From positions 7,660,501 to 7,724,500 of the forward strand of contig OY821775.1 in the NCBI GenBank assembly GCA_963682175.1: a DNA stretch of 64,000 nt. Direction: 5' to 3'. Position 1 is the stretch's first letter. The number at the start of each line of letters is the position of its first letter. Source of the DNA: Triglochin maritima. Taxonomy: Eukaryota > Streptophyta > Magnoliopsida > Alismatales > Juncaginaceae. The notes beneath the pieces were generated by a model. It was given only the letters and a program-made list of their open reading frames with translations, made no database searches and was not told the origin of the DNA. A program made the position numbers and the translations under genes. This document shows, piece after piece, positions 1 through 64,000 of the stretch.

Positions 1-219
1 TCCTACCTACCTATCTCTCATCACATATTCACAGGTGAAGTCTCTTAATATAATAAAGGGGTAAAATTGCTAATTTTAATAATAATGTGAGTCATATGAT
101 CCCTTGTAATTTGTAAACTTGGGCGCACTCAGACAAAAATGAGAAGTGTGATTAATTACAATTTGTCTACTTCAAACGTACTGCTTGAACGTATAGACGT
201 ATATATCAAGGTGTATAAT

Positions 220-534
220 CAGGGCCGTCTCGGAAATTTTTGAGGTCCTGTGCGAAAATCAACAACGAGACTCCTAAATTTGAAAAAAATTATCCTCCTA
301 ATTTAAATAATAAAAAATTCACTAACTTAATGCAATATTAATTATTATTTTTTTGTTCTCTAAGCAATATTTGAGACAAATTTATCAATGTTTGAGTGTT
401 ATTTATGTGTTAACACTAATTTTCTTTGCAACCCAATAAGGTCATGTACTTTTTTTTGAGGCCCCCTCAAAGTGAAGCCCGGAATGAGGCCCGGAGCAGG
501 AGCTCACCCTGCTCCTGCTATTGGGCCGGGCCTG
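220..534. mobile_element. Short non-autonomous hAT element (MITE)
   Basis: The ends are inverted: CAGGGCCGTCTCGG at the left, and CAGGCCCGGCCC when the right end is read backwards. The flanks are TGTATAAT (212-219) and TGTATAAC (535-542), a 7-of-8 match, which fits the 8-bp target duplication of hAT transposons. No coding capacity is visible. A GGAGCAGG/CCTGCTCC inner palindrome lies just inside the right end. Confidence 0.75.
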
Positions 535-542
535 TGTATAAC

Positions 543-1269
543 CTCAAGTTACATGAAAATTAACCTTGATGTTTTGCTTAAACCAAAATCTTATAACTTG
601 CATGACAAGGTCTCAAGGAAATAAAATAACAACAAAATCTTTAATATCAAATTAGCTGTGATAGACTAGAAACGAACTCAAAAAAATCGTGGATAACATT
701 CTTCCACACACTTCTATTTAATGTTAAATCTCGGAAGATGTGTCAATCTTTTATGAGCGAGAACTTGGGCAAAATAACGAAAGTGGAATCACAAGCGAGA
801 ATTGAATTGCAAAAGTCAAGCGTTACCTAATCAGGGAGAAATAGTAACTATCTGTGTTGTTTTTGTTTTTTATGATCAAGAATTCCCCAACATCCGTCCC
901 CACTTGGGACATGTGGGTTGCGGTTCCAAATTGGAAGTGGTCCAACACCGTTTTCACTGGAACGCATTTGCATTAATAAAGTGCATTGTTAGGATTCGAT
1001 CTTCTGACTTAAGGTGTGTGAAACCACATATCCAACCAAGTAGGCTACGTCTCAGGGGATAAATAGTAAGGATCTGTTCAACTGTATATTCCACCACCAG
1101 TGTGATATGCAGTGAATGCATGCTAGATACAGAGATGTGATTAAGAATTTAAGACCACTAACGTTTCCTCATCAAAGAAGAAATTCACACTAAAACCTTT
1201 TCAATTCAATGTGATATATATCTGCATTGTGCAAGTAAATCAAATTATAGTACATTAAAATTAGTTGGG
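543..1269. other. Intergenic, no gene seen
   Basis: AT-rich sequence between two hAT elements. One 86-residue open frame occurs here, but it has no recognisable motif and no homology pattern I know. Confidence 0.5.
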
Positions 1270-1277
1270 CTCGGTAA

Positions 1278-2185
1278 CAGTGGGGGATCCGTGATTTCAA
1301 GTATAGTATGACACCACACACTAGCGTACCAATCGACAACCAAAACGAACATACAAACCAAACATATTAATATTTCATAAAAAATTAAAAGTAAATTGTC
1401 GTAAATAATTTAAATTACAACCAAATAGAACTTTAAAATTATTACAATTGTTCTCGACAAGTTTTCATTTTTTGGAACTAGTTTACAATAACATCCATGT
1501 TAATACCCAAAAATAAATCTTTTTCTAGATAAGTAACCAAACAATCACTCACATTTGATCTACCATGCTATTACGCAAATTATCTTTCACTAGAGTCATT
1601 CTGGAAATTACTTTTTCAACACTTGTTGCCGCAGGAAGAAGTAACATCAACTTCAATAGTAAGTAGACATTTGAATGAGTTTCGTGCTTATTTGTCTCAA
1701 GTTTCATGAAAAGCTCATTAAGATTTTTCACATTCCAAAATCTCTTATCATTTCGAATGCCAACAATGAAATTGTCAAGTGAATATTCAAAGAATATCAA
1801 TTGGGGACTTGAAAATACATTAGGATACAATTGAGCAAGTCGGACCAATTTCCTTTTGTCAAAAGAAGAAAATCAATTAACGGAGTTGAAGCAAGATATA
1901 CAAACAAGTAATTCCTTACTACCTCATTAAACCGATTTTCAAGTTATTGCAATCGTAGATAAATGATACTTAGAAAAACATCAACTTGAAAATGATGAAG
2001 ATTTGTCATGGGCTACTACCTTGAAACATCATTCTTTTCAGGATAACATATTTTCTCTCCATATTCACAATCTTTATGTCAAATTTAACCATAAATGAAG
2101 TGACTTTTTCCGTGATTTTTTTTTGAAACCTTTTGTTTATGGTAGGGAACATGCCCCACTGGACACTAGTCTGGATCCGCCCATG
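1278..2185 (-). mobile_element. Internally deleted hAT (Ac-like) transposon
   Basis: The left end begins CAGTGGGGGATCC and the right end, read backwards, is CATGGGCGGATCCAG. CAGTGGCGGATCCAG-like ends are common in plant hAT elements of the zinc-finger (ZMYM1/TTF-type) group. The flanks CTCGGTAA (1270-1277) and CTCTGCAA (2186-2193) match at 6 of 8 bases, a plausible decayed target duplication. Only about 0.9 kb remains, containing the C-terminal piece of the transposase on the minus strand. Confidence 0.7.
1549..1994 (-). pseudogene. hAT transposase, C-terminal dimerisation domain remnant
   Basis: The minus-strand open part (1848-1549) reads like the end of plant hAT transposases. It has a VRLAQLYPNVFS block, a helix with KLMLLLPAATSVEKVISRM (the conserved LPxATxSVERxFSxM dimerisation signature) and DNLRNSMVDQM. 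The alignable frame extends upstream to about 1994 (VDVFLSIIYLRLQ, stop, LENRFNEVVRNYL), so at least one in-frame stop interrupts it. The zinc finger and most of the RNase-H-like core are gone. No activity is expected. It lies inside the hAT element at 1278-2185, which confirms its origin. Confidence 0.8.
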
Positions 2186-2566
2186 CTCTGCAACCCAAGA
2201 ACAAGTGCTTCGAGCATGAAGTTGGAATGCAATAATTACGCACAAACCCTTACAATATTAAGTATTAATTGTTTTTAACCGGTACAGGAGTAGCCATGTT
2301 TTTTGCATAAATTAGCAATATTAAACCATGATACTGTATTGTATTGTCTGTACACCTTGCCACCTTGGAGATTGTCAAATACCTAAATTTGGTGAATGAT
2401 TGGTATGGATTATCTACCTAGTTTCATGATAAATGAAAGTGTAATACTAGATTGTGATTCTAATTGATTCATGTACCATTCTTTTTCGTGTTTCTATTTC
2501 TATCCTCGTTTTCATCCTCTTTACACTCCGATGCTAATAAAGGATAATGATGGGCGGACTCAAAAT

Positions 2567-2860
2567 TGGGGGGACATCAAGCAACATCAATCCAAAGACG
2601 CCACGTCAGTCCACTTGGACATTTTTCATGTCTATCATTGTATTTCTTAGATATCACTCTAAAAAGTAAGACAACCATGTGCAAAAATTATTATTTAATA
2701 TCCCCTCAATAATGACATTCTCTTATCACATTTAATGCAAGGTAATGATAGTGGCAAACTTTTACACACATCCGGACAGATATCCAGATATCAACGTATC
2801 AACGCATCAGATATCTAGATGTTTCACAAAATCAACGCATGATATCCACCTCTGGGTAAT
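2567..2860 (-). repeat. Dispersed ATATCTGGATATC-type repeat, inverted copy
   Basis: This stretch is the reverse complement of part of 10110-10692, for example the shared block around TCCACTTGGACATTTTTCAT. It ends with several ATCTGGATATC / AAAATCAACGC units, the same minisatellite that is expanded in the other copy. It has no coding content. The element class is unknown. Confidence 0.7.
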
Positions 2861-3340
2861 TTTCATACTAATCCTCTTCATATCTGGAAATTATTTGAGT
2901 GGGTATTTTGCAAAAACAACTAAGTGCACTATTAGAAAATGTTTAGACCCGAATTTGAAACTCATTTATCACTGCTCGCTAATAAATTACAGGAAAAAGA
3001 AAGTAAGGCCGTGTAATTCTGACAGGTGCAGCACTATTAATGGGTCTTCATCTCAAGGTGTTGAACAGATCTAACAAACACTAGTCAATAACCCGAATTC
3101 AATCTTGTTTTTTTTAATACATCCTTACTCCCTTAGAGTAGAAATTCTTCTAGTAGTGCATTATTTTTCGGGAGGTTGGTTATTTTAACCTAAATATGAT
3201 AACTTTATATTTACTAATTACATGTCACTGAGCTAGCTATAATTGGGTACTGGCTAAATGCTAACATATTATCAACTAGTTTAAGAAATGTAGAGCCCAT
3301 AAAGGGCACTTACGTAATTCAAGCAAAAACAAAAAAAACA
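2861..3340. other. Promoter-side intergenic DNA of the cyclin gene
   Basis: No gene is seen. The segment is AT-rich and leads into the cyclin TATA box. A short open frame crossing 2745-3074 is partly repeat DNA and resembles no protein I know. Confidence 0.4.
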
Positions 3341-3347
3341 TTATAAA
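3341..3347 (+). promoter_or_regulatory. Candidate TATA box of the cyclin gene
   Basis: TTATAAA lies 115-121 bp upstream of the cyclin start codon. It is followed by a purine-rich and then a CT-rich leader, a usual arrangement for a plant promoter and 5' UTR. Position is the only support. Confidence 0.4.
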
Positions 3348-3461
3348 TCAAAGGAGGAAGGAAGAGGGAAGGAAGTCATATCTCATTCTCATCTAATCTC
3401 ACATTCACATATATTCTCGCCAAGTCTCCACCCTTCAACCAACCGACACTATTTCTGTGTC

Positions 3462-4832
3462 ATGTCTCCACCACCAATGCCGATCACCCCGACCAAGCTC
3501 CGATCCGATCTCTACAGCGTTGTCGACACCTTCTCCGAGGACCCGAAGCCGCCACCTTTGGTCATCTCAGTCCTGGCGTCGCTCCTCGACCGGACCATCG
3601 CGAGGAACGCCCCGTCCGACACCACCGCTTTAACGATCTTCGATAACGATCGTGTTCTCGACATGTCGATACGGTCTTTCCTCGAGAGGATCCACAAGTA
3701 CACTGCCTCCGGTCCCGCGGTTTTTGTGGTTTCTTATGTGTACCTTGATCGCCTCCGACATGCGCACCCCGCCATCCGACTTTCCTCCCGCAACGCCCAC
3801 CGGTTGCTTCTCACTACCGTCATGGTGGCATCTAAGTTTCTCGAGGACAGGTTAGTGAATTAATTTGGTCGATCGGTTTGCTTTGATACTATAAGAATTT
3901 TGGTTATCGAAGGAATCGCCTTTTGAACTACTTTTGAACTACTTTGGTGTAGTGTACATGTGCTGGGATTGTGCTAGGAGAACAACTTGCTTTGAATTGA
4001 CAATCTTTGTTGGAAATGATATGTAGTTACGTAAATTTGATTATATTTAATTTGGTAGTGTTGAAAGTTTTTGACTTTATAATTCTCATCAAATTTTAGA
4101 ACATGAGCTATGAGTTTTTTCTTCTCGATCGACTGACTGAACATAATGATGTAATTTGTTAGCTTTAAGGTTTAGTTCCTAATTTTGACTGTTTTATGAT
4201 TAAAATTCTACCAGTCAGGTTATCCAATTGCAAGTCTAACCATTTAAATTAAGCTAATCCTAGTTCATCAAAAAAAGACTCACATTGTACCCTCTTATTT
4301 AAGTACCACGTGCATATATTTTAGTAGAATATAAACGGATGGCTAGGGAAAACATCATGGGTGGAGAGAGAGAATTCTAGTAATCATGCATCCTTGCTAG
4401 GGGAAATTTTAGTAAATCATAAAACTTCACAGTGGTATTCTATGAAACATGAGAATCATGTTAGTTTTGAGTTGAACGGTTAATTAATGAATGTACAAGT
4501 TTTAATTAGCAGCATGTCAGCCATTAAGCTATATATATATTTCTAATTATTTTTTTCTGTTCATTTTGGCTTGTAGGAATTTTAAGAACTCGCATTTTGC
4601 GGCCGTCGGAGGACTAACGACGGTGGAGTTGAACAAGTTGGAGGTGGAATTCTTATTTTTGATGGATTTCAAGTTGCATGTAAATGTGAGTGTGTTCAAG
4701 AGCTACTGCAGCCATCTAGAGAGAGAAGTGAGCATTGGAGGAGGGTACCAAATAGAGAGGGCATTGAGGTTTATGTGCGGTGAGGAGGAGAGAGAGAGAA
4801 TGGGATTCAAACAATGCGCAAGGGTGCTATAA
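3462..4832 (+). CDS. CYCU2-1: U-type (P-type) cyclin, CYCU2-1-like
   Basis: Two exons, 3462-3850 and 4577-4832, join across a 726-bp intron (AG/gttagt ... ttgtag/G) to give 214 residues. The N-terminal block KLRSDLYSVVD and the run PPLVISVLASLLDRTIARN (31-49) are typical of plant U/P cyclins. The cyclin box spans about 65-170, with SFLERIHKYTASGPAVFVVSY then LDRL, HRLLLTTVMVASKFLEDR at the exon junction, and LNKLEVEFLFLMDFKLHV. VFKSYCSHLEREVSIGGGYQIE (170-190) strongly recalls Arabidopsis CYCU2;1. Family members are small PHO80-like cyclins that bind A-type CDKs and are linked to cell division and nutrient or hormone signalling. The start is the first ATG after a CT-rich leader and gives the usual family length. 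Some usual residues differ: EDRNFKNSHFAAVGG replaces the more common DxxYxNxxYAKVGG. Function is inferred from family membership. Confidence 0.93.
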
Positions 4833-6098
4833 GTTAAAGACCACCAAACTTGTATATATGATCAACATTTAGTATTTGTTTAGGTGGTTAATTTAGTTCT
4901 TCAATTCCTGGTGAATGGGGTACACTTCATGGTGGGAAATTTTCTATTTTGTAACTTTGTTGATGGTGCAGGATCGGCACGTACTGTATACAGCATTGTT
5001 ACGGTTGTGTTCGAACACAAGGAGTGGTTGCGAATTTTAATCTATTTTTTATTTCAACGAAACACGAGTAATAATAGTGGTGGATTCAAGGGTGATTGAT
5101 ATTTTGTCTTTTATTTTATTAAGAGATAATACAAAGATTTTTATGAGTTTTTATATAGTAAGAATGTAATCATAAATTACAATGAGATTAAACACTTAGG
5201 AGGTGAAAACATTTGCATAGACATGAATTATGAAAAATATTGCACATTTCATTGAGCACAAAAGATTAAATTTATTAGCATGACTTAAAGTGATTAGATC
5301 ATGAAATCATCAAACAATAACTAACCTAGATTTAATTATCACTCCACAAACTCTTGCAACAAAAGAAGTAATGATATAATTCTAAGCATACATTAAGAAA
5401 CTTACATGTTACATTAACCCATCAAATAATTATAAATCATCTACCTTTTTCAAGTGAACTAGCAAAGTAATAGCAAATCAAAATATTAACATGATGACAA
5501 CCCTAATTCTTAACTCATTCTAGCTCATATTTCAAGGGATCCCAATAGATGGTTTTAGTTACACTTGTTGAAAAAAAGCATACAAGAAGAGAAGAGAAAC
5601 ATAAGAAGAAAAGAGAAATTTTATCAGCTAAGATAAAAATATAAACTAAGTACATACAATATGAGACTCTCGCCCCAAGGGAAAAAATGAAAATTAAACT
5701 AAAGGAGAAGAACTCTTTTGATTAGTGAATGCAAGATTTTATATATAAGTTTGTTCCTCCCAAGTCAGTTGTCTTGCATATGTCGTTTGACCCGGAGATG
5801 TTCGAATTTGGAATATCTTGTGAGAGGAGAAATTGCGCTCCTTCCAACTATCGTTCGAATGCCATTTTAATCACTTGATTTGGATGCTGGTTGCGAGAGT
5901 TATTGCATAATTGGATAGAGGTCTCGAGATAAGTTTCCAAATTCAGTTGTATTCATCCTAACATTTGAGTCATTTGTAATTTTATTTTGAAATTTTTGTA
6001 GAAGACGAAATCTTCTTGTCCAATTAACTTTTCAATGGATCTGAAATCATCAAATTTGGTATTCGGATGTGGAAGTTATGAATAAAACATGTGATATG
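4833..6098. other. 3' flank of the cyclin gene and intergenic DNA
   Basis: AT-rich with many A-tracts. Nothing beyond the cyclin 3' UTR is supported. No clear AATAAA sits close behind the stop codon. Confidence 0.4.
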
Positions 6099-6958
6099 TG
6101 TAACGTCCCGGAAACAGCGGAAAATTTAAACAATAATAAAGACCGTCAACGGTCAACACCGGGCACGTCACAGGAAAACAAACCAACATATATATAAAAT
6201 ATATAAGATATAGATCCACGTGGAAGTCAAACTATACAAATGAGTCAACTGTGATTACAACAAAACTGAATATACATGTAATCACTACCTCAACAAAAGA
6301 AAGATATACAAGAGGACAGGATCTGATCCCGGGGGCACCCTCCTCGGTCACCACCTGACTCTAATGCTACTCGCTACCTGAAATGCAAACAAACAAACAT
6401 GCCTGAATTCCGTGCAGGAACCCCGTATACCAAACCTCCTAAAATACAAAAAAGAATTAAAGACAATGCAATGCAATGCACATGATCATCCACCTCGGGC
6501 CCACAATAATGCCCTCACCGCCTCCGCGACACTGAACCACTCCTGCCACTAGGGTCAAGTCAGTCCACCGCTGCCTCACAAGGGTCAGTCGACACCACTG
6601 CTCCTCAAAAGTGCAGGAAGGAACCCCCGGCACACGCCGCCACCCCAGGAGCGAGTCAGCCCGCCGAATACACAACTCGGGTTAGACGACAACCGCTGCT
6701 CCCCCAAGAGCCGCCAGACGCGCACCCTGCCGGAACATCCTCGGCCTACCGCTAAACCCTCGCAAACTGCCCAAGGTTTACGACACACATCCCTCACACC
6801 CCGCTCGGTAAGAGAGGCAGCAGTAATACAATAATACGCCCTCGTCGAAGGTGAAATCCGTCGCTCTCAAAGCCGGTAATCAACCGTCGCCTCAGAGCCG
6901 GTAGTCGACCTATACTCAACGGATCGCGTGTGGATAAATCCACCAACCTGCGGCAGAT

Positions 6959-7600
6959 CGGTCGACCGCTACAAGCACACCGGTCGACCGGTCCTCCACA
7001 CAGTACTTGGTACTGTACAAACAAGTGTGTCGGTCGAACCACGCCAACCGAATTACCGACCCATCGGTCGAACAAAAGTCATCTAGCGGTTGACCGTTTG
7101 GATGGTCTACGCTATACAATTTTATATAATATATATATATCCGATCGGTCGAACCAAGGGGTCGTTCAACCGATAACAGGAAATTCAGCATTTTGCCTAA
7201 GTGGTATTCGGTCGACCGGAACTGCTATACAGTTCGACCGAAACATCACATGCACTCTACTACTTAATTAAAATGCTCAGTCGGTCGACCGAAAGTTAAA
7301 GAGCGGTCGACCGTTTTGATGTTCGAAGCTCCCAACCGACTTAGCATCGAATAGATCGGTCGAACAAGGTTAAGGACGTTCGACCGTTTAATAAGTCAAA
7401 ATCCCCAACCGACCCATTCTCATTGTTATTCGGTCGACCGGCTAAGTGGACCCGTTCGACCGATAACAACATCACCCCTTTTCCCGCACGAATTTGGCAT
7501 AACGGTCGACCGTCCATAGACATCGTTCGACCGTTCGCGGGTACAAAATAATAAAATAATAGGATCGGTCGACTTCCCACAGGCACCGGTCGACCGATCG
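6959..7600. repeat. Paired CGGTCGACCG palindrome array in LTR A
   Basis: Palindromes or near-palindromes start at 6959 and 6981, 7065 and 7087, 7209 and 7231, 7282 and 7304, 7431 and 7453, and 7565 and 7587. Each of these pairs is exactly 22 bp apart. Slightly irregular pairs lie at 7357/7377 and 7503/7524. Pair starts from 7209 to 7503 recur at 73, 75, 74 and 72 bp. Typical second members read CGTTCGACCG. About eight perfect GGTCGACC cores are present. Confidence 0.9.
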
Positions 7601-7754
7601 TCGTCTTCAACCTCTGAATAGGTTGCAATCCGACGGGGAATTCGACACCAACGTCGATCCCCAACACTCACAAGGCTTATGTGAGTTATAATGAAGATTT
7701 GACATACCTTTTTGACGGTTGAGGAAGCCTCCCAAGCTTTGGCAACCTCTACTC

Positions 7755-7812
7755 AACTTCTTCTTCTCTTCTTCTTCTTCTTCTTCTTCTCTTCTTCTCT
7801 TCTTCTCCTCTC
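7755..7812 (+). repeat. CTT-rich microsatellite in the LTR leader
   Basis: An imperfect (CTT)n run on the plus strand, so GAA-rich in the LTR's own orientation. It lies just downstream of that LTR's presumed TATA box and probably belongs to the transcribed leader. Confidence 0.8.
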
Positions 7813-8049
7813 CGAAACTCTCTCTCACTCTCTGCTGGATCAACTGAAGAAAACGTTTTTATTAAAATCTTATCTAACTATATATAATTACCTTTTAACT
7901 CACACCTCCATCTTCTCCAATCCTACACCAACACCTCATCTCTCAATTCTTATCTAATTCCTCCACCTCATTCTTCACTAATCATGGCTTAATTAGGTTA
8001 ATTAGGTTTAGTTTAGTTTAATTTAGGTGTTTAGATTAAGGTTATTACA

Positions 8050-10109
8050 CTATCAGTCCAGACTTTTCTTATCGGAACTTTCATATTTGTACTTAAATGC
8101 TTTAATCCGAATTTTGATATTTTATTTGGACAAAATATTACTAAAATGATCTCAGTGCATATTATGGAATAATTTCTTGAGATTCTCTTTATCTCAATCA
8201 TTTTGTGTTTAAATCCATATGTTCTTCGATGATCTATGTAAGTCCATGTGATACACGCAGATGAAATAAAATACCTGACATAATATTATTCAAATATAAA
8301 GTGAGATAATTATGATGGTAAAAACAATAAATTATTATACTTATTAGTTAGTTCGTTAAAATAATTCTGGTCGAAGTGGGGTCAACTTGTTAGAACTTAT
8401 AATCTTGAAATAATTAAAATCAAGAATTGAATTATATTTTTTTGAGACTCCGTAAACGTTTCATTCATTCAGCGAACAAAGGAGTTGCCTTACAAAATAG
8501 GTTCGCTAGAGTTATACGATTAGGTTACAATAACCATTCAAAAAAAGGAGTCAGACATCATAAATCAATCCAACACGGCGAATCAGAAAATTGAATTCTA
8601 GTTGTAACCAGCTCTATCTTGCTTTTGAGTAGATGGATCGATAGAATAGATGGACGATCGAGTTGTTTGTTAATTTAGCGAAGGATATGACAAAATGATC
8701 GGATTCGTATTTGCAATTTGCCTAGTTTAGCTTTGCTAGGGCTTTAATACCCCAAATCTACCAAACTGTACTTCGCAAAAGAGTGTAGTCAATTTAATCC
8801 TAAACTTAAGGTTGAAACTATCTAAAATAAGCCCTTTGAAAAACTAGTATCACTGGTTATGGATGTCATTAGTTTGAATGAGTGAACATTCGTCCAGAAC
8901 CACGCATAACTCCAACAAAGTTTATTTTAGAATAGATACGTCATACAAATTTTAGGTTCTATTTGGATAGTGCGTGCGGTCACAAACTGTAGTTTGTGAA
9001 TTAAATTTTATTTTCTTTTAACTCTGACGTATTGGTGTGATCCAAAGTGACAAAAATGCCTTAACCATGGTTCTTTCCTTGCCTTCTCCCGACCGTCAAC
9101 GCTCTCTATTGTGAACTCTGCTACAGATCAAAACCATTTGGCAGTCGTTGGTAGCGTTTATGTATTCTCAATCTCACCCTTATTTGATCTTTTAAACTTC
9201 TCCTTGTTTTCTTACTACAAGTACTTTAAAGAAAACGAATGCTATTGATAATTGATAATTGAAATTGAGTTTGTAACTTCTAATTTACTTAATCCTAAAA
9301 TGCCCAATTAAGTTATCTCAACTTACCATGCAATTACGTTTACATACTTATTATTGGGCGAAGAGGATTTTTTTGTCCCTGTGACATAAATAAGTAATAG
9401 TGTGAAATTGATGTTCTTCCGGCATATATAAAGGTTCCAACAGCTGTATTATCTGAATGAGACCTTCGACCTAAACCTCATTAACAAATATCCATACATC
9501 TGGACGAGTTGACAAATGGAGTCATTTTCTATTACACAATTTAATGTGATTATTAGTCAGTGGCAAACAAGGAAATCTTAGCTGAGGTTGGAAACTTGAT
9601 AAAATCATCAACATGTATAATAATTGAAATCTCGAGCTATCGAACAAAATCATTGATAAATAAATAACGTATAATACGTACTTCACCACCCGAATCAATT
9701 ATGTGGGTTATATATGCTCGTGACATTGCAAACAAAATTTGGAAATAGTATTTATAGATGCCATCCACCAACATGTGGGGTATTGAACTAAACTTAATGC
9801 TAACTACCATCACCACCATTGGTGTCACCCTTTAATGCTCATGGTCGTTTGAGAGGATAAAGAGTGATGTTGCAATTTGCATGGATCACATTTGAGAAAC
9901 ATCCACCTTCATATCTAAAGAATCAATATACAATTCTCTTTCTAAAAAGATGGCCAAGTTTTAATGTGGATGGAGATAAGGATTGCACAAACTTACAGAT
10001 TCTATGCTTACTGCTACAAGCTTTACAGCTGTTCGGCACATATATTGAACGTTTATGGACTTATGGTTGTAGTGGATTTTGCACCTAACAAATAGTTGGT
10101 GGTATACAA
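8050..10109. other. Intergenic; possible LINE 3' tail near 8436-8600
   Basis: No gene is seen. At about 8436 a T-run is followed by a block containing CGTAAACGTTTCATTCATTC. Read backwards, this resembles the 3' end plus poly-A of a plant LINE, but no reverse transcriptase is present. The rest is unstructured AT-rich DNA. Confidence 0.3.
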
Positions 10110-10692
10110 ACTGTTGTCTTGATTTTGTGACAAATCCGGATATCTGATGAGTTGATTTTGTGAGACATACTGATATCTTTTGCCTTGATCTTGTGAGATA
10201 TCTGTACATTTGATGTGTTAATTTTGTGAGACATCTGAATATTTATTACGTTGATTTTGTAAGACATCTGGATATCTAGATATCTGTTGTATTGACATCT
10301 AGATATTTTATACGTTGATATCCGAATATCTGTCTGGATGTGTGTGAGTATGTAATATATCTGGACAAATACAATGAATATAAAAGGCACCACTATTACC
10401 TTGCATTAAATGTGGTGAGAGAATGTCAACATATTTGGATATCTATCTGGATGTGTGTGAGTATGTATATATCCAGACAAATACAATAGATGTAAAAGGT
10501 TGTCACCACAATTACCTTACATTAAGTGTGGTCAGAGAATATCATGACTGATGAGAAATTAAATAATAATTTCTACACATGAGTGTCTTGCATTTTAGAG
10601 TGATATCTAAGAAATACAACGATGAGCATGAAAAATGTCCAAGTGGATTGTCGCTCTTGGATTGGTATTGCTTCATGTTCCCCGTGTGCAAC
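10110..10692 (+). repeat. Dispersed repeat with internal minisatellite, direct copy
   Basis: The first 220 bases hold about six degenerate units of 30-35 bp, each built on TTGATTTTGTGAGACATCTG and GATATC. An internal duplication follows, in which the segment with CTGGATGTGTGTGAGTATGT occurs twice. The remainder to 10692 matches the reverse complement of 2567-2860. The family is unassigned, and I found no terminal inverted repeats or target duplication. Confidence 0.75.
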
Positions 10693-10740
10693 AAAAGTGT
10701 CCAATATGGAGCCCACCCAGCATTATCCTATCAAATTTGA

Positions 10741-12606
10741 GTAAGGTGTATGACAATTATAGATGGGAACAACAGTTTTAACCAACTCAAATCACTATGA
10801 TGGTTCCAGAAATATATAGGCAGGCCATTAGTCTACCTTTTTGGGCTTAGAATTTAATTCATGATACCTAATGGCCTAATGGTTCAGGCTTGGACTAGGA
10901 CCATCCCCACAATCCCATGGGGTGGCCGCAAATCATTTTCCTTGTATTTTGGGGCATGTAATGGTGTAGTAGAAAAACATAACCTCTAACTGTTTCTCTG
11001 AATCGTAAAAAATTGTCAAGTTATGGTAAAATATTTTACTAAATTTATAAAGTCATTAGTTCTAACAAGAACTTCCATTTTACTGCTAATTTGAAACAAA
11101 ACAAAATCTGGTGCTACTTGGAAGCTCTCTGCACACCTCTCTTTACGATTACAGCTTACTCCACATCATCGTGGGCCATATGGGCTTAGATAACAAGGCC
11201 TACTACGATCCAGTAACCTAGAACAAGTATTACAATTGAATTAAACTTAAGCGGGCTCATTTATCTAGTTTATTATAGGGGATTTCATACATACCCTTCA
11301 AATAAATTTCAATTTCAGTAATACCCTCCAATTAGATAGACTTTCATGTATACCCTCATATTTCAAATTTATTTTCACCTATACCCCTCTATCAAGTTTA
11401 TGTATCCAATTGATATACTTTCATGTATACCCTTTTATTTCAATATATTTTCACTTATACCCTTCTATCAAGTTCACTATATAAACTTGGATCAACTTAA
11501 CTTTTCGGAGTTGAATTCCAAGTTCGCCTTTTTTTTTAAAATTTCAAATACAAGTATAATATTAAACTAAAAATTAATAGAATTTTTTATTGAGTTTTCT
11601 TGTTTGAGTGTTTACGAAAAATTCGAATATTCGACCAATTGTTATTTTTTCTTGCACTTATTTTTACCCTTATGTGAAATCAATAGGAACAAATAAGGGT
11701 AAAAATGTGATTTCAAGTATTAAGAATTAACTTAATTCAAGTTTATGTTGAGAGATTTTAGAAAAGGGCATATGTGAAAGAAGACTTGAGATTAATGGGT
11801 ATTGGTGAAATATGATTTAAATTTGAAGGATATAGACGATAGTCTCTTTGTTTGAAGGGTATTGGTGATATTGAAGTGTATTTGAAGGGTATTTGTGAAA
11901 TTTCCCCTATATTATATGATTAACATATCATTTTGTCATAAGCATACTTATTTGGTCCGGTGTGAAGTAGAAAACATGTGTTTAAAAAAAGGATTGGCCA
12001 GTCTAAGTCCAACACTGACCAAAATCCAATATAAATGACCAAAATTTAACTTGAATTTGAATTTCAATAAAATAGAGAATTAATTAAGCTTAACTTACGA
12101 GTCCTACATTGAAAGACGGAAGATTTCACATCACTTCAACGTAAAAATATAATTTTGCATTAATTAAGCTTAACTAAATTTGCAAACCAATCAGATTAGC
12201 ATGTAGTTTGGGTCACAATATCATGGAGATAGAAAGTGATATTCACATATACACTCATACTTATTACCCTATTTTCAAGCTTAATAAAAATATAGAATTA
12301 CTAAACATACAAACACAAGCATTACTAAAGTTATATACACGGTTGTTACATCATACGTTAATTTTAAATGTTTTCGCACATCACAAACCACTACAAATTG
12401 GAGCCCATATTATTGAGATGGTAAGTGGTTTTTACACATGCATATATACTTACTTCCAAATATACAAATACATTACCAAGAATACCTATATAGTAGTTAC
12501 AACAGAAATCTTTTACGCGTTTCACACTTGAAGAACCACTGAGAAAGCACGTACGTCTACATAGTAACCAGATGATACATTAAAATCGTAGAAAAGCTGA
12601 GTTTTG
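10741..12606 (+). repeat. Diverged duplicated segment, copy 1
   Basis: Ordered blocks here recur in the same order and orientation at about 22650-23712. They include GGTGTGAAGTAGAAAACATG (near 11958), CACTACAAATTGGA (near 12389) and GTAGAAAAGCTGAGTTT (near 12588). Copy 1 has about 830 bp of extra DNA (about 11090-11910), most of it the Mutator-like element at 11278-11907. No open frame is conserved, so this is probably an old noncoding repeat or segmental duplication. Confidence 0.75.
11278..11907. mobile_element. Mutator-like MITE with ACCCTTCAAAT inverted ends
   Basis: The left end GGGGATTTCA...ACCCTTCAAAT is mirrored by the right end, which reads GGGGAAATTTCA...ACCCTTCAAAT backwards. The inverted similarity continues for about 55 bp through CAATACCCTYC. 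The flanks TTTATTATA (11269-11277) and TATATTATA (11908-11916) match at 8 of 9 bases, as expected for Mutator-like insertion. The segment is absent from the homologous duplicate at 22.6-23.7 kb. Confidence 0.8.
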
Positions 12607-14478
12607 TTTGACGCGGTTTGAAAGTGTTTTCATAAATGATATGATTAATTTTAATTATTAGAGGAATTGTGTAATTATACTACACGTACTACGGGTTGTT
12701 ACGAATGGGGATCAAACATAAAAATTGTTATTGGTTGTTTACATGACAAATTTTAAGATTCATATAGAAAGTTTAAAATAATTCCGTGCAAAACGTAATG
12801 AGACATGATATAAGTGTTGAATAGTGAAAATCATGAATTTCACGTGTTATAATTTTATATCACGTGTTAGAATGAACGTGAAAATTGTGAATTGCATACA
12901 ACTTCTATCTAGTAAGCAGAACATAGCATGAGTGACTAAAAATATGAATCATATGTATTATATAAGTAATATGATTAGATCATTGTAACATAATATCATG
13001 TGTTTGAATGAATTTAAATTTGTAGCAATATTTTTGTTATTTTCAACAAAATGACGTTTTATTTCGATCACACGAATCACCTAATCCTTTAATTTTTTTA
13101 TATGCATTTACAATTCGTATCGTAGATCACATCGAACGACTGGATTTTAAGAAACACGAGGGAACTTACATAAGTTTAAATAAGCCCTGAATTTATTCCA
13201 TCATTGCCCAATTTAATATTTCTGTTTGTTGCAACAACTAAATTAAAGTTGAGATGTTTAACTAATGTACTTTAATTAAGTAGCAAAATTTTATTGTGCC
13301 AAGTAAGATAAAATGAATAATAAGTTCCATATAAGCGCAATACTTTTGTGGTTTTTAAAATACTTTTGAGTTTAAAAATAGTTTGAGTTCATGCAAAAAA
13401 GCTAATGTTGGATTGATTAACTTCAAACAATTGTTTAATAACAAATTTATTTCTTTTGGTTGGTAAATAGTGCAAAGTTTCCACTTTGCAATAATAGAAT
13501 TATTTTCCATCCGAAGAGGTCAATGCTCCAATTTTGAACGAATTCTTAGAGCATCGGCCGATACCAAACAAACTTGTACGTCTTTTACAGGAGTCTAGTA
13601 TTTTTTTCGAAGCAAAATCTACAACCCCCCCCCCCCCCCCCAAAAAAAAGGGTACAAGTCCGACTATGTGTCATACTTTCTTCGGTGGGTTGGTTATTTG
13701 TAAGTCGGTGCATTTTTCAATAGAAATACATATCTTTAGATGCAAAATGTACACAAATTTGATTGCGAGATGCACGTGAACTCAGCATAGGATATATCAA
13801 CGATTAGTTGAGAGAACACTCTCGACCAGAGATCGTGAGATTTGTGATCATTGATGTTTGTTGGATAAATGTCTTTTTTATTGTTTACGATTATTATTTT
13901 GTTTGTTTAAGTGATTTGGAATTAATGCTTGAGTTAATGACAAAATAACTTCAATTTAAATCGAACCTAAATATTAAAACACATACATTTTTAGCCACAA
14001 TAGCCTTCAAATGAAAAAAAATAATATTTTGATATAAGAAATCGTAATTGTTCTCAAAGTTAAAGTGTAAACAATATTAATAAATTTATAAACAATGAGT
14101 CGATTAGAAGAAAAAGAGTAATAAAAATCCTCCCGTCGTCTAACTTTACGAAAACCGAATGCATGTAAGTTTTATAGTAGAAACATTAAAGTATAAGGTT
14201 TTGATTACAAAATTTCCATTCTTTCATCTTAAAACCACAATGCAGAAGAATAGGAACCTAAACGTTTTGTCACAACACCAACACCATAACCATAGCTGCT
14301 TGACTTGGGACGGACCGAACACGAAGGGCAGAGCCGGACAGCAACGTCACGCAACTCAGACTCTTCCACCTCAAGCTTCGAGATTCTAAAAAGGAATTTG
14401 GAGGCCCGAATCAGCGCTTAGAAGGTGGATCCGGTGTTCCAATCGCACTGTCAGGCGCGCGGCCACGACATAGGATTC
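12607..14478. other. Intergenic, no gene seen
   Basis: AT-rich DNA with a homopolymer C-run near 13625-13641 followed by an A-run. The stretch from about 14280 becomes GC-richer and leads into the 11-bp array, so it may belong to the same unrecognised element. Confidence 0.4.
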
Positions 14479-14862
14479 ACGCGATTTTGACGCGAAACCG
14501 GCGCAGGATGCGGGAGATTTTCGACGCGGAATTCACGAAATTTTGACGCGGTTTGGACGAGGCACAAGCGCGTTTTGGACGTGCCATCGACGCGAATGTG
14601 ACGCTCTCCTGACGTGGAATCCCCACGTTTTGGACGCGGCATTTTCGAAGGATCAACGCGTTCTCTACGCCGGATCCACGCGTTTTCAACGCGCGATCAA
14701 CGCTTTTTCCACGCGAAACCGACGCGACATCAACGCGTTATTGACGCGATTTCAGCACGGTTTTGACGCGTTTTCAACGCGGGATCGACGTGTTTTTGAC
14801 GCTGAACCGACGCAAGATCGACGCTATATTGACGCAATTTTGACACGGTAGACACGCGGTAT
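14479..14862. repeat. 11-bp ACGCG tandem array
   Basis: About 33 units of ACGCG followed by six variable bases. The motif starts at 14711, 14722, 14733, 14744, 14766, 14777, 14788, 14799, 14810, 14821, 14832 and 14843, all multiples of 11 bp apart. Upstream units such as ACGCGAATGTG and ACGCTCTCCTG keep the same phase with few slips. Because three units make 33 bp, reading frames stay open and produce spurious proteins with an 11-residue repeat. Confidence 0.93.
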
Positions 14863-16040
14863 TTCGACGTAGGTTTGATGCGGTTGGAGGCGAAATCCAC
14901 CCCATTTATTTTACCCTAAAATTCACGTTTTTAATTTTTTAACACATTTATTTGGGATTTTGGTTGCGGTTTTATGTGATTTTGTGCTGTTTTTAATGGG
15001 GTATTTGGCATTGATTTTGTTTTGTTTCCCGCATAGTACTGTCGACGGATTTGGTTCCTTTCATCTTTAGACTTGGCAGTAATTGTGACAATATAAGAGA
15101 TGGATGACTTTGTTTGTGGCGATTTAGACTCGGCACTCTGCACATGTGGTTGTGGCTCCTGCGGTTTCTTGACTTCTTCCTTCAATGATATACAGATTTC
15201 ATTCTTCTTCCATATATGTTGAGATATTTGAGTCCATTCATGATCCAAAATCTATATTCAGTTTGGATCAGCCAACGATATTATTAAAGTTTTTAGTCTT
15301 CCCATGGAGAGAGATAGCATGAAAATAATCAATTGAGGTCTTTGAATTTCATGCTACCATGAAAAGATAGCATGGTATTAAAAAGGTTTTCAGTTTGACA
15401 TTGGAAAGTTTTTAATGTTACAAAGTAGATATGCAAAACTGATAGTACCTGTGGTTGCTTTTCAGCATCAGATCATTTGGGGTCTTTTGAATTTCACTCG
15501 TCCCTCGTATAAGTTTTTTCTCCCTCTTAACATTAATTCCCTAAACTTTGATTGCAATTTGTGAAGTAGACATTTCGAAGCTGAAGAATTAAGATTGCAG
15601 TAGACAAATTGCATCAGGAGAGGCAAATTTCACTTTGTGAGGGATCTAATTATTTTCCCCTTTATAATGTGACGACTCTAATGTTTACTTCCTTCTTTTT
15701 ACATGTACTAGCTTCTTTCCTTTTTTTCCTATTTTGCATGTAATATGCTGATTTATATATTTGCCATATTATATGTTCCCAATGACCCCATTATTGAGTC
15801 TCACCGTTAAGCTATTGATTGGCTTATTAGCTTGCAGAGTTTATTTATTTGTGTGTAATTTCAGTCGTTTGGGTTAAGTGATATTTAGGTGTCTCTCACC
15901 CCAGGTTTTTGTCTCTACAATGCTATACACGAGTAAGTCTTTATCTCTCTTTTCCTTGCTTTCAAGTGCTTAGCTTATCACTTCGCTTTGTACGTTTGAA
16001 AGTCTTTTAACCTCTTTTTAACCTTCTCTTCTTTTGTTGT

Positions 16041-16041
<1 letters not shown>
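14863..16041. other. Intergenic, no gene seen
   Basis: A 105-residue minus-strand open frame (15248-14931) is Lys/Gln/Ser-rich and matches no family I know. The rest is AT-rich, with two similar GATAGCATG-containing blocks near 15320-15380. Confidence 0.35.

Positions 16042-16096
<55 letters not shown>
16042..16096. repeat. (TA)n microsatellite, left flank of the 5.9-kb element
   Basis: An uninterrupted TA run abuts the left end of the element at 16097. A similar run abuts the right end, consistent with insertion into a TA tract. Confidence 0.9.
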
Positions 16097-16101
<5 letters not shown>

Positions 16102-16355
16102 ATATTACAATGAGACCAGGTCTCATTCTAAAAAAATGAGACCCTATATTTTCCTCCCTTAGATCTAGATCCAACGGTTGGTTTATCCAACATACAAGTT
16201 ATACAATCAAAGGATAATATGGTAATCTCCATCTCAAGATGCCAACACATCTCGTATCCTCACTCTGATCCATTCCTACTTCCTCCACCAACACATCTCC
16301 TCCTTCTCAACCTTCCTCCTCCTTATCTTCCGCTGATCCCATCCTGCCTCCGCAG

Positions 16356-16400
16356 CAGCCCAAGCGCTGCTCCACCTGCCGGAAGAAGGTGGGGGTCGTC
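16356..16400 (+). pseudogene. AN1-type zinc-finger scrap (A20/AN1 SAP-like)
   Basis: The plus-strand frame reads QPKRCSTCRKKVGVV, matching the start of the AN1 finger of plant stress-associated proteins (usual form RCxxCRKKVGLxGFxC). The following cysteines and histidines are not found in this frame, so the domain stops after its first CxxC. The GC-rich DNA up to about 16660, including an open frame at 16466-16666 ending at a CAG/GTGAGC donor-like site, could be further captured exon sequence of unknown origin. Confidence 0.5.
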
Positions 16401-17929
16401 AGCTTCCGTTCTTCCGTCACACCCAACCAAACTATGGTTACAACCTCTCCTACCCAAATCCAACCATGCCACCGCCGGACTTGGAGTCGGGAACCGCAAA
16501 CCCGGCCGAATCCCTGGCCAGAGACGACGATCGGAGAGTCGAAGCTAAGGCTCCTGACGAAGGTGGGACCCCTCCCGTCCTCATCAGCATCGTCGTCACC
16601 CGCCCGGAGGAGGAGAAGGTCGGGAAGAAGGGGGACTTCGACGGGTGTGATGTGGTTTGCAGGTGAGCTTCTCTGCTTGGATCAGGTCTTAGATTATGTT
16701 GAAATTTTAGCCTTTTCCTTTTTCTGTTGGTTTAGGATTTGAAGTTGTGTTTTTTATTTATGCTTTAAGTTCTTGCCGTAAAATAACAATGCCCTTTTAT
16801 TTTTATGTTACTAGGAAGAATCCTTAATGTTGGTAGTATAACCGAATCATATATTTTTTTGCTTTATTTGCTTGCATGCTGATCTTGCAGGATCTTTTTT
16901 TTCTGAGGTCAATTGACATCTTCGTAACTTCATCTTCTGCTGCTATGATGGATGTAGATGCAAAACTCGTTGAAACTGGTGAAGAAATATTGTTTGAAGG
17001 TCTACAGAGATTTATTGAACCTTTTGAACTGAAACATGTTGAATGTGTAAGCATCATTACATTTCAGGAAACAATCCATTATGTTTTCAACTCATTTATG
17101 ATTTCTATTGCTTATTATAAAGACCCAAGGAAACGCTAAAAATGCAGGATCAAGCAACTGTACCAGAGTTTTAAGTTCCGACATCCCCTGATTCTTCCTA
17201 CACCAATCCTCCACATGACCAGGAAGACGAAGAACGGCCATATTTTGCACTAAATATTTTGTATTTATGCTTTCTGTTTGCTTCATATTTATCCATATGC
17301 AACTTTTTGCTTTCTGTTTGCTTCATATTTATCCATATGCAACTTTTTGTTTGGTATCTAATTTAGAATGGTATTTTGTCAGATCATCAACAAGTAGATT
17401 CATGCGTCCCAAGAGTTTGAATTGGACATATATTACAGCTTGATCATTCTTGTCAGTGTTCTAGAGTTTCTGCTTTGTTTGGATTGCTGGAGTTCCTGCC
17501 TTCTTTGGACATCTGAAGTTTCTGTATTTGTGGTCAAGAGTTTTGCTTTCTGTGGAAGTGGTAATGGTGTTTACTAGAATTCATTGTTAGGATTGTCATG
17601 ATGGTTGTGGAAGTATTGATGATATATATCTGAATTAATTTATGGAAGTACTTACCACAAAATAGCGATGATATCTGAGTTAAGTAGGATTGTAGTAGAT
17701 ATCATCTTTTTTGTTGTTGTTATATACTTGTAACCAATGTAACTACATTTTGTATATAGTATGAGTCACAATTATGTACTTATTCAACATATTTGGTATG
17801 CTAATTCCACATGTTACAACACCTATTTTTGGTAATTTTAATGTGGAGTGTCGACAAAATTTGTGTTAATAACCTTTCCCCCAGGAAATGATACTAAATA
17901 TTTGGTTTGTTCGTAGTTCTTTTAGTATA

Positions 17930-20490
17930 TCACATGCTTCTAGTGAAGCATATAATATATATGCATTCAATACACAACATTATAAGTTTAATACATAACT
18001 TATAATTTCAATACATAACTGTATCCTTTTATTACACAAGTTCAAGAACTCTTTAATTCATAAAAATCATTATTAAAATAACAATAGCATTATAAGTTGA
18101 ATATAATGTTGTTAAGTATGGTTTAGCTTGTCTATTGGATATTTTGGTTAGCTAACATTTTGGAAAGTTTAATATACATAACTATAAAAGTTAAATATAC
18201 AAATACATCATTACAATACACAACTGCATCACTTTAAAAAATAAAACCGCCAGTGAATACACATCTATATGTGTTCAATACACAACAGAATACGTTTAAT
18301 AAACAAATACTGTTGGTTGTCGCCAGAGAAGAAGAAGTGAACAACATAAGCTTCTAAAAGAGATACGTACATAAACATGAATTGTTGATCCTTGTGGAGG
18401 AAATGAAGTAGATGGAGAGTTCATGTTGTTGTGCATGGTATGAGAGTTAAGACATTGATTGGTATTGGAGAGAGGGGAAATGTTTGATTTTATATATTTT
18501 TGGGATCAAACATATAAATGATTAATTGAAGTCAACATAGAGAGCTTGTGAACATCCCCACTTAAGCTTACCAAAACTGTTAAAGGACTTACATAAGACT
18601 AAATTACTATATTATAACATATTTTTCTATAGGAAAGAGAGAAAGAGAGAGAAAGGAAAAAGAGATGTTGGATATAGAAATAAACTTCTAGTAAATACAC
18701 ATCTATATGCGTTCAATAAACAACAATATATGTTTAATACACCAATATATCATTTCAATACACAATGATATCATTTTATTACACAAGTTCAACAATTCCT
18801 TCATAAAAACTCATTCACAAAATATGTCAAATCCAATCCCATTTTGAGCAGACAAAAGAGAAAATAAACATATTGGATATTTTGGTTAGCTAACATTTTG
18901 GAAAAATCATTATTAGTTATGTATTGATATATGTTGTTTGTGTATTGTTATATGTTTATTATGTATTGAACTTGTATAGTTATGTATATTCCATAAGTCA
19001 TTATATTTTGCATCCCGGTTTTTAAAATTTTGAACCTGTCCACTTCGGTTGGGACAAGTTATCTGAATTCATGTACTTGTTGACTAAATTGAGTAATGGA
19101 AGTTGCACAACCATTATTGATAGTATTGAAGTCGTGTGGTTATGTATTGTGGTAATGCAGATGTAGATATAAATGAAATGGAAGACTCTACAAAACTTCA
19201 TCGCTTTCATAAATAAAACTTCAAATGAATACACATCTATATGCATTCACTACACAATATTACACGTTTAATACACTAACATATTATTTCAATACACAAT
19301 GATATCATTTTAGTACATAAGCTTAACTACTCCTTCATTAAAAACTGTCAAGTGATTGACAGAATTTTATGCATATCTTTGTGTCTTATATCCATTATCT
19401 TTCACCCCAAACACATCTATATGCGTTCTTAAATAAAACTTCCAGTGGATACATATCTATATGCGTTCAATACACAACAGTATATGTTAAATACATCAAT
19501 ATTCATTTCAATACATAACGGTATCATTTTATTACACAAGTTCTCCGGAATGTATAACTGGATCTGAACACTACACTTTACAGAAATAAGTATTAGAAAA
19601 AATGATATTTCGTAGAATCATGCAAGTCTACAAACTTGAAGGTGGCGACGATTATCTCACAAATCTATAGATCTAAAAATGGTTTTTCCGAACTATAGTT
19701 CGTAAGAAGTTGGATATAACTACCTTTCTCGTTTGTAGGCATACAAAAGAATCTTTGAAAGGAACAGAAACGGAGGTGAGATCTGGAGCTAAAGAGTGAT
19801 TAGATAACAAATCTGTTTTTTGTTTTCCGAGAAAAAAATAGAATTTGAAGTCCATATTAGAAGTAGATGAATGGTTCATGTTGTTGTTCATGGTATGAGA
19901 GTTGAGACATTAATTGGTATTGGGGTTCGGAGAGAGAGAAAATGTTTGATCTTGTATATTTTTGTGATAAGATATATATAAACCATTAATTGAAATCAAC
20001 TTAGGGAACTTGTAGACATCCCCACTTAAGCCTACCATTAGGGTTGTAAATGGGTAGAATTTTACCTACAACCCACCCCGCCTAACGCGGGTTGCAGACA
20101 AAAAATTATTACCTGCCAACCCGCCACCCGCACAACCCGCAAAATAAGCGGGGTGGGTTGCGGTTTTCTCGCAACCCGCCCCGCATAAGCCTTATATTTT
20201 GTTTGATTTTTTGTATTTTGTTTTGATTTTGTTTGTATTAAAAACATACATTGATTGATTTTTCCTTGATTTTTGTACATAGCTTTGATTAAAATAGATA
20301 ACGTTAAAGAAAAAGGAAAGAGAGATGTTGGAGATAAAAATGACATGGAGCACTCTACAAAACTGCATCACTTTCTTAAATAAAACTTCCAGTGAATACA
20401 CATCTATATGCGTTAAATAAACAACAGTATATATTTAATACACCAATATTTCATTTCAATACACAACGATATCATTTTATTACACAAGTT
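17930..20490. repeat. Dispersed ~110-bp ATACACAA repeats inside the 5.9-kb element
   Basis: The block with GAATACACATCTATATGCG, then TTTCAATACACAA, then ATCATTTTATTACACAAGTTC recurs near 17935, 18240, 18690, 19220, 19435 and 20390. Longer paired blocks also recur: 18410-18560 resembles 19860-20035 (GGTATGAGAGTT ... CATCCCCACTTAAGC), and 19170-19260 resembles 20335-20415. This suggests a nested duplication of about 1.2-1.5 kb. A TAGGGTTGTAAATGGG-headed, hAT-MITE-like stretch sits at about 20038-20190. Confidence 0.75.
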
Positions 20491-20791
20491 CTGCTTGAGG
20501 AGCTTTTAGAAATCTGATGCATTAATAACATAAGAAATGTGTAGTCTCAAACGAAGTGTCAGGCTGTCAGAAGGGTTCCAACAGTGGTGTTGAAGGTCGT
20601 AATTGATTATTTTTGGGTGGCTTGAAACAACTAACAATCTCCTTCGAGGAAAAAAATGCAAAAAGTTGTTTCAAATAACATAACAGATTCCGTGGACAAG
20701 AAATGGTTATCATTCTCACAGAAAATGATATAAAGATTGCTTGCGCAGCAAATAAATCTTTGTTATTTTATTACAAGTATCTGACATAAGA

Positions 20792-21010
20792 TCAATCATG
20801 AAAAAATGTTACCTTCATTTCCTTCATCATGGCTTCAAAAGCTTTGCTTTGAAAAGCTAATACTTGCGATTCAATCAGATTCGGCAGAGTTGAAAGCGTA
20901 GAGTTGATCTCATGCAACTTGTCCTCGTTGTGTTCCTTTTTCAATTGTTCGTTGGCACTTCTTAGACCTTTATCAAGGCTAGCTTTGAGATCTTCTTTCC
21001 CCTTCAACTA
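20792..21010 (-). pseudogene. Unidentified charged coiled-coil exon fragment
   Basis: The minus-strand frame contains KEDLKASLDKGLRSANEQ, NEDKLHEINSTLSTL and AFQSKAFEAMMKEMK: amphipathic, Lys/Glu-rich and predicted to form helices. A TAG just upstream of LKGKED could be a splice acceptor. I do not recognise the parent gene. Its place inside the 5.9-kb element next to the Pin1 exon suggests captured sequence, but it could be element-encoded. Confidence 0.4.
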
Positions 21011-21471
21011 TTTACATGGTTCGCAATGTAGACGAGTCCAATTTCCAAACTTTAAAGAGAAACTAAACACAAACATGTAGGTAACTGAAAACTTTTCTGC
21101 TCTTACTATTAACTACAACAAAAACAGAAAGTCACAAAATTCCCACATACCAAAATTTTGAAGTTGGTTTTCTTTAGAAGCTCAAACAACCAGAATCTCT
21201 GTTCTTCTTAGAAACCCCCAATTCATATCCGGATGTACAACTCAACCACTTTGAAAGAGCAGAACATCACACATACCAAAGTAAAAAAACACAAACCAAA
21301 ACAAAAAACTAAAAGATCAAAAATTCAACCACCAAACCAAAAAAAAAAAAAAAAAAAAAAATCCCCCAATTCAATATCTGGATGTACACAAATCAAATAC
21401 ATAAACTAGTGGAAGATCACAGAAATAGCTGAAAGATCAAAACTTTAACAACAACAAAAAAATATCCATAC

Positions 21472-21801
21472 CCAAATTGCCCCCGCGCTTAGCGGAGCTA
21501 CAATCAGAGTGTCTCCTGGCGACATCCTCGAACTTCTTCTTCCCACTCGAGATCTCCTCCTTAAGCTCCGTCAGCTTTTCGACGGCGTCGGCGCGGGCGG
21601 TACGGGAGATGACGTTGCCGTCGGGGTCCTTCCAGGATGCCTTCCGGCGGGATTCCGCGTGCTTGACGAGCACGTGGGAGGCAGTGACCTTGGCCGTGGA
21701 GGGACGGTTTTTTTTGGAAGAGTGGGGCTCGGCCGGCGTGGTGGGACTCTTCCGCTTCGGGCGGGGGGCGGCGAGGGAGGAATGAGGATGGCAAGGGTGT
21801 A
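21472..21801 (-). pseudogene. PIN1: Pin1-type parvulin prolyl isomerase, captured 5' exon
   Basis: The minus-strand frame reads VTASHVLVKHAESRRKASWK, then DPDGNVISRTARADAVEKL, then SSGKKKFEDVARRHSDCSSA and KRGGNLG. It aligns with plant Pin1At along the first two-thirds of the PPIase domain. The catalytic His in the SHxLxKH block, the phosphate-binding SRR loop and the active-site Cys in SDCSS are present. The rest (the FGRGQMQ-type helix and the terminal histidine block) is missing. After LG there is a GT donor (G/GTATGG at 21471-21470) but no matching downstream exon was found on the minus strand within the element. A basic Pro/Lys-rich lead precedes the domain. Pin1-type parvulins isomerise phospho-Ser/Thr-Pro bonds; this copy cannot form the full fold, and it lies only about 200-500 bp inside the right TIR. 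Confidence 0.8.
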
Positions 21802-21995
21802 ATTGGGAAGGAACGAAAGAAGGAGGAAGAAAGAGAACGTGATGGGTGCATATAGGAAGGAATGAGGGGAGGTAAAAGGAGGATGTGGTGATTACGAAAC
21901 TATCCTTTTTCATTTTCACCGTTAGATTAGATCTTGATGGTGTATGTTTGGGGTCTCATTATATTAAATTAAGACCTGGTCTCATTCTAATACCT

Positions 21996-22002
<7 letters not shown>

Positions 22003-22086
<84 letters not shown>
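22003..22086. repeat. (TA)n microsatellite, right flank of the 5.9-kb element
   Basis: A TA run of about 84 bp immediately follows the right inverted end. It produces a meaningless Tyr-Ile frame. Confidence 0.95.
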
Positions 22087-22087
<1 letters not shown>

Positions 22088-22649
22088 GGGTATATAGTGT
22101 GAATTACTACCCCCTCCAATAGTGTAAAAACCCCTTGGGTGAATCGTTACAAAACGTCTGGAGTAAAGTTTTACTCAATGATGGTAACATACTAACATAT
22201 GATACTTGACTATATTATTTAAGTTTTGTCTTGAGTCCTAAAGATGCTTTTGCATTATTATCCCAAAAGCGACATTTTGCATTATTCTCATCATATTCTT
22301 TTGTACATTCCCAGCGTGCCAAAGATCAAACTGTTTTTGTTTTGGCATTTGGTTTATCGTGTACTAATTATATTGAGTACGTGTACGTAATCAGAGATAG
22401 CAGACGGTGGCAGGAGGGCAGCAGCTCTCTGCAGGAAACGAGCATGAGATGTATACCCATTTAACTTCTTTTTTTGGGAAATTGGAGATCCATTTTAAGA
22501 TTTAATAAAAAAAGAAATACTTCAAAATAAACACCTTGAGTAGTCTATACTCTTATCAGTCTATTGCAACCTCATACATGTTCGCGGTGTCCTTTTGAGA
22601 ATCAAAGAAACTTCAACTATTCGGTCATGCGCATATGACAATTGAGTTA
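22087..22649. other. Intergenic, no gene seen
   Basis: No recognisable coding or repeat structure. A 77-residue open frame at 22231-22464 has no known motif. Confidence 0.4.
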
Positions 22650-23712
22650 GATGTGACAACCACAAGCCAATTCTAACCAAATGAAATTTCTTAAATTAGA
22701 GATGGTTCCTTAAATATACAGGCAGCCCATTAATTTACGTCTGGACTTGGAATTTAATTATCCTTGATACCTAATGGGTCGGGCTTAGATACGGCCCGCC
22801 ACATAAAATGGCGGGGTGGCTTCTAATTTGTAAAGTTCGAAAATATAAATATATTACTTAGAATTAATCATGAATCACATATTTTTAGGCCATGTATCAG
22901 TGATTCAGTGTAGTAGAAGAAAACACAACCTCATGTTTATGTGAATTATAACACTTTATCAACTTATGTTAACATATTTTACTAAATTTATAGTCATTAG
23001 TTTTAACACGAATTTCTTTTTTTACTATTAATTAACATTGCATCCTTATGGAAAGTATACTTATTAGGTCCGATGTGAAGTAGAAAACATGTGATATAAA
23101 AAAGAAATTAGCCAGGCCAGACCTAACTCCGACAAAAAGAAATCCAATATTCAGTATTCACCAATCAAATCAATAAGAAGTTAACTGGATGGGTACCGTA
23201 AATTTTAGAATTGAAGTTCTCAATTTCCTTCAAATTCTTAAAAACCAATCACACTCTCAAAGAGAATGCTTTTATTTGTACAGATATCATTGAGATAGGA
23301 AGTCGTATCCGCACATGCATGCATACTTACCCTACTTCCAAGCAATTAACAAGAATTTAAAATTACCAAACATAGAGACACAAGCATTACTAAAAACTAA
23401 AAATATGAACACGGTTGTTACAATACACTTCTTTTACATGTTTCGCATATGACAAAACACTACAAATTGGAACCCATATCATCGGGGGAGTGAGATCCAC
23501 ACATGCTTACTTTCTAACTTCACAAAAATATGATATATTATTCTAAACATTGACACATAAACCAAAATACCTTTATGGTAGTTACAAGAGAAAATTCTTT
23601 TACGTGTTTCGCACATGAAATACAACTATATATGTATCCATTAGAATCTATATATATACATTAGCTAACCGATTGATACATTAAAACCGTAAACCGTAGA
23701 AAAGCTGAGTTT
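22650..23712 (+). repeat. Diverged duplicated segment, copy 2
   Basis: Collinear with 10741-12606, sharing for example GATGTGAAGTAGAAAACATG (near 23070), CACTACAAATTGGA (near 23459) and GTAGAAAAGCTGAGTTT (near 23696). It lacks the ~830-bp insertion of copy 1. No conserved coding frame is present. Confidence 0.75.
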
Positions 23713-23783
23713 AATTAGTATAGCGTTACTTTGAAAACTCCTAATTAAGTTGGTCTCTAGTCTTATATATATAATTTTTTGCT

Positions 23784-24811
23784 GGGGTGTACTTCTAAAA
23801 ATGTTTTATTAGATCTTTGCACATGTATAATTTTTTATTAGCCTAGTACACTTGCAAATTTGATTAATTATTTTGATACACTTCCACTCAACAGCTGTTA
23901 ACGACAGTTATAGTCGTATGTTATATTTGACGGATTTCTAATATGATTAGTTTGTAGAGCGGATTTGAATAATCGAATGAGGTTCGGTCCAATAATTCTA
24001 AGGAAGACTCTGTTGGCTGAGTTTCAGATGACCGAATGAGGATCAGTCATCCGTTCTAGGAATTTAGTGGACTGAAGGTTTGACAGTGGGCTTAGATAGT
24101 CGGATATCCTTCAGATATCTTTTGGTGTATCTAAGGAAAATTATAGGTCTTCTCATTGAACTTTAATTACAAGTCTTGAGTTTGATTAGTTCTTCAAATT
24201 TTGCACCTGAAATGTTAGAAGTATATATACGCAATTTGACAATATGATATAGTTCAATTTTAGCTCATTCGCTTTCTTTGAGGATAAAATTCTCTTACGA
24301 GCTATGACATTGAAAATGTGGTGAAAATTTGGTGGAAATTGGAAGAATTTGAGTTGGCGAAGAAGTTGAAGTGATTGTAGAAAATGTGGATGAAGAAAAG
24401 GAGTGGAGAGGAGTTGATTACATAGCAAAAATCAAGAGCGGATTGTGAAATTCACATCCAACGATCGTACATAAATGGGGGGATGACCGTTGGAGAGCTC
24501 CAACGGTATATTCCAGAGAGTGTTGGTCGATTGACTGAAGTTCAGCCAGCCAAATATTGTGGACAGTGAATTCTAAATTTGCTACTATAACTACGGAACT
24601 AACGTCCAACAGGAATTCGGTCATCCAAGTTCTAGTGGAAATAGGAGCGTTTAAACACAAATTAACTTAAATATGTCAAACATAACATACGACTTTAACA
24701 GTAGATAAGAAAAGGTGTACGAAAGTAATTAATCAAATTTACAAGTGTACTTGGCCAATAAAAAATTATACATGTGCAAAAATCTAATAATACACTTTTG
24801 GAAATTCACCC
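23784..24811. mobile_element. Foldback element with ~170-bp inverted ends upstream of the expansin
   Basis: The left end GGGTGTACTTC...TTAGATCTTTGCACATGTAT and the right end read backwards (GGGTGAATTTCC...TTAGATTTTTGCACATGTAT) stay similar for about 170 bp, through AAATTTGATTAATTA and GTCGTATGTTA. The interior holds no transposase. A target duplication was not identified, so the class (probably Mutator-like) is uncertain. Its right end is only about 145 bp from the expansin start codon, so it forms the immediate promoter. Confidence 0.7.
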
Positions 24812-24955
24812 AAATAAATATCCCTATGTATATACACGCACCTTCGTGGTTGTATAACAAAAAAAGCTTTGTTTACGCAAAAAGCTCCATTACATTTCTC
24901 CTATGTGTGTGTGTATATATATAACATCTTTGTTATCGTACACTATAACACACAC

Positions 24956-26608
24956 ATGACAATGCCTCGTATTGTCTTTCTACTCCTCCTCGCTTTCTCT
25001 GGTATTTGTTATGGCCTCAACACCTCCAAGGTTGAAAATTTCTATTGGAACTTTGCATGGGCTACGTGGTATGGGAGCCCCAGTGGATCCGGAAGCGATG
25101 GTATGCCAAAATTAATATGTTCAACCATACTTTTAGATGATCATCACCTAAGTATATATACATTAATTAACTTTTCCGATACTTTATTAATGTAGGTGGA
25201 GCTTGCGGGTACAAGTCCGCTGTGGGTCAACCGCCATTCTCCTCCATGACGTCGGCTGGAGGGCCTTCGTTGTTTAAGTCCGGCTACGGATGTGGTTCAT
25301 GTTACCAAGTAATCAAACTTTTATAATCACGGTCTTGTTTAATTTTCTTAATCGTTCGAATTGCATTTAGTGGTTATTGACCAAACATGACTTTGAACAG
25401 GTGAAGTGTAACCCGAACTCCGTTTGCTCGGGGCAGCCGGTGACCGTAGTGATAACGGATGAGTGTCTTGGAGGTGTTTGTAACTCCGATCACTTCCATT
25501 TTGACATGAGCGGGACCGCCTTCGGTGCAATGGCAGTTCCTGGTAGAGCGGATCAGCTGCGCAATGCCGGAATACTGCCGGTGCTATTCACAAGGTAGCT
25601 AGACTCCATGGTATACATATACTTGAAAATGAAACTAGAGTTATATATATATGTGTTCTCCATTTGACTTTTAGATCACAAATGCCGCCAATTATATATT
25701 TGGTTGAGTTATATTCTTGGTCTCGTGATCGTTGCTTTTAAGGGGGAAAAACGTCAATATGTAATCATCATGCCTTTCAAAATATAAAAGTTGGTTCTGT
25801 GTACCATTCATCTCCTATATTCACGGCTGATGTAAAGATTTTTGTCTACGTCTTATTATCCAAGTGGTAACTAATATAATGGTAGATTCCTAGAAACAGT
25901 AGTAGGATAGAGTCGATAGACAATTTTGGCGCGAGAGATTTGTTGATGGAAATTAACTTTTTTAATTGACAATTTAATTTGAAGAGCGACGTTGTATTTC
26001 CTTTTTGTATATATTGATCAGATTCAGATATACATCTCTACTCGATTACAAACTCTTCAAGAGCGAAAGTAGAAACTTAATAAATTGAAATCAAGACAAA
26101 ACAATCACCAAATCAGAATTATATATGTAGGACAGAGGATTTTGTTGTGCCAGATTCTATTAAATTCATGTTAATTAACACTAGCAGTTGAGTGATATAT
26201 GAAGATTCTACTTTGTTACAAGAAATAACAATCTGTTGAAGCTGAAATGCACACTCTTTTGTTAGAGTCCCATGTAACTATGGCAACGACACCATCACAT
26301 TCCGAATCGATGGTGGTTCCAACCCGTATTATCTCGCCTTCGTGGTGGAATTCGAGGACGGAGATGGAGATCTGGCAGCAGTAAGCCTCCAATACCATTC
26401 GAATTCCCCGACTTCGAGCTCGAGCTGGGTCCCAATGCAGCAGTCATGGGGTGCGGTTTGGAAGTTGAACTCCGGTGCACCGCTAACAGGGCCTTTCTCC
26501 ATCCAAATGACGTCTTCGTCGATGAGAACGCTCGTCGCCGACAGTGTGATTCCGGCAGGTTGGGCCCCCGGCCAGACGTATGTGTCTCTGGTCAACTATA
26601 AAGATTAA
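24956..26608 (+). CDS. EXPB: Beta-expansin (EXPB), secreted cell-wall loosening protein
   Basis: Four exons, 24956-25100, 25196-25308, 25401-25594 and 26266-26608, all with GT-AG borders, give 264 residues, the usual EXPB length. Residues 1-20 form a signal peptide (hydrophobic IVFLLLLAF). Domain 1, the GH45-like six-stranded barrel, spans about 35-150. It shows [19 protein letters not shown], a [12 protein letters not shown] block with paired cysteines, [20 protein letters not shown] with the HFD signature, and ending ..PVLFTRVPC. Domain 2, the CBM63-like wall-binding fold, spans about 168-262, with conserved Trp in [20 protein letters not shown] and an end [16 protein letters not shown] typical of EXPB. 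NTS at 22-24 is a possible N-glycosylation site. Expansins loosen non-covalent bonds between wall polysaccharides without hydrolysis. A second in-frame ATG at 24962 is an alternative start. The third intron (671 bp) is the longest. Confidence 0.95.
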
Positions 26609-26683
26609 TTGATGGTGGTTTGCTCATCGATATTAATAATTGTTTTGTGTGATGGTAGTAGTAATAGTAAGACTGTAAGAAGT

Positions 26684-26689
26684 AATAAA
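26684..26689 (+). terminator. Candidate poly(A) signal of the expansin
   Basis: AATAAA lies 76 bp after the stop codon, in the T/G-rich 3' UTR. Confidence 0.5.
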
Positions 26690-27217
26690 ATTATGAGTGA
26701 TGGTTATGAGATGGGCTGAAATTATGCGTGTGGTAGCAGAACTGTTCGTTGGATAATGTAAACGTTATGAAAAACTTTAGAAGTTGAGGGTGTCACTCTA
26801 TTTATGTGGGGGTTTTGGGTGGTTCTTAGTTGATTGAATTAATAATTTTAATTACATGCGGTGCAACTGCAACCTTGCAGGGTAGATGCACGTTCTGGGT
26901 TTCATTTCAGAGGTTTATGGGCCATCATGGCCCATGGAAGATCGGTCATCCAATACACTCATCTTATATGTCATGACTCACGACGATACAACTCCAACTA
27001 AGTTACTGACTTACTATCACGCATATACAAATATAAATTGTAATAATGGATGATTAGGACCGTGTAATCATCATGGGTCAAAGGGGCACAAGAAACGAAA
27101 GCTTGATAACCGCACTTTGTATTCATGAAAAAACGAGCTTTACACATCCGTCGTGAAATAAAACAAGACACGTAACAACTTCCTGATTCCAACGTACCAT
27201 GACTTCACCTATCCAAG
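26690..27217. other. 3' flank of the expansin, no further gene seen
   Basis: Unstructured intergenic sequence up to the next hAT element. Confidence 0.4.
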
Positions 27218-27225
27218 ATCTCACC

Positions 27226-27457
27226 TAGACCTGTGGGTACGGGGCCGGCCCAGCACAGAAAGGGCCAACGGGTCCTATCATTTTATGTATTTTAAATTCT
27301 TTTGTAGATTTTTAGAGGTATTTTGGATGTTTTTAAAGATATTTTTTTAAAAAAACAAAAAATAAAATTGGACGAGGCAGGGCATGCACCCCCGGGCCCC
27401 GGGCCTGTGTTCCTCAACGGGCTGGGCCCAAGGCCCGGCCCATTTGGCTGAGGTCTA
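27226..27457. mobile_element. GC-rich hAT MITE
   Basis: The left end is TAGACCTGTGGGTACGGGCC-like and the right end, read backwards, is TAGACCTCAGCCAAATGGGCC-like. The subterminal parts are rich in GGGCC/GGCCC. The flanks ATCTCACC (27218-27225) and ATCTCATT (27458-27465) match at 6 of 8 bases. The core is a short AT-rich stretch. Confidence 0.65.
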
Positions 27458-27465
27458 ATCTCATT

Positions 27466-28044
27466 CAAGACTTCTTCATCGCCGTGCGACACTGTTTAGT
27501 AAATATTATCCAGCAAAATGAGATTCTTTTGTTAGACATAGTACATAATATTAGAATTATCAAAAGAAAGTACATAACATTAGTTCATTATGATGTGATT
27601 ATCAGTTTATCACTTATCAGTTACCCTTAATGACACATCCGAACATCCTTAAATATCACCAGCGTAAAACCACAAAAGATCCCATCACAAATATCAAATA
27701 GAGTAACCACACACTTTCACAACGTTGCACGCCTACACCTCCGAACTTAGCAACACCTAAGGTGTAAGGACTAGCAGTTAAATTTCCAACAAATCATGTT
27801 TCGTAATCATATATAATTGTTATATGTGTGTGAGAGATTTTAATTTGGCACGATGGACGGCGGTGGGTTGGTGGAGAAGGTTGTGATGTTAGGAGGGCTT
27901 GTCGGAGTTGTGGTAATAAAATAGTACTTACAACTTTCTTATGTTACATATTGTTACTTTTCAATTTTTATGCCATCAACTTTTTACACAGACAACAAGA
28001 AACTCATGGATAACTATTTGGTGTGCACTTAGAGAGTTTTAATT
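27466..28044. other. Intergenic, no gene seen
   Basis: AT-rich. A 24-codon frame beginning ATGGACGGCGG near 27853 is too short to support. Confidence 0.4.
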
Positions 28045-30246
28045 GTTTTAGAAAATTTAAAATTTATCAACGAAGGAATCACAAGACATAAAACCAAGCA
28101 ACGCAGGACCGTTACTCATAAAAATATCCAAGATGTGCACCATAATACATTAGAGTTGTCAAAAGGTACGACTACATCAAGTACAAGGAAGTATAAATAC
28201 AAGTATTCATACAACCTAGGAAAATACGAATGAGGATCCGATCCCAGAGTGCCCTCGTCCTCGGTCTCCACCCGTCAGAATCTACTGCGGTTTTGAAATA
28301 CAAACATAAACAATGCATGAGTTTCCCCAAGGAAACCCCGTATACCAAACTTACCTATATGCATGCTCACGATACAGAAATGAACCTAGCATACTAGTAT
28401 AACATGACATTGTATATAATGCAATCTGTAAACATCACCCTCCAAGGGTCAGTAGGACATCTGTCCACCAGTCCATCAATCCATCATTGGGTCACCTATA
28501 GGGACCTACCGTAGGCACATAAAGTCTTACGGAAAGTAAGCAACGTACCCCATACGCGGCTACACTAATCATGGGTTTGGTGAGACACATTCACACGCCC
28601 GCATCAGTAGTAGTAACAGATCTATATCCGTGGTCAACACCACACCGACAGATTCGTCGCTCTGGTTGTTTCATCTCACATGGTTGTGCCACAGCTAAGC
28701 TACCTGCCGGAATACATCGTCGGTCAGTATACACCCGCTGGAACAACATCGACCGCGGTATCTCGTCCGAAACAACATTCCTGCCGGAACAACATCGGTC
28801 GGGACATCTCGTCCGGAACAGCATCAGATGGTACAATATCGTCATCAACGTTAGTCAAAGTTATCCGTCGCCAATAAGGTCGGTCAATCGACTCGTTCGG
28901 ACCGAAGTCTGTCAAGTCATCTCCGTAGAGCCGTGCAACATAGTGCATTGGGATCCGCGATCCCTCAGGTCTACTACTTTAATAGGAGTCAAGTAAAACA
29001 TATACTATGCCACAGTCTATAATACAAAGGTGACACGTCCTGAGTGTCCACACTCTTCCACACGAAGGTCCCTGGGCAGACACGAGCAACAAACCCACCG
29101 TCACCTCCCGGCTCACGCTCTATGTGAGGACACTCCAGAAGGACAAAGACTCGGTCTTGGGCCCAAACAGTCAACCGAAAAAGGTATATCGGTCGATCAT
29201 TTCCCAAAGGACCGATCGACCAGACGCCTACAATTGGTCGAGCTCTGGGCCCACGACTTCAGTCCCAACAATCGAACAAAATGTGGAAACCGGTCGACCG
29301 CTTCATGGTCAAAATCCGGACTAAGACTATGTCAAAATCAAGGCAATCGGTCGAACGACTCAGGGGCCCGTTCGACCGAAAACAGGGCCTCTCCTACAAT
29401 CATCAAGTCATAAACGGTCGAACCATCATCCAATGGTCGACTGAACATTCATTATACTTCAGTCATCGAACATACCATAATCTACAGCAGTCGACCATTA
29501 AGATGGTCAACGCTCGGTCCAACCTAAAATCACAAGGCAACGGTCGAACGACTCAGGGGCCCCGTTCGACCGAAAACAACAGACTTCTCCAACCCACCAA
29601 AATATGCTCAACTGGTCGACCACCGCGAGGCATCGTTCGACTTGTGCTGGGTAAAATCAAAGATTTACATTAAGAATGGTCAATCGCAAATATACACTGA
29701 TCGATCGTTAGCCAACAACTACCTTACCTTTGCCAAGTATTACTTGTTGCCCTCGTCGCCGGCGAGGTCTCAGACCTCCGGCGACAAACCAAACCTTCAC
29801 ACGCGCTTGTGTGAGCAAAACTCTAATGCAAGAACTTGGCATACCTTTCTTACGAGGTTGCCGAAGAACGTCGGAGCTCCGTTCGTCACCTACTCCGATT
29901 CGCAACCTTCGAACGCTTGTCCTCCGACAGCTAACCACTACGCCTTGTTCCCTCGTGTTGATGATGCAACTCCACCTTCACGCCTCTGGTAGCACCTCCG
30001 GTCACCGGGCAAGAGAGGAAAAGGGAGGGAGGGTTGAGTGGAGAAGAGTGAGTGAGTGAGAGAGAGAGAGAGAATAGTGAGGTGAGGTGAGGTGTTTCCT
30101 TTAAATAACCCAAACCAAACACCCCACCCATACCTCTCAACACTCTGCACCATCCCCCTACACCCCCAGCCCATACTTCCCTCACATCTCCCGATCCCAA
30201 CACCCACTAAAACCGGGATTAGCCCTTAATCTAGGTTTAGGATTTC
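28045..30246 (-). mobile_element. Solo LTR-like element, family 1, copy B
   Basis: It has the layout of copies A and D. Left to right these parts are the end block near GAAAATTTAAA, the CTCGTCCTCGGTCTCCACC and GGAAACCCCGTATACCAAAC blocks, a CCGGAACAACATCG minisatellite (28730-28830), the GTCGACCG-type array (about 29190-29650), and the GA-rich leader with TATTTAAAGG read on the minus strand. The right border near GGATTTCA (30246) and the left border are less certain than for C and D because no target duplication is clear. Confidence 0.55.
29193..29645. repeat. CGGTCGAAC / CGTTCGACCG pair array in LTR B
   Basis: A degenerate version of the palindrome pair array. Members are often split as CGGTCGAACG and CGTTCGACCG, 21-22 bp apart around a conserved GACTCAGGGGCC spacer that occurs twice (near 29350 and 29545). 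Only two perfect GGTCGACC cores remain. Confidence 0.8.
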
Positions 30247-31217
30247 AGAGTTTTCCAATTAAAAGAATTTTCAAACAGTTTTCTGGTTTCTAAATGTTTT
30301 TTTTCTAGATATATGTTAAAGGCAACCTTGATAAATTTTCCTCTGACAATTTTAAACTAGGTAATAAAAGGTTTCATTAAAAAAGTTCTCTTATATTGAT
30401 GATATTGTTTGTGAGACCCATCCAAAATCCCTCGTCCAGTACTGCTATTTAAGAGGTTGAGCCTTCTAGATCACAATAAACCACACTAATTTAAACAAAC
30501 ACATGAGCTAAGCCAACATGACATTTCACCTTCTGTTACTACAGAAAGATACTAAAACAAAACCAAACACAAGCAAGCTGAATTTGGTGGTTTTCTCCAA
30601 GGCCATGTGGTTTTAGTTGAATTGATGTGGTTTTTTAAAGGGTATTATATAATCAAATCACGTAAACATAGACACATACTTTTGCATTTCGCAGTTTATA
30701 GATTCTCAGTCTCATAGTAGTCAAAGATAGAATTCTCTTCTTGGCAAGGAAATGATGAAGTTAGAGTCGAAAGAAAAACACAAAAGTAAAATAGTTTTTT
30801 TCTTTCTTCTGTAGAGAACGGGCTTAATTATATGCTTCCATAGGCTAACCTATTCATGCATGGTCGTTGCTCCTCACATGCATGCCGTTGTTGCCCCTCA
30901 ATTGCGGTCCGTATTCGTCGACCATTTAAGCTAGCTTAGTTTGTAATAAATGTTTTTTTGTAGTAATTGATGGAACTAACAATTTACCGCTTTAACAACA
31001 TAAACTACAAGCAATCATTGTTGCCAATGCAACATCAATGATTTTAAATGATCATCAAGGAAACAATAGGATTCCTCTACGTGGAATGCTGATTGAATCG
31101 AAATTATGGTTTTGTAATCTTACCGCAGGGATGTGTAAATGGTTCAACCACAGCTTTCCAGACTTGGTCGTCCATCCAAAAAAAAAGGATCCTTCTACGT
31201 GAATATGTTTAATCCAA
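30247..31217. other. Intergenic, no gene seen
   Basis: AT-rich, with no recognisable coding or repeat unit. Confidence 0.4.
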
Positions 31218-31989
31218 TTGCATCCTTAACTGGTTGTCCCCACCCCACGACCAGGGACGATCCCGTCTTAACGGGGTCGTCGACCGGGTTGTGCCACTTG
31301 GCACAACCCGGCTCGTCTGGGGTTTTTTATTTTTATTTTTTATTTTTAGTTTTTAGTTTTTATTTTAGGTTTAGTTTTAGTTTTGTTATTTGTTTTAATA
31401 ATTAGGGGTTCATCTTTTGATAAATAATTAGGATTTAAGTAGTTGTAGTTTATAGTTTGATAATAATTCGGATTAGGGTTGATTATATTTTGATAACGTT
31501 ATAATTAAAGTACAAAATTTATACTGAAATACACCAACTTCTCTGAAATAGAGAATATTTTACTAAATTTAAAGTAGAAAACAACAACTAAACCAAAATA
31601 ACAACAACTGATATTCTAAACTGATAATTAAAATAGGAAAGATAACTCTTAAACTGAAATTAAAACTGAAAATAGGGAAGATATGTCATAAACTGAAAAT
31701 AAACTAAAAATAGGGAATATATGTCATAAACTAGAGAAAAACGACAAAGTTCTACTTAAAGATTTCGTCACTGATCATTTCCAGATTAATTTCATTCTTC
31801 AGGGTCACGATGCCGAGTTCTTTTGCCTTCAGAAGTAAAATATAAATGTCGTGCTTCATAGAAGCCCGACGTGTTTCTTTTTTCTCCCTCGCCAACAATA
31901 TCTTCTCTCGGCGAAATGCAATTTCATCCTATTTGACCGAGGTCGCGACCTGAAGAGACTGGAAGTGTGCGTCGTTGTCGATCACGTCT

Positions 31990-33092
31990 GGATCCTCCAT
32001 CACCACTTTCCCTTTCTTTTCCTTTTGCTTTTCTTTACACCCGCCGGACGGGGTGCACTTGGTGTGACAAATTCTGAGGTCGTTGATGGATGAGGGTAGC
32101 CTAAGAAATTTTCTTCCGACGAGTACGTACGACCCTTTTTCCCGGACGAACCAGTGGATGGGCGGGTGAGACTACTTTGGAAATTATCCTCACTAATCAT
32201 CCTGGGATGGGGACCGTAGATCGTCACTTCGGGTACTCTTTCAACATCAACCATGTATGGTAGTACGTGAAGGTCGTCCCGTAAGTACGCTCATAAATCA
32301 CGTGAGCTTGCCCGATGAGGTCGTTCGTGCTGTACCTACTTCTGGTTCGCTGAGTGCCCTCATCCATGCAACCGCCCCACTTCATAGTAGCCCCATTTAT
32401 CCTCCTTCAACGCCTTTTGAGAGAGTCGAGGTTTTGTGGCTTTAGTCGCTCATGTTTTAGTCTCGCTTACAAAAGTTTCACTTTTCTTCAAAGGAGCATT
32501 GCCTTCTAGTTCGTTCCCACCGTTGCATCGCAACTAATCACCACGTACGACAAAACGAGGGATTTGTCCTCCTCTTTCGCCCATACGTTCTTGCTTTCAA
32601 GGGGACTGATAGCCATTTTTGGTGCACATTGGGACATGCCGATGAGGCAAGGGTCTGCGTCGTCACTATCCTCGTCATTTGGGGTAGTGGTATCATCGTT
32701 CCTACTGGATTGACTACTGGGGACTTGAGAATATATCTGCAATGGGTCAGGTATAGAAGAGTGTCTTGGGGGTGGTTGTTGGGAGTATTGTCGGAAGCTC
32801 CCCCGGTTTTTGGCGGGGGTGGATGTTCAGAATATTGTTGGGAGCTCCCATAGTTTTGGTGTGGGGTTGGAAATTGGGAGTATTGTTGGGAGCTCCCCCA
32901 GTTTTGGTGCGGGGGTGGATGTTCGGAGTAAGGTTCGGGAAATGGTTGTGTACTACTTCCTACGCCGTGTGGAAGAATATGTCGATAGTAGGGATCTAGT
33001 TGGGAGTACGCGGCAAATCCTTGAGGTTTAAAAAGACGACGAGGGACCGGGGATGTTTGATGACCCTTAGTGTTGTGGTCAGGAGAAGACAT
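31990..33092 (-). pseudogene. PIF/Harbinger Myb/SANT-like ORF1, broken copy
   Basis: It starts MSSPDHNTKG at 33092, then has a Pro/Gln/Tyr-rich lead with repeated PHQNWGSSQQYS / PHQNYGSSQQYS units. A frameshift near 32750 moves the frame to one reading DDTTTPNDEDSDDADP and WAKEEDKSLVLSYVVISCD, the start of the SANT-like domain. Further parts are alignable to the copy at 46822-47877 but hold stops, notably LKRR-stop-RRI in place of LKGRWRRI and EYPK-stop where the other copy has PKW. QAHVIYERTYG and a Lys-rich KKSKRKRKGK tail are still readable. It is a non-functional relative of the 47-kb ORF. Confidence 0.8.
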
Positions 33093-33282
33093 GGGGTTCA
33101 GGAGAGTTTGGAAGGTTGAGGGAAATGAAGTTGTGTGTGATGACTAAGGTGTACTTGACGGTATTTATAGAGATTTTCTTCTAATTCAGCTTAGTTTCCT
33201 AAACAGGTTTTCCAGATTATTAGTTTCCTAAATATGGTTTTAAGATAATTATATTCCCAGACAAGATTTCAAATTTGAAATC

Positions 33283-33468
33283 ATGCGCGTACTATAGATT
33301 GTCAGTCTGACAAGATAAGACATCACATGCACACTGTAGATTGTCAGTCCGACAAGATAAGTCATCACATGCATACTGTAGATTGTCAGTCTGACAAGAT
33401 AACACATCACGCACGTACTGTAGATTGTCTGTCAACAAGATAAGACATCACACGCGTACCGTATATAA
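33283..33468 (-). repeat. 42-bp tandem array upstream of the PIF ORF (copy 1)
   Basis: About four units carry ACTGTAGATTGTCAGTC, GACAAGATAAG and CATCACATGC with a 42-bp period. It sits 190-380 bp upstream of the MSSP start codon, in the place where the second PIF element has a different array. Confidence 0.85.
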
Positions 33469-33753
33469 GTGTGTTAAATAAATAAAGTATATGCAATAAA
33501 GAAATACAAGATTTATTGTTATTTTGTTTTTTCCAAATAGATTATTAATGTTTTTGGTAAATATAAATGATTTTGGAATAGAACAAAAGTTGAGAAGAAA
33601 ATTAATGATGTGGAGGAAAGAGGGGATGACCTAGGTCATGGTTAAGGAGTGAATAGTGAAGGAGAAATATGAGGTTGAATCATGATGACGTGGCATTGAG
33701 AGAAAGAAGAAAGAGAAATTGGATGACCTAGGTCATGACTGTGGATGCTCTTA

Positions 33754-34124
33754 GCACAACGATCCTCTCAGCATTGATCTCAAAAATGTACATTAGTTGG
33801 GGTAGGTATGTGATCTCTACGTACAATTGTTTTTTTCTAATCAAACCTTTTGACCTCAAAGACTCAAACATATGTTTCTGGCGATCTATCCACTAAAAGA
33901 TTTCATCAATGTTGTGGTGCAATTTAATAGGAATGGTGGTCATATCAGGGGGCCTATACATAGTGCATCGTGCAAAGAACAAAGAGTACATTATTGAAGC
34001 CTATGAAGCCATCGTCATACAACTTGATGATATAGAGAAACTTTTGCTTAGGTGATTTACGTTTCTCATCCAGACTAATCATGGTAAGCTTTGAAACAAG
34101 AAATTGTTAGGGGGAACATGTCAT
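33754..34124. other. Intergenic, no gene seen
   Basis: A short stretch between the PIF element and the Mutator-like element, with nothing recognisable. Confidence 0.35.
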
Positions 34125-34460
34125 ATTAAGAAAGAGTAGTTATAGACGGACGCGCGCGTCACGGACGCACCTTACGTGGATCTGTACAGCTCAGATATTT
34201 TTCTTTGAGTCAGCGTCCAGTCAGCGAAATTTCTCTTCGCGCGTTTTTGTCTTTTTAAAAAACGCCGGTTCCCAATACACAGATAAGACAGTGTGCAGAC
34301 CCTAGGACATCGTGCAGTCTCATTATTCGTGCAGAGCCCACACTTATCATAATAAAATATTTGTTTTTAAGTTTTACGTTGAATCAACTTAATTTGTCTA
34401 GCTTACTTTATGTGTGTGCAGTTTACATTATGTGTTTGTCCTGTTAACGTTATGTGTCTG

Positions 34461-35466
34461 TCCGGAATAAGTGTATATTGCTGTACGGAATAAGTGCATT
34501 TGCAGTCCGGAATAAGTGTATTTGTTGTCCGGTTTAAGAATAAAGTGTGTCCAGAAACGGAACATAAAGTTTGTCCGGAATAAGTTGATTTGTTGTCCGG
34601 AATAAGTTGATTTGTTGTCCGGAATAAGTGTATTTGCAGTCCGGAATAAGTGTATTTGTTGTCCGGTTTAAGAATAAAGTGTGTCCAGAAACGGAACATA
34701 AAGTTTGTCCGGAATAAGTTGATTTGTTGTCCGGAATAAGTGTATTTGCTGTCCGGAATAAGTGTATTTGCAGTCCGGAATAAGTGTAGTTGTCCAGAAT
34801 AAGAAGAAATTGTGTCCAGAAACGGAACAGAAAGTTTGTCCGGAATAAGTGTATTTGCTGTCCGAAATAAGTGTATTTGTTGTCCGGAATAAGTGTATTT
34901 GTTGTCCGGTTTAAGAATAAAGTGTGTCCAGAAACGGAACATAAAGTTTGTCCGGAATAAGTTGATTTGTTATCCGAAATAAGTGTATTTGCTGTCCGGA
35001 ATAAGTGTATTTGCAGTCCGGAATAAGTGTAGTTGTCCAGAATAAGAAGAAAGTGTGTCCAGAAACGGAACATAAAGTTTGTCCGGAATAAGTGTATTTG
35101 CTTTCCGGAATAAGTGTATTTGTTGTCCGGAATAAGTGTATTTGTTGTCCGGTTTAAGAATAAAGTGTGTCCAGAAACGGAACATAAAGTTTGTCCGGAA
35201 TAAGTTGATTTGTTGTCCGGAATAAGTGTATTTGCTGTCCGGAATAAGTGTATTTGCAGTCCGGAATAAGTGTAGTTGTCCAGAATAAGAAGAAAATGTG
35301 TCCAGAAACGGAACAGAAAGTTTGTCCGGAATAAGTGTATTTGCTGTCCGGAATAAGTGTATTTGTTGTCCGATTTAAGAATAAAGTGTTTCCAGAAACG
35401 GAACATAAAGTTTGTCCGGAATAAGTGGATTTGCTGTCCGGAATAAGTGTATTTGCTGTCCGGAAT
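34461..35466. repeat. 22-bp TCCGGAATAAG satellite with higher-order period
   Basis: The basic unit is 22 bp and begins TCCGGAATAAGTGTATTTG. Units are grouped into higher-order repeats of about 90-135 bp, each marked by one CAGAAACGGAACATAAAG block (near 34559, 34691, 34814, 34935, 35064, 35175, 35308 and 35400). Three units equal 66 bp, so all minus frames stay open and interlock as TLIPD / YTYSGQ / IHLFRT peptides. This explains the long artificial frames here. Confidence 0.95.
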
Positions 35467-35690
35467 CAATATATGGAATGCAATAATATGATGTCGAAAC
35501 AAAAAAACGTCCGCAAAGCACGCTCCCTCTGTCCGCTCGCTTTGCGGGGGGGGGGGGACTCACGTCCCCCGCAGGGGCTGCCGCCCCCTGCCACCCCCGC
35601 ACAAACTCAACAAACCTCCCACTGTATATTTTACCCCACAAGAATTACGTTTAGGAAAAAAATAGCATCTCAGATTCCCTGTTTATGTAG

Positions 35691-35899
35691 AAAGTTTGTC
35701 CTGTTTTGTCCTGTTTATGTAGAAAGATTGTCCTGTTTATGTAGAAAGTTTGTCTTGTTTATGTAGAATGTTTGTCCAGTTTATGTAGAAAGTTTGTACT
35801 GTTTATGTACAAAGTTTGTCCTGTTTATGTAGAAAGTTTGTCCTGTTTATGTAGAATGTTTGTCCAGTTTATGTAGAAAGTTTGTCCTGTTTATGTAGA
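35691..35899. repeat. 22-bp GTAGAAAGTTTGTCC tandem array
   Basis: About nine or ten units, each a 22-mer containing TTTATGTAGAAAGTTTGTCC. AAAGTTTGTCC also occurs in the larger array upstream, so the two arrays may share an origin. Confidence 0.92.
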
Positions 35900-36154
35900 T
35901 ACAATGAGAGCACAATGAGATATTGATGGTACATATTATTGATGGTAACTATTACACAATAAGATACAATGAGAGTACAAAGACAAACAAACAATACAAA
36001 CACAAACACAAACACACAAAAATTACAAAAATAATATATCTTCTCCCAGTAAATCACACACAAACAAACAATACAAACACAAGCACGCACAAATTACAAA
36101 GATAATATATATTTTCCCAGTAAATCGGAAAGAAGATGTAAGACTTAAACATGA

Positions 36155-36664
36155 CCGTCTCATTCACGCTGCTTACGTTGTGAAGAACCTTGGGAGTCGG
36201 CATCAGACGCTTTTTCGACGTAATATCTTACTCGAAATGGTGATTTATTACGGAGAGATGTACAACATAAACCGAACATACGTAAGTCTTCACCACGGAG
36301 CGTTGTACATCTCTCCGGAATAAATCACCATTTCGAGCAAGATATTATTTCGAAGAAGCGTCTGATGCCGACTCTCAGGGTTCTTCACAACGTAAGTAAC
36401 GTGAATGGGACGGTCGATGACACTCTTTCTTTCTTCTTCATTCTTTTTCTGTCACGGGTACTCCAACAGTGCAGCAAAGATGTTGTGGTGCGAAGTCTTC
36501 ACCACCGGATCGTCACATTCACGATGCTAACGCTGACAAGAACATCGGGAAGTCTTCGCACCGTCCCATTCACGCTGCTTACGTTGTGAAGAATCCAGGG
36601 AGTCGGCATCAGACGCTTCTTCGACCTAATATCTTGCTCGAAATGGTGATTTATTCTGGAGAGA
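36155..36664. repeat. Three-copy inverted structure (hairpin arms about 110 bp)
   Basis: Arm 1 (about 36155-36270) contains CTGCTTACGTTGTGAAGAA, GGCATCAGACGC and GAAATGGTGATTTATT. Arm 2 (about 36302-36416) is its reverse complement. Arm 3 (about 36561-36664) repeats arm 1 in direct orientation. A CTTTCTTTCTTCTTCATTC tract after arm 2 is mirrored by GAATGAAGAAGAAAGAAAG after arm 3, so arms 2 and 3 also pair as a larger hairpin. Confidence 0.88.
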
Positions 36665-36940
36665 AAGAATGAAGAAGAAAGAAAGAGTGTCATCATATTT
36701 GTATTTGGGTGGAGAGAGAGAACGTGCTGAGTTGAAACGCATTTAATGTGATTTGAGTGGACATCAGGAAGAAAAAACAAAAAAACATTCATGTTTTAGC
36801 CACGTAAGGGCTGACATGGATGTCCACGTAGAGCGCGTCCGTGACGCACTGCGTTCAACAAACATTTCCCATTAAGAAAAATAAACATATGGTTGTTAGT
36901 GTAACAAAAGAGATGAAGTGAAACGTTGGTAGACAATATA

Positions 36941-38823
36941 TGTAGGATCTTAATCCTTGATTAGTGGGTTAATTGTGTTTAGGTGGTTGATGAGTGTTTG
37001 ATGGTTGTGGTGAGGTGGAGGCTTGGGATTGGTGGAGGAAAATGTGAGGGTACTTAAGGGTGCAACCCATCCTTTCTTCTCATTCTCCTCTTTAAAACCT
37101 CACTCTCTTGAAACATCTCTCTCTCAGCCTCTGAAAACGATGGCGGCGTGTGGTGAGCGACGAAGAAAAAGGAGGAGTCAGTGAAGTCGAAGGAGTTCGT
37201 GATCGTTGCTTGGAGAAAGAACTCGTCGGAGAAGCTTGTTCACGTAGTGGTGCTTGTCGTGGTTCTTCAAAGGCTTCTTCAAGCATTAAATGTATGTCAA
37301 ACTTCTCTCTAATACTCACCCGAGGTGTGTGAGTAGCCGATTTAGTCGACAATGGCTGTTAGGCTCGTCAGAAGTTGATGTGCAGCAGGTTGCTGCTGAA
37401 TAATGGTCGACTGGCGTGTGCGTTGGTCGACCGATGTCAGTGTAAATGTGGGTTTCTGTCTTGCACCGGGCGAACAATGCATTTGGGCGGTCGACCAGTT
37501 ACGCATTTTAGGTGGACTCTGTTACTTTTGGTCGAACGAGTCCCCTTTGTCGTTCGACTGGGTGCATTGTGGTAAGTTGGTTGGGGGCATAAACCTTTTA
37601 AACAGTCGACCGCTTTGTGATCTGTTCAACTGATTGTACTTGTAACTAAGTTGGTTAGGGCATAGACCTTCTTAACGGTCGACTGCCTTTATGATTTGTT
37701 CGACCGATAACTTAAGTTAACTTATTGATTGTGCGACCGTTTGTGTGATGGATCGACCGTTGTGTTCTGTATCCAACCGGTAGAAGTTGAATTTGATATT
37801 TGAAGTCCCTGTTATTTTCGGTCGACCGGGTCCTCTTTGTCGTTCGACCGTTGTGACGATTATTTTAATGATAATTGTGGCGTAGACCCTCCAAACGGTC
37901 GAGAGCCTGTGACCTTCTGTTCGACCGATTGATCGTTTTGTTAGTTGAACCCGGGAGTTGACCTTCCAAATGGTCGATCGCCTATGACATTTGGTTCGAC
38001 TGTGGTATGTTGGTTTTCGTTCGACCGGCTAGGTGATGGTTGAACCATGCATGTTTTTTAGGGAACTGGTCGACCGTGGTGATTGGTTCGGTCGACCGTT
38101 GTTGCCATGTTTTTGTGTTTGTGGTGTGTGTGATCGGCTTTGAGGGCAACGAGTTCACCGGTCCTTTTGGGGCAAAGGAAAGGACATGCCAGCCTGATAG
38201 CGATCATGTGGTGAGTGGTGGCTTTACAGAGTGAGAGGTGGCTCTACGGAGCGAGTTGTGGCTCTTTTGAGGGAGCGACTGTCCTTGTGAGGTAGGGTTT
38301 GTTGGCCGACAATGTTCTAGCAGGTGTCTTGTGTGCACGTATGGTGTGGGTGATGGGTGAGAGGACCCTAGAACTTGTCTGTGGATCGTGTCTGTTGTGG
38401 TTGGGAGAGAGGTCCTTAAAGCTTAGTATTGACGACGATGTTTTACAACTAATGCATTTGTACCATTTTTTATTGTTGTTGTTTGGTTCATATATGTGTT
38501 GGGATTTTGACATACAAAGTTTCTTATGGAAACTTAGACATAGTTGCATTTTTACTTTTCATACCGTGATTGGCGTTAGATGGTGGTGACCGCGGAGGAG
38601 CGCACCTGAGACCAGATCCTGCTTGTCCCTTAGTTTGGAGGTTGTAGTGATTACTTGTGCATTTTTGTTGTAATCTTTTGATGTAATCACACTTTTGAAA
38701 AACTCAAATATATTATATATATATTGGTGCTCCTCGTGATTGTGTTTTTAGTAATATCCTCGTGTGGCTTTGTTGATTGTCTTTATTTATTTTAAAAAAA
38801 TTCACTTTTTTTAGGATGTTACA
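36941..38823 (+). mobile_element. Solo LTR, family 1, copy C
   Basis: It begins TGTAGGATCTTAATCC and ends GGATGTTACA, with a perfect 5-bp duplication ATATA (36936-36940 and 38824-38828). In its own orientation it has a TTTAAAACC TATA-like site near 37092, a CT-rich leader to about 37140, the GTCGACCG array (37404-38110), a GGTGGCTCT-rich minisatellite (38210-38270) and the GACCGCGGAGGAG block near 38590. No gag or pol is present, so it is a solo LTR left by recombination. It is the best-defined member of the family, and it is inserted only 61 bp beyond the duplication of the Mutator-like element. Confidence 0.85.
37404..38110. repeat. Palindrome pair array in LTR C
   Basis: Pairs such as TGGTCGAACG/CGTTCGACTG (37529 and 37551, 22 bp apart) and CGGTCGACCG/CGTTCGACCG near 37820-37850 repeat at about 60-75 bp. 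Five perfect GGTCGACC cores remain, the last two 22 bp apart near 38070-38090. Confidence 0.88.
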
Positions 38824-38828
38824 ATATA

Positions 38829-41800
38829 TGTATACACAAATGAACAAAGATTGAGATTTCTTTCATCTGTGGAGCATGTACTAATGTTGCTAATACATAT
38901 GATATCACACCATTTTTGTTGCTTGTACATATAATGTGTAACATATGCATTTGGCGTATAACTAACAACTTTTGTCACGTATACTAGGGTAAGAGTAACA
39001 ACCAACATTTCGTTACACTTCGCCCAAACAATCTGTTTTATATATACTTTTGTCAATAATGATTGACTTTTTGGGAGTTTTCTCCTCATTTTATTATTCT
39101 ACATTTGTCATATTTTCTTGCAATTTTGAATATTTCAGGAATTTCCTCAAATAAAAACCACAACTTTCTATGTTTCCTCAAGATCAAAACTGGGGGTTTA
39201 ATTTGAAGATGGACATGTCAAATGCATGTATTTTGTTTACTTGTAAAGCAGCATAAAACATGCAGAGATTACATAATGCATTCACAAGTAAGAAACGTCA
39301 ACTTTAATTAGGGAGACGTTTGAGTGAAAAATCATGCTTTAGGAATGTAAAATAAACCCTTATTTAGACAAATTGGCATATTTCTTAATGGGTGGGTCAG
39401 TATTTTAAATGGGTTAAAATTAAAACTATAAGGTGGGTTAAGACTTAAGACGGTTGCCTAATATGATCAGCCCAAACAAAAGAGCATATTTCTATATTGT
39501 TTGTTCGAAAAATTAAGAAATCATAGATCTACAGGTACAAAATTATAGAGTCCAGTACCCCTGCTCTCTTTTGGACCAACCAAACAAATAATTGCAACAT
39601 GTGAATTAATTAGGAGAAAAGAACGTACGCATCACCACAACACGAAATGCAACTTGATGATTACTATTTGCTTAATGCTATCTACCTAAGCTCTATCAAG
39701 TACCCGTGGCCAAGTATAGACAAGCATGACCTAGTGCATGGTGTTATATACTTGATCTCGTGATTAATTAAGTAAAAAGACAAAGATGACGTAGTACACG
39801 GTGGTCTCTACTTGCCTTTTAACCTTTTGGAAAAGGCAGCATTCTATTCTTTGCCCCTTTCCCCACTTCCCAAGCAATTCCTATGTTGAAAATTTCTAAA
39901 TCCAATGCAATCACATTTGTCACTCAAATATATACATTTACCAATTTTAGTGTTCCCGAATTTCAGTTTCTAGTAGCTTGGATCTTAACAAGATGAACCG
40001 CAGGTAGAAGCTTACTTCAGCATAAGTGTCGGACAGGGTCTTATATATGGTTCCATAAAAATCGTTTTTACACACTAATAACCTTTAATTTGGCGTTATA
40101 CTGACAATTATACCTTTCGGTTATACCATGATAGCAAATATATGTCCTTTAGTTATGTTGTTTTGCATCAGTGCGTAACTTTATACTTTCCCATTGACGT
40201 GATCCTATGGAATATATCAATGAGTCACTCTGTTTTGCTTTTGATTTCATTGTGTCGTGACGTTATAAATACTTGTACACCAAAAATAATTCATCTATTA
40301 CAAATTACATAAGCTTACTGCATGAATATAAAATAAGTCATAAGTTAGAGAGTGTAAGGGACGACGAGTTCAATTTATGAGATGCTCATGTAATAAATGT
40401 GAGAAAAATAGAGGGTGCAAAACCACAAATTTCCCTTTTTATAACGATTGCTGCTTGTGCAGCCAATCAAGGAGAGAATCATGCAATTACTAATGATTGG
40501 ATCTTGATGTTTCTCCATATCTCTCTCAATTCAAAGATACAGGTTTTGAATTGATGTCATTTTATTGATTCTTCTTAAATTTCATTGATTCCTCCTAAAG
40601 ATTTCATTTCAATTAGAATTTGGTTATTCACGATGTACCATAATTCATGTTAAACATCCATGGTCGAATGGTTAAAGCGTCCAACTCATAATTGACAAAT
40701 TCGAGAATATACAATACAATGAGAATCTCAACGGAATTGAAAATATTTATTTATTACTCAAAGAGGGATGGATGATATACAAATAACTAATATAATAAAA
40801 TTCCCAACATGAACTGTATATTGGAGAATGGATTAAGCAGATCAATCGTTCATTTGTTTCCACAATTAATTACCCCATTGCAACTTTTGATCAGTTTGAT
40901 GCAATCACCAAAGCTATACCAATTTGTGATGTGAACACCCGAACGTGTTTCTTGTTTTTTTTTGCAGAAAACATGATAGTAGAAAGAGAGAAGAAACTAC
41001 AGATATGGTCAATTAGACATTCAACACTAGGCAATTCCATGTATGCATACTAAAATATCAGATTCTCTCTAGATAAAGGCGTAAGCCCGAGGTGTACGTT
41101 TGTTGGCCTGAGTGAGTTGGTTGAACAAGTTTAAACAAATTCTTATTTTAGTTTGACTTTTGTTTCACGTTTCAACGTAATGGTTAAGCTAGATTGAGTT
41201 CCGAAAATTATGGGGAGGTTTTTTTTTACCAGCTTTTCACCTTGGCTAGTACTTGAAGAGGAAAAGGCAATTTGGCCTTTTCAACACTTCAATTGACCAG
41301 ATTTTCGTATAAGAAATTGATCCAAGGAGACATTTGCTACCGATTCAAAATTTGAAAGAGCATTTGGAACTTCTTTAAATTCAAAAGAGGGTTATGGTTC
41401 GAGAACATATGTTGGTAATTCATTGTTACATAAAGTATCTTTTGTGTAAAAAACCACACATTCAACATGTATCAGTTGCAAGAAAGAAAATATGTTTGGA
41501 CATAATAGTTAAGAGAAAAAAACTATATTTCAAGGGCATCCTTGATAAGATTGAGTGTCCAAATCAAATAATAATTTTTTTGACTTTTTAATATAAAATT
41601 TACACATTAATTATTTATTATTTTAAAGGAATTAATGTAGCTCCCCGAAGGAATGAGTAGAAAGAAGTAAACAAAAAAGTTTAATTGGTTTAGGATATGC
41701 TGTTTTTCTCAAATTTTGTTGTTTCTACGCTATTTGATAAACACAATACATGTTTTGCACGCAATCATACTTAAAAAGAAAACCACCTTGTACACATGTG

Positions 41801-43098
41801 TATGTGTCATATGTACAAGATAGCACCAGAAAACTTAAGAAAACCCATAACAACATATCTCACGGATACGGTAGTCTCTGGGAGATTCTTCCCACCCAAA
41901 ACCACAACTAACACACAAACGATGCTTAACTTTAAAGTTGAATCATGTCGGTCAATCTTCTCATATATATACCTTCGAACTTCTAAACTTTTTAATTTTT
42001 ATACACCAAACCCCGAACCAACACCCAATTTTCCAAACTGATATCCACCCACCTCCGTCACGTTTGTTACAGCTATTGCTCTCTTCGTGCATGATTTTCA
42101 CTTTCAATTACAAAAACGCAAAACATGAAAAGGAAAACGTACTTTATTTGTTGGGCATCCAATTGGATGCCAACAGGGTTGTAATTGGAATTGTCGGAGT
42201 GTGTTGGTGATGTGTCTTTGGATTGGACTTGGATTATGTGGAATTTGTATTGTGGGTTTTGAGATGCGTGTTGTGCACGCTTTGTTAGGAAGTTGCTTTG
42301 ATTAGTTTGGGTCGGCGTGAGGTCGAGATCTAGCTTCATTCAAGTCCAACACGGACATCGTGTCGGCAGTTTTTCCAAATCATAAGACGTTCTACGAGGA
42401 AAGCAGATTTCTCCCGAAGCTCGGCTATCTAAAGTTGGATATTGGATTTCTCGGTAATATATCTTCTTGTGAATTCTAGATCTTAAAGTCTGTTTGCATG
42501 TGGACACTAGCTTTTTGTTTGTTTGTTTAGTGTTTAGATAATATGCAAAATTAACCCAAAGCAAGTGGAAACAGTAATACACTCAAATGCATATTGGCGG
42601 TTGAACGTCTAGCTTGTGGTGTTTAAATTTTGCATAAGCATCAAAAAGCTAATCAAAACGAGTTTTTGATGAGAGACAATCTTTTTTTTTTTTTGAAAAC
42701 AACTAGGGATTTATTTACCAAAAGATTAATGTGAAAAGATAAGCCGAAGTTACATTGCGAGAATAGATCAAAGAGAAGCTTCTTAAAAGAAATCTATGAT
42801 GTAAGATAAATGTGTTAGATACCTCGTTTGACAAGTCAAATATCAAAATTGGCGTCTCAAATTTATCCTACATATATATCTATTGAATTGTGGTTATCCA
42901 ACTCAAAATTAATTAACAATGAATGAATGAGTCTTACAACTTATAATCTATGAGAATGTTTTCATCTAGACGATGTAAAACTATTATCTAACAATACCTA
43001 AATTTCAGAGAATACTGCAAGAGGCTCCCCATCTAGATAAAAAGTCATGACGAAGAATGAAAATAGTAACCTATATATCTATCTACTTCTCTGGATAA
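38829..43098. other. Long intergenic stretch, no protein gene seen
   Basis: AT-rich DNA with scattered short open frames and no family signature. It holds the plastid tRNA fragment at 40654-40704. At about 42683 a T-run followed by an A-rich block may be another LINE or SINE tail. Nothing else is supported. Confidence 0.4.
40654..40704 (+). pseudogene. trnI-CAU: Truncated plastid trnI-CAU copy (NUPT)
   Basis: CATCCATGGTCGAATGGTTA and AAGCGTCCAACTCATAATTG follow the plastid tRNA-Ile(CAU) from its acceptor stem through the D arm and the anticodon arm with CAU, and the match stops in the variable region near AAATTCG. Compared with the plastid gene as I know it there are several substitutions (GGTCGAATG for GGCTGAATG, GCGTCC for GCGCCC). 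The T arm and the 3' acceptor strand are missing, so it cannot be a working tRNA. It is best read as a small, old transfer of plastid DNA to the nucleus. Confidence 0.72.
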
Positions 43099-43360
43099 AT
43101 AAAAAACTGAATTGCTAAACATCGCCCCAAAATTACTTAAATCGCTCATTGAAATTACCATTTTGCCATTCTCTCATTTCTACTGCTATAACGCGACATT
43201 TTACCCTCCTATCACACATCTCTCTTCATATTCCTCTTATAATCATAAAAAATAATGTTTTGGAGGTCATTAATGAACCAACAGACGCCCCAATGTACTC
43301 GAATCTAGTAAAATATCTAACATCTTTTTAATAAAATAATAATAATAAATAATAATAAAT

Positions 43361-43585
43361 TACGGGCGTCCGACGGAGCCGTCCCCACGTAGGAGGGGGC
43401 GTCTGGCTAAGACGCCTCCCCCATAGGGGAGGCGTTTTACCCAGACGCCTTACCCATCGGGGATGCGTTTTACCGAGACGCTCCGCCCATGGGACAGGCG
43501 TCTGTGTAAGACGCCTCCCCCATTGGGGAGGCGTCTTAGCCAGACGCCCCCTCCTACGTGGGGGTGGCTCCGTCGGACGTCCGTA
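43361..43585. repeat. Perfect-looking GC-rich inverted repeat
   Basis: The left arm CGTCCGACGGAGCC...CCCACGTAGGAGGGGG, then CGTCTGGCTAAGACGCC, is mirrored almost exactly by the right arm. The two arms form a long hairpin about 100 bp high. Each arm is itself built of small GGCGTCT/AGACGCC stems. Confidence 0.9.
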
Positions 43586-44010
43586 ATTATTATTATTATT
43601 TTTTATTATTTTTTAAAAAAGATAATTGATTATAAATTTAGATAATTGTTAAATTAATTAATTAATAAGTTAATAATTACTATATTCGGATGACCGATAC
43701 CCCTTCGGTACACCGAAAATTCAAAAATTTCCAGATCCAACAATTTCAAAATCCAAAAAATTTCCAGGGGGCGCTGCCCCCTTGCCACCCCCGAACGACC
43801 TGTCGAGGTGGTATTTGTAAGTCAGGATGTTTTACCACTGGGGGATTTTGGAACTTAAAAAATGTTGGATCTAGAATATTTTTGAATCTTCATCACTTGC
43901 AAAAAAACTCATTGTAATCCGATCGGTTACCACCGAAAACTTGCAAAGAAACGTCAAATAATTTGAGATAACACACCGTATAATTTTAATTTAACAAAAA
44001 AATTAAAAAA

Positions 44011-44236
44011 AACGGGACGTCTGGCTAAGACGTTTGTACCATCGTGGAGGCGTCTGGCTAAGACGCCTCCACCATGGTTAAGGCGTCTTAGCTAGACGCT
44101 TAGACCATGGTAGCGGCGTCTGGCTAAGACGCCTGTACCATCGTGGAGGCGTCTGGCTAAGCCGCCTCAACCATGGTGGAGGCGTCTTAGCCAGACGCCT
44201 CCACGATGGTGCAGGTGTCTTAGCCAGACGTCCGAG
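44011..44236. repeat. GGCGTCTGGCTAAGACGCC cluster
   Basis: About eight palindromic modules of GGCGTCTKGCTAAGACGCC type are separated by ACCATSGTGG-like spacers, themselves partly palindromic. The outer ends are inverted (GGACGTCTGGCTAAGAC). Confidence 0.9.
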
Positions 44237-44600
44237 TCGGAAAAAAAATCTGTCTCCGTTACTTCGCCTGATCTAGGTGTTTCGTCAGACATTTTCGTGG
44301 TGTTGGTAGTAGGAATGTTAGTAAAATTGAGTCAAAAACTTTGTTTAAATACACGGGACGATATGGGTATTAAATATATTGTTAAGGGCAATTTGGTAAT
44401 TTGAAGGAGCGATTTAAGTAGTTTTGGGGCGACGTTTAGTAGTTCCCATAAAAAACCTCATTCTCTTTCTCTTCTACGAAAATTTTAATGTATACACAGT
44501 ACACACGTTTTTTCTCACAAAAAAGATACTTGCTCTTTGTTTGCTAACCAAATTCGTCAACAAAAACCTACATTAACTACCTATAGATTATGGACTCACA

Positions 44601-45079
44601 TAGGTGTGCACATGGGTTGGGTTCAACCGGAAACCCAACCCGAACCCGACTGGTCGGGTCGGGTTGGGTCGGGTTGGGGAGGGGTTCGGGTCAGGTCGGG
44701 TTGGGAAAATCAAAAACCCGAATTTTCGGGTTGAGGGGGTCGGGTTGACCCAACCCGAACCCGATTTTTTTTTATTTTTTTTCCCAAATAAACCGGTCGA
44801 CCGAACATCACTCGGTCGACCGTTTCCAACCCGAAAATTTCGGGTCTTCAAGCCACCGGTCGACCGTTTAAGCACCGGTCGACCGAACCCGACCAAGTTT
44901 GGGAGAAAATTTCCGAATTCGGGTTCAACCCGATCCAACCCGACCCAACCCGAAAATTTCGGGTCGGGTTGGGTTGAACCTAAACCGGTTCGGGTTCGGG
45001 TTGGGTTGGGTTTTTTCCCAACCCGAAAATTTCGGGTTGAGTCGGGTTGAAGCCCAAACCCGACCCATGTGCACCCCTA
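44601..45079. mobile_element. hAT MITE rich in CAACCCGA, with GGTCGACCG inserts
   Basis: Flanked by a perfect 8-bp duplication GACTCACA (44593-44600 and 45080-45087). The ends are TAGGTGTGCACATGGG and, read backwards, TAGGGGTGCACATGGG. Most of the body repeats CAACCCGA/TCGGGTTG and AAAATTTCGGG blocks and can fold back on itself. In the centre (44793-44886) are four CGGTCGACCG palindromes in two pairs, each pair 19 bp apart. No coding function; the 148-residue open frame across it is repeat DNA. Confidence 0.92.
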
Positions 45080-45087
45080 GACTCACA

Positions 45088-46134
45088 CGAACTCTTAATT
45101 AAGATAGTGCTTCCAAAACATGACATAACAACCTCCCCAAATCTTTGAACGTGAATCACCCTTTTAGATTGGTCAACGATTACCGGTTGATCGCTCCCAA
45201 AGTTTCAACTTCTTGAGTTTTTCTTAGGTCTTCCTTCTTTGATCGTCAGTAGGTAGATAAGTAGAACTAGCTAGTTTGTAGATTTTTAGTTTTAAATTGG
45301 CTTACCACTGATCAAATTACACATTAGGATTTAATGAAAAATATAAAATAATTTCAAAAACACACACACTTATATAATAGTTAATTGTCGTCAATCAATT
45401 TGATATCCGTCTAACTAGTAGAACGACTTCCAGCGTGTTGGAGAAGTAAAACTCATTGGGAATGGGGTTGAAACTTGAAAGTGAGACACACCTAACATTG
45501 AACATATATATTGACTCTATGATCGACTAACATGTTTATAAGTTTCGGTTTGTAATGGACTAATAATTAATTTACTGTTTGAGCAGACAGTTGACCGTTG
45601 CAGCTTGATACGTACGTCTAGCTAGATTGTTCAACCTATTCGTCAAATTAAGGAACTTCTGGGGACTCCGTTTGTGAATCGATCGACCGCTTCCCGAATT
45701 AGTCGACTACCGATTGTGCCGTTTCTCGTTCCGCCGATCCTATCCAATCTTATCGATATGTCAGTTCATACTTTTGCGTAATTGTAAAACAATTTCAATT
45801 TAACGATCAAAACAATTGTTTTAAGCAGTCGCATCCATCTTGCTTGACTTGATAAAATAACAAATTTTGTCGTACGTCCGGTCGACACCCACGTCGTTCT
45901 TGCGCGTCCTTCGACAGAATATCATGTCGACTTACCACAGCAAGGAGAACGCGATTTGGCATCTATACAGAATTAATACTTTTCAAAATTAGATGAGACA
46001 ACTTAACTAATAATCTTTAGAATTTTCCTCTATTGAAGGTTGTAAGTTCTATCCTCATTTTTTCAAAGCTGCTGGGATTGTCTTTTCCTCTTTCTTGTCG
46101 AGGCGTACGGGTGTTATGTTTGTTCCATTGAAAT
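45088..46134. other. Intergenic, no gene seen
   Basis: Contains loose single GATCGACCG and AGTCGAC motifs near 45680-45705, possibly the remnant of another palindrome array. Otherwise unstructured. Confidence 0.4.
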
Positions 46135-46821
46135 TAAGGGCACCCTTAATGGGGGTGCCCCGCCCGGGCACCCTGGTCGGGCGCCCGAGGGCACCCTGGT
46201 CGGGCGCCCGAGGGCACCCCTGTTAACGGGCTGGGCGCCCGGGCGCGTGGCCGGGCGGTGGGCGTCCCGGGCAGACACCCGGGCGCCCAAGGGAGCGGGG
46301 GACACGTGTCCCCCTCCCATTGGTTAATTTTTTTTAAATTTATTTATTGGATGTTTTGTTATTAATGGATTGGGTATTTGTTATAAATGTGGGGTAATAA
46401 TTTTTTGTAAGTGATTAAAATTAAGAAATTGATAGAACCAACAATTTCAAGTTAAATAGAAAAAATATTAATACAACAATATCATAAGAACAATACATTA
46501 ATAATACTAAAATACGAAATACAACCAACCACATGAAACATAAAGGAAAATACAAACCATACAGACTACTACAACCCGAAATACAAACTAAGGAAAATAC
46601 AAACCATACGAAATACGGACTACAACAAACTACACGTACTCATTCTCTTCTGCCCAGGCGAGAAGTTTATCGATTACTTTTTTATCATTCTCCGTCGGGT
46701 TGTCCTTTCTCATCAGAGAGTGAAGCATGTCCAACTTATTTTTTATTAAATGCCCCTGGAAATTCCTTTCCGCTAACTCCTCTTGCTTGGAGAAACCATC
46801 TTCTCTGACTTGGGCGGTGTA

Positions 46822-47877
46822 TCACATCTGTTGTGCAAGTTCTCTAACATCGGTGTCTCTTTCGGGGCGTAATGCACTCTTAGCCTTTTTCTTAGCCTTC
46901 TTCACACCTTCTGGGCGTGTAGACGACTCCGGCATCAGCTCTTCTGTATCCGAGGGTGATTGCGTCCTCGAGCCGTCTGTGCTCTTTCTTTTCCCAAGGC
47001 TTCCTGACTGGGGACTATTTTCATCGTGCAACTCCGGGGACTCCCAGTCAACACGCACGACATTAGCTCCGGAGATCACACTCTCCCATTTTGGGTACCT
47101 ACGCAACATAACCCAAGCATCAAAATAAAGAAATTTACTAGGCCCATGAGTTCGCTCGTAGATCACGTGCGCTTGTCGGACAACATCGTCGTCATTCTGG
47201 CCGCTCCTTTTCCGTCGGAATGCCTGATCGAAGCACCCGACCCACTTGTTCACAGCATGTATAATTCTCCTCCACCGTCCTTTTAAGGACTCTGCGTTCC
47301 TTTCGGGTAGGCCAGTGTCTTCCACGGAGATGTCGTGCACACGTTTCACTCTAGCCCACAATGAAGTAGACTTCTGGTTTGTCCATGTCACCGCATCGCA
47401 ACTGACTTCCATATATGCAGAGACAAGTCTCTCGTCCTCAGCTGTGGTCCACAACTTCGGATTGGCTTTGGCAGTTTGGACTTGCTTGCGTTAACGATGT
47501 TGTGGAGGTGGGGATGGTGGTGTGGGGGTGTGTCGTGGTGGGGACTCATCGTCGTCGTTACCCTCATCTTCAGTGTTCGCCATACTCTGGCTACTTTTTT
47601 GAGACATGGGTCGGCCAAACATCTGGAACTGCGGTTGATTATAAGGGAATTGTGGTGCATATTGAGAGTATTGTGGGAATGGTAAGTTTTGATCTGGGGA
47701 TGCGTAGTGGGAGAATTGTGGGAATGGTGAGTTTTGGTCAGGTGGTGGGAATGGTGGTGCGTACTGGGAGAAGTCTGGTTGTTGGTAAAATGGACGTGAG
47801 GGATATGGTTGTGGATAGCGTGGATGCGGATTTGATTGTGGACGAGGGGGGGAACGATGGTACTCCGGAGAAGACAT
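46822..47877 (-). pseudogene. PIF/Harbinger Myb/SANT-like ORF1 with one internal stop
   Basis: One frame runs from ATG 47877 (MSSPEYHRSP) to the stop at 46822, 351 codons, interrupted only by a TAA at 47493-47491. Residues 1-128 are Pro/Gln/Tyr/Phe-rich, with repeated PFPQ(F/Y)S(H/Q)YA units. After the stop comes RKQVQTAKANPKLW, then a Myb/SANT-like trihelical domain (TTAEDERLVSAYMEVSCD, SLWARVKRVHD, SLKGRWRRI). A NAM-associated-like region follows (QAHVIYERTHGPSKFLYFDA ... RRYPKW) with a basic tail (KKAKKKAKSA). Such proteins act as the DNA-binding partner of the Harbinger nuclease. Host annotations often mislabel them as glutathione S-transferase T3-like. The single stop could be a recent mutation, a spliced-out segment or readthrough. 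A second, decayed copy starts with the same MSSP at 33092. Confidence 0.82.
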
Positions 47878-47987
47878 TGTGGAAAAGATATGGGATGTAA
47901 GTTGAGTTTTATGTTTTGTGGAACAGATATGGGGTGTAAGTTGAGTTTTGTGTAGGGTACATATAGAGAAAAAATTAGACACTGTGC

Positions 47988-48154
47988 AATCACGCGGATT
48001 ACTTTTCTTACACGCGTATACTGTACATTCACGCGGACTACTTTTCTTTCACGCGTGTACTGTACATTCACGCAGACTACTTTTCTTTCACGCGTCTACT
48101 GTGCAATCACGCGGATTACTTTTCACGCACGCGTATACTGTGCATTCACGTGCG
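47988..48154 (-). repeat. 39-bp tandem array upstream of the PIF ORF (copy 2)
   Basis: About four units of 39 bp containing ACTGTACATTCACGCG, CTACTTTTCTTTC and ACGCGTGT. It sits 110-280 bp upstream of the MSSP start codon, in the same place as the 42-bp array of the other PIF element, with which it shares only the ACTGTA/ACGCGTA part. Confidence 0.88.
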
Positions 48155-48509
48155 TTTCAAAATTCAAATATTCAAATTTCAAATATTCAAATTTCAAATG
48201 TTCAATTTTTTTTGGTTTAATAGTGATTAATATTGTTAATTAATTAATAGTAATAATAAGTATATCGTGAATTAGAATTATAATGTAATTAGAATTAGAT
48301 TTATATAAAATGTATTTTGTTAAATGTTGTGTGAGAATTAAATTTGTTTAATTAAGAAATGATGTGGATGAAAGAGAGTGTAGGGTGGGTGGGGGTAGCC
48401 TGGGCATGGATAAAGGGTTTTTTTGGGTGGGTTGGGTGAGCTGACGTGGCAGAGAGAGAGAGAGTGCAGGGCGCCCGGGGTAGCCGAGACACTGTTATTT
48501 ATGCTCTAA

Positions 48510-49024
48510 AAAAATTATTACATATTCAGGTTCCGTCTTCGTTTCCTGAGAACCGGTCAGCGCAAACCATTACCAATAGAATACCCATAACGTTGTTTTC
48601 CAAGAGGACGATAACACCGAGCGAGAGGCGAGATGAGGAAATTATGAAAATGAAATTAGGTAGATTAGAATATATATAAAACGAAATCATATTTATTGTG
48701 ATCTTAGATGACGTCATACCACTTTCACCTATTAAACTAATTTAGTGCGCAAAACGGGTTTATCATGGTTTGTGCTAAGATGAGAACAACACAACATTAG
48801 GTACCGATTATTAGGTATAAAGTTTTTACATGTCACATTTCTTTCTGCCCAATTTATCTTTGTATACATTTTTACAAACTTCCTTAAGTAAGGCGTAAAC
48901 AAATATTTGACTTACATGTTAAACATATTATATAACACTTTGTTTTGTAAATATATGATTGTGAGATTGGGTTATTTGATAAAAAGTGTTCAAGTACTGA
49001 GTCACGTGACTGTTACATTGTTCT
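48510..49024. other. Intergenic, no gene seen
   Basis: Short AT-rich stretch between elements with no recognisable content. Confidence 0.4.
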
Positions 49025-49033
49025 TTGTATTTT

Positions 49034-49827
49034 GGGGTTATTAGCTTGGGTGCGAAACAACTAAATTGACTTTATGCTATCTGATTCTGACTATTTGACC
49101 TAATGTCATAGAAAAATCAAACTACTTATCTTAATTCAATAAGAAAACAAAATATTTACCTTTATTCCGCGGTACGTTAGTTTTTCTGTTGTCCGTTAAG
49201 TATATTAATATTTAATGGAAATTTTACAGATCCACCCTGAATAAACCAAAAATTCATAAAATTCATTATATGTGTTGTAAGATTACAAAAAAATATTCAA
49301 AATTTTATCTATACTCTCTCGTCTCTATCTTTTAACTTTCGTTTCTTCTTTGTTTTTCACTAAACTTAATGGCTTGATTACTAAAGTAATTAAATTCGAT
49401 AATTTTTTAATTTTAAAAATACAAAATAAATAATTATTTTTTATTAAATAATCATTTATCTAATAAAAATATATTTTTATATAAAATGTGTTTTTCCAAA
49501 AATATTATTATTTTTGTATAAAAATCTTTTATCAATTATCAGAATCTTGTACTAAAATATTAAAAATCATGAATCTAAAATAAGATAAATAAAAATAAAT
49601 AATTGTTAGAATTTTTTTTATCGAATTTGATTAGTTTAGTAATCGAGTTATTAAGTTTAGTGAGAGAAAAGAAGAAATGAAAGTTGAAACGTAAAGGTAA
49701 ATATTTTGTTTTCTTATGTCATTAAGCTAAATATGTTGATTTTTCTATGACATTAGGTCAAATAGTCAGAACGAGGTGACATAAAGCCAATTTAGTTGTT
49801 TCTTGGTTGCACCCAAGCAAATAACCC
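49034..49827. mobile_element. Mutator-like MITE with ~125-bp inverted ends
   Basis: A perfect 9-bp duplication TTGTATTTT flanks it (49025-49033 and 49828-49836). The ends GGGGTTATTAGCTTGGGTGC and GGGTTATTTGCTTGGGTGC (read backwards) are followed by near-identical inverted blocks with CTGACTATTTGACCTAATG and CAAAATATTTACCTTTA. The core is AT-rich and noncoding. Confidence 0.92.
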
Positions 49828-49836
49828 TTGTATTTT

Positions 49837-52050
49837 TGTTTTCACCGATCATTAAAGGTCACTTTGATAGGTTTATATCTTCTTTATTAGACATGTAATT
49901 TTTGTCTATCTTGGTTGCTCATATTTCAACATATATTTTTGAGTCACATGGAGTCCATTTTGAGTAGGTAGTTTGGAAAATTTATCAAATATAACTTTTG
50001 CATAAACTACAAGATCATGTAATTAATTTGAGATTCATCACTTGTGTCGAATTAGTTACCCCTTAAAACGGTAATGCGACCAAACAACTTTGCAATTATT
50101 ACATTCCTAAACAAGAACGTGATTATAATTCGAAAGGTCGGGGATGAAGTAAGCAAATAATATGGAACTATGGTTAAATTTGTAAATCTACTTCACAAAT
50201 AAAAAATCACAATGGTAATAGAACCTGATTGAAAAGGTCCAGTTGAAAATACGAACCTAGTAACCTAGGACCAATTTCAAAGTAAACACGCATAAACCCT
50301 TAATTTTCAAAACCACCCAAATCAACCTTTCTGTAAATTAACTACAAAACCAAATCGACCCGACAACGAACACCACCCAAATCCCTTCCCAGTCAACACG
50401 AAACAAATCTACTATTTCACACAATCATAATTTGCTCACGAACTCGTTCAAAACGAATTACACCGAAGTCCATTTTCTGGTGTTCCAAACCTTATTACAT
50501 TCCAGAACGTGTCACTGAATCAGATTCCAACTGCCAAACACACACAAACCTCTCGCTTTCCTTCCCATATGAAAATGGTCCCTTCCATCATCATCATCAG
50601 TCATCACCTCCCATTTTCCAATCAGCCCATAATCCTACGTCGCTAATCGAATATCGCCAACCAAGCGTCACAATGAACAGACCATGATCTTTTCCTAAAC
50701 AGGAATAAAGTCTATGATTACACATATTCACCTTGTAAAGTGGATCATAAATAATCTATTGCTTCGAGAATTATAACAACGTAATCCTTATAAAATACAA
50801 TAAAGTGCCAAAAAGATTTATTCAATATACATAATATAAGGTGTAAATAACTATATTTGTTATTTTCCTAGTCTTCTGAAGTAATCTCATCCATTCGTTT
50901 ATAGGAAAATTCAATTGTAATTCTTTTGGGGGTAGTGGGGACGTGGGGTATCCAGTTCTTTTTCTGTACACGTATATTATAAACTACTCAAAAATAAATT
51001 GTGGCGATAAATTAAATTTTAGCAGATATAATTTTATTTGATACACGTGTAGAGATCAAACTATTCGTGTTACAAATACATGATATTTTTGATTAAAATG
51101 GTTAAATCAAAATGACTCATTTGCATTTCTTATTTATTATCAAATAACAGACAATTGATTACGCATCAAATTAATATGTCAACTGGAAACAACATGTATT
51201 GTTACCACAGATACGACTACATACATTCAAACCTCTCATTCCTTAGCAAGAATGACATTCTTTTTGAGACATTAAGGTAATATTGACGCTGGCGAATATT
51301 TACATCATATTACAATTTTTTTGAAAGCAGATGGATGAGGTCAGGCGAGTCGAATTTACAGGTCGAACGAACCCAGACCAGAACCTTCGCTTGCTCTGGC
51401 AAAAGCAGATTCCACATGGAGCATAGTCGGGTGTATGTATAATACGTTCCAAGTGACATCTCACACGTCTCTCGGTTGGTTGCGGTCCTTTTGCGGAAGC
51501 AAACGTAGACAAAAGAGAGGTGTGGGTTTTGTTCTCGAATCTCGATCGGGAGCGCGCGCGTGGCGAGAGATTGCGCCACACGTGTCGGGTCAGACCGGTC
51601 AGGTTCCGTGACGCGCCTGGGCGAAGCCCACGTTCGTGGTTGCAGAGCAGAGGGTTGGTGGTAATCGGATTTTGCGTTTCCGACCAGCCGCCAACGAATT
51701 CAAAGCCTAATTCTAACATCACACTTTGACTTATGGTGGTGGTTTCTTGCATCATAAAAATACACATCATTAAAAAATAATACCGCAAAAAGGCGTTTGG
51801 CACTCGGATTATGAATTAGGATTTTTTCGAGGTACAAAATTCGGAGTTATTTTTAATGTTCATTTTACTATTGAGTTTTGTCTCATGATAGCCTCCGATT
51901 ACTGAATTATGGGAAAATATCTGCATTAATACCATTCAATTATCTAAAATACAAATATGTTTTTTCAAGTAATTGTAAAAAATGTATTTGTTTACTTAAT
52001 TATTTTTTATACTTGACTAAATACCATCATTTTTCTATTTTTTTCACCTC
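49837..52050. other. Intergenic; a GC-richer island at 51300-51750 of unknown nature
   Basis: Mostly AT-rich. The 51300-51750 part is GC-richer and keeps a 167-residue minus-strand frame open (51803-51300). The predicted peptide is Arg/Ser/Thr-rich with no motif I recognise, and the opposite strand is also open. It may be an unannotated transcript or part of an old repeat. I do not call it a gene. Confidence 0.35.
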
Positions 52051-52055
52051 ATTTC

Positions 52056-52977
52056 TGTTGGTACGAGGATTCACGATGCTACTGACACAACGACAGATTA
52101 AACGCACACAACGAAACACAAATACGAATATTGATTGCGGAAGATACTAGCTTCTGACTCTATCACAATCTTAATGCAACAAGAACACACACAAGATGTA
52201 ATAGACAAGCAAACACACAACACACCTGAAAACAACCGCGACACACGTGATTTACAAGGTTCGACAACGTGCCTACGTCCTTGGGGGTCTCCCGCAGGTT
52301 TCTTTTCCTTCAATCCACTTCTCCAACAAGAGAAGTGACCGAGATTGCAAGAAGTTGGAGGCGATTTGTCCTCCAAAGCACTCTAGATCTTTCTCTAGCC
52401 CTAATCTCTCTCAAGAAAATAATAATAATGTGTTGTTGTCAAAATTAGGGCGAAAACCCTTAAATAGTAGGCTAAATTCGTACAAGAAAACAAGCATATC
52501 GTAGGCCAAACCGTCTGCATCGGTCGACCGGATTACGGTTTTCCCGTCTAACTGCCACAATTCGGTCGACCGCGTGCCCAACACCGGTCGACCGTTCCGC
52601 ACTTCTGAATAGCACAAAAGAGACTCTGGAGATTTTTGGTCGACCGCGTGCCAAGCATCGATCGACCGATCCGCACTGCTGATCCTCGACTTGAAGCCCC
52701 TGGAGATTTTCGATCGACTGGTGCTAACTTCGTTCTGAACCCGGGAGACTCTGGAAGTTTTCGGTGGACCGCGTGCCCAGCACCGATCGACCAATTCACA
52801 CTTCGATCTGAGCCCTGAAGACTCTGGAGATTTTTCGATCTGAGCATCGGTCGACCGATTCCCGATGTTCAACGAATCCTAGCATGCTCTAGAGATTTCC
52901 GCTCGACCGAGATCCTCTCCCGGTCGACCGAATCTGCCTGTTTCTGGTACTTAACAAATATAAACCAAATTTCAACA
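52056..52977 (-). mobile_element. Solo LTR, copia-like (LTR E)
   Basis: It starts TGTTGG and ends CAACA, with a perfect 5-bp duplication ATTTC (52051-52055 and 52978-52982). TGTTGG...CAACA ends and a block with GGTTCGACAACGTGCCTACG (52258-52277) are usual for plant Ty1/copia LTRs. A TATTTAAGG TATA-like site, read on the minus strand near 52465, fixes the orientation. Upstream of it, in the U3 position, lies the palindrome array (52521-52930). No internal retrotransposon genes remain. Confidence 0.85.
52521..52930. repeat. 74-bp tandem array with paired CGGTCGACCG in LTR E
   Basis: Paired palindromes start at 52563 and 52585, 52637 and 52659, and 52762 and 52784, all 22 bp apart. Repeat starts 52563, 52637 and 52711, and then 52762 and 52836, are 74 bp apart. 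Each unit carries GACTCTGGAGATTTT before the first palindrome and CGCGTGCC after it. The design is the same as in LTR A, although the LTR itself belongs to another family. Confidence 0.92.
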
Positions 52978-53467
52978 ATTTCATCATGTGTATGTATCTA
53001 GTTAACTTTAATTTTACTTTGATATATTTTGGATGGCATTAAGATTTCTACTTTATCTTCGGAAAGTGTACATCTTAGTCAACATATTTTTGACAATGCC
53101 ATACCTCTAAGAAAATATTCTTTGGTCATATCATGAAACTTAATTTACCTGATTGTACTCAACGGGTCATCAAAAATTCAAGACATTACAATAGTTATTG
53201 CCATTAATATTTTGAAATTTATGATATTACATTAGTTATAGCCATTAAAATGTTGAAACTAAACATAGGTATCATTCAACATGTTTTAAACATAAGAAGG
53301 CCTAACAATTTGGGTTGATTGCACAACTACAGTTGTTAGAACAGAAAGTATTTGCAGCTAAAATGGATATAGACATCCTACATTTATATTTTTGTGAAGA
53401 AGTATCCAAATGGGTCAAAAGAAGTATAGTCTTCTTTTTCTACTGAAAAGTTACGTGATAAAGTAAC

Positions 53468-53955
53468 TGAACTGCTATTCATCGCCATAAAACTACTTAA
53501 ATCACCCGTACAAATTATAATTTTACCCTTCTACCATTTCTACTTATATAACTCTTCATTTTACTTTCCTAACACCACTCTCTCTTCATATTACTCTTAT
53601 ATTCACCAGAAAAAAATGTCTCGGAGGCCAGGAAAAGAACCAGCGGACACCCCGGATTACTCAAATCTGGTAAATTGTCTTATTTATTTTATTTTATTTA
53701 AAAAACAAATTGGGTTGGGCGTCCGTAGGAGACACCCGAACGAAATGGGAGGCGTCTGCGGGAGCCGCCTACCCGAACGATTGGGCGTCTCCGGTAGACA
53801 TTTTCGGGATGTTGGTACTAGGAATGCGAGTAAAACTGAGTCAAAAACCTTGTTTGAAGACACTGGACGAAATGTGTATTAATTGATTTGTTAAGGGCAA
53901 AAATGTAATTTTTGAGACGATTTACGTAGTTTTTCGACGACGAATAATAGCCCCC
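53468..53955. mobile_element. Mutator-like element, short relative (copy 2)
   Basis: The flanks TAAAGTAAC (53459-53467) and TAAAGTAAA (53956-53964) match at 8 of 9 bases. The ends, CTATTCATCGCC then AAAACTACTTAAATC and the matching right end, and the inner block GAGTAAAACTGAGTCAAAAAC are shared with 43108-44447. The GC-rich foldback core is reduced to a few GGCGTCT/GGGCGTC modules at 53718-53800. A short frame starting ATGTCTCGGAGGCC (53616) is partly shared with copy 1 but is not conserved as protein. Confidence 0.8.
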
Positions 53956-54554
53956 TAAAGTAAAGTTAACTATTCTTAAAGGTGAGTCAACCACTTGAGC
54001 TTTAAATTCTAACTTCTATCATGTATCCCAAACCACATAAAACCTCAAGTTTTTATCCTATTGAATTTGTAGAAGTGTCGCATCATGAGTTACACTTATA
54101 ATTTCAAATTAATCATAACTTCAGCGGCATAAGGAATGTAAGTGTCTGTACATATAGATTAAGAAACATATCAAAAGTGTAACATCCTCAAACAACGGAA
54201 GAATTAAAATTTTATAACATACAATCAAACAGAGAATATTACTCAAATACAAGAAATAGATGCACCAACATATATAATATATATATCTGAGTATTTCAAA
54301 AGTGTGATTACATCAAAAAGGCTATACAACAAATACAAGTAATCACTCTGACCTCAAAATGAGAGAAAACTGGATCTGGTAGCGGCACCCCTCTCTTCGG
54401 TCACCACGTCCTAGGGCCGACCACGACCTCAAAAACTAACATGCAACAATGCTTGAGTTTCCAGAAGGAAACCCAGTATGTCAAACTCTATAGTGCATGA
54501 AACGGGATCACTCTAGCTTGCAATTCTATCAACAAAGAAAAGCATAAACAACAA

Positions 54555-54900
54555 GGCTGGGCTCCAGGTGGTTTTCACCCAACCACAACACTCACAAACA
54601 GTTACGGGGGCTCCAGGGATTTTTCACCCAGCCACCGCAACACTCAACGCCATCAAGTTAGGCTCCAGGATTTTTTCACCCAACCGCAGCTACCACGACA
54701 CGACCAAGGCTCTTTCACCCAACCCTTATCATGCGGTCCATGCTCAGGCTCCAGAGCTCTTCACCCAACCTGAACGCACTATGTAGCTCACAGTCTTTTC
54801 ACCCAACCCCGCACAGACTAGCTGGGCTCCAGGGCTTTTTCACCCAACCACAACTCTCACAAAAATTACGGGGCTTCAGGGCTCTTTCACCCAACCACCG
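54555..54900. repeat. GGCTCCAGGG...TTTCACCCAACC minisatellite in LTR D
   Basis: Eight degenerate units made of GGCTCCAGGGCTTTTTCACC plus CAACC, separated by 15-35 bp of variable sequence. The corresponding part of LTR B holds a different motif (CCGGAACAACATCG), so this segment evolves separately in each copy. Confidence 0.9.
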
Positions 54901-55009
54901 CAACACTCGTGCCCACTAGCACACTTGCCGGAAGAACATCGGCACCACAACTCACCTCACACGGACGACCACAACAACCGCACCTCCAATGTGCAAATCT
55001 GGACACAAA

Positions 55010-55590
55010 CGGTCGACCGAACCAAGAGTCTCGGTCGACCAAATCTCACTAAAACAAGGCAATTGGTTCGACCGACACTCCATCAGTTGAACAGTTCTCA
55101 CCAACAACATACGATCAGTCGAACCAAAGTCAGGGATCGGTCGACCGTTTAGAAGGTCACCTCCCTGGTTCAACGAGCATAACGACCAATCAGTCGAACG
55201 GCAAAGGGGGCCAGTTCGACCGAAACCCACCAGTAAAATCCACCATCGCTAAACATGATCAATCGGTCGAACCCCCGAGCACTTTCGGTCGACCGAAATC
55301 CACCAGTAAAATCCACCATCACATCCAATCAACGCCGGTTGACCGAACCACCATCGGTCGAACCAAACCACTATTTAACTTAAGTCATTGGTCAGACGAG
55401 TCAAATAGGCGGTCGACCGTTTGAATGGTCAACGCCTCAACTGGCCTACAACAGTGCACACACAGTCGAACGACAAAGGGCCCACGTTCGACTGAAACCA
55501 ACCAGGCTTGCCTCAACATCGTTCGACCGGTGTGAGGTAGAAACCTGAATTCTCACTAGGAACGGTCGACCGTTTGCACCAACCGGTCGA
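55010..55590. repeat. Palindrome pair array in LTR D
   Basis: Pairs start at 55010 and 55032, 55116 and 55138, and 55264 and 55286, each 22 bp apart, with a further pair at 55191/55212. Pair starts 55116, 55191 and 55264 are 75 and 73 bp apart. About six perfect GGTCGACC cores remain among CAGTCGAAC and GTTCGACCG variants. Confidence 0.88.
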
Positions 55591-56197
55591 CAAATCCAGT
55601 AGTAAAATCTGTTGCACGTTTGCTTGCGATGATTCTTTCGGCCTACCGTCGACTTTCAAATACTTAGACAAGAAAAGTGAGCTACGACTACAGTTTGACA
55701 TACCGTGAAGGTTTAAAGAAACCTTCGAAGAACCTCGACGACGCTTCCACGAACACTTCTCCCCAAAATACGATCCACCGACGCACCTCTCGCCCGATCA
55801 ACGATCACCATACCTCGACGATCCACAACCACACAAACCGTCGTCGATCACTTCCCCAACCACAACCACTGCAACCGAGACAGGTTGAGAGAGAGAAAGA
55901 AGAAGAAACAAGGTATGAATTTAGCAACCAACAACTCACCTCCACAAGCAAAAGATGCCGACCACCTCAACCTCGTCAGAGATCACATCCACTCGCTGGG
56001 CACAACACTGAGAGGGATAAAGAGATGCGTGAGAGAGTGGGAGAGAGAAGAGTGAAAATTCACCTTATATGCAATCTACCTTTCTTCTCAACCATTCATC
56101 CAACACCATTCCATCTCAGCCGTCCATCCAATCTCCTGCTAAACACCACCTAATCAACAATCACAAAACTCAATTAGGATTAGGATCCCACAAAAAG

Positions 56198-59100
56198 TCA
56201 AAAAGAAAAAAAGAAAATCTCCTAATACCAAACGAGTAGCTTCCAGTCATTACTGGTGGTAAAAACCATTATGGTCATCTAAACTAATTAAACTCAAAAG
56301 GAAGGATTAACCAACTAAAGATCTTTAGCTTTGCTTGCCCATGAGAGCTTGGTTTTGGGTAACCACTCTATTCGATCTTCTTCTTTTCTATTGGTGACGC
56401 TCTTTGTGTTGATGGTGTGTCCACAAGTTAAGGGCGTGGGTTGGTTGGCAATGCTTGTATTTTACTTTTGTTTCACATAATCACATTAGACAACAAAGCC
56501 GCCTGGAACATGTTGTCTCCCGCTCCACTCCTCACAAGTCTACACAACTATGAAAGACACATTAGATGCTAAGATGTATAGTTTAATGCAATGTCACAAA
56601 ACCTATGATGCATACCAGGAAAGGTGAGAATTAAATAATTTGGACCACAGATATATATAGATTAATGCCAGCTGAGAATTTAGATCATGTTTCAGAGAAC
56701 TTAATTTCAGCCTACGTTTGGAAGTTCTATATGGATTTCTGATGAAGATGTACAACTATATGACACGCTTTTCATTGTCACACGTTGTGGAAAAAAAATC
56801 AAATTGCAGATGGATTGGATGACCACAAATACCTGTTGTTTGGTTTGTTTTAGCTTTTACACTGTTAAATTATCACAGTCGCGTGTAGTTTTATTACGGT
56901 TTGGCAGCTTATGTTAAGTAATATCTCTTTAATCAAATCATAAGAAAAAAACAAATGACCATTATTACCTTTTCCCCGAAGGAGAACCATTGTTACTTGT
57001 TGGATTTGTTGTTAAGTGATAGACTGATAAGAAAGGGAATTTATTTCTATCTTCAGTTACACATTTATCCTTCTAGACTTTTAGTCAAAGAAAATATTAC
57101 TTATACCTTTAATTTCAAATCTTATTTATTCTATCCACTTCAATATTAAATTTCTTTCACCTATACGTTTCTTTCGACCCTCTCAACATAAATTTGAATT
57201 TAATTGATTCTTAGCGTTTGAATTACTTTTCTGACCTTGTTTCTTCTTTTAATTTGAAATAAGTAAGTTTTTCTATCAAAAATGGGGGGAAAAGGGAAAA
57301 CAAGAAAAAATAACAACGAACCCAACTCCGAATCATCCATGAGCACTCAACAAGAAGTCGGAACAAGATCGAGCATTTTTTTATTACTTCTCTCGCTTTT
57401 TTATATAATGAAAGATTGTTCTTATATTTGAGATTTGTTATAAAAAATCTTGAAAAGATTGAAATTGAACTTCTCAAATGTTACATTGATATAAGTTAAT
57501 GTTTAGTAACAAGTGAATGAATATTTGAATTAATGGAATGTATTAATTGAAATTGAACACATTAAAGGATATCAATGAAGTCCCCCCAAAAAAGGACAGA
57601 GAGAGTTTGTGACAGACTATCCCATTTCATTTGGAAGAGGAACGTACAAGCAAACTAATAATCGTATACATGTATATGTATTATAGTATTTATTTATATG
57701 TAGCACAATGTGAAAAAAATGTTTCTTGAAAGCTGATTGTCATCGTTTTTTGTTCGTAGGTTTCGTAAAATAGCACGATTAATTGCGCTAAAATACATAT
57801 TTATTTGTCACTTTTGTCTACTATCGTTGACCAATCCATTACGTAGCACCTCTTGTATTGTATATGTGTACTTTCGATTTGTTAATTTATGCATATTCAA
57901 GACTGGCCACCGAAAACAATGGAATATGTGCACATTCCTATGCTGGAATTGTATGTTAGAAAGAAGGGCAAACGACCAAAGATGGCTAACATTAACTGTA
58001 AAATAAATCTAGACATCTTTATTCAAGAGGAGACACCACGTTTTAAATATTTTATTGTTTTGAACTTGAATCTGTAAGATTTTAAAAAATATTTAGTGTT
58101 GTTAGAGAATGGTCAGGTTGGAGAATTTGAAGAATTTCTTCTATGTTATAAGTTGGAGGGTATATTTACTTATTACTAATTGATTTTGAGTTGTATATCT
58201 ACAATTATATATGATATCAGAATCTGAAAGACCTAACGACAGACTTGACACATCTATCAAAGTTGTTCATGTGTAGACACGAATAAATTTCAATAGAAGG
58301 ATTTGAAGACTTTCTTTTTAGTTATAAGTTGGATGATACATCTACATTTTTACCGTGGTAAATGTGACTAGAAATATCACTATTTTAAAATGGGTGGAAG
58401 AAGAAGACTCGACCTATTAAATGATTACGTGTATATAGGTGTCCACGGGGGTAATGTGGTCCATAATGGTGATCATGGAATTTCAATATTTTGTTACTTG
58501 ACCTTGACTAATATTCATAATGGGAAGCAAAATATTCCAGGCACTAGCCAATTGAATTGATGAAGTTAATTAGAGGGCAAAATATAATCGGACATTGCAT
58601 CTTAAATATTATTATTTCGAAAAAAAATATCCAAGATTTCCGTCATATGTATCCTAATGATCTATCATGTACAAAATAAGTTGTTACCAATAGTTTGATA
58701 TTACTACTTTCAAATATAAGTAAAGTCAAAGCATCCCAATTAACCATTTTGTGTATATTAATCACCTCCTGATCCTGCAAATTAGTTTACTTAAAATTTA
58801 GTAGTAGAAGGTATAGCCAGACTGCCATAGTAAGAGTAGATGAAATCTCAAATTCTCTTCCCTTCACCTTGAGCTTCACATCCGGATCTTTTCCCACTAA
58901 TAAAGGATTTCATTTTTATTTCTATATACCTTTTTTGCTTATAATAGTCATCAAATTTCATTTCTGAAACATCTATTTACTAACATAAACCACCAGTCCT
59001 TTTTTTCCTCTTCATTTTACAGTAATTACATTGTCTTTTTTCGTAGTTAGAAGCTAATTATCAGATCTTCCGATCCGAATCCCATGTTTGCACTCCAACA

Positions 59101-60083
59101 CCAACAAGTTAATCCCAACAAAGGGTCTCCATTTCGCAATACCAGATTAGAAAAGTATACCCAAGAGTTTTTTTAAGAAAAAAAGAATTAATTAAGAAAA
59201 TGATTGTATAATTGTGATTTGTGAGGAAGGGAAGAGATGGGAAACGGCCGACATTGGGTTATGACCAGGTGGGAAAGCAACTCACAACCTCCCACCACTG
59301 CACCAGTAACAGTTGGCACCCATCTTAAATTAAAACATAATCCCAAAATATTACTTCACTCTAATCACCAATTAACTCCAGTATTTATCCCCAAAGACCA
59401 GAAAAGCCAACAAATTCCGGGTGCAGATTCTATTCTAGTGGAGTTGGAACTGTTCTCGTTCCACGTGTCACCCTGTTGTGTTCTTGCTGCCACAGCGAAG
59501 CCCCAGCAACCATCTCCCTTGACTTGTCTTTGCAGAGTAAAGCCCAAATATTTCTCGAAATTACTCTGAAGTCCACTAGTTGCAGAGGGGATAATAAGGT
59601 GCCGGATTGCAAAAACGAAAAGAAAGGAAAAGAAAATCGGAAAAGCATGTCATGCGTGAAGAAGTGAATGTGGTGGTGCATGCATGACTTTTGGAGCAAG
59701 CGTTTCCGGGGGTTTTCTTTTGAGGCATTTATGATTTAGTCCCTACAAGTTTGAGATATTACAGACAGGAGCAGATCTACAAGTCGTGATCTCTTCGATT
59801 CTGGTTCACCCGCAGTTACTGCAATCTTTTAGTAAAGATATCGGGTTTTATTGCAAAGCACAAGGGAAATCTCGTTTTTCTCTCTCTTTCTCATGTGCAG
59901 TAGTAAGTAGTAGTAGTATTCCTTTTGGTGGAGGTGAAGAATGCTCGTCACCTACTCCTTTTAGTTCCCACTCTCCCTTTCTTCTTCTTCTTCTTCTCTC
60001 CATACCAACAGCAAAGCACCTCAAGTTCAAGTTGCTAGTTGTCATTTGGGAGAAGAGTAGGGGGTGTTGGGGAAATTGACCCG
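56198..60083. other. Intergenic and upstream region of the zinc-finger gene
   Basis: No gene is supported. A 49-codon frame from ATG near 57282 (basic start, hydrophobic end) and a 62-codon frame at 57889-58077 have no known relatives. From about 59800 the sequence shows a CT-rich leader (CTTCTTCTTCTTCTTCTCTCC near 59980) that probably is the 5' UTR of the zinc-finger gene. No clear TATA box was found. Confidence 0.4.
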
Positions 60084-61049
60084 ATGGAGAAGCACACCTG
60101 CAAGCTCTGCTTCCGGCGGTTCCCGAACGGGCGGGCGTTGGGAGGGCACATGCATTCCCACGTTCTGGTTACATACTCGGAATCGTCCGGGGAGGAGGTG
60201 GAGTTGGAGGGTAAGACCACCGCCGGAGTATGTTATGGTCTACGTGAGAACCCGAGAAAAAGCTTCAAGGTTGTCGATCCCGAGTTCTCGTCTCCCATCG
60301 ACTACTCTTTCTGCTATTCCGACGGGACTCCGAACAAGAACAATGATTTCATCACTAACAACAACAACAACTCGAGTTCAGCTATTGTTCAAGACAGGGA
60401 GAGCGAGACGGAGTCGACCAAGCCACCGACTTCGTTCCGGAGACGGTCGAAGAGGCGGAGGCGGTCGGACGTGGAGCCGCTTAGCTCCGTCTCTGACACC
60501 ACCCCCGACGAGGACGTCGCCTACTGGCTTGTCATGCTCTCCCGCGACACCTGGGAAAAGCAACCAAATTGCCCGACACAAGTTCAAGATGAAGTCGAAA
60601 AAGAAGTTGAAGTTGAAGTTGAAGAAGTTGGAGTTGAAGTAGAGGAGGAAGACGAAGACGAATACAACAACAGATCGAGAAGAAGAGGAATAAGAAGCAG
60701 ATTCCAGTGCGCGACGTGCAAGAAGGTGTTCAGATCATACCAAGCGCTTGGAGGCCACCGGGCGAGCCACAAGAAGGTGAAGAACCTCGGCGGGTCATGG
60801 TTGCCGGAGCAGATCCGACAAGTCACCGTCGAGAATCCGAAGAAGACCCACAAGTGTCCTTTCTGTCCAAGAGTGTTCAGTTCAGGTCAGGCTCTAGGTG
60901 GTCACAAAAGATCCCACCTCTCCGCTTCCGGTGCTTCTACTTCCAATGCTGTTGTCGAGGAGAGTTTCATAGATCTTAATCTCCCTGCTCCGATTGACGA
61001 CGACGGTAGTTACGGTGTCGAGTTCTCTGCCGTTTCTAATCTCAAGTAG
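60084..61049 (+). CDS. ZAT: C2H2 QALGGH zinc-finger repressor, ZAT4/ZAT9-like
   Basis: A single-exon frame of 321 residues from the ATG at 60084. There are three plant-type C2H2 fingers. Finger 1 (6-26) is at the very N-terminus with GRALGGH. Finger 2 (209-229) and finger 3 (258-278) carry QALGGH. A basic cluster RRRSKRRRR (119-127) is a likely nuclear signal. EDVAYWLVMLSRDTW (143-157) is the leucine/tryptophan block usual in ZAT1/4/9 proteins, where it follows SDTTP as here. An acidic, low-complexity run (169-193, VEKEVEVEVEE ... EEEDEDE) is encoded by a GAAGTT-like microsatellite. DLNLPAP (297-303) is an EAR repression motif. The architecture fits a DNA-binding transcriptional repressor in stress or developmental responses. 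The start is set by the family's M-x(4)-C finger 1 position. A sub-assignment between ZAT1, ZAT4 and ZAT9 is not possible here. Confidence 0.95.
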   Translation: MEKHTCKLCFRRFPNGRALGGHMHSHVLVTYSESSGEEVELEGKTTAGVCYGLRENPRKSFKVVDPEFSSPIDYSFCYSDGTPNKNNDFITNNNNNSSSAIVQDRESETESTKPPTSFRRRSKRRRRSDVEPLSSVSDTTPDEDVAYWLVMLSRDTWEKQPNCPTQVQDEVEKEVEVEVEEVGVEVEEEDEDEYNNRSRRRGIRSRFQCATCKKVFRSYQALGGHRASHKKVKNLGGSWLPEQIRQVTVENPKKTHKCPFCPRVFSSGQALGGHKRSHLSASGASTSNAVVEESFIDLNLPAPIDDDGSYGVEFSAVSNLK

Positions 61050-61054
61050 AAGTA

Positions 61055-61096
61055 TAAGTTCGAGTTCGAGTTCAAGTTCAAGTTCAAGTTCCCAAT
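61055..61096 (+). repeat. (AAGTTC)n microsatellite in the zinc-finger 3' UTR
   Basis: GTTCGAGTTCGAGTTCAAG-type hexamer repeats start right after the stop codon, followed by an AGTTCCC end. Confidence 0.85.
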
Positions 61097-61407
61097 CGGA
61101 TGGAGCTGGAGGAGGAGTAAAAGTATTGTTGCTCGAGTTGTGTAATCTGATGGATGGATGGATAGCAGAGGTATGAGAAAGATTCGATTTTTTTAGCATC
61201 TGTATTGTCAAAAATTGATTTTGATTTGGTTTTCTATGTACCCACAATTAAAACACCCTCTCCTCCCCCTCCATTCTTTCTTTCATGTTCTTCCTATGCT
61301 GCTTCTGCTGACAGTATATTCCTGTTCTGTTAAGTCAACTCGGAATTGTTGATTCTGAGGAGTTTGGTTGGTTTCATTCCCATGACTCTTAATTCTGATG
61401 TTAAAAC

Positions 61408-61413
61408 AATAAA
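61408..61413 (+). terminator. Candidate poly(A) signal of the zinc-finger gene
   Basis: AATAAA lies 359 bp after the stop codon, a long but acceptable 3' UTR distance. No earlier AATAAA was seen. Confidence 0.4.
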
Positions 61414-64000
61414 AACCCAATTGGAATCCGGGATCATCAGCTTTTATTGAGTCAATACAAAAGAATCGGTCTTGAAGTATTATGTACTTATTTTTTCAAT
61501 GTTGGTGTTGTTCTGATCCAAGAACACACACAACACAATACACAAAAAAACACAAAACAAAAAAATCAGTTGTGGAAGCTCAATGTTGGTTCAACTCCAG
61601 CTGGTGCACCCCAACTGTTTTCCCAACTTTAGAGTTGTTATTATAATAACACACCTGAAACAAATAAATCCAGCATTACCATTTTTATCATTATCACCCT
61701 CATAACAATAATTATAATTATAACAAACCTTTGCTTTGCTGCAAGTGTGCTGTCCCTTGTTGGGCTGCTGCTGTTGCACTGTTGCTTTCCTTCCCTAATG
61801 ACATGGTTTTGGTTAGAGTCTGGTTGTGTACTTGAAGTGCAGCCTGTGTGAGATGTGGGCCGTGGGTGTGGTGGTCATTTAAAACTGGGATCATGTGTTT
61901 TGTTCTGTGGAACTTCCAAGTTGAGATGGAGAGAGGAAACGTGGTGTGGTGTGAGCTCTTCTTATCTCTTCCGACCCTTTGCATTCCTCACACTTCTTTT
62001 CTACTCATTGGTATCATCGAACCGAACCGAACCAAACCTAAACCAAACATATCTGTTGTTGGTATTATTATTATGTGCCTCTTCTGCTCTGCTGCTTTTT
62101 ATCGACCATTCGGCATTTGTTCTCTTGTGGATTTTGTTGGGTGGTTTATTTCCTTCCGTTTCTCAATTTTTTTCTGGGATTCTGGGATTTGCTCTGCAGG
62201 AAAAGGTAGGTAGATGTGTGGATAAATCTCGAATCCTCCCTTTAAGTTAAGGACATTGTCAAATTTTCATTAATGTGGAAGCGTGGCATGGCATGCATTT
62301 ATACCTTTTTTATTGTTTCTTTATGTTTGAAGAATTAATTACTTTTTACTTCTTTAAAATGTTTTTTTTATCTTTGAAGTTCTTGACGATGTAGAAAGAA
62401 AATTCGGATCCTATTTTGAAAAGCTTCTGTTCCTATCATGTAGAGAATTTACAAGGGATATTAGCAGCCTTTTTTCTTTAGTGAGTGCTTGCTTCTTTCT
62501 TGTTTCTTTCTTTTTATAATAATTCTTCTTTATACTGGTATTATATTTCTGAAGGCTTTCAAGAATTGAAGAATGAGCCTAACAAATGAGACTTTTATAA
62601 GTGTTGCCCTACATGGTCCAACTTTGACATCGAATTTAGACGTTTAGTTAAAAGATGTGTAGTAACTTATATAAAAAATTAAAATGTTTTGAATGTTTTT
62701 TTCTTGATGTTTTTCCAAAAGAAGAACTAAAAACTTACCAATAGCTACCACATAATTACCATCATATACATATTCTCCAATCTCCATGTGTTATGACCAC
62801 ATGTGGGGCCCTCCATGACCTAGTTAACCATGACTTCAAGCAAGGGAAAGAAGTCAACAAACCATAATTCCTTGATAATTTCATTCCAAATTCATTACCC
62901 ATATAATAACATCCAAAATCCGAATATTTCCCAAACTAAAAAAGAAAAATACCCACAACACCCTAATCTTCCCAAAGTCAAAATCCATAAGGGAATAGCA
63001 TGGAAGAGAAAATGGGGGGATAGATAGCACACATAGGATGGTTCCAAGGGTTGATTCCAGGTGTCCCACAAGCCTGTCCAAGACCAAACCAACCTATGTT
63101 ACTTCTCCACCTCCCTCTCTCTCTTACTCTTACTCTTCACTTTCACAAATCACAACACTTGAAACTCCACTTTGGGATCGTTTACATGGTTTGGTCAACT
63201 ACTAACGTGCTTCCTCCACCCATTTGTTCTTTATATGCGATAATATAGAAGTCACTTAAACTCATCTTGGCCGTCCGAATCTGGAGGTGTGGAGTTTATG
63301 ATTGGAATTATGCGGACGAAGTCAAGTAAAAAAACGTCCTTTGATGTAGTCCGGGTGGCTAAGAGACTTGATGAATTGATTGTATCTTATTGTTTTTATG
63401 TGATTCTTATTCTCATTGATATATATTCCAACTAATGGACCCTACTCTTTTGAGAGGTAAAGAAGTAGGATGTATTTGTAGTTACGATAACGCAAAAAGA
63501 TATTTGAAATATGCTAATTTATATTGCGAGAGTATTGCGAGAGTCGACTCTCGCAATACATATAACGAGACGACTGCGTTTAAGCAAAATCATGGTGAAA
63601 TTGTATCTTTTTAAAAGTAATATCAGAGATGGGGATGATTTTATTTAAAATTTTGTGATAAATAACAAGTCGTGCCCTGAATTATGGTTTGAGTAACGAT
63701 TGTCATTTAAACTAAGGAAACGTCCTACTACTTTCCCTATGAATAATTTTTTTATTTCTATTTGGTTCGCTCGTGAGAAGGAAAACATTCTAATAGCTAA
63801 ATGACTACCCCTCCTAAACTTTGGCAAAACCGTAATTTTACCCATGTCTTTCTTATACCTTAACTCTCCTAGAAGCACCCTAATCGCTAATTACTAAAAC
63901 CTAATTCTCATCTATGTTTAGCATCTCATGTGAGTGGAGGAGGAAGAAGACTTGGGCGTAAGAATCAAATAGGGTTCTCCGATTAAGTATTTCAGTAGGG
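61414..64000. other. Downstream region; possible minus-strand gene end at 61570-61990 not resolved
   Basis: A minus-strand frame with MSLGKESNSATAAAQQGTAH (near 61800) ends at an AAAG/GTTTGT donor-like site. A later minus-strand stretch (61560-61630) could continue it as a last exon. I do not recognise the product and cannot fix the exons, so it is not called. The last 400 bases have ACCGTAATTTTACCC-like blocks similar to Mutator-like ends, but no border is seen. Nothing else is supported. Confidence 0.3.

Follow-up and report, generated by a model that had tools for sequence, protein, structure and literature searches.

Rows of regularly paired short palindromes in unrelated mobile elements of a Triglochin maritima locus

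Unrelated mobile elements in a stretch of the Triglochin maritima genome carry rows of one short palindrome, arranged in regularly spaced pairs. All counts given here refer to a single 64-kb window of contig OY821775.1, in which the palindrome CGGTCGACCG is present in 25 exact copies, and in none of 30 dinucleotide shuffles. The only palindromic 10-mers with more than three copies in the window are CGGTCGACCG and two TA-repeat words. The exact copies are confined to six regions, namely the LTRs that we called A (8 copies), B (1), C (2), D (5) and E (5), and a MITE (4). Rows of CGGTCGACCG were already known from Sirevirus LTRs, and what is less familiar is their paired occurrence in other kinds of elements. 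An excess of CpG beyond the motif itself was considered and discarded, the observed/expected ratio in the arrays outside the motif being 0.44-0.99, as compared with 0.90 for the whole window.

LTRs A-D, to which no strand was assigned, are mutually homologous and diverged. LTR A (6099..8041, TGTAACGTCC...TTACA) is solo LTR-like, with a clear left end and a right end placed by eye, and no matching target-site duplication (TSD) was found for it in 7700-8600; its array at 6959-7596 includes 12 copies with at most one mismatch (both counts for A cover the region 6400-8000). LTR B (28100..30260) has degraded ends, its limits being chosen for alignment, and five copies at this threshold in an array at about 29168-29622. 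The solo LTRs C (36941..38823, TSD ATATA, in the opposite orientation to A, B and D) and D (54178..56192, TSD AAAAG) are those of the four that show the hallmark of LTR retrotransposons, TG...CA ends and a 5-bp TSD, and their arrays lie at 37404-38098 (nine copies) and 55010-55593 (eight copies), respectively. These LTRs look like a type (TGTAAC...) other than Sirevirus, and their TGTAAC ends may be a Ty3/gypsy trait. Across 12 directed comparisons, in which nothing kept the aligner from anchoring on the motif, identity among A-D is 71-85% in motif columns versus 38-58% between motifs. In a motif-masked alignment, site coincidence exceeded the best shifted control in five of the six LTR pairs, with a tie at 2 for B-D. 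These comparisons show that A-D kept the motif and part of the motif positions while the intervening sequence changed.

LTR E is a solo LTR of 922 bp (52056..52977, minus strand by inferred sense, TGTTGAAATT...CCAACA) with a 5-bp TSD, ATTTC, and an array at 52521-52930 that holds nine copies with at most one mismatch and 11 with at most two. Within the LTR, motifs with at most one mismatch occupy positions 48-448 and are followed by a TATA-like site, TATTTAAG, at 512. The first-pass annotation had placed the array upstream of the TATA-like site in E and downstream of it in A-D; the former holds, whereas in A-D TATA-like matches flank the array on both sides. One match lies 91-105 bp from the TGTAAC end in all four LTRs, another on the opposite strand 113-156 bp from the other end in three of the four, and either would place the array downstream. 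With candidates on both strands, TATA-like sites were abandoned as a guide to the sense strand of A-D.

The annotation was not aware of any earlier account of such a system, but one is in print. Table 3 of Bousios et al. 2010 (PMC2829016), a paper drawn on here in part, as are the others cited, gives the identical CGGTCGACCG as the repeated LTR palindrome (RM) of a Vitis (grapevine) Sirevirus, with 10 copies in the LTR compared with the nine (at most one mismatch) in E. According to the same source, the RM of Sireviruses in general is CpG-rich and lies in the upper LTR half, with a TATA box after it near mid-LTR, and it is Sirevirus-specific among the Ty1/copia elements compared. E resembles this layout: it has at least eight copies of one palindrome with a CGG-CCG core, in a CpG-rich array in its upper half, and soon afterwards, near mid-LTR, TATTTAAG, a variant of the published consensus. 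It departs from it in its array start, about 48 bp into the LTR compared with 200-400 bp in most Sirevirus copies (PMC2829016). The last 80 bases of E contain no run of at least four C, a crude proxy for the C-rich integrase signal that the 17 Sireviruses of that study have some 21 bp from the end of the LTR. The anatomy of E largely fits the Sirevirus RM pattern. Further Sirevirus traits are gag-pol phylogeny, multiple PPTs and an AT/TG attachment site, E being a solo LTR, and a Pfam search for a polymerase domain gave no match in the eight ORFs scanned out of 21 of at least 140 aa. In a C2H2 protein search, no named relative exceeded 49% (Dioscorea zingiberensis) in the 120 matches listed out of 1935.

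In contrast to the published Sirevirus RM, the motif is found here also in the other-looking LTRs A-D and in a MITE, and its 22-bp pairing and 73-bp unit are without mention in the parts of PMC2829016 consulted. In the open-access literature, which was also covered for GGTCGACC, this was the only paper found with CGGTCGACCG in a retrotransposon context. A maize Sirevirus palindrome common to Helitrons, CACCGGACNNNGTCCGGTG, has also been described (PMC10760457), again at odds with the supposed novelty, although it is a different palindrome in a different plant. A likeness by description is offered by repeat cassettes that have been proposed to stem from the internal structure of MITEs.

The MITE (44601..45079, 479 bp, no strand assigned) has the features of a hAT MITE, being short and putatively non-coding, with terminal inverted repeats TAGGTGTGCACATGGG...CCCATGTGCACCCCTA and the 8-bp TSD GACTCACA on both sides; its assignment to hAT is presumed from the TSD length. 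Its four exact palindromes, at 44794, 44813, 44857 and 44876, form two pairs spaced 19 bp apart, unlike most of those of the LTR arrays, and bear out the proposal that a hAT MITE is a further carrier. Once the motif was masked, 10 runs over 9 distinct pairs detected no similarity among E, A-D and the MITE (the lowest E-value was 0.15), in agreement with the view that the array is common to unrelated transposons.

The spacing was analysed with 85 sites (at most two mismatches) from the six regions, against 2000 random placements. Site pairs 21-23 bp apart number 25, versus 5.4 expected and a random-placement maximum of 18, and those 73-75 bp apart number 22, versus 4.8 expected and a maximum of 14, so that both spacings are 4-5 times commoner than under random placement. 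The recurrence every 73-75 bp that the annotation had noticed is upheld by this comparison. The pairs had also been described as mostly exactly 22 bp apart, a slightly strong wording: when only spacings of 19-23 bp were allowed, with at most three mismatches per arm, the 35 pairs of A-E in the C+ orientation include 19 at 22 bp, 10 at 21 bp, three at 20 bp, two at 19 bp and one at 23 bp (on the opposite strand, 21 of 36 are at 22 bp), and the MITE has 19 bp. The exact 22-bp pair was also met in two viral contigs, at one place each, which we took as chance.

Among periods of 8-16 bp, 10.45-10.5 bp comes out best whichever of the four mismatch thresholds is applied. The 10.5-bp phase also beats a null in which the intervals of 20-23 and 50-54 bp are preserved, with p between 0.0005 and 0.04. 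The 27 remaining intervals, outside these two classes, show no phase (mean cosine 0.08, p 0.27). Rayleigh values at 10.5 bp are 9.6/11 for E, 7.9/19 for A, 5.0/17 for C, 2.9/16 for D, 1.1/12 for B and 2.7/4 for the MITE, so among the LTRs the signal is clear only in E, A and C, with little in B and D. The preference of the arrays for a 10.5-bp phase is uneven and comes mostly from the recurring 22- and 52-bp spacings, and the idea that all sites face one side of the helix holds in part: the period goes beyond the tandem-preserving null, whereas the remaining intervals are unphased.

In A-D, changes are unevenly distributed along the pairs: 22 pairs have 38 inner versus 11 outer changes (site-flip null, 1 in 20,000) and the 18 distinct pairs have 35 versus 10 (4 in 20,000), counts that come from related units and so are mutually non-independent. 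The inner:outer ratio is uneven among the LTRs (A 12:0, B 7:1, C 12:4, D 7:6), it weakens at looser thresholds (59:30 and 76:50), and the asymmetry is absent in E (2:4). Pooled, A-D show that the pair acts as a single dyad unit, in which the outer CGGTCGA...TCGACCG is mostly kept and the inner flanks are relaxed. One example in D, CAGTCGAACG-N12-CGTTCGACTG (55463..55494, minus strand), has arms that are off-palindrome yet mutual reverse complements.

In our view, the arrays are probably cis-regulatory, putatively protein-binding elements of the Sirevirus RM type, reused by other elements. This reading is favoured because the motif and LTR position match, and the copy number resembles, those in the consulted parts of PMC2829016, and because of the motif conservation and dyad asymmetry in A-D, the 10.5-bp phase and the lack of significant RNA-stem compensation (see below). 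It is weakened by E, with its array start at about 48 bp and no run of at least four C, and by the unevenness of the dyad asymmetry and phase, with residual intervals unphased. The paired sites, with palindromes 22 bp (about two turns) apart in units of some 73 bp (about seven turns), would be bound by a nuclear protein of the host, probably as a dimer or as two monomers placed head to head, and this protein, once bound, may drive or insulate LTR transcription. Unrelated elements might share the site because all of them gain from recruiting one host factor, or because short motif-bearing segments were captured and diverged afterwards. In a transcript, such clustered palindromes would fold as well, and they may contribute to small-RNA silencing, as has been reported in maize Sireviruses. 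More tentatively, the 32-bp dyad CGGTCGA-N18-TCGACCG, with a relaxed inner part, could be the recognition unit of one host protein, whose arrays, at helically regular spacing, were gained independently by at least three unrelated transposon classes as a shared regulatory or anti-silencing address.

That the pairs instead act in RNA, as hairpins of the LTR transcript (10-bp stems, loops of about 12 nt) that serve packaging or dimerisation or act as Dicer/siRNA templates, seems unlikely to us. The folding energy is lower than the average for 15 mononucleotide shuffles in all 10 array/strand combinations of A-E, but palindromes alone give low folding energy; the TATA-like sites near the LTR end in A-D could place the array inside the transcript, and small RNAs map onto maize Sirevirus palindromes (PMC10760457, PMC5311732), whereas a 10.5-bp phase is not required by hairpins. 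Mirrored deviations on both sides are Watson-Crick in 9 of 14 cases (9 of 15 on the other strand), a count without control, and a looser test of 46 pairs leans that way but not significantly (351 Watson-Crick versus 345.4, p 0.14). When arms were compared within and across pairs of the same element, the 32 informative pairs of the C+ strand gave 248 Watson-Crick matches versus 248.6 expected (p 0.60; p 0.41 with G-U counted), and 33 pairs of the other strand 254 versus 252.9 (p 0.44), so compensatory pairing was dismissed as proof of hairpins. An asymmetry between G-U and A-C mismatches is visible in the pair list, and was set aside because TpG and CpA counts reveal a strong difference in composition between the strands.

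Much of the spacing regularity is accounted for by tandem duplication of a 73-bp unit. As a full explanation, in which a chance palindrome was multiplied neutrally in this unit and its sharing reflects coincidence or exchange of short segments, we judge such duplication to be rather improbable. It agrees with the 74-bp tandem repeat (2.1 copies) detected by TRF in E, the local self-similar units within the A-E arrays and the unphased residual intervals, but not with the persistence of the motif where intervening identity is down to 38-58%, the same 10-mer in three element types that have no other detectable similarity, the asymmetric changes in A-D, or the near-identical motifs that recur among distant Sireviruses (PMC2829016, as far as consulted). 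Spread of the array at this locus only, by a single nested insertion or local gene conversion, is very improbable: every array of the window lies within about 49 kb, but the absence of motif-masked similarity argues against one insertion, and separate intact TSDs flank C, D, E and the MITE.

Sirevirus palindromes have been in print since 2010, across distant plants and as small-RNA hotspots in maize, but without a known binder, and PMC2829016 found no common binding factor. Newer here are the occurrence of the motif in a different LTR family and in a MITE, and the paired dyad constraint in A-D. That the palindrome recurs, in pairs, in further classes of elements, with a dyad constraint within one family, is a pointer to a trans-acting host protein, and the 32-bp dyad provides a defined probe for seeking this putative binder.

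The window (37.8% GC), which by its protein hits is flowering-plant DNA, carries cyclin-like, rotamase (PPIC-type) and ZAT-like C2H2 genes surrounded by numerous old transposons; the ZAT-like zinc-finger frame is open at 60039-61046, and its closest named relative among the best 120 of 1935 matches, from Dioscorea zingiberensis, is 49% identical. The 10-bp palindrome CGGTCGACCG occurs 25 times, against none in 30 dinucleotide shuffles of the whole window and a mean of at most 0.01 in local shuffles (200 per region, six regions). All 25 copies are confined to six regions, namely the LTRs A to E and the MITE M.

Two of the LTRs, C (36941-38823) and D (54178-56192), are solo copies flanked by 5-bp duplications, and A (6099-8041) and B (28100-30260) are related LTRs with less clear ends, pairwise identity among the four being 46.5-59.6% over the alignment. 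E (52056-52977) is a solo LTR with TGTTG...CAACA ends and the target site duplication ATTTC; A-D, which also carry the array, seem to be of another LTR type. M (44601-45079), a MITE of hAT type flanked by an 8-bp duplication, contains the motif. A transposon polymerase domain was not matched in the eight Pfam-scanned ORFs, out of 21 stop-to-stop ORFs of at least 140 aa. Unmasked comparisons of E, M and A-D gave E-values down to 3.7e-05, via the motif; masking it left no detectable similarity among them (best E-value 0.15; 10 runs, 9 distinct pairs), which bears out the first-pass annotation in its view that unrelated transposons share the array.

In A-D, identity was 71-85% in motif columns, 38-58% between motifs and 45-57% in the LTR remainder (12 directed comparisons). 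Since the motif itself can serve as an anchor in alignment, the LTRs were realigned with motifs masked, and site coincidence was above every shifted control in five of six LTR pairs, and merely equal to the best one for B-D. Because motif positions coincide in this alignment, the array seems to predate the A-D split, and to have been retained while its context changed. Outside the motif, TpG/CpA is strongly strand-asymmetric at 6900-7620 (A: CA 42, TG 20), 29150-29720 (B: CA 48, TG 14), 37390-38110 (C: TG 71, CA 16) and 54990-55600 (D: CA 61, TG 16), consistent with one G/T-rich strand.

The proposed spacings were recovered: allowing up to two mismatches, 25 site pairs are spaced at 21-23 bp (5.4 under random placement) and 22 at 73-75 bp (4.8 under random placement). 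M deviates, with 19 bp within and 63 bp between pairs. Two tandem arrays of a 22-bp unit (34451-35466 and 35705-35899) share the 22-bp interval of the palindrome pairs in unrelated sequence, the first (TRF: 45.8 copies, 70% matches) with the CpG palindrome TCCGGA in many units. Other arrays are ACGCG/ACGCGT repeats at 14474-14907 (periods 11, 22 and 88 bp) and 33-bp arrays with palindromic GGCGTCT/AGACGCC units at 43366-44234, whose flanks have a related copy at 53458-53774 and 53796-53959.

Among periods from 8 to 16 bp, the strongest phase was found at 10.5 bp for 0, 2 and 3 mismatches and at 10.45 for 1. At 10.5 bp it exceeds a null in which 20-23 and 50-54 bp intervals were kept and the remaining ones jittered (2000 draws each; p 0.0005, 0.0215, 0.018 and 0.04 for 0, 1, 2 and 3 mismatches). 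The 27 intervals outside these classes show no phase preference (p 0.27), and the Rayleigh values at 10.5 are uneven (E 9.6 of 11 possible, A 7.9/19, C 5.0/17, D 2.9/16, B 1.1/12, M 2.7/4); helical phasing is thus suggested but not proven, and the 73-bp unit in tandem duplication explains part of it. The notion that all sites lie on one DNA face is partly supported.

A pairing of the two arms as an RNA stem would predict better matches within one pair's arms than between arms of different pairs. Compensation was not detected in a loose test of 46 pairs (351 Watson-Crick pairs vs 345.4, p 0.14), nor in a stricter within-element test (248 vs 248.6, p 0.60; other strand 254 vs 252.9, p 0.44). Folding of the arrays is more favourable than that of mononucleotide shuffles in 10 of 10 combinations of array and strand, as would be expected of any palindrome array.

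The pair in A-D behaves as a dyad. Among 22 pairs (both arms with at most two mismatches, spacing 20-23 bp), where any units linked by duplication or descent are non-independent, 38 palindrome deviations fall in the inner halves, facing the pair centre, and 11 in the outer halves, an asymmetry matched by random site flipping in 1 of 20,000 trials; with distinct pairs only (n = 18) the ratio is 35:10, reached in 4 of 20,000. The most frequent deviations are at left-arm C8 (11/22) and its mirror position, right-arm G3 (12/22), left-arm G3 and right-arm C8 are invariant in this set, and the outermost left-arm base C1 varies in six pairs. By LTR, inner:outer changes are 12:0 in A, 7:1 in B, 12:4 in C and 7:6 in D; E has 2:4 (4 pairs), and looser thresholds weaken the asymmetry (59:30 and 76:50). 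The working unit of A-D seems to be CGGTCGA-N18-TCGACCG.

In E the array lies upstream of the TATA-like site, as first annotated, with motifs at 48-448 and TATTTAAG at 512 of 922. In A-D, matches to a simple TATA-like pattern flank the array on either side, at 91-105 on the TGTAAC-starting strand in all four LTRs and at 113-156 on the other strand in A, B and C, D having none before the array. Either set would place the array downstream, but both strands have candidates, and further matches lie inside or past it. In all four LTRs a conserved GTATGYCAA block precedes the array and its inverse follows (LTR positions 335-490 and 1566-1912, in the orientation of the C plus strand), so that an inverted repeat, picked post hoc from the alignment, flanks the array; the block is a possible splice-donor-like signal.

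The statement that no such system had been described does not hold. Sirevirus LTRs are reported to carry palindromic repeated motifs, 8-32 per element and with a CGG-CCG core in 12 of 13, grouped within CpG islands that precede a TATA box in mid-LTR (Bousios et al. 2010, PMC2829016), and Table 3 of that paper gives CGGTCGACCG for Vitis, with 10 copies in the LTR and two before env. In its account of the motifs no single binding factor emerges, and database comparison yielded mainly stress-related sites. In maize, small-RNA hotspots are described on Sirevirus-type palindromes (PMC10760457, PMC5311732), and the same maize Sirevirus palindrome is reported to be the commonest motif where Helitrons are structured (PMC10760457). 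E matches a Sirevirus-type array in motif and copy number and in having a TATA-like site after the array. Its array begins early in the LTR, however, and a crude test showed no C-run near the LTR end; E is therefore not counted as a proven Sirevirus. The kind of system is already known, and what appears new here are the motif array in other element classes, A-D and M, and the dyad pairing.
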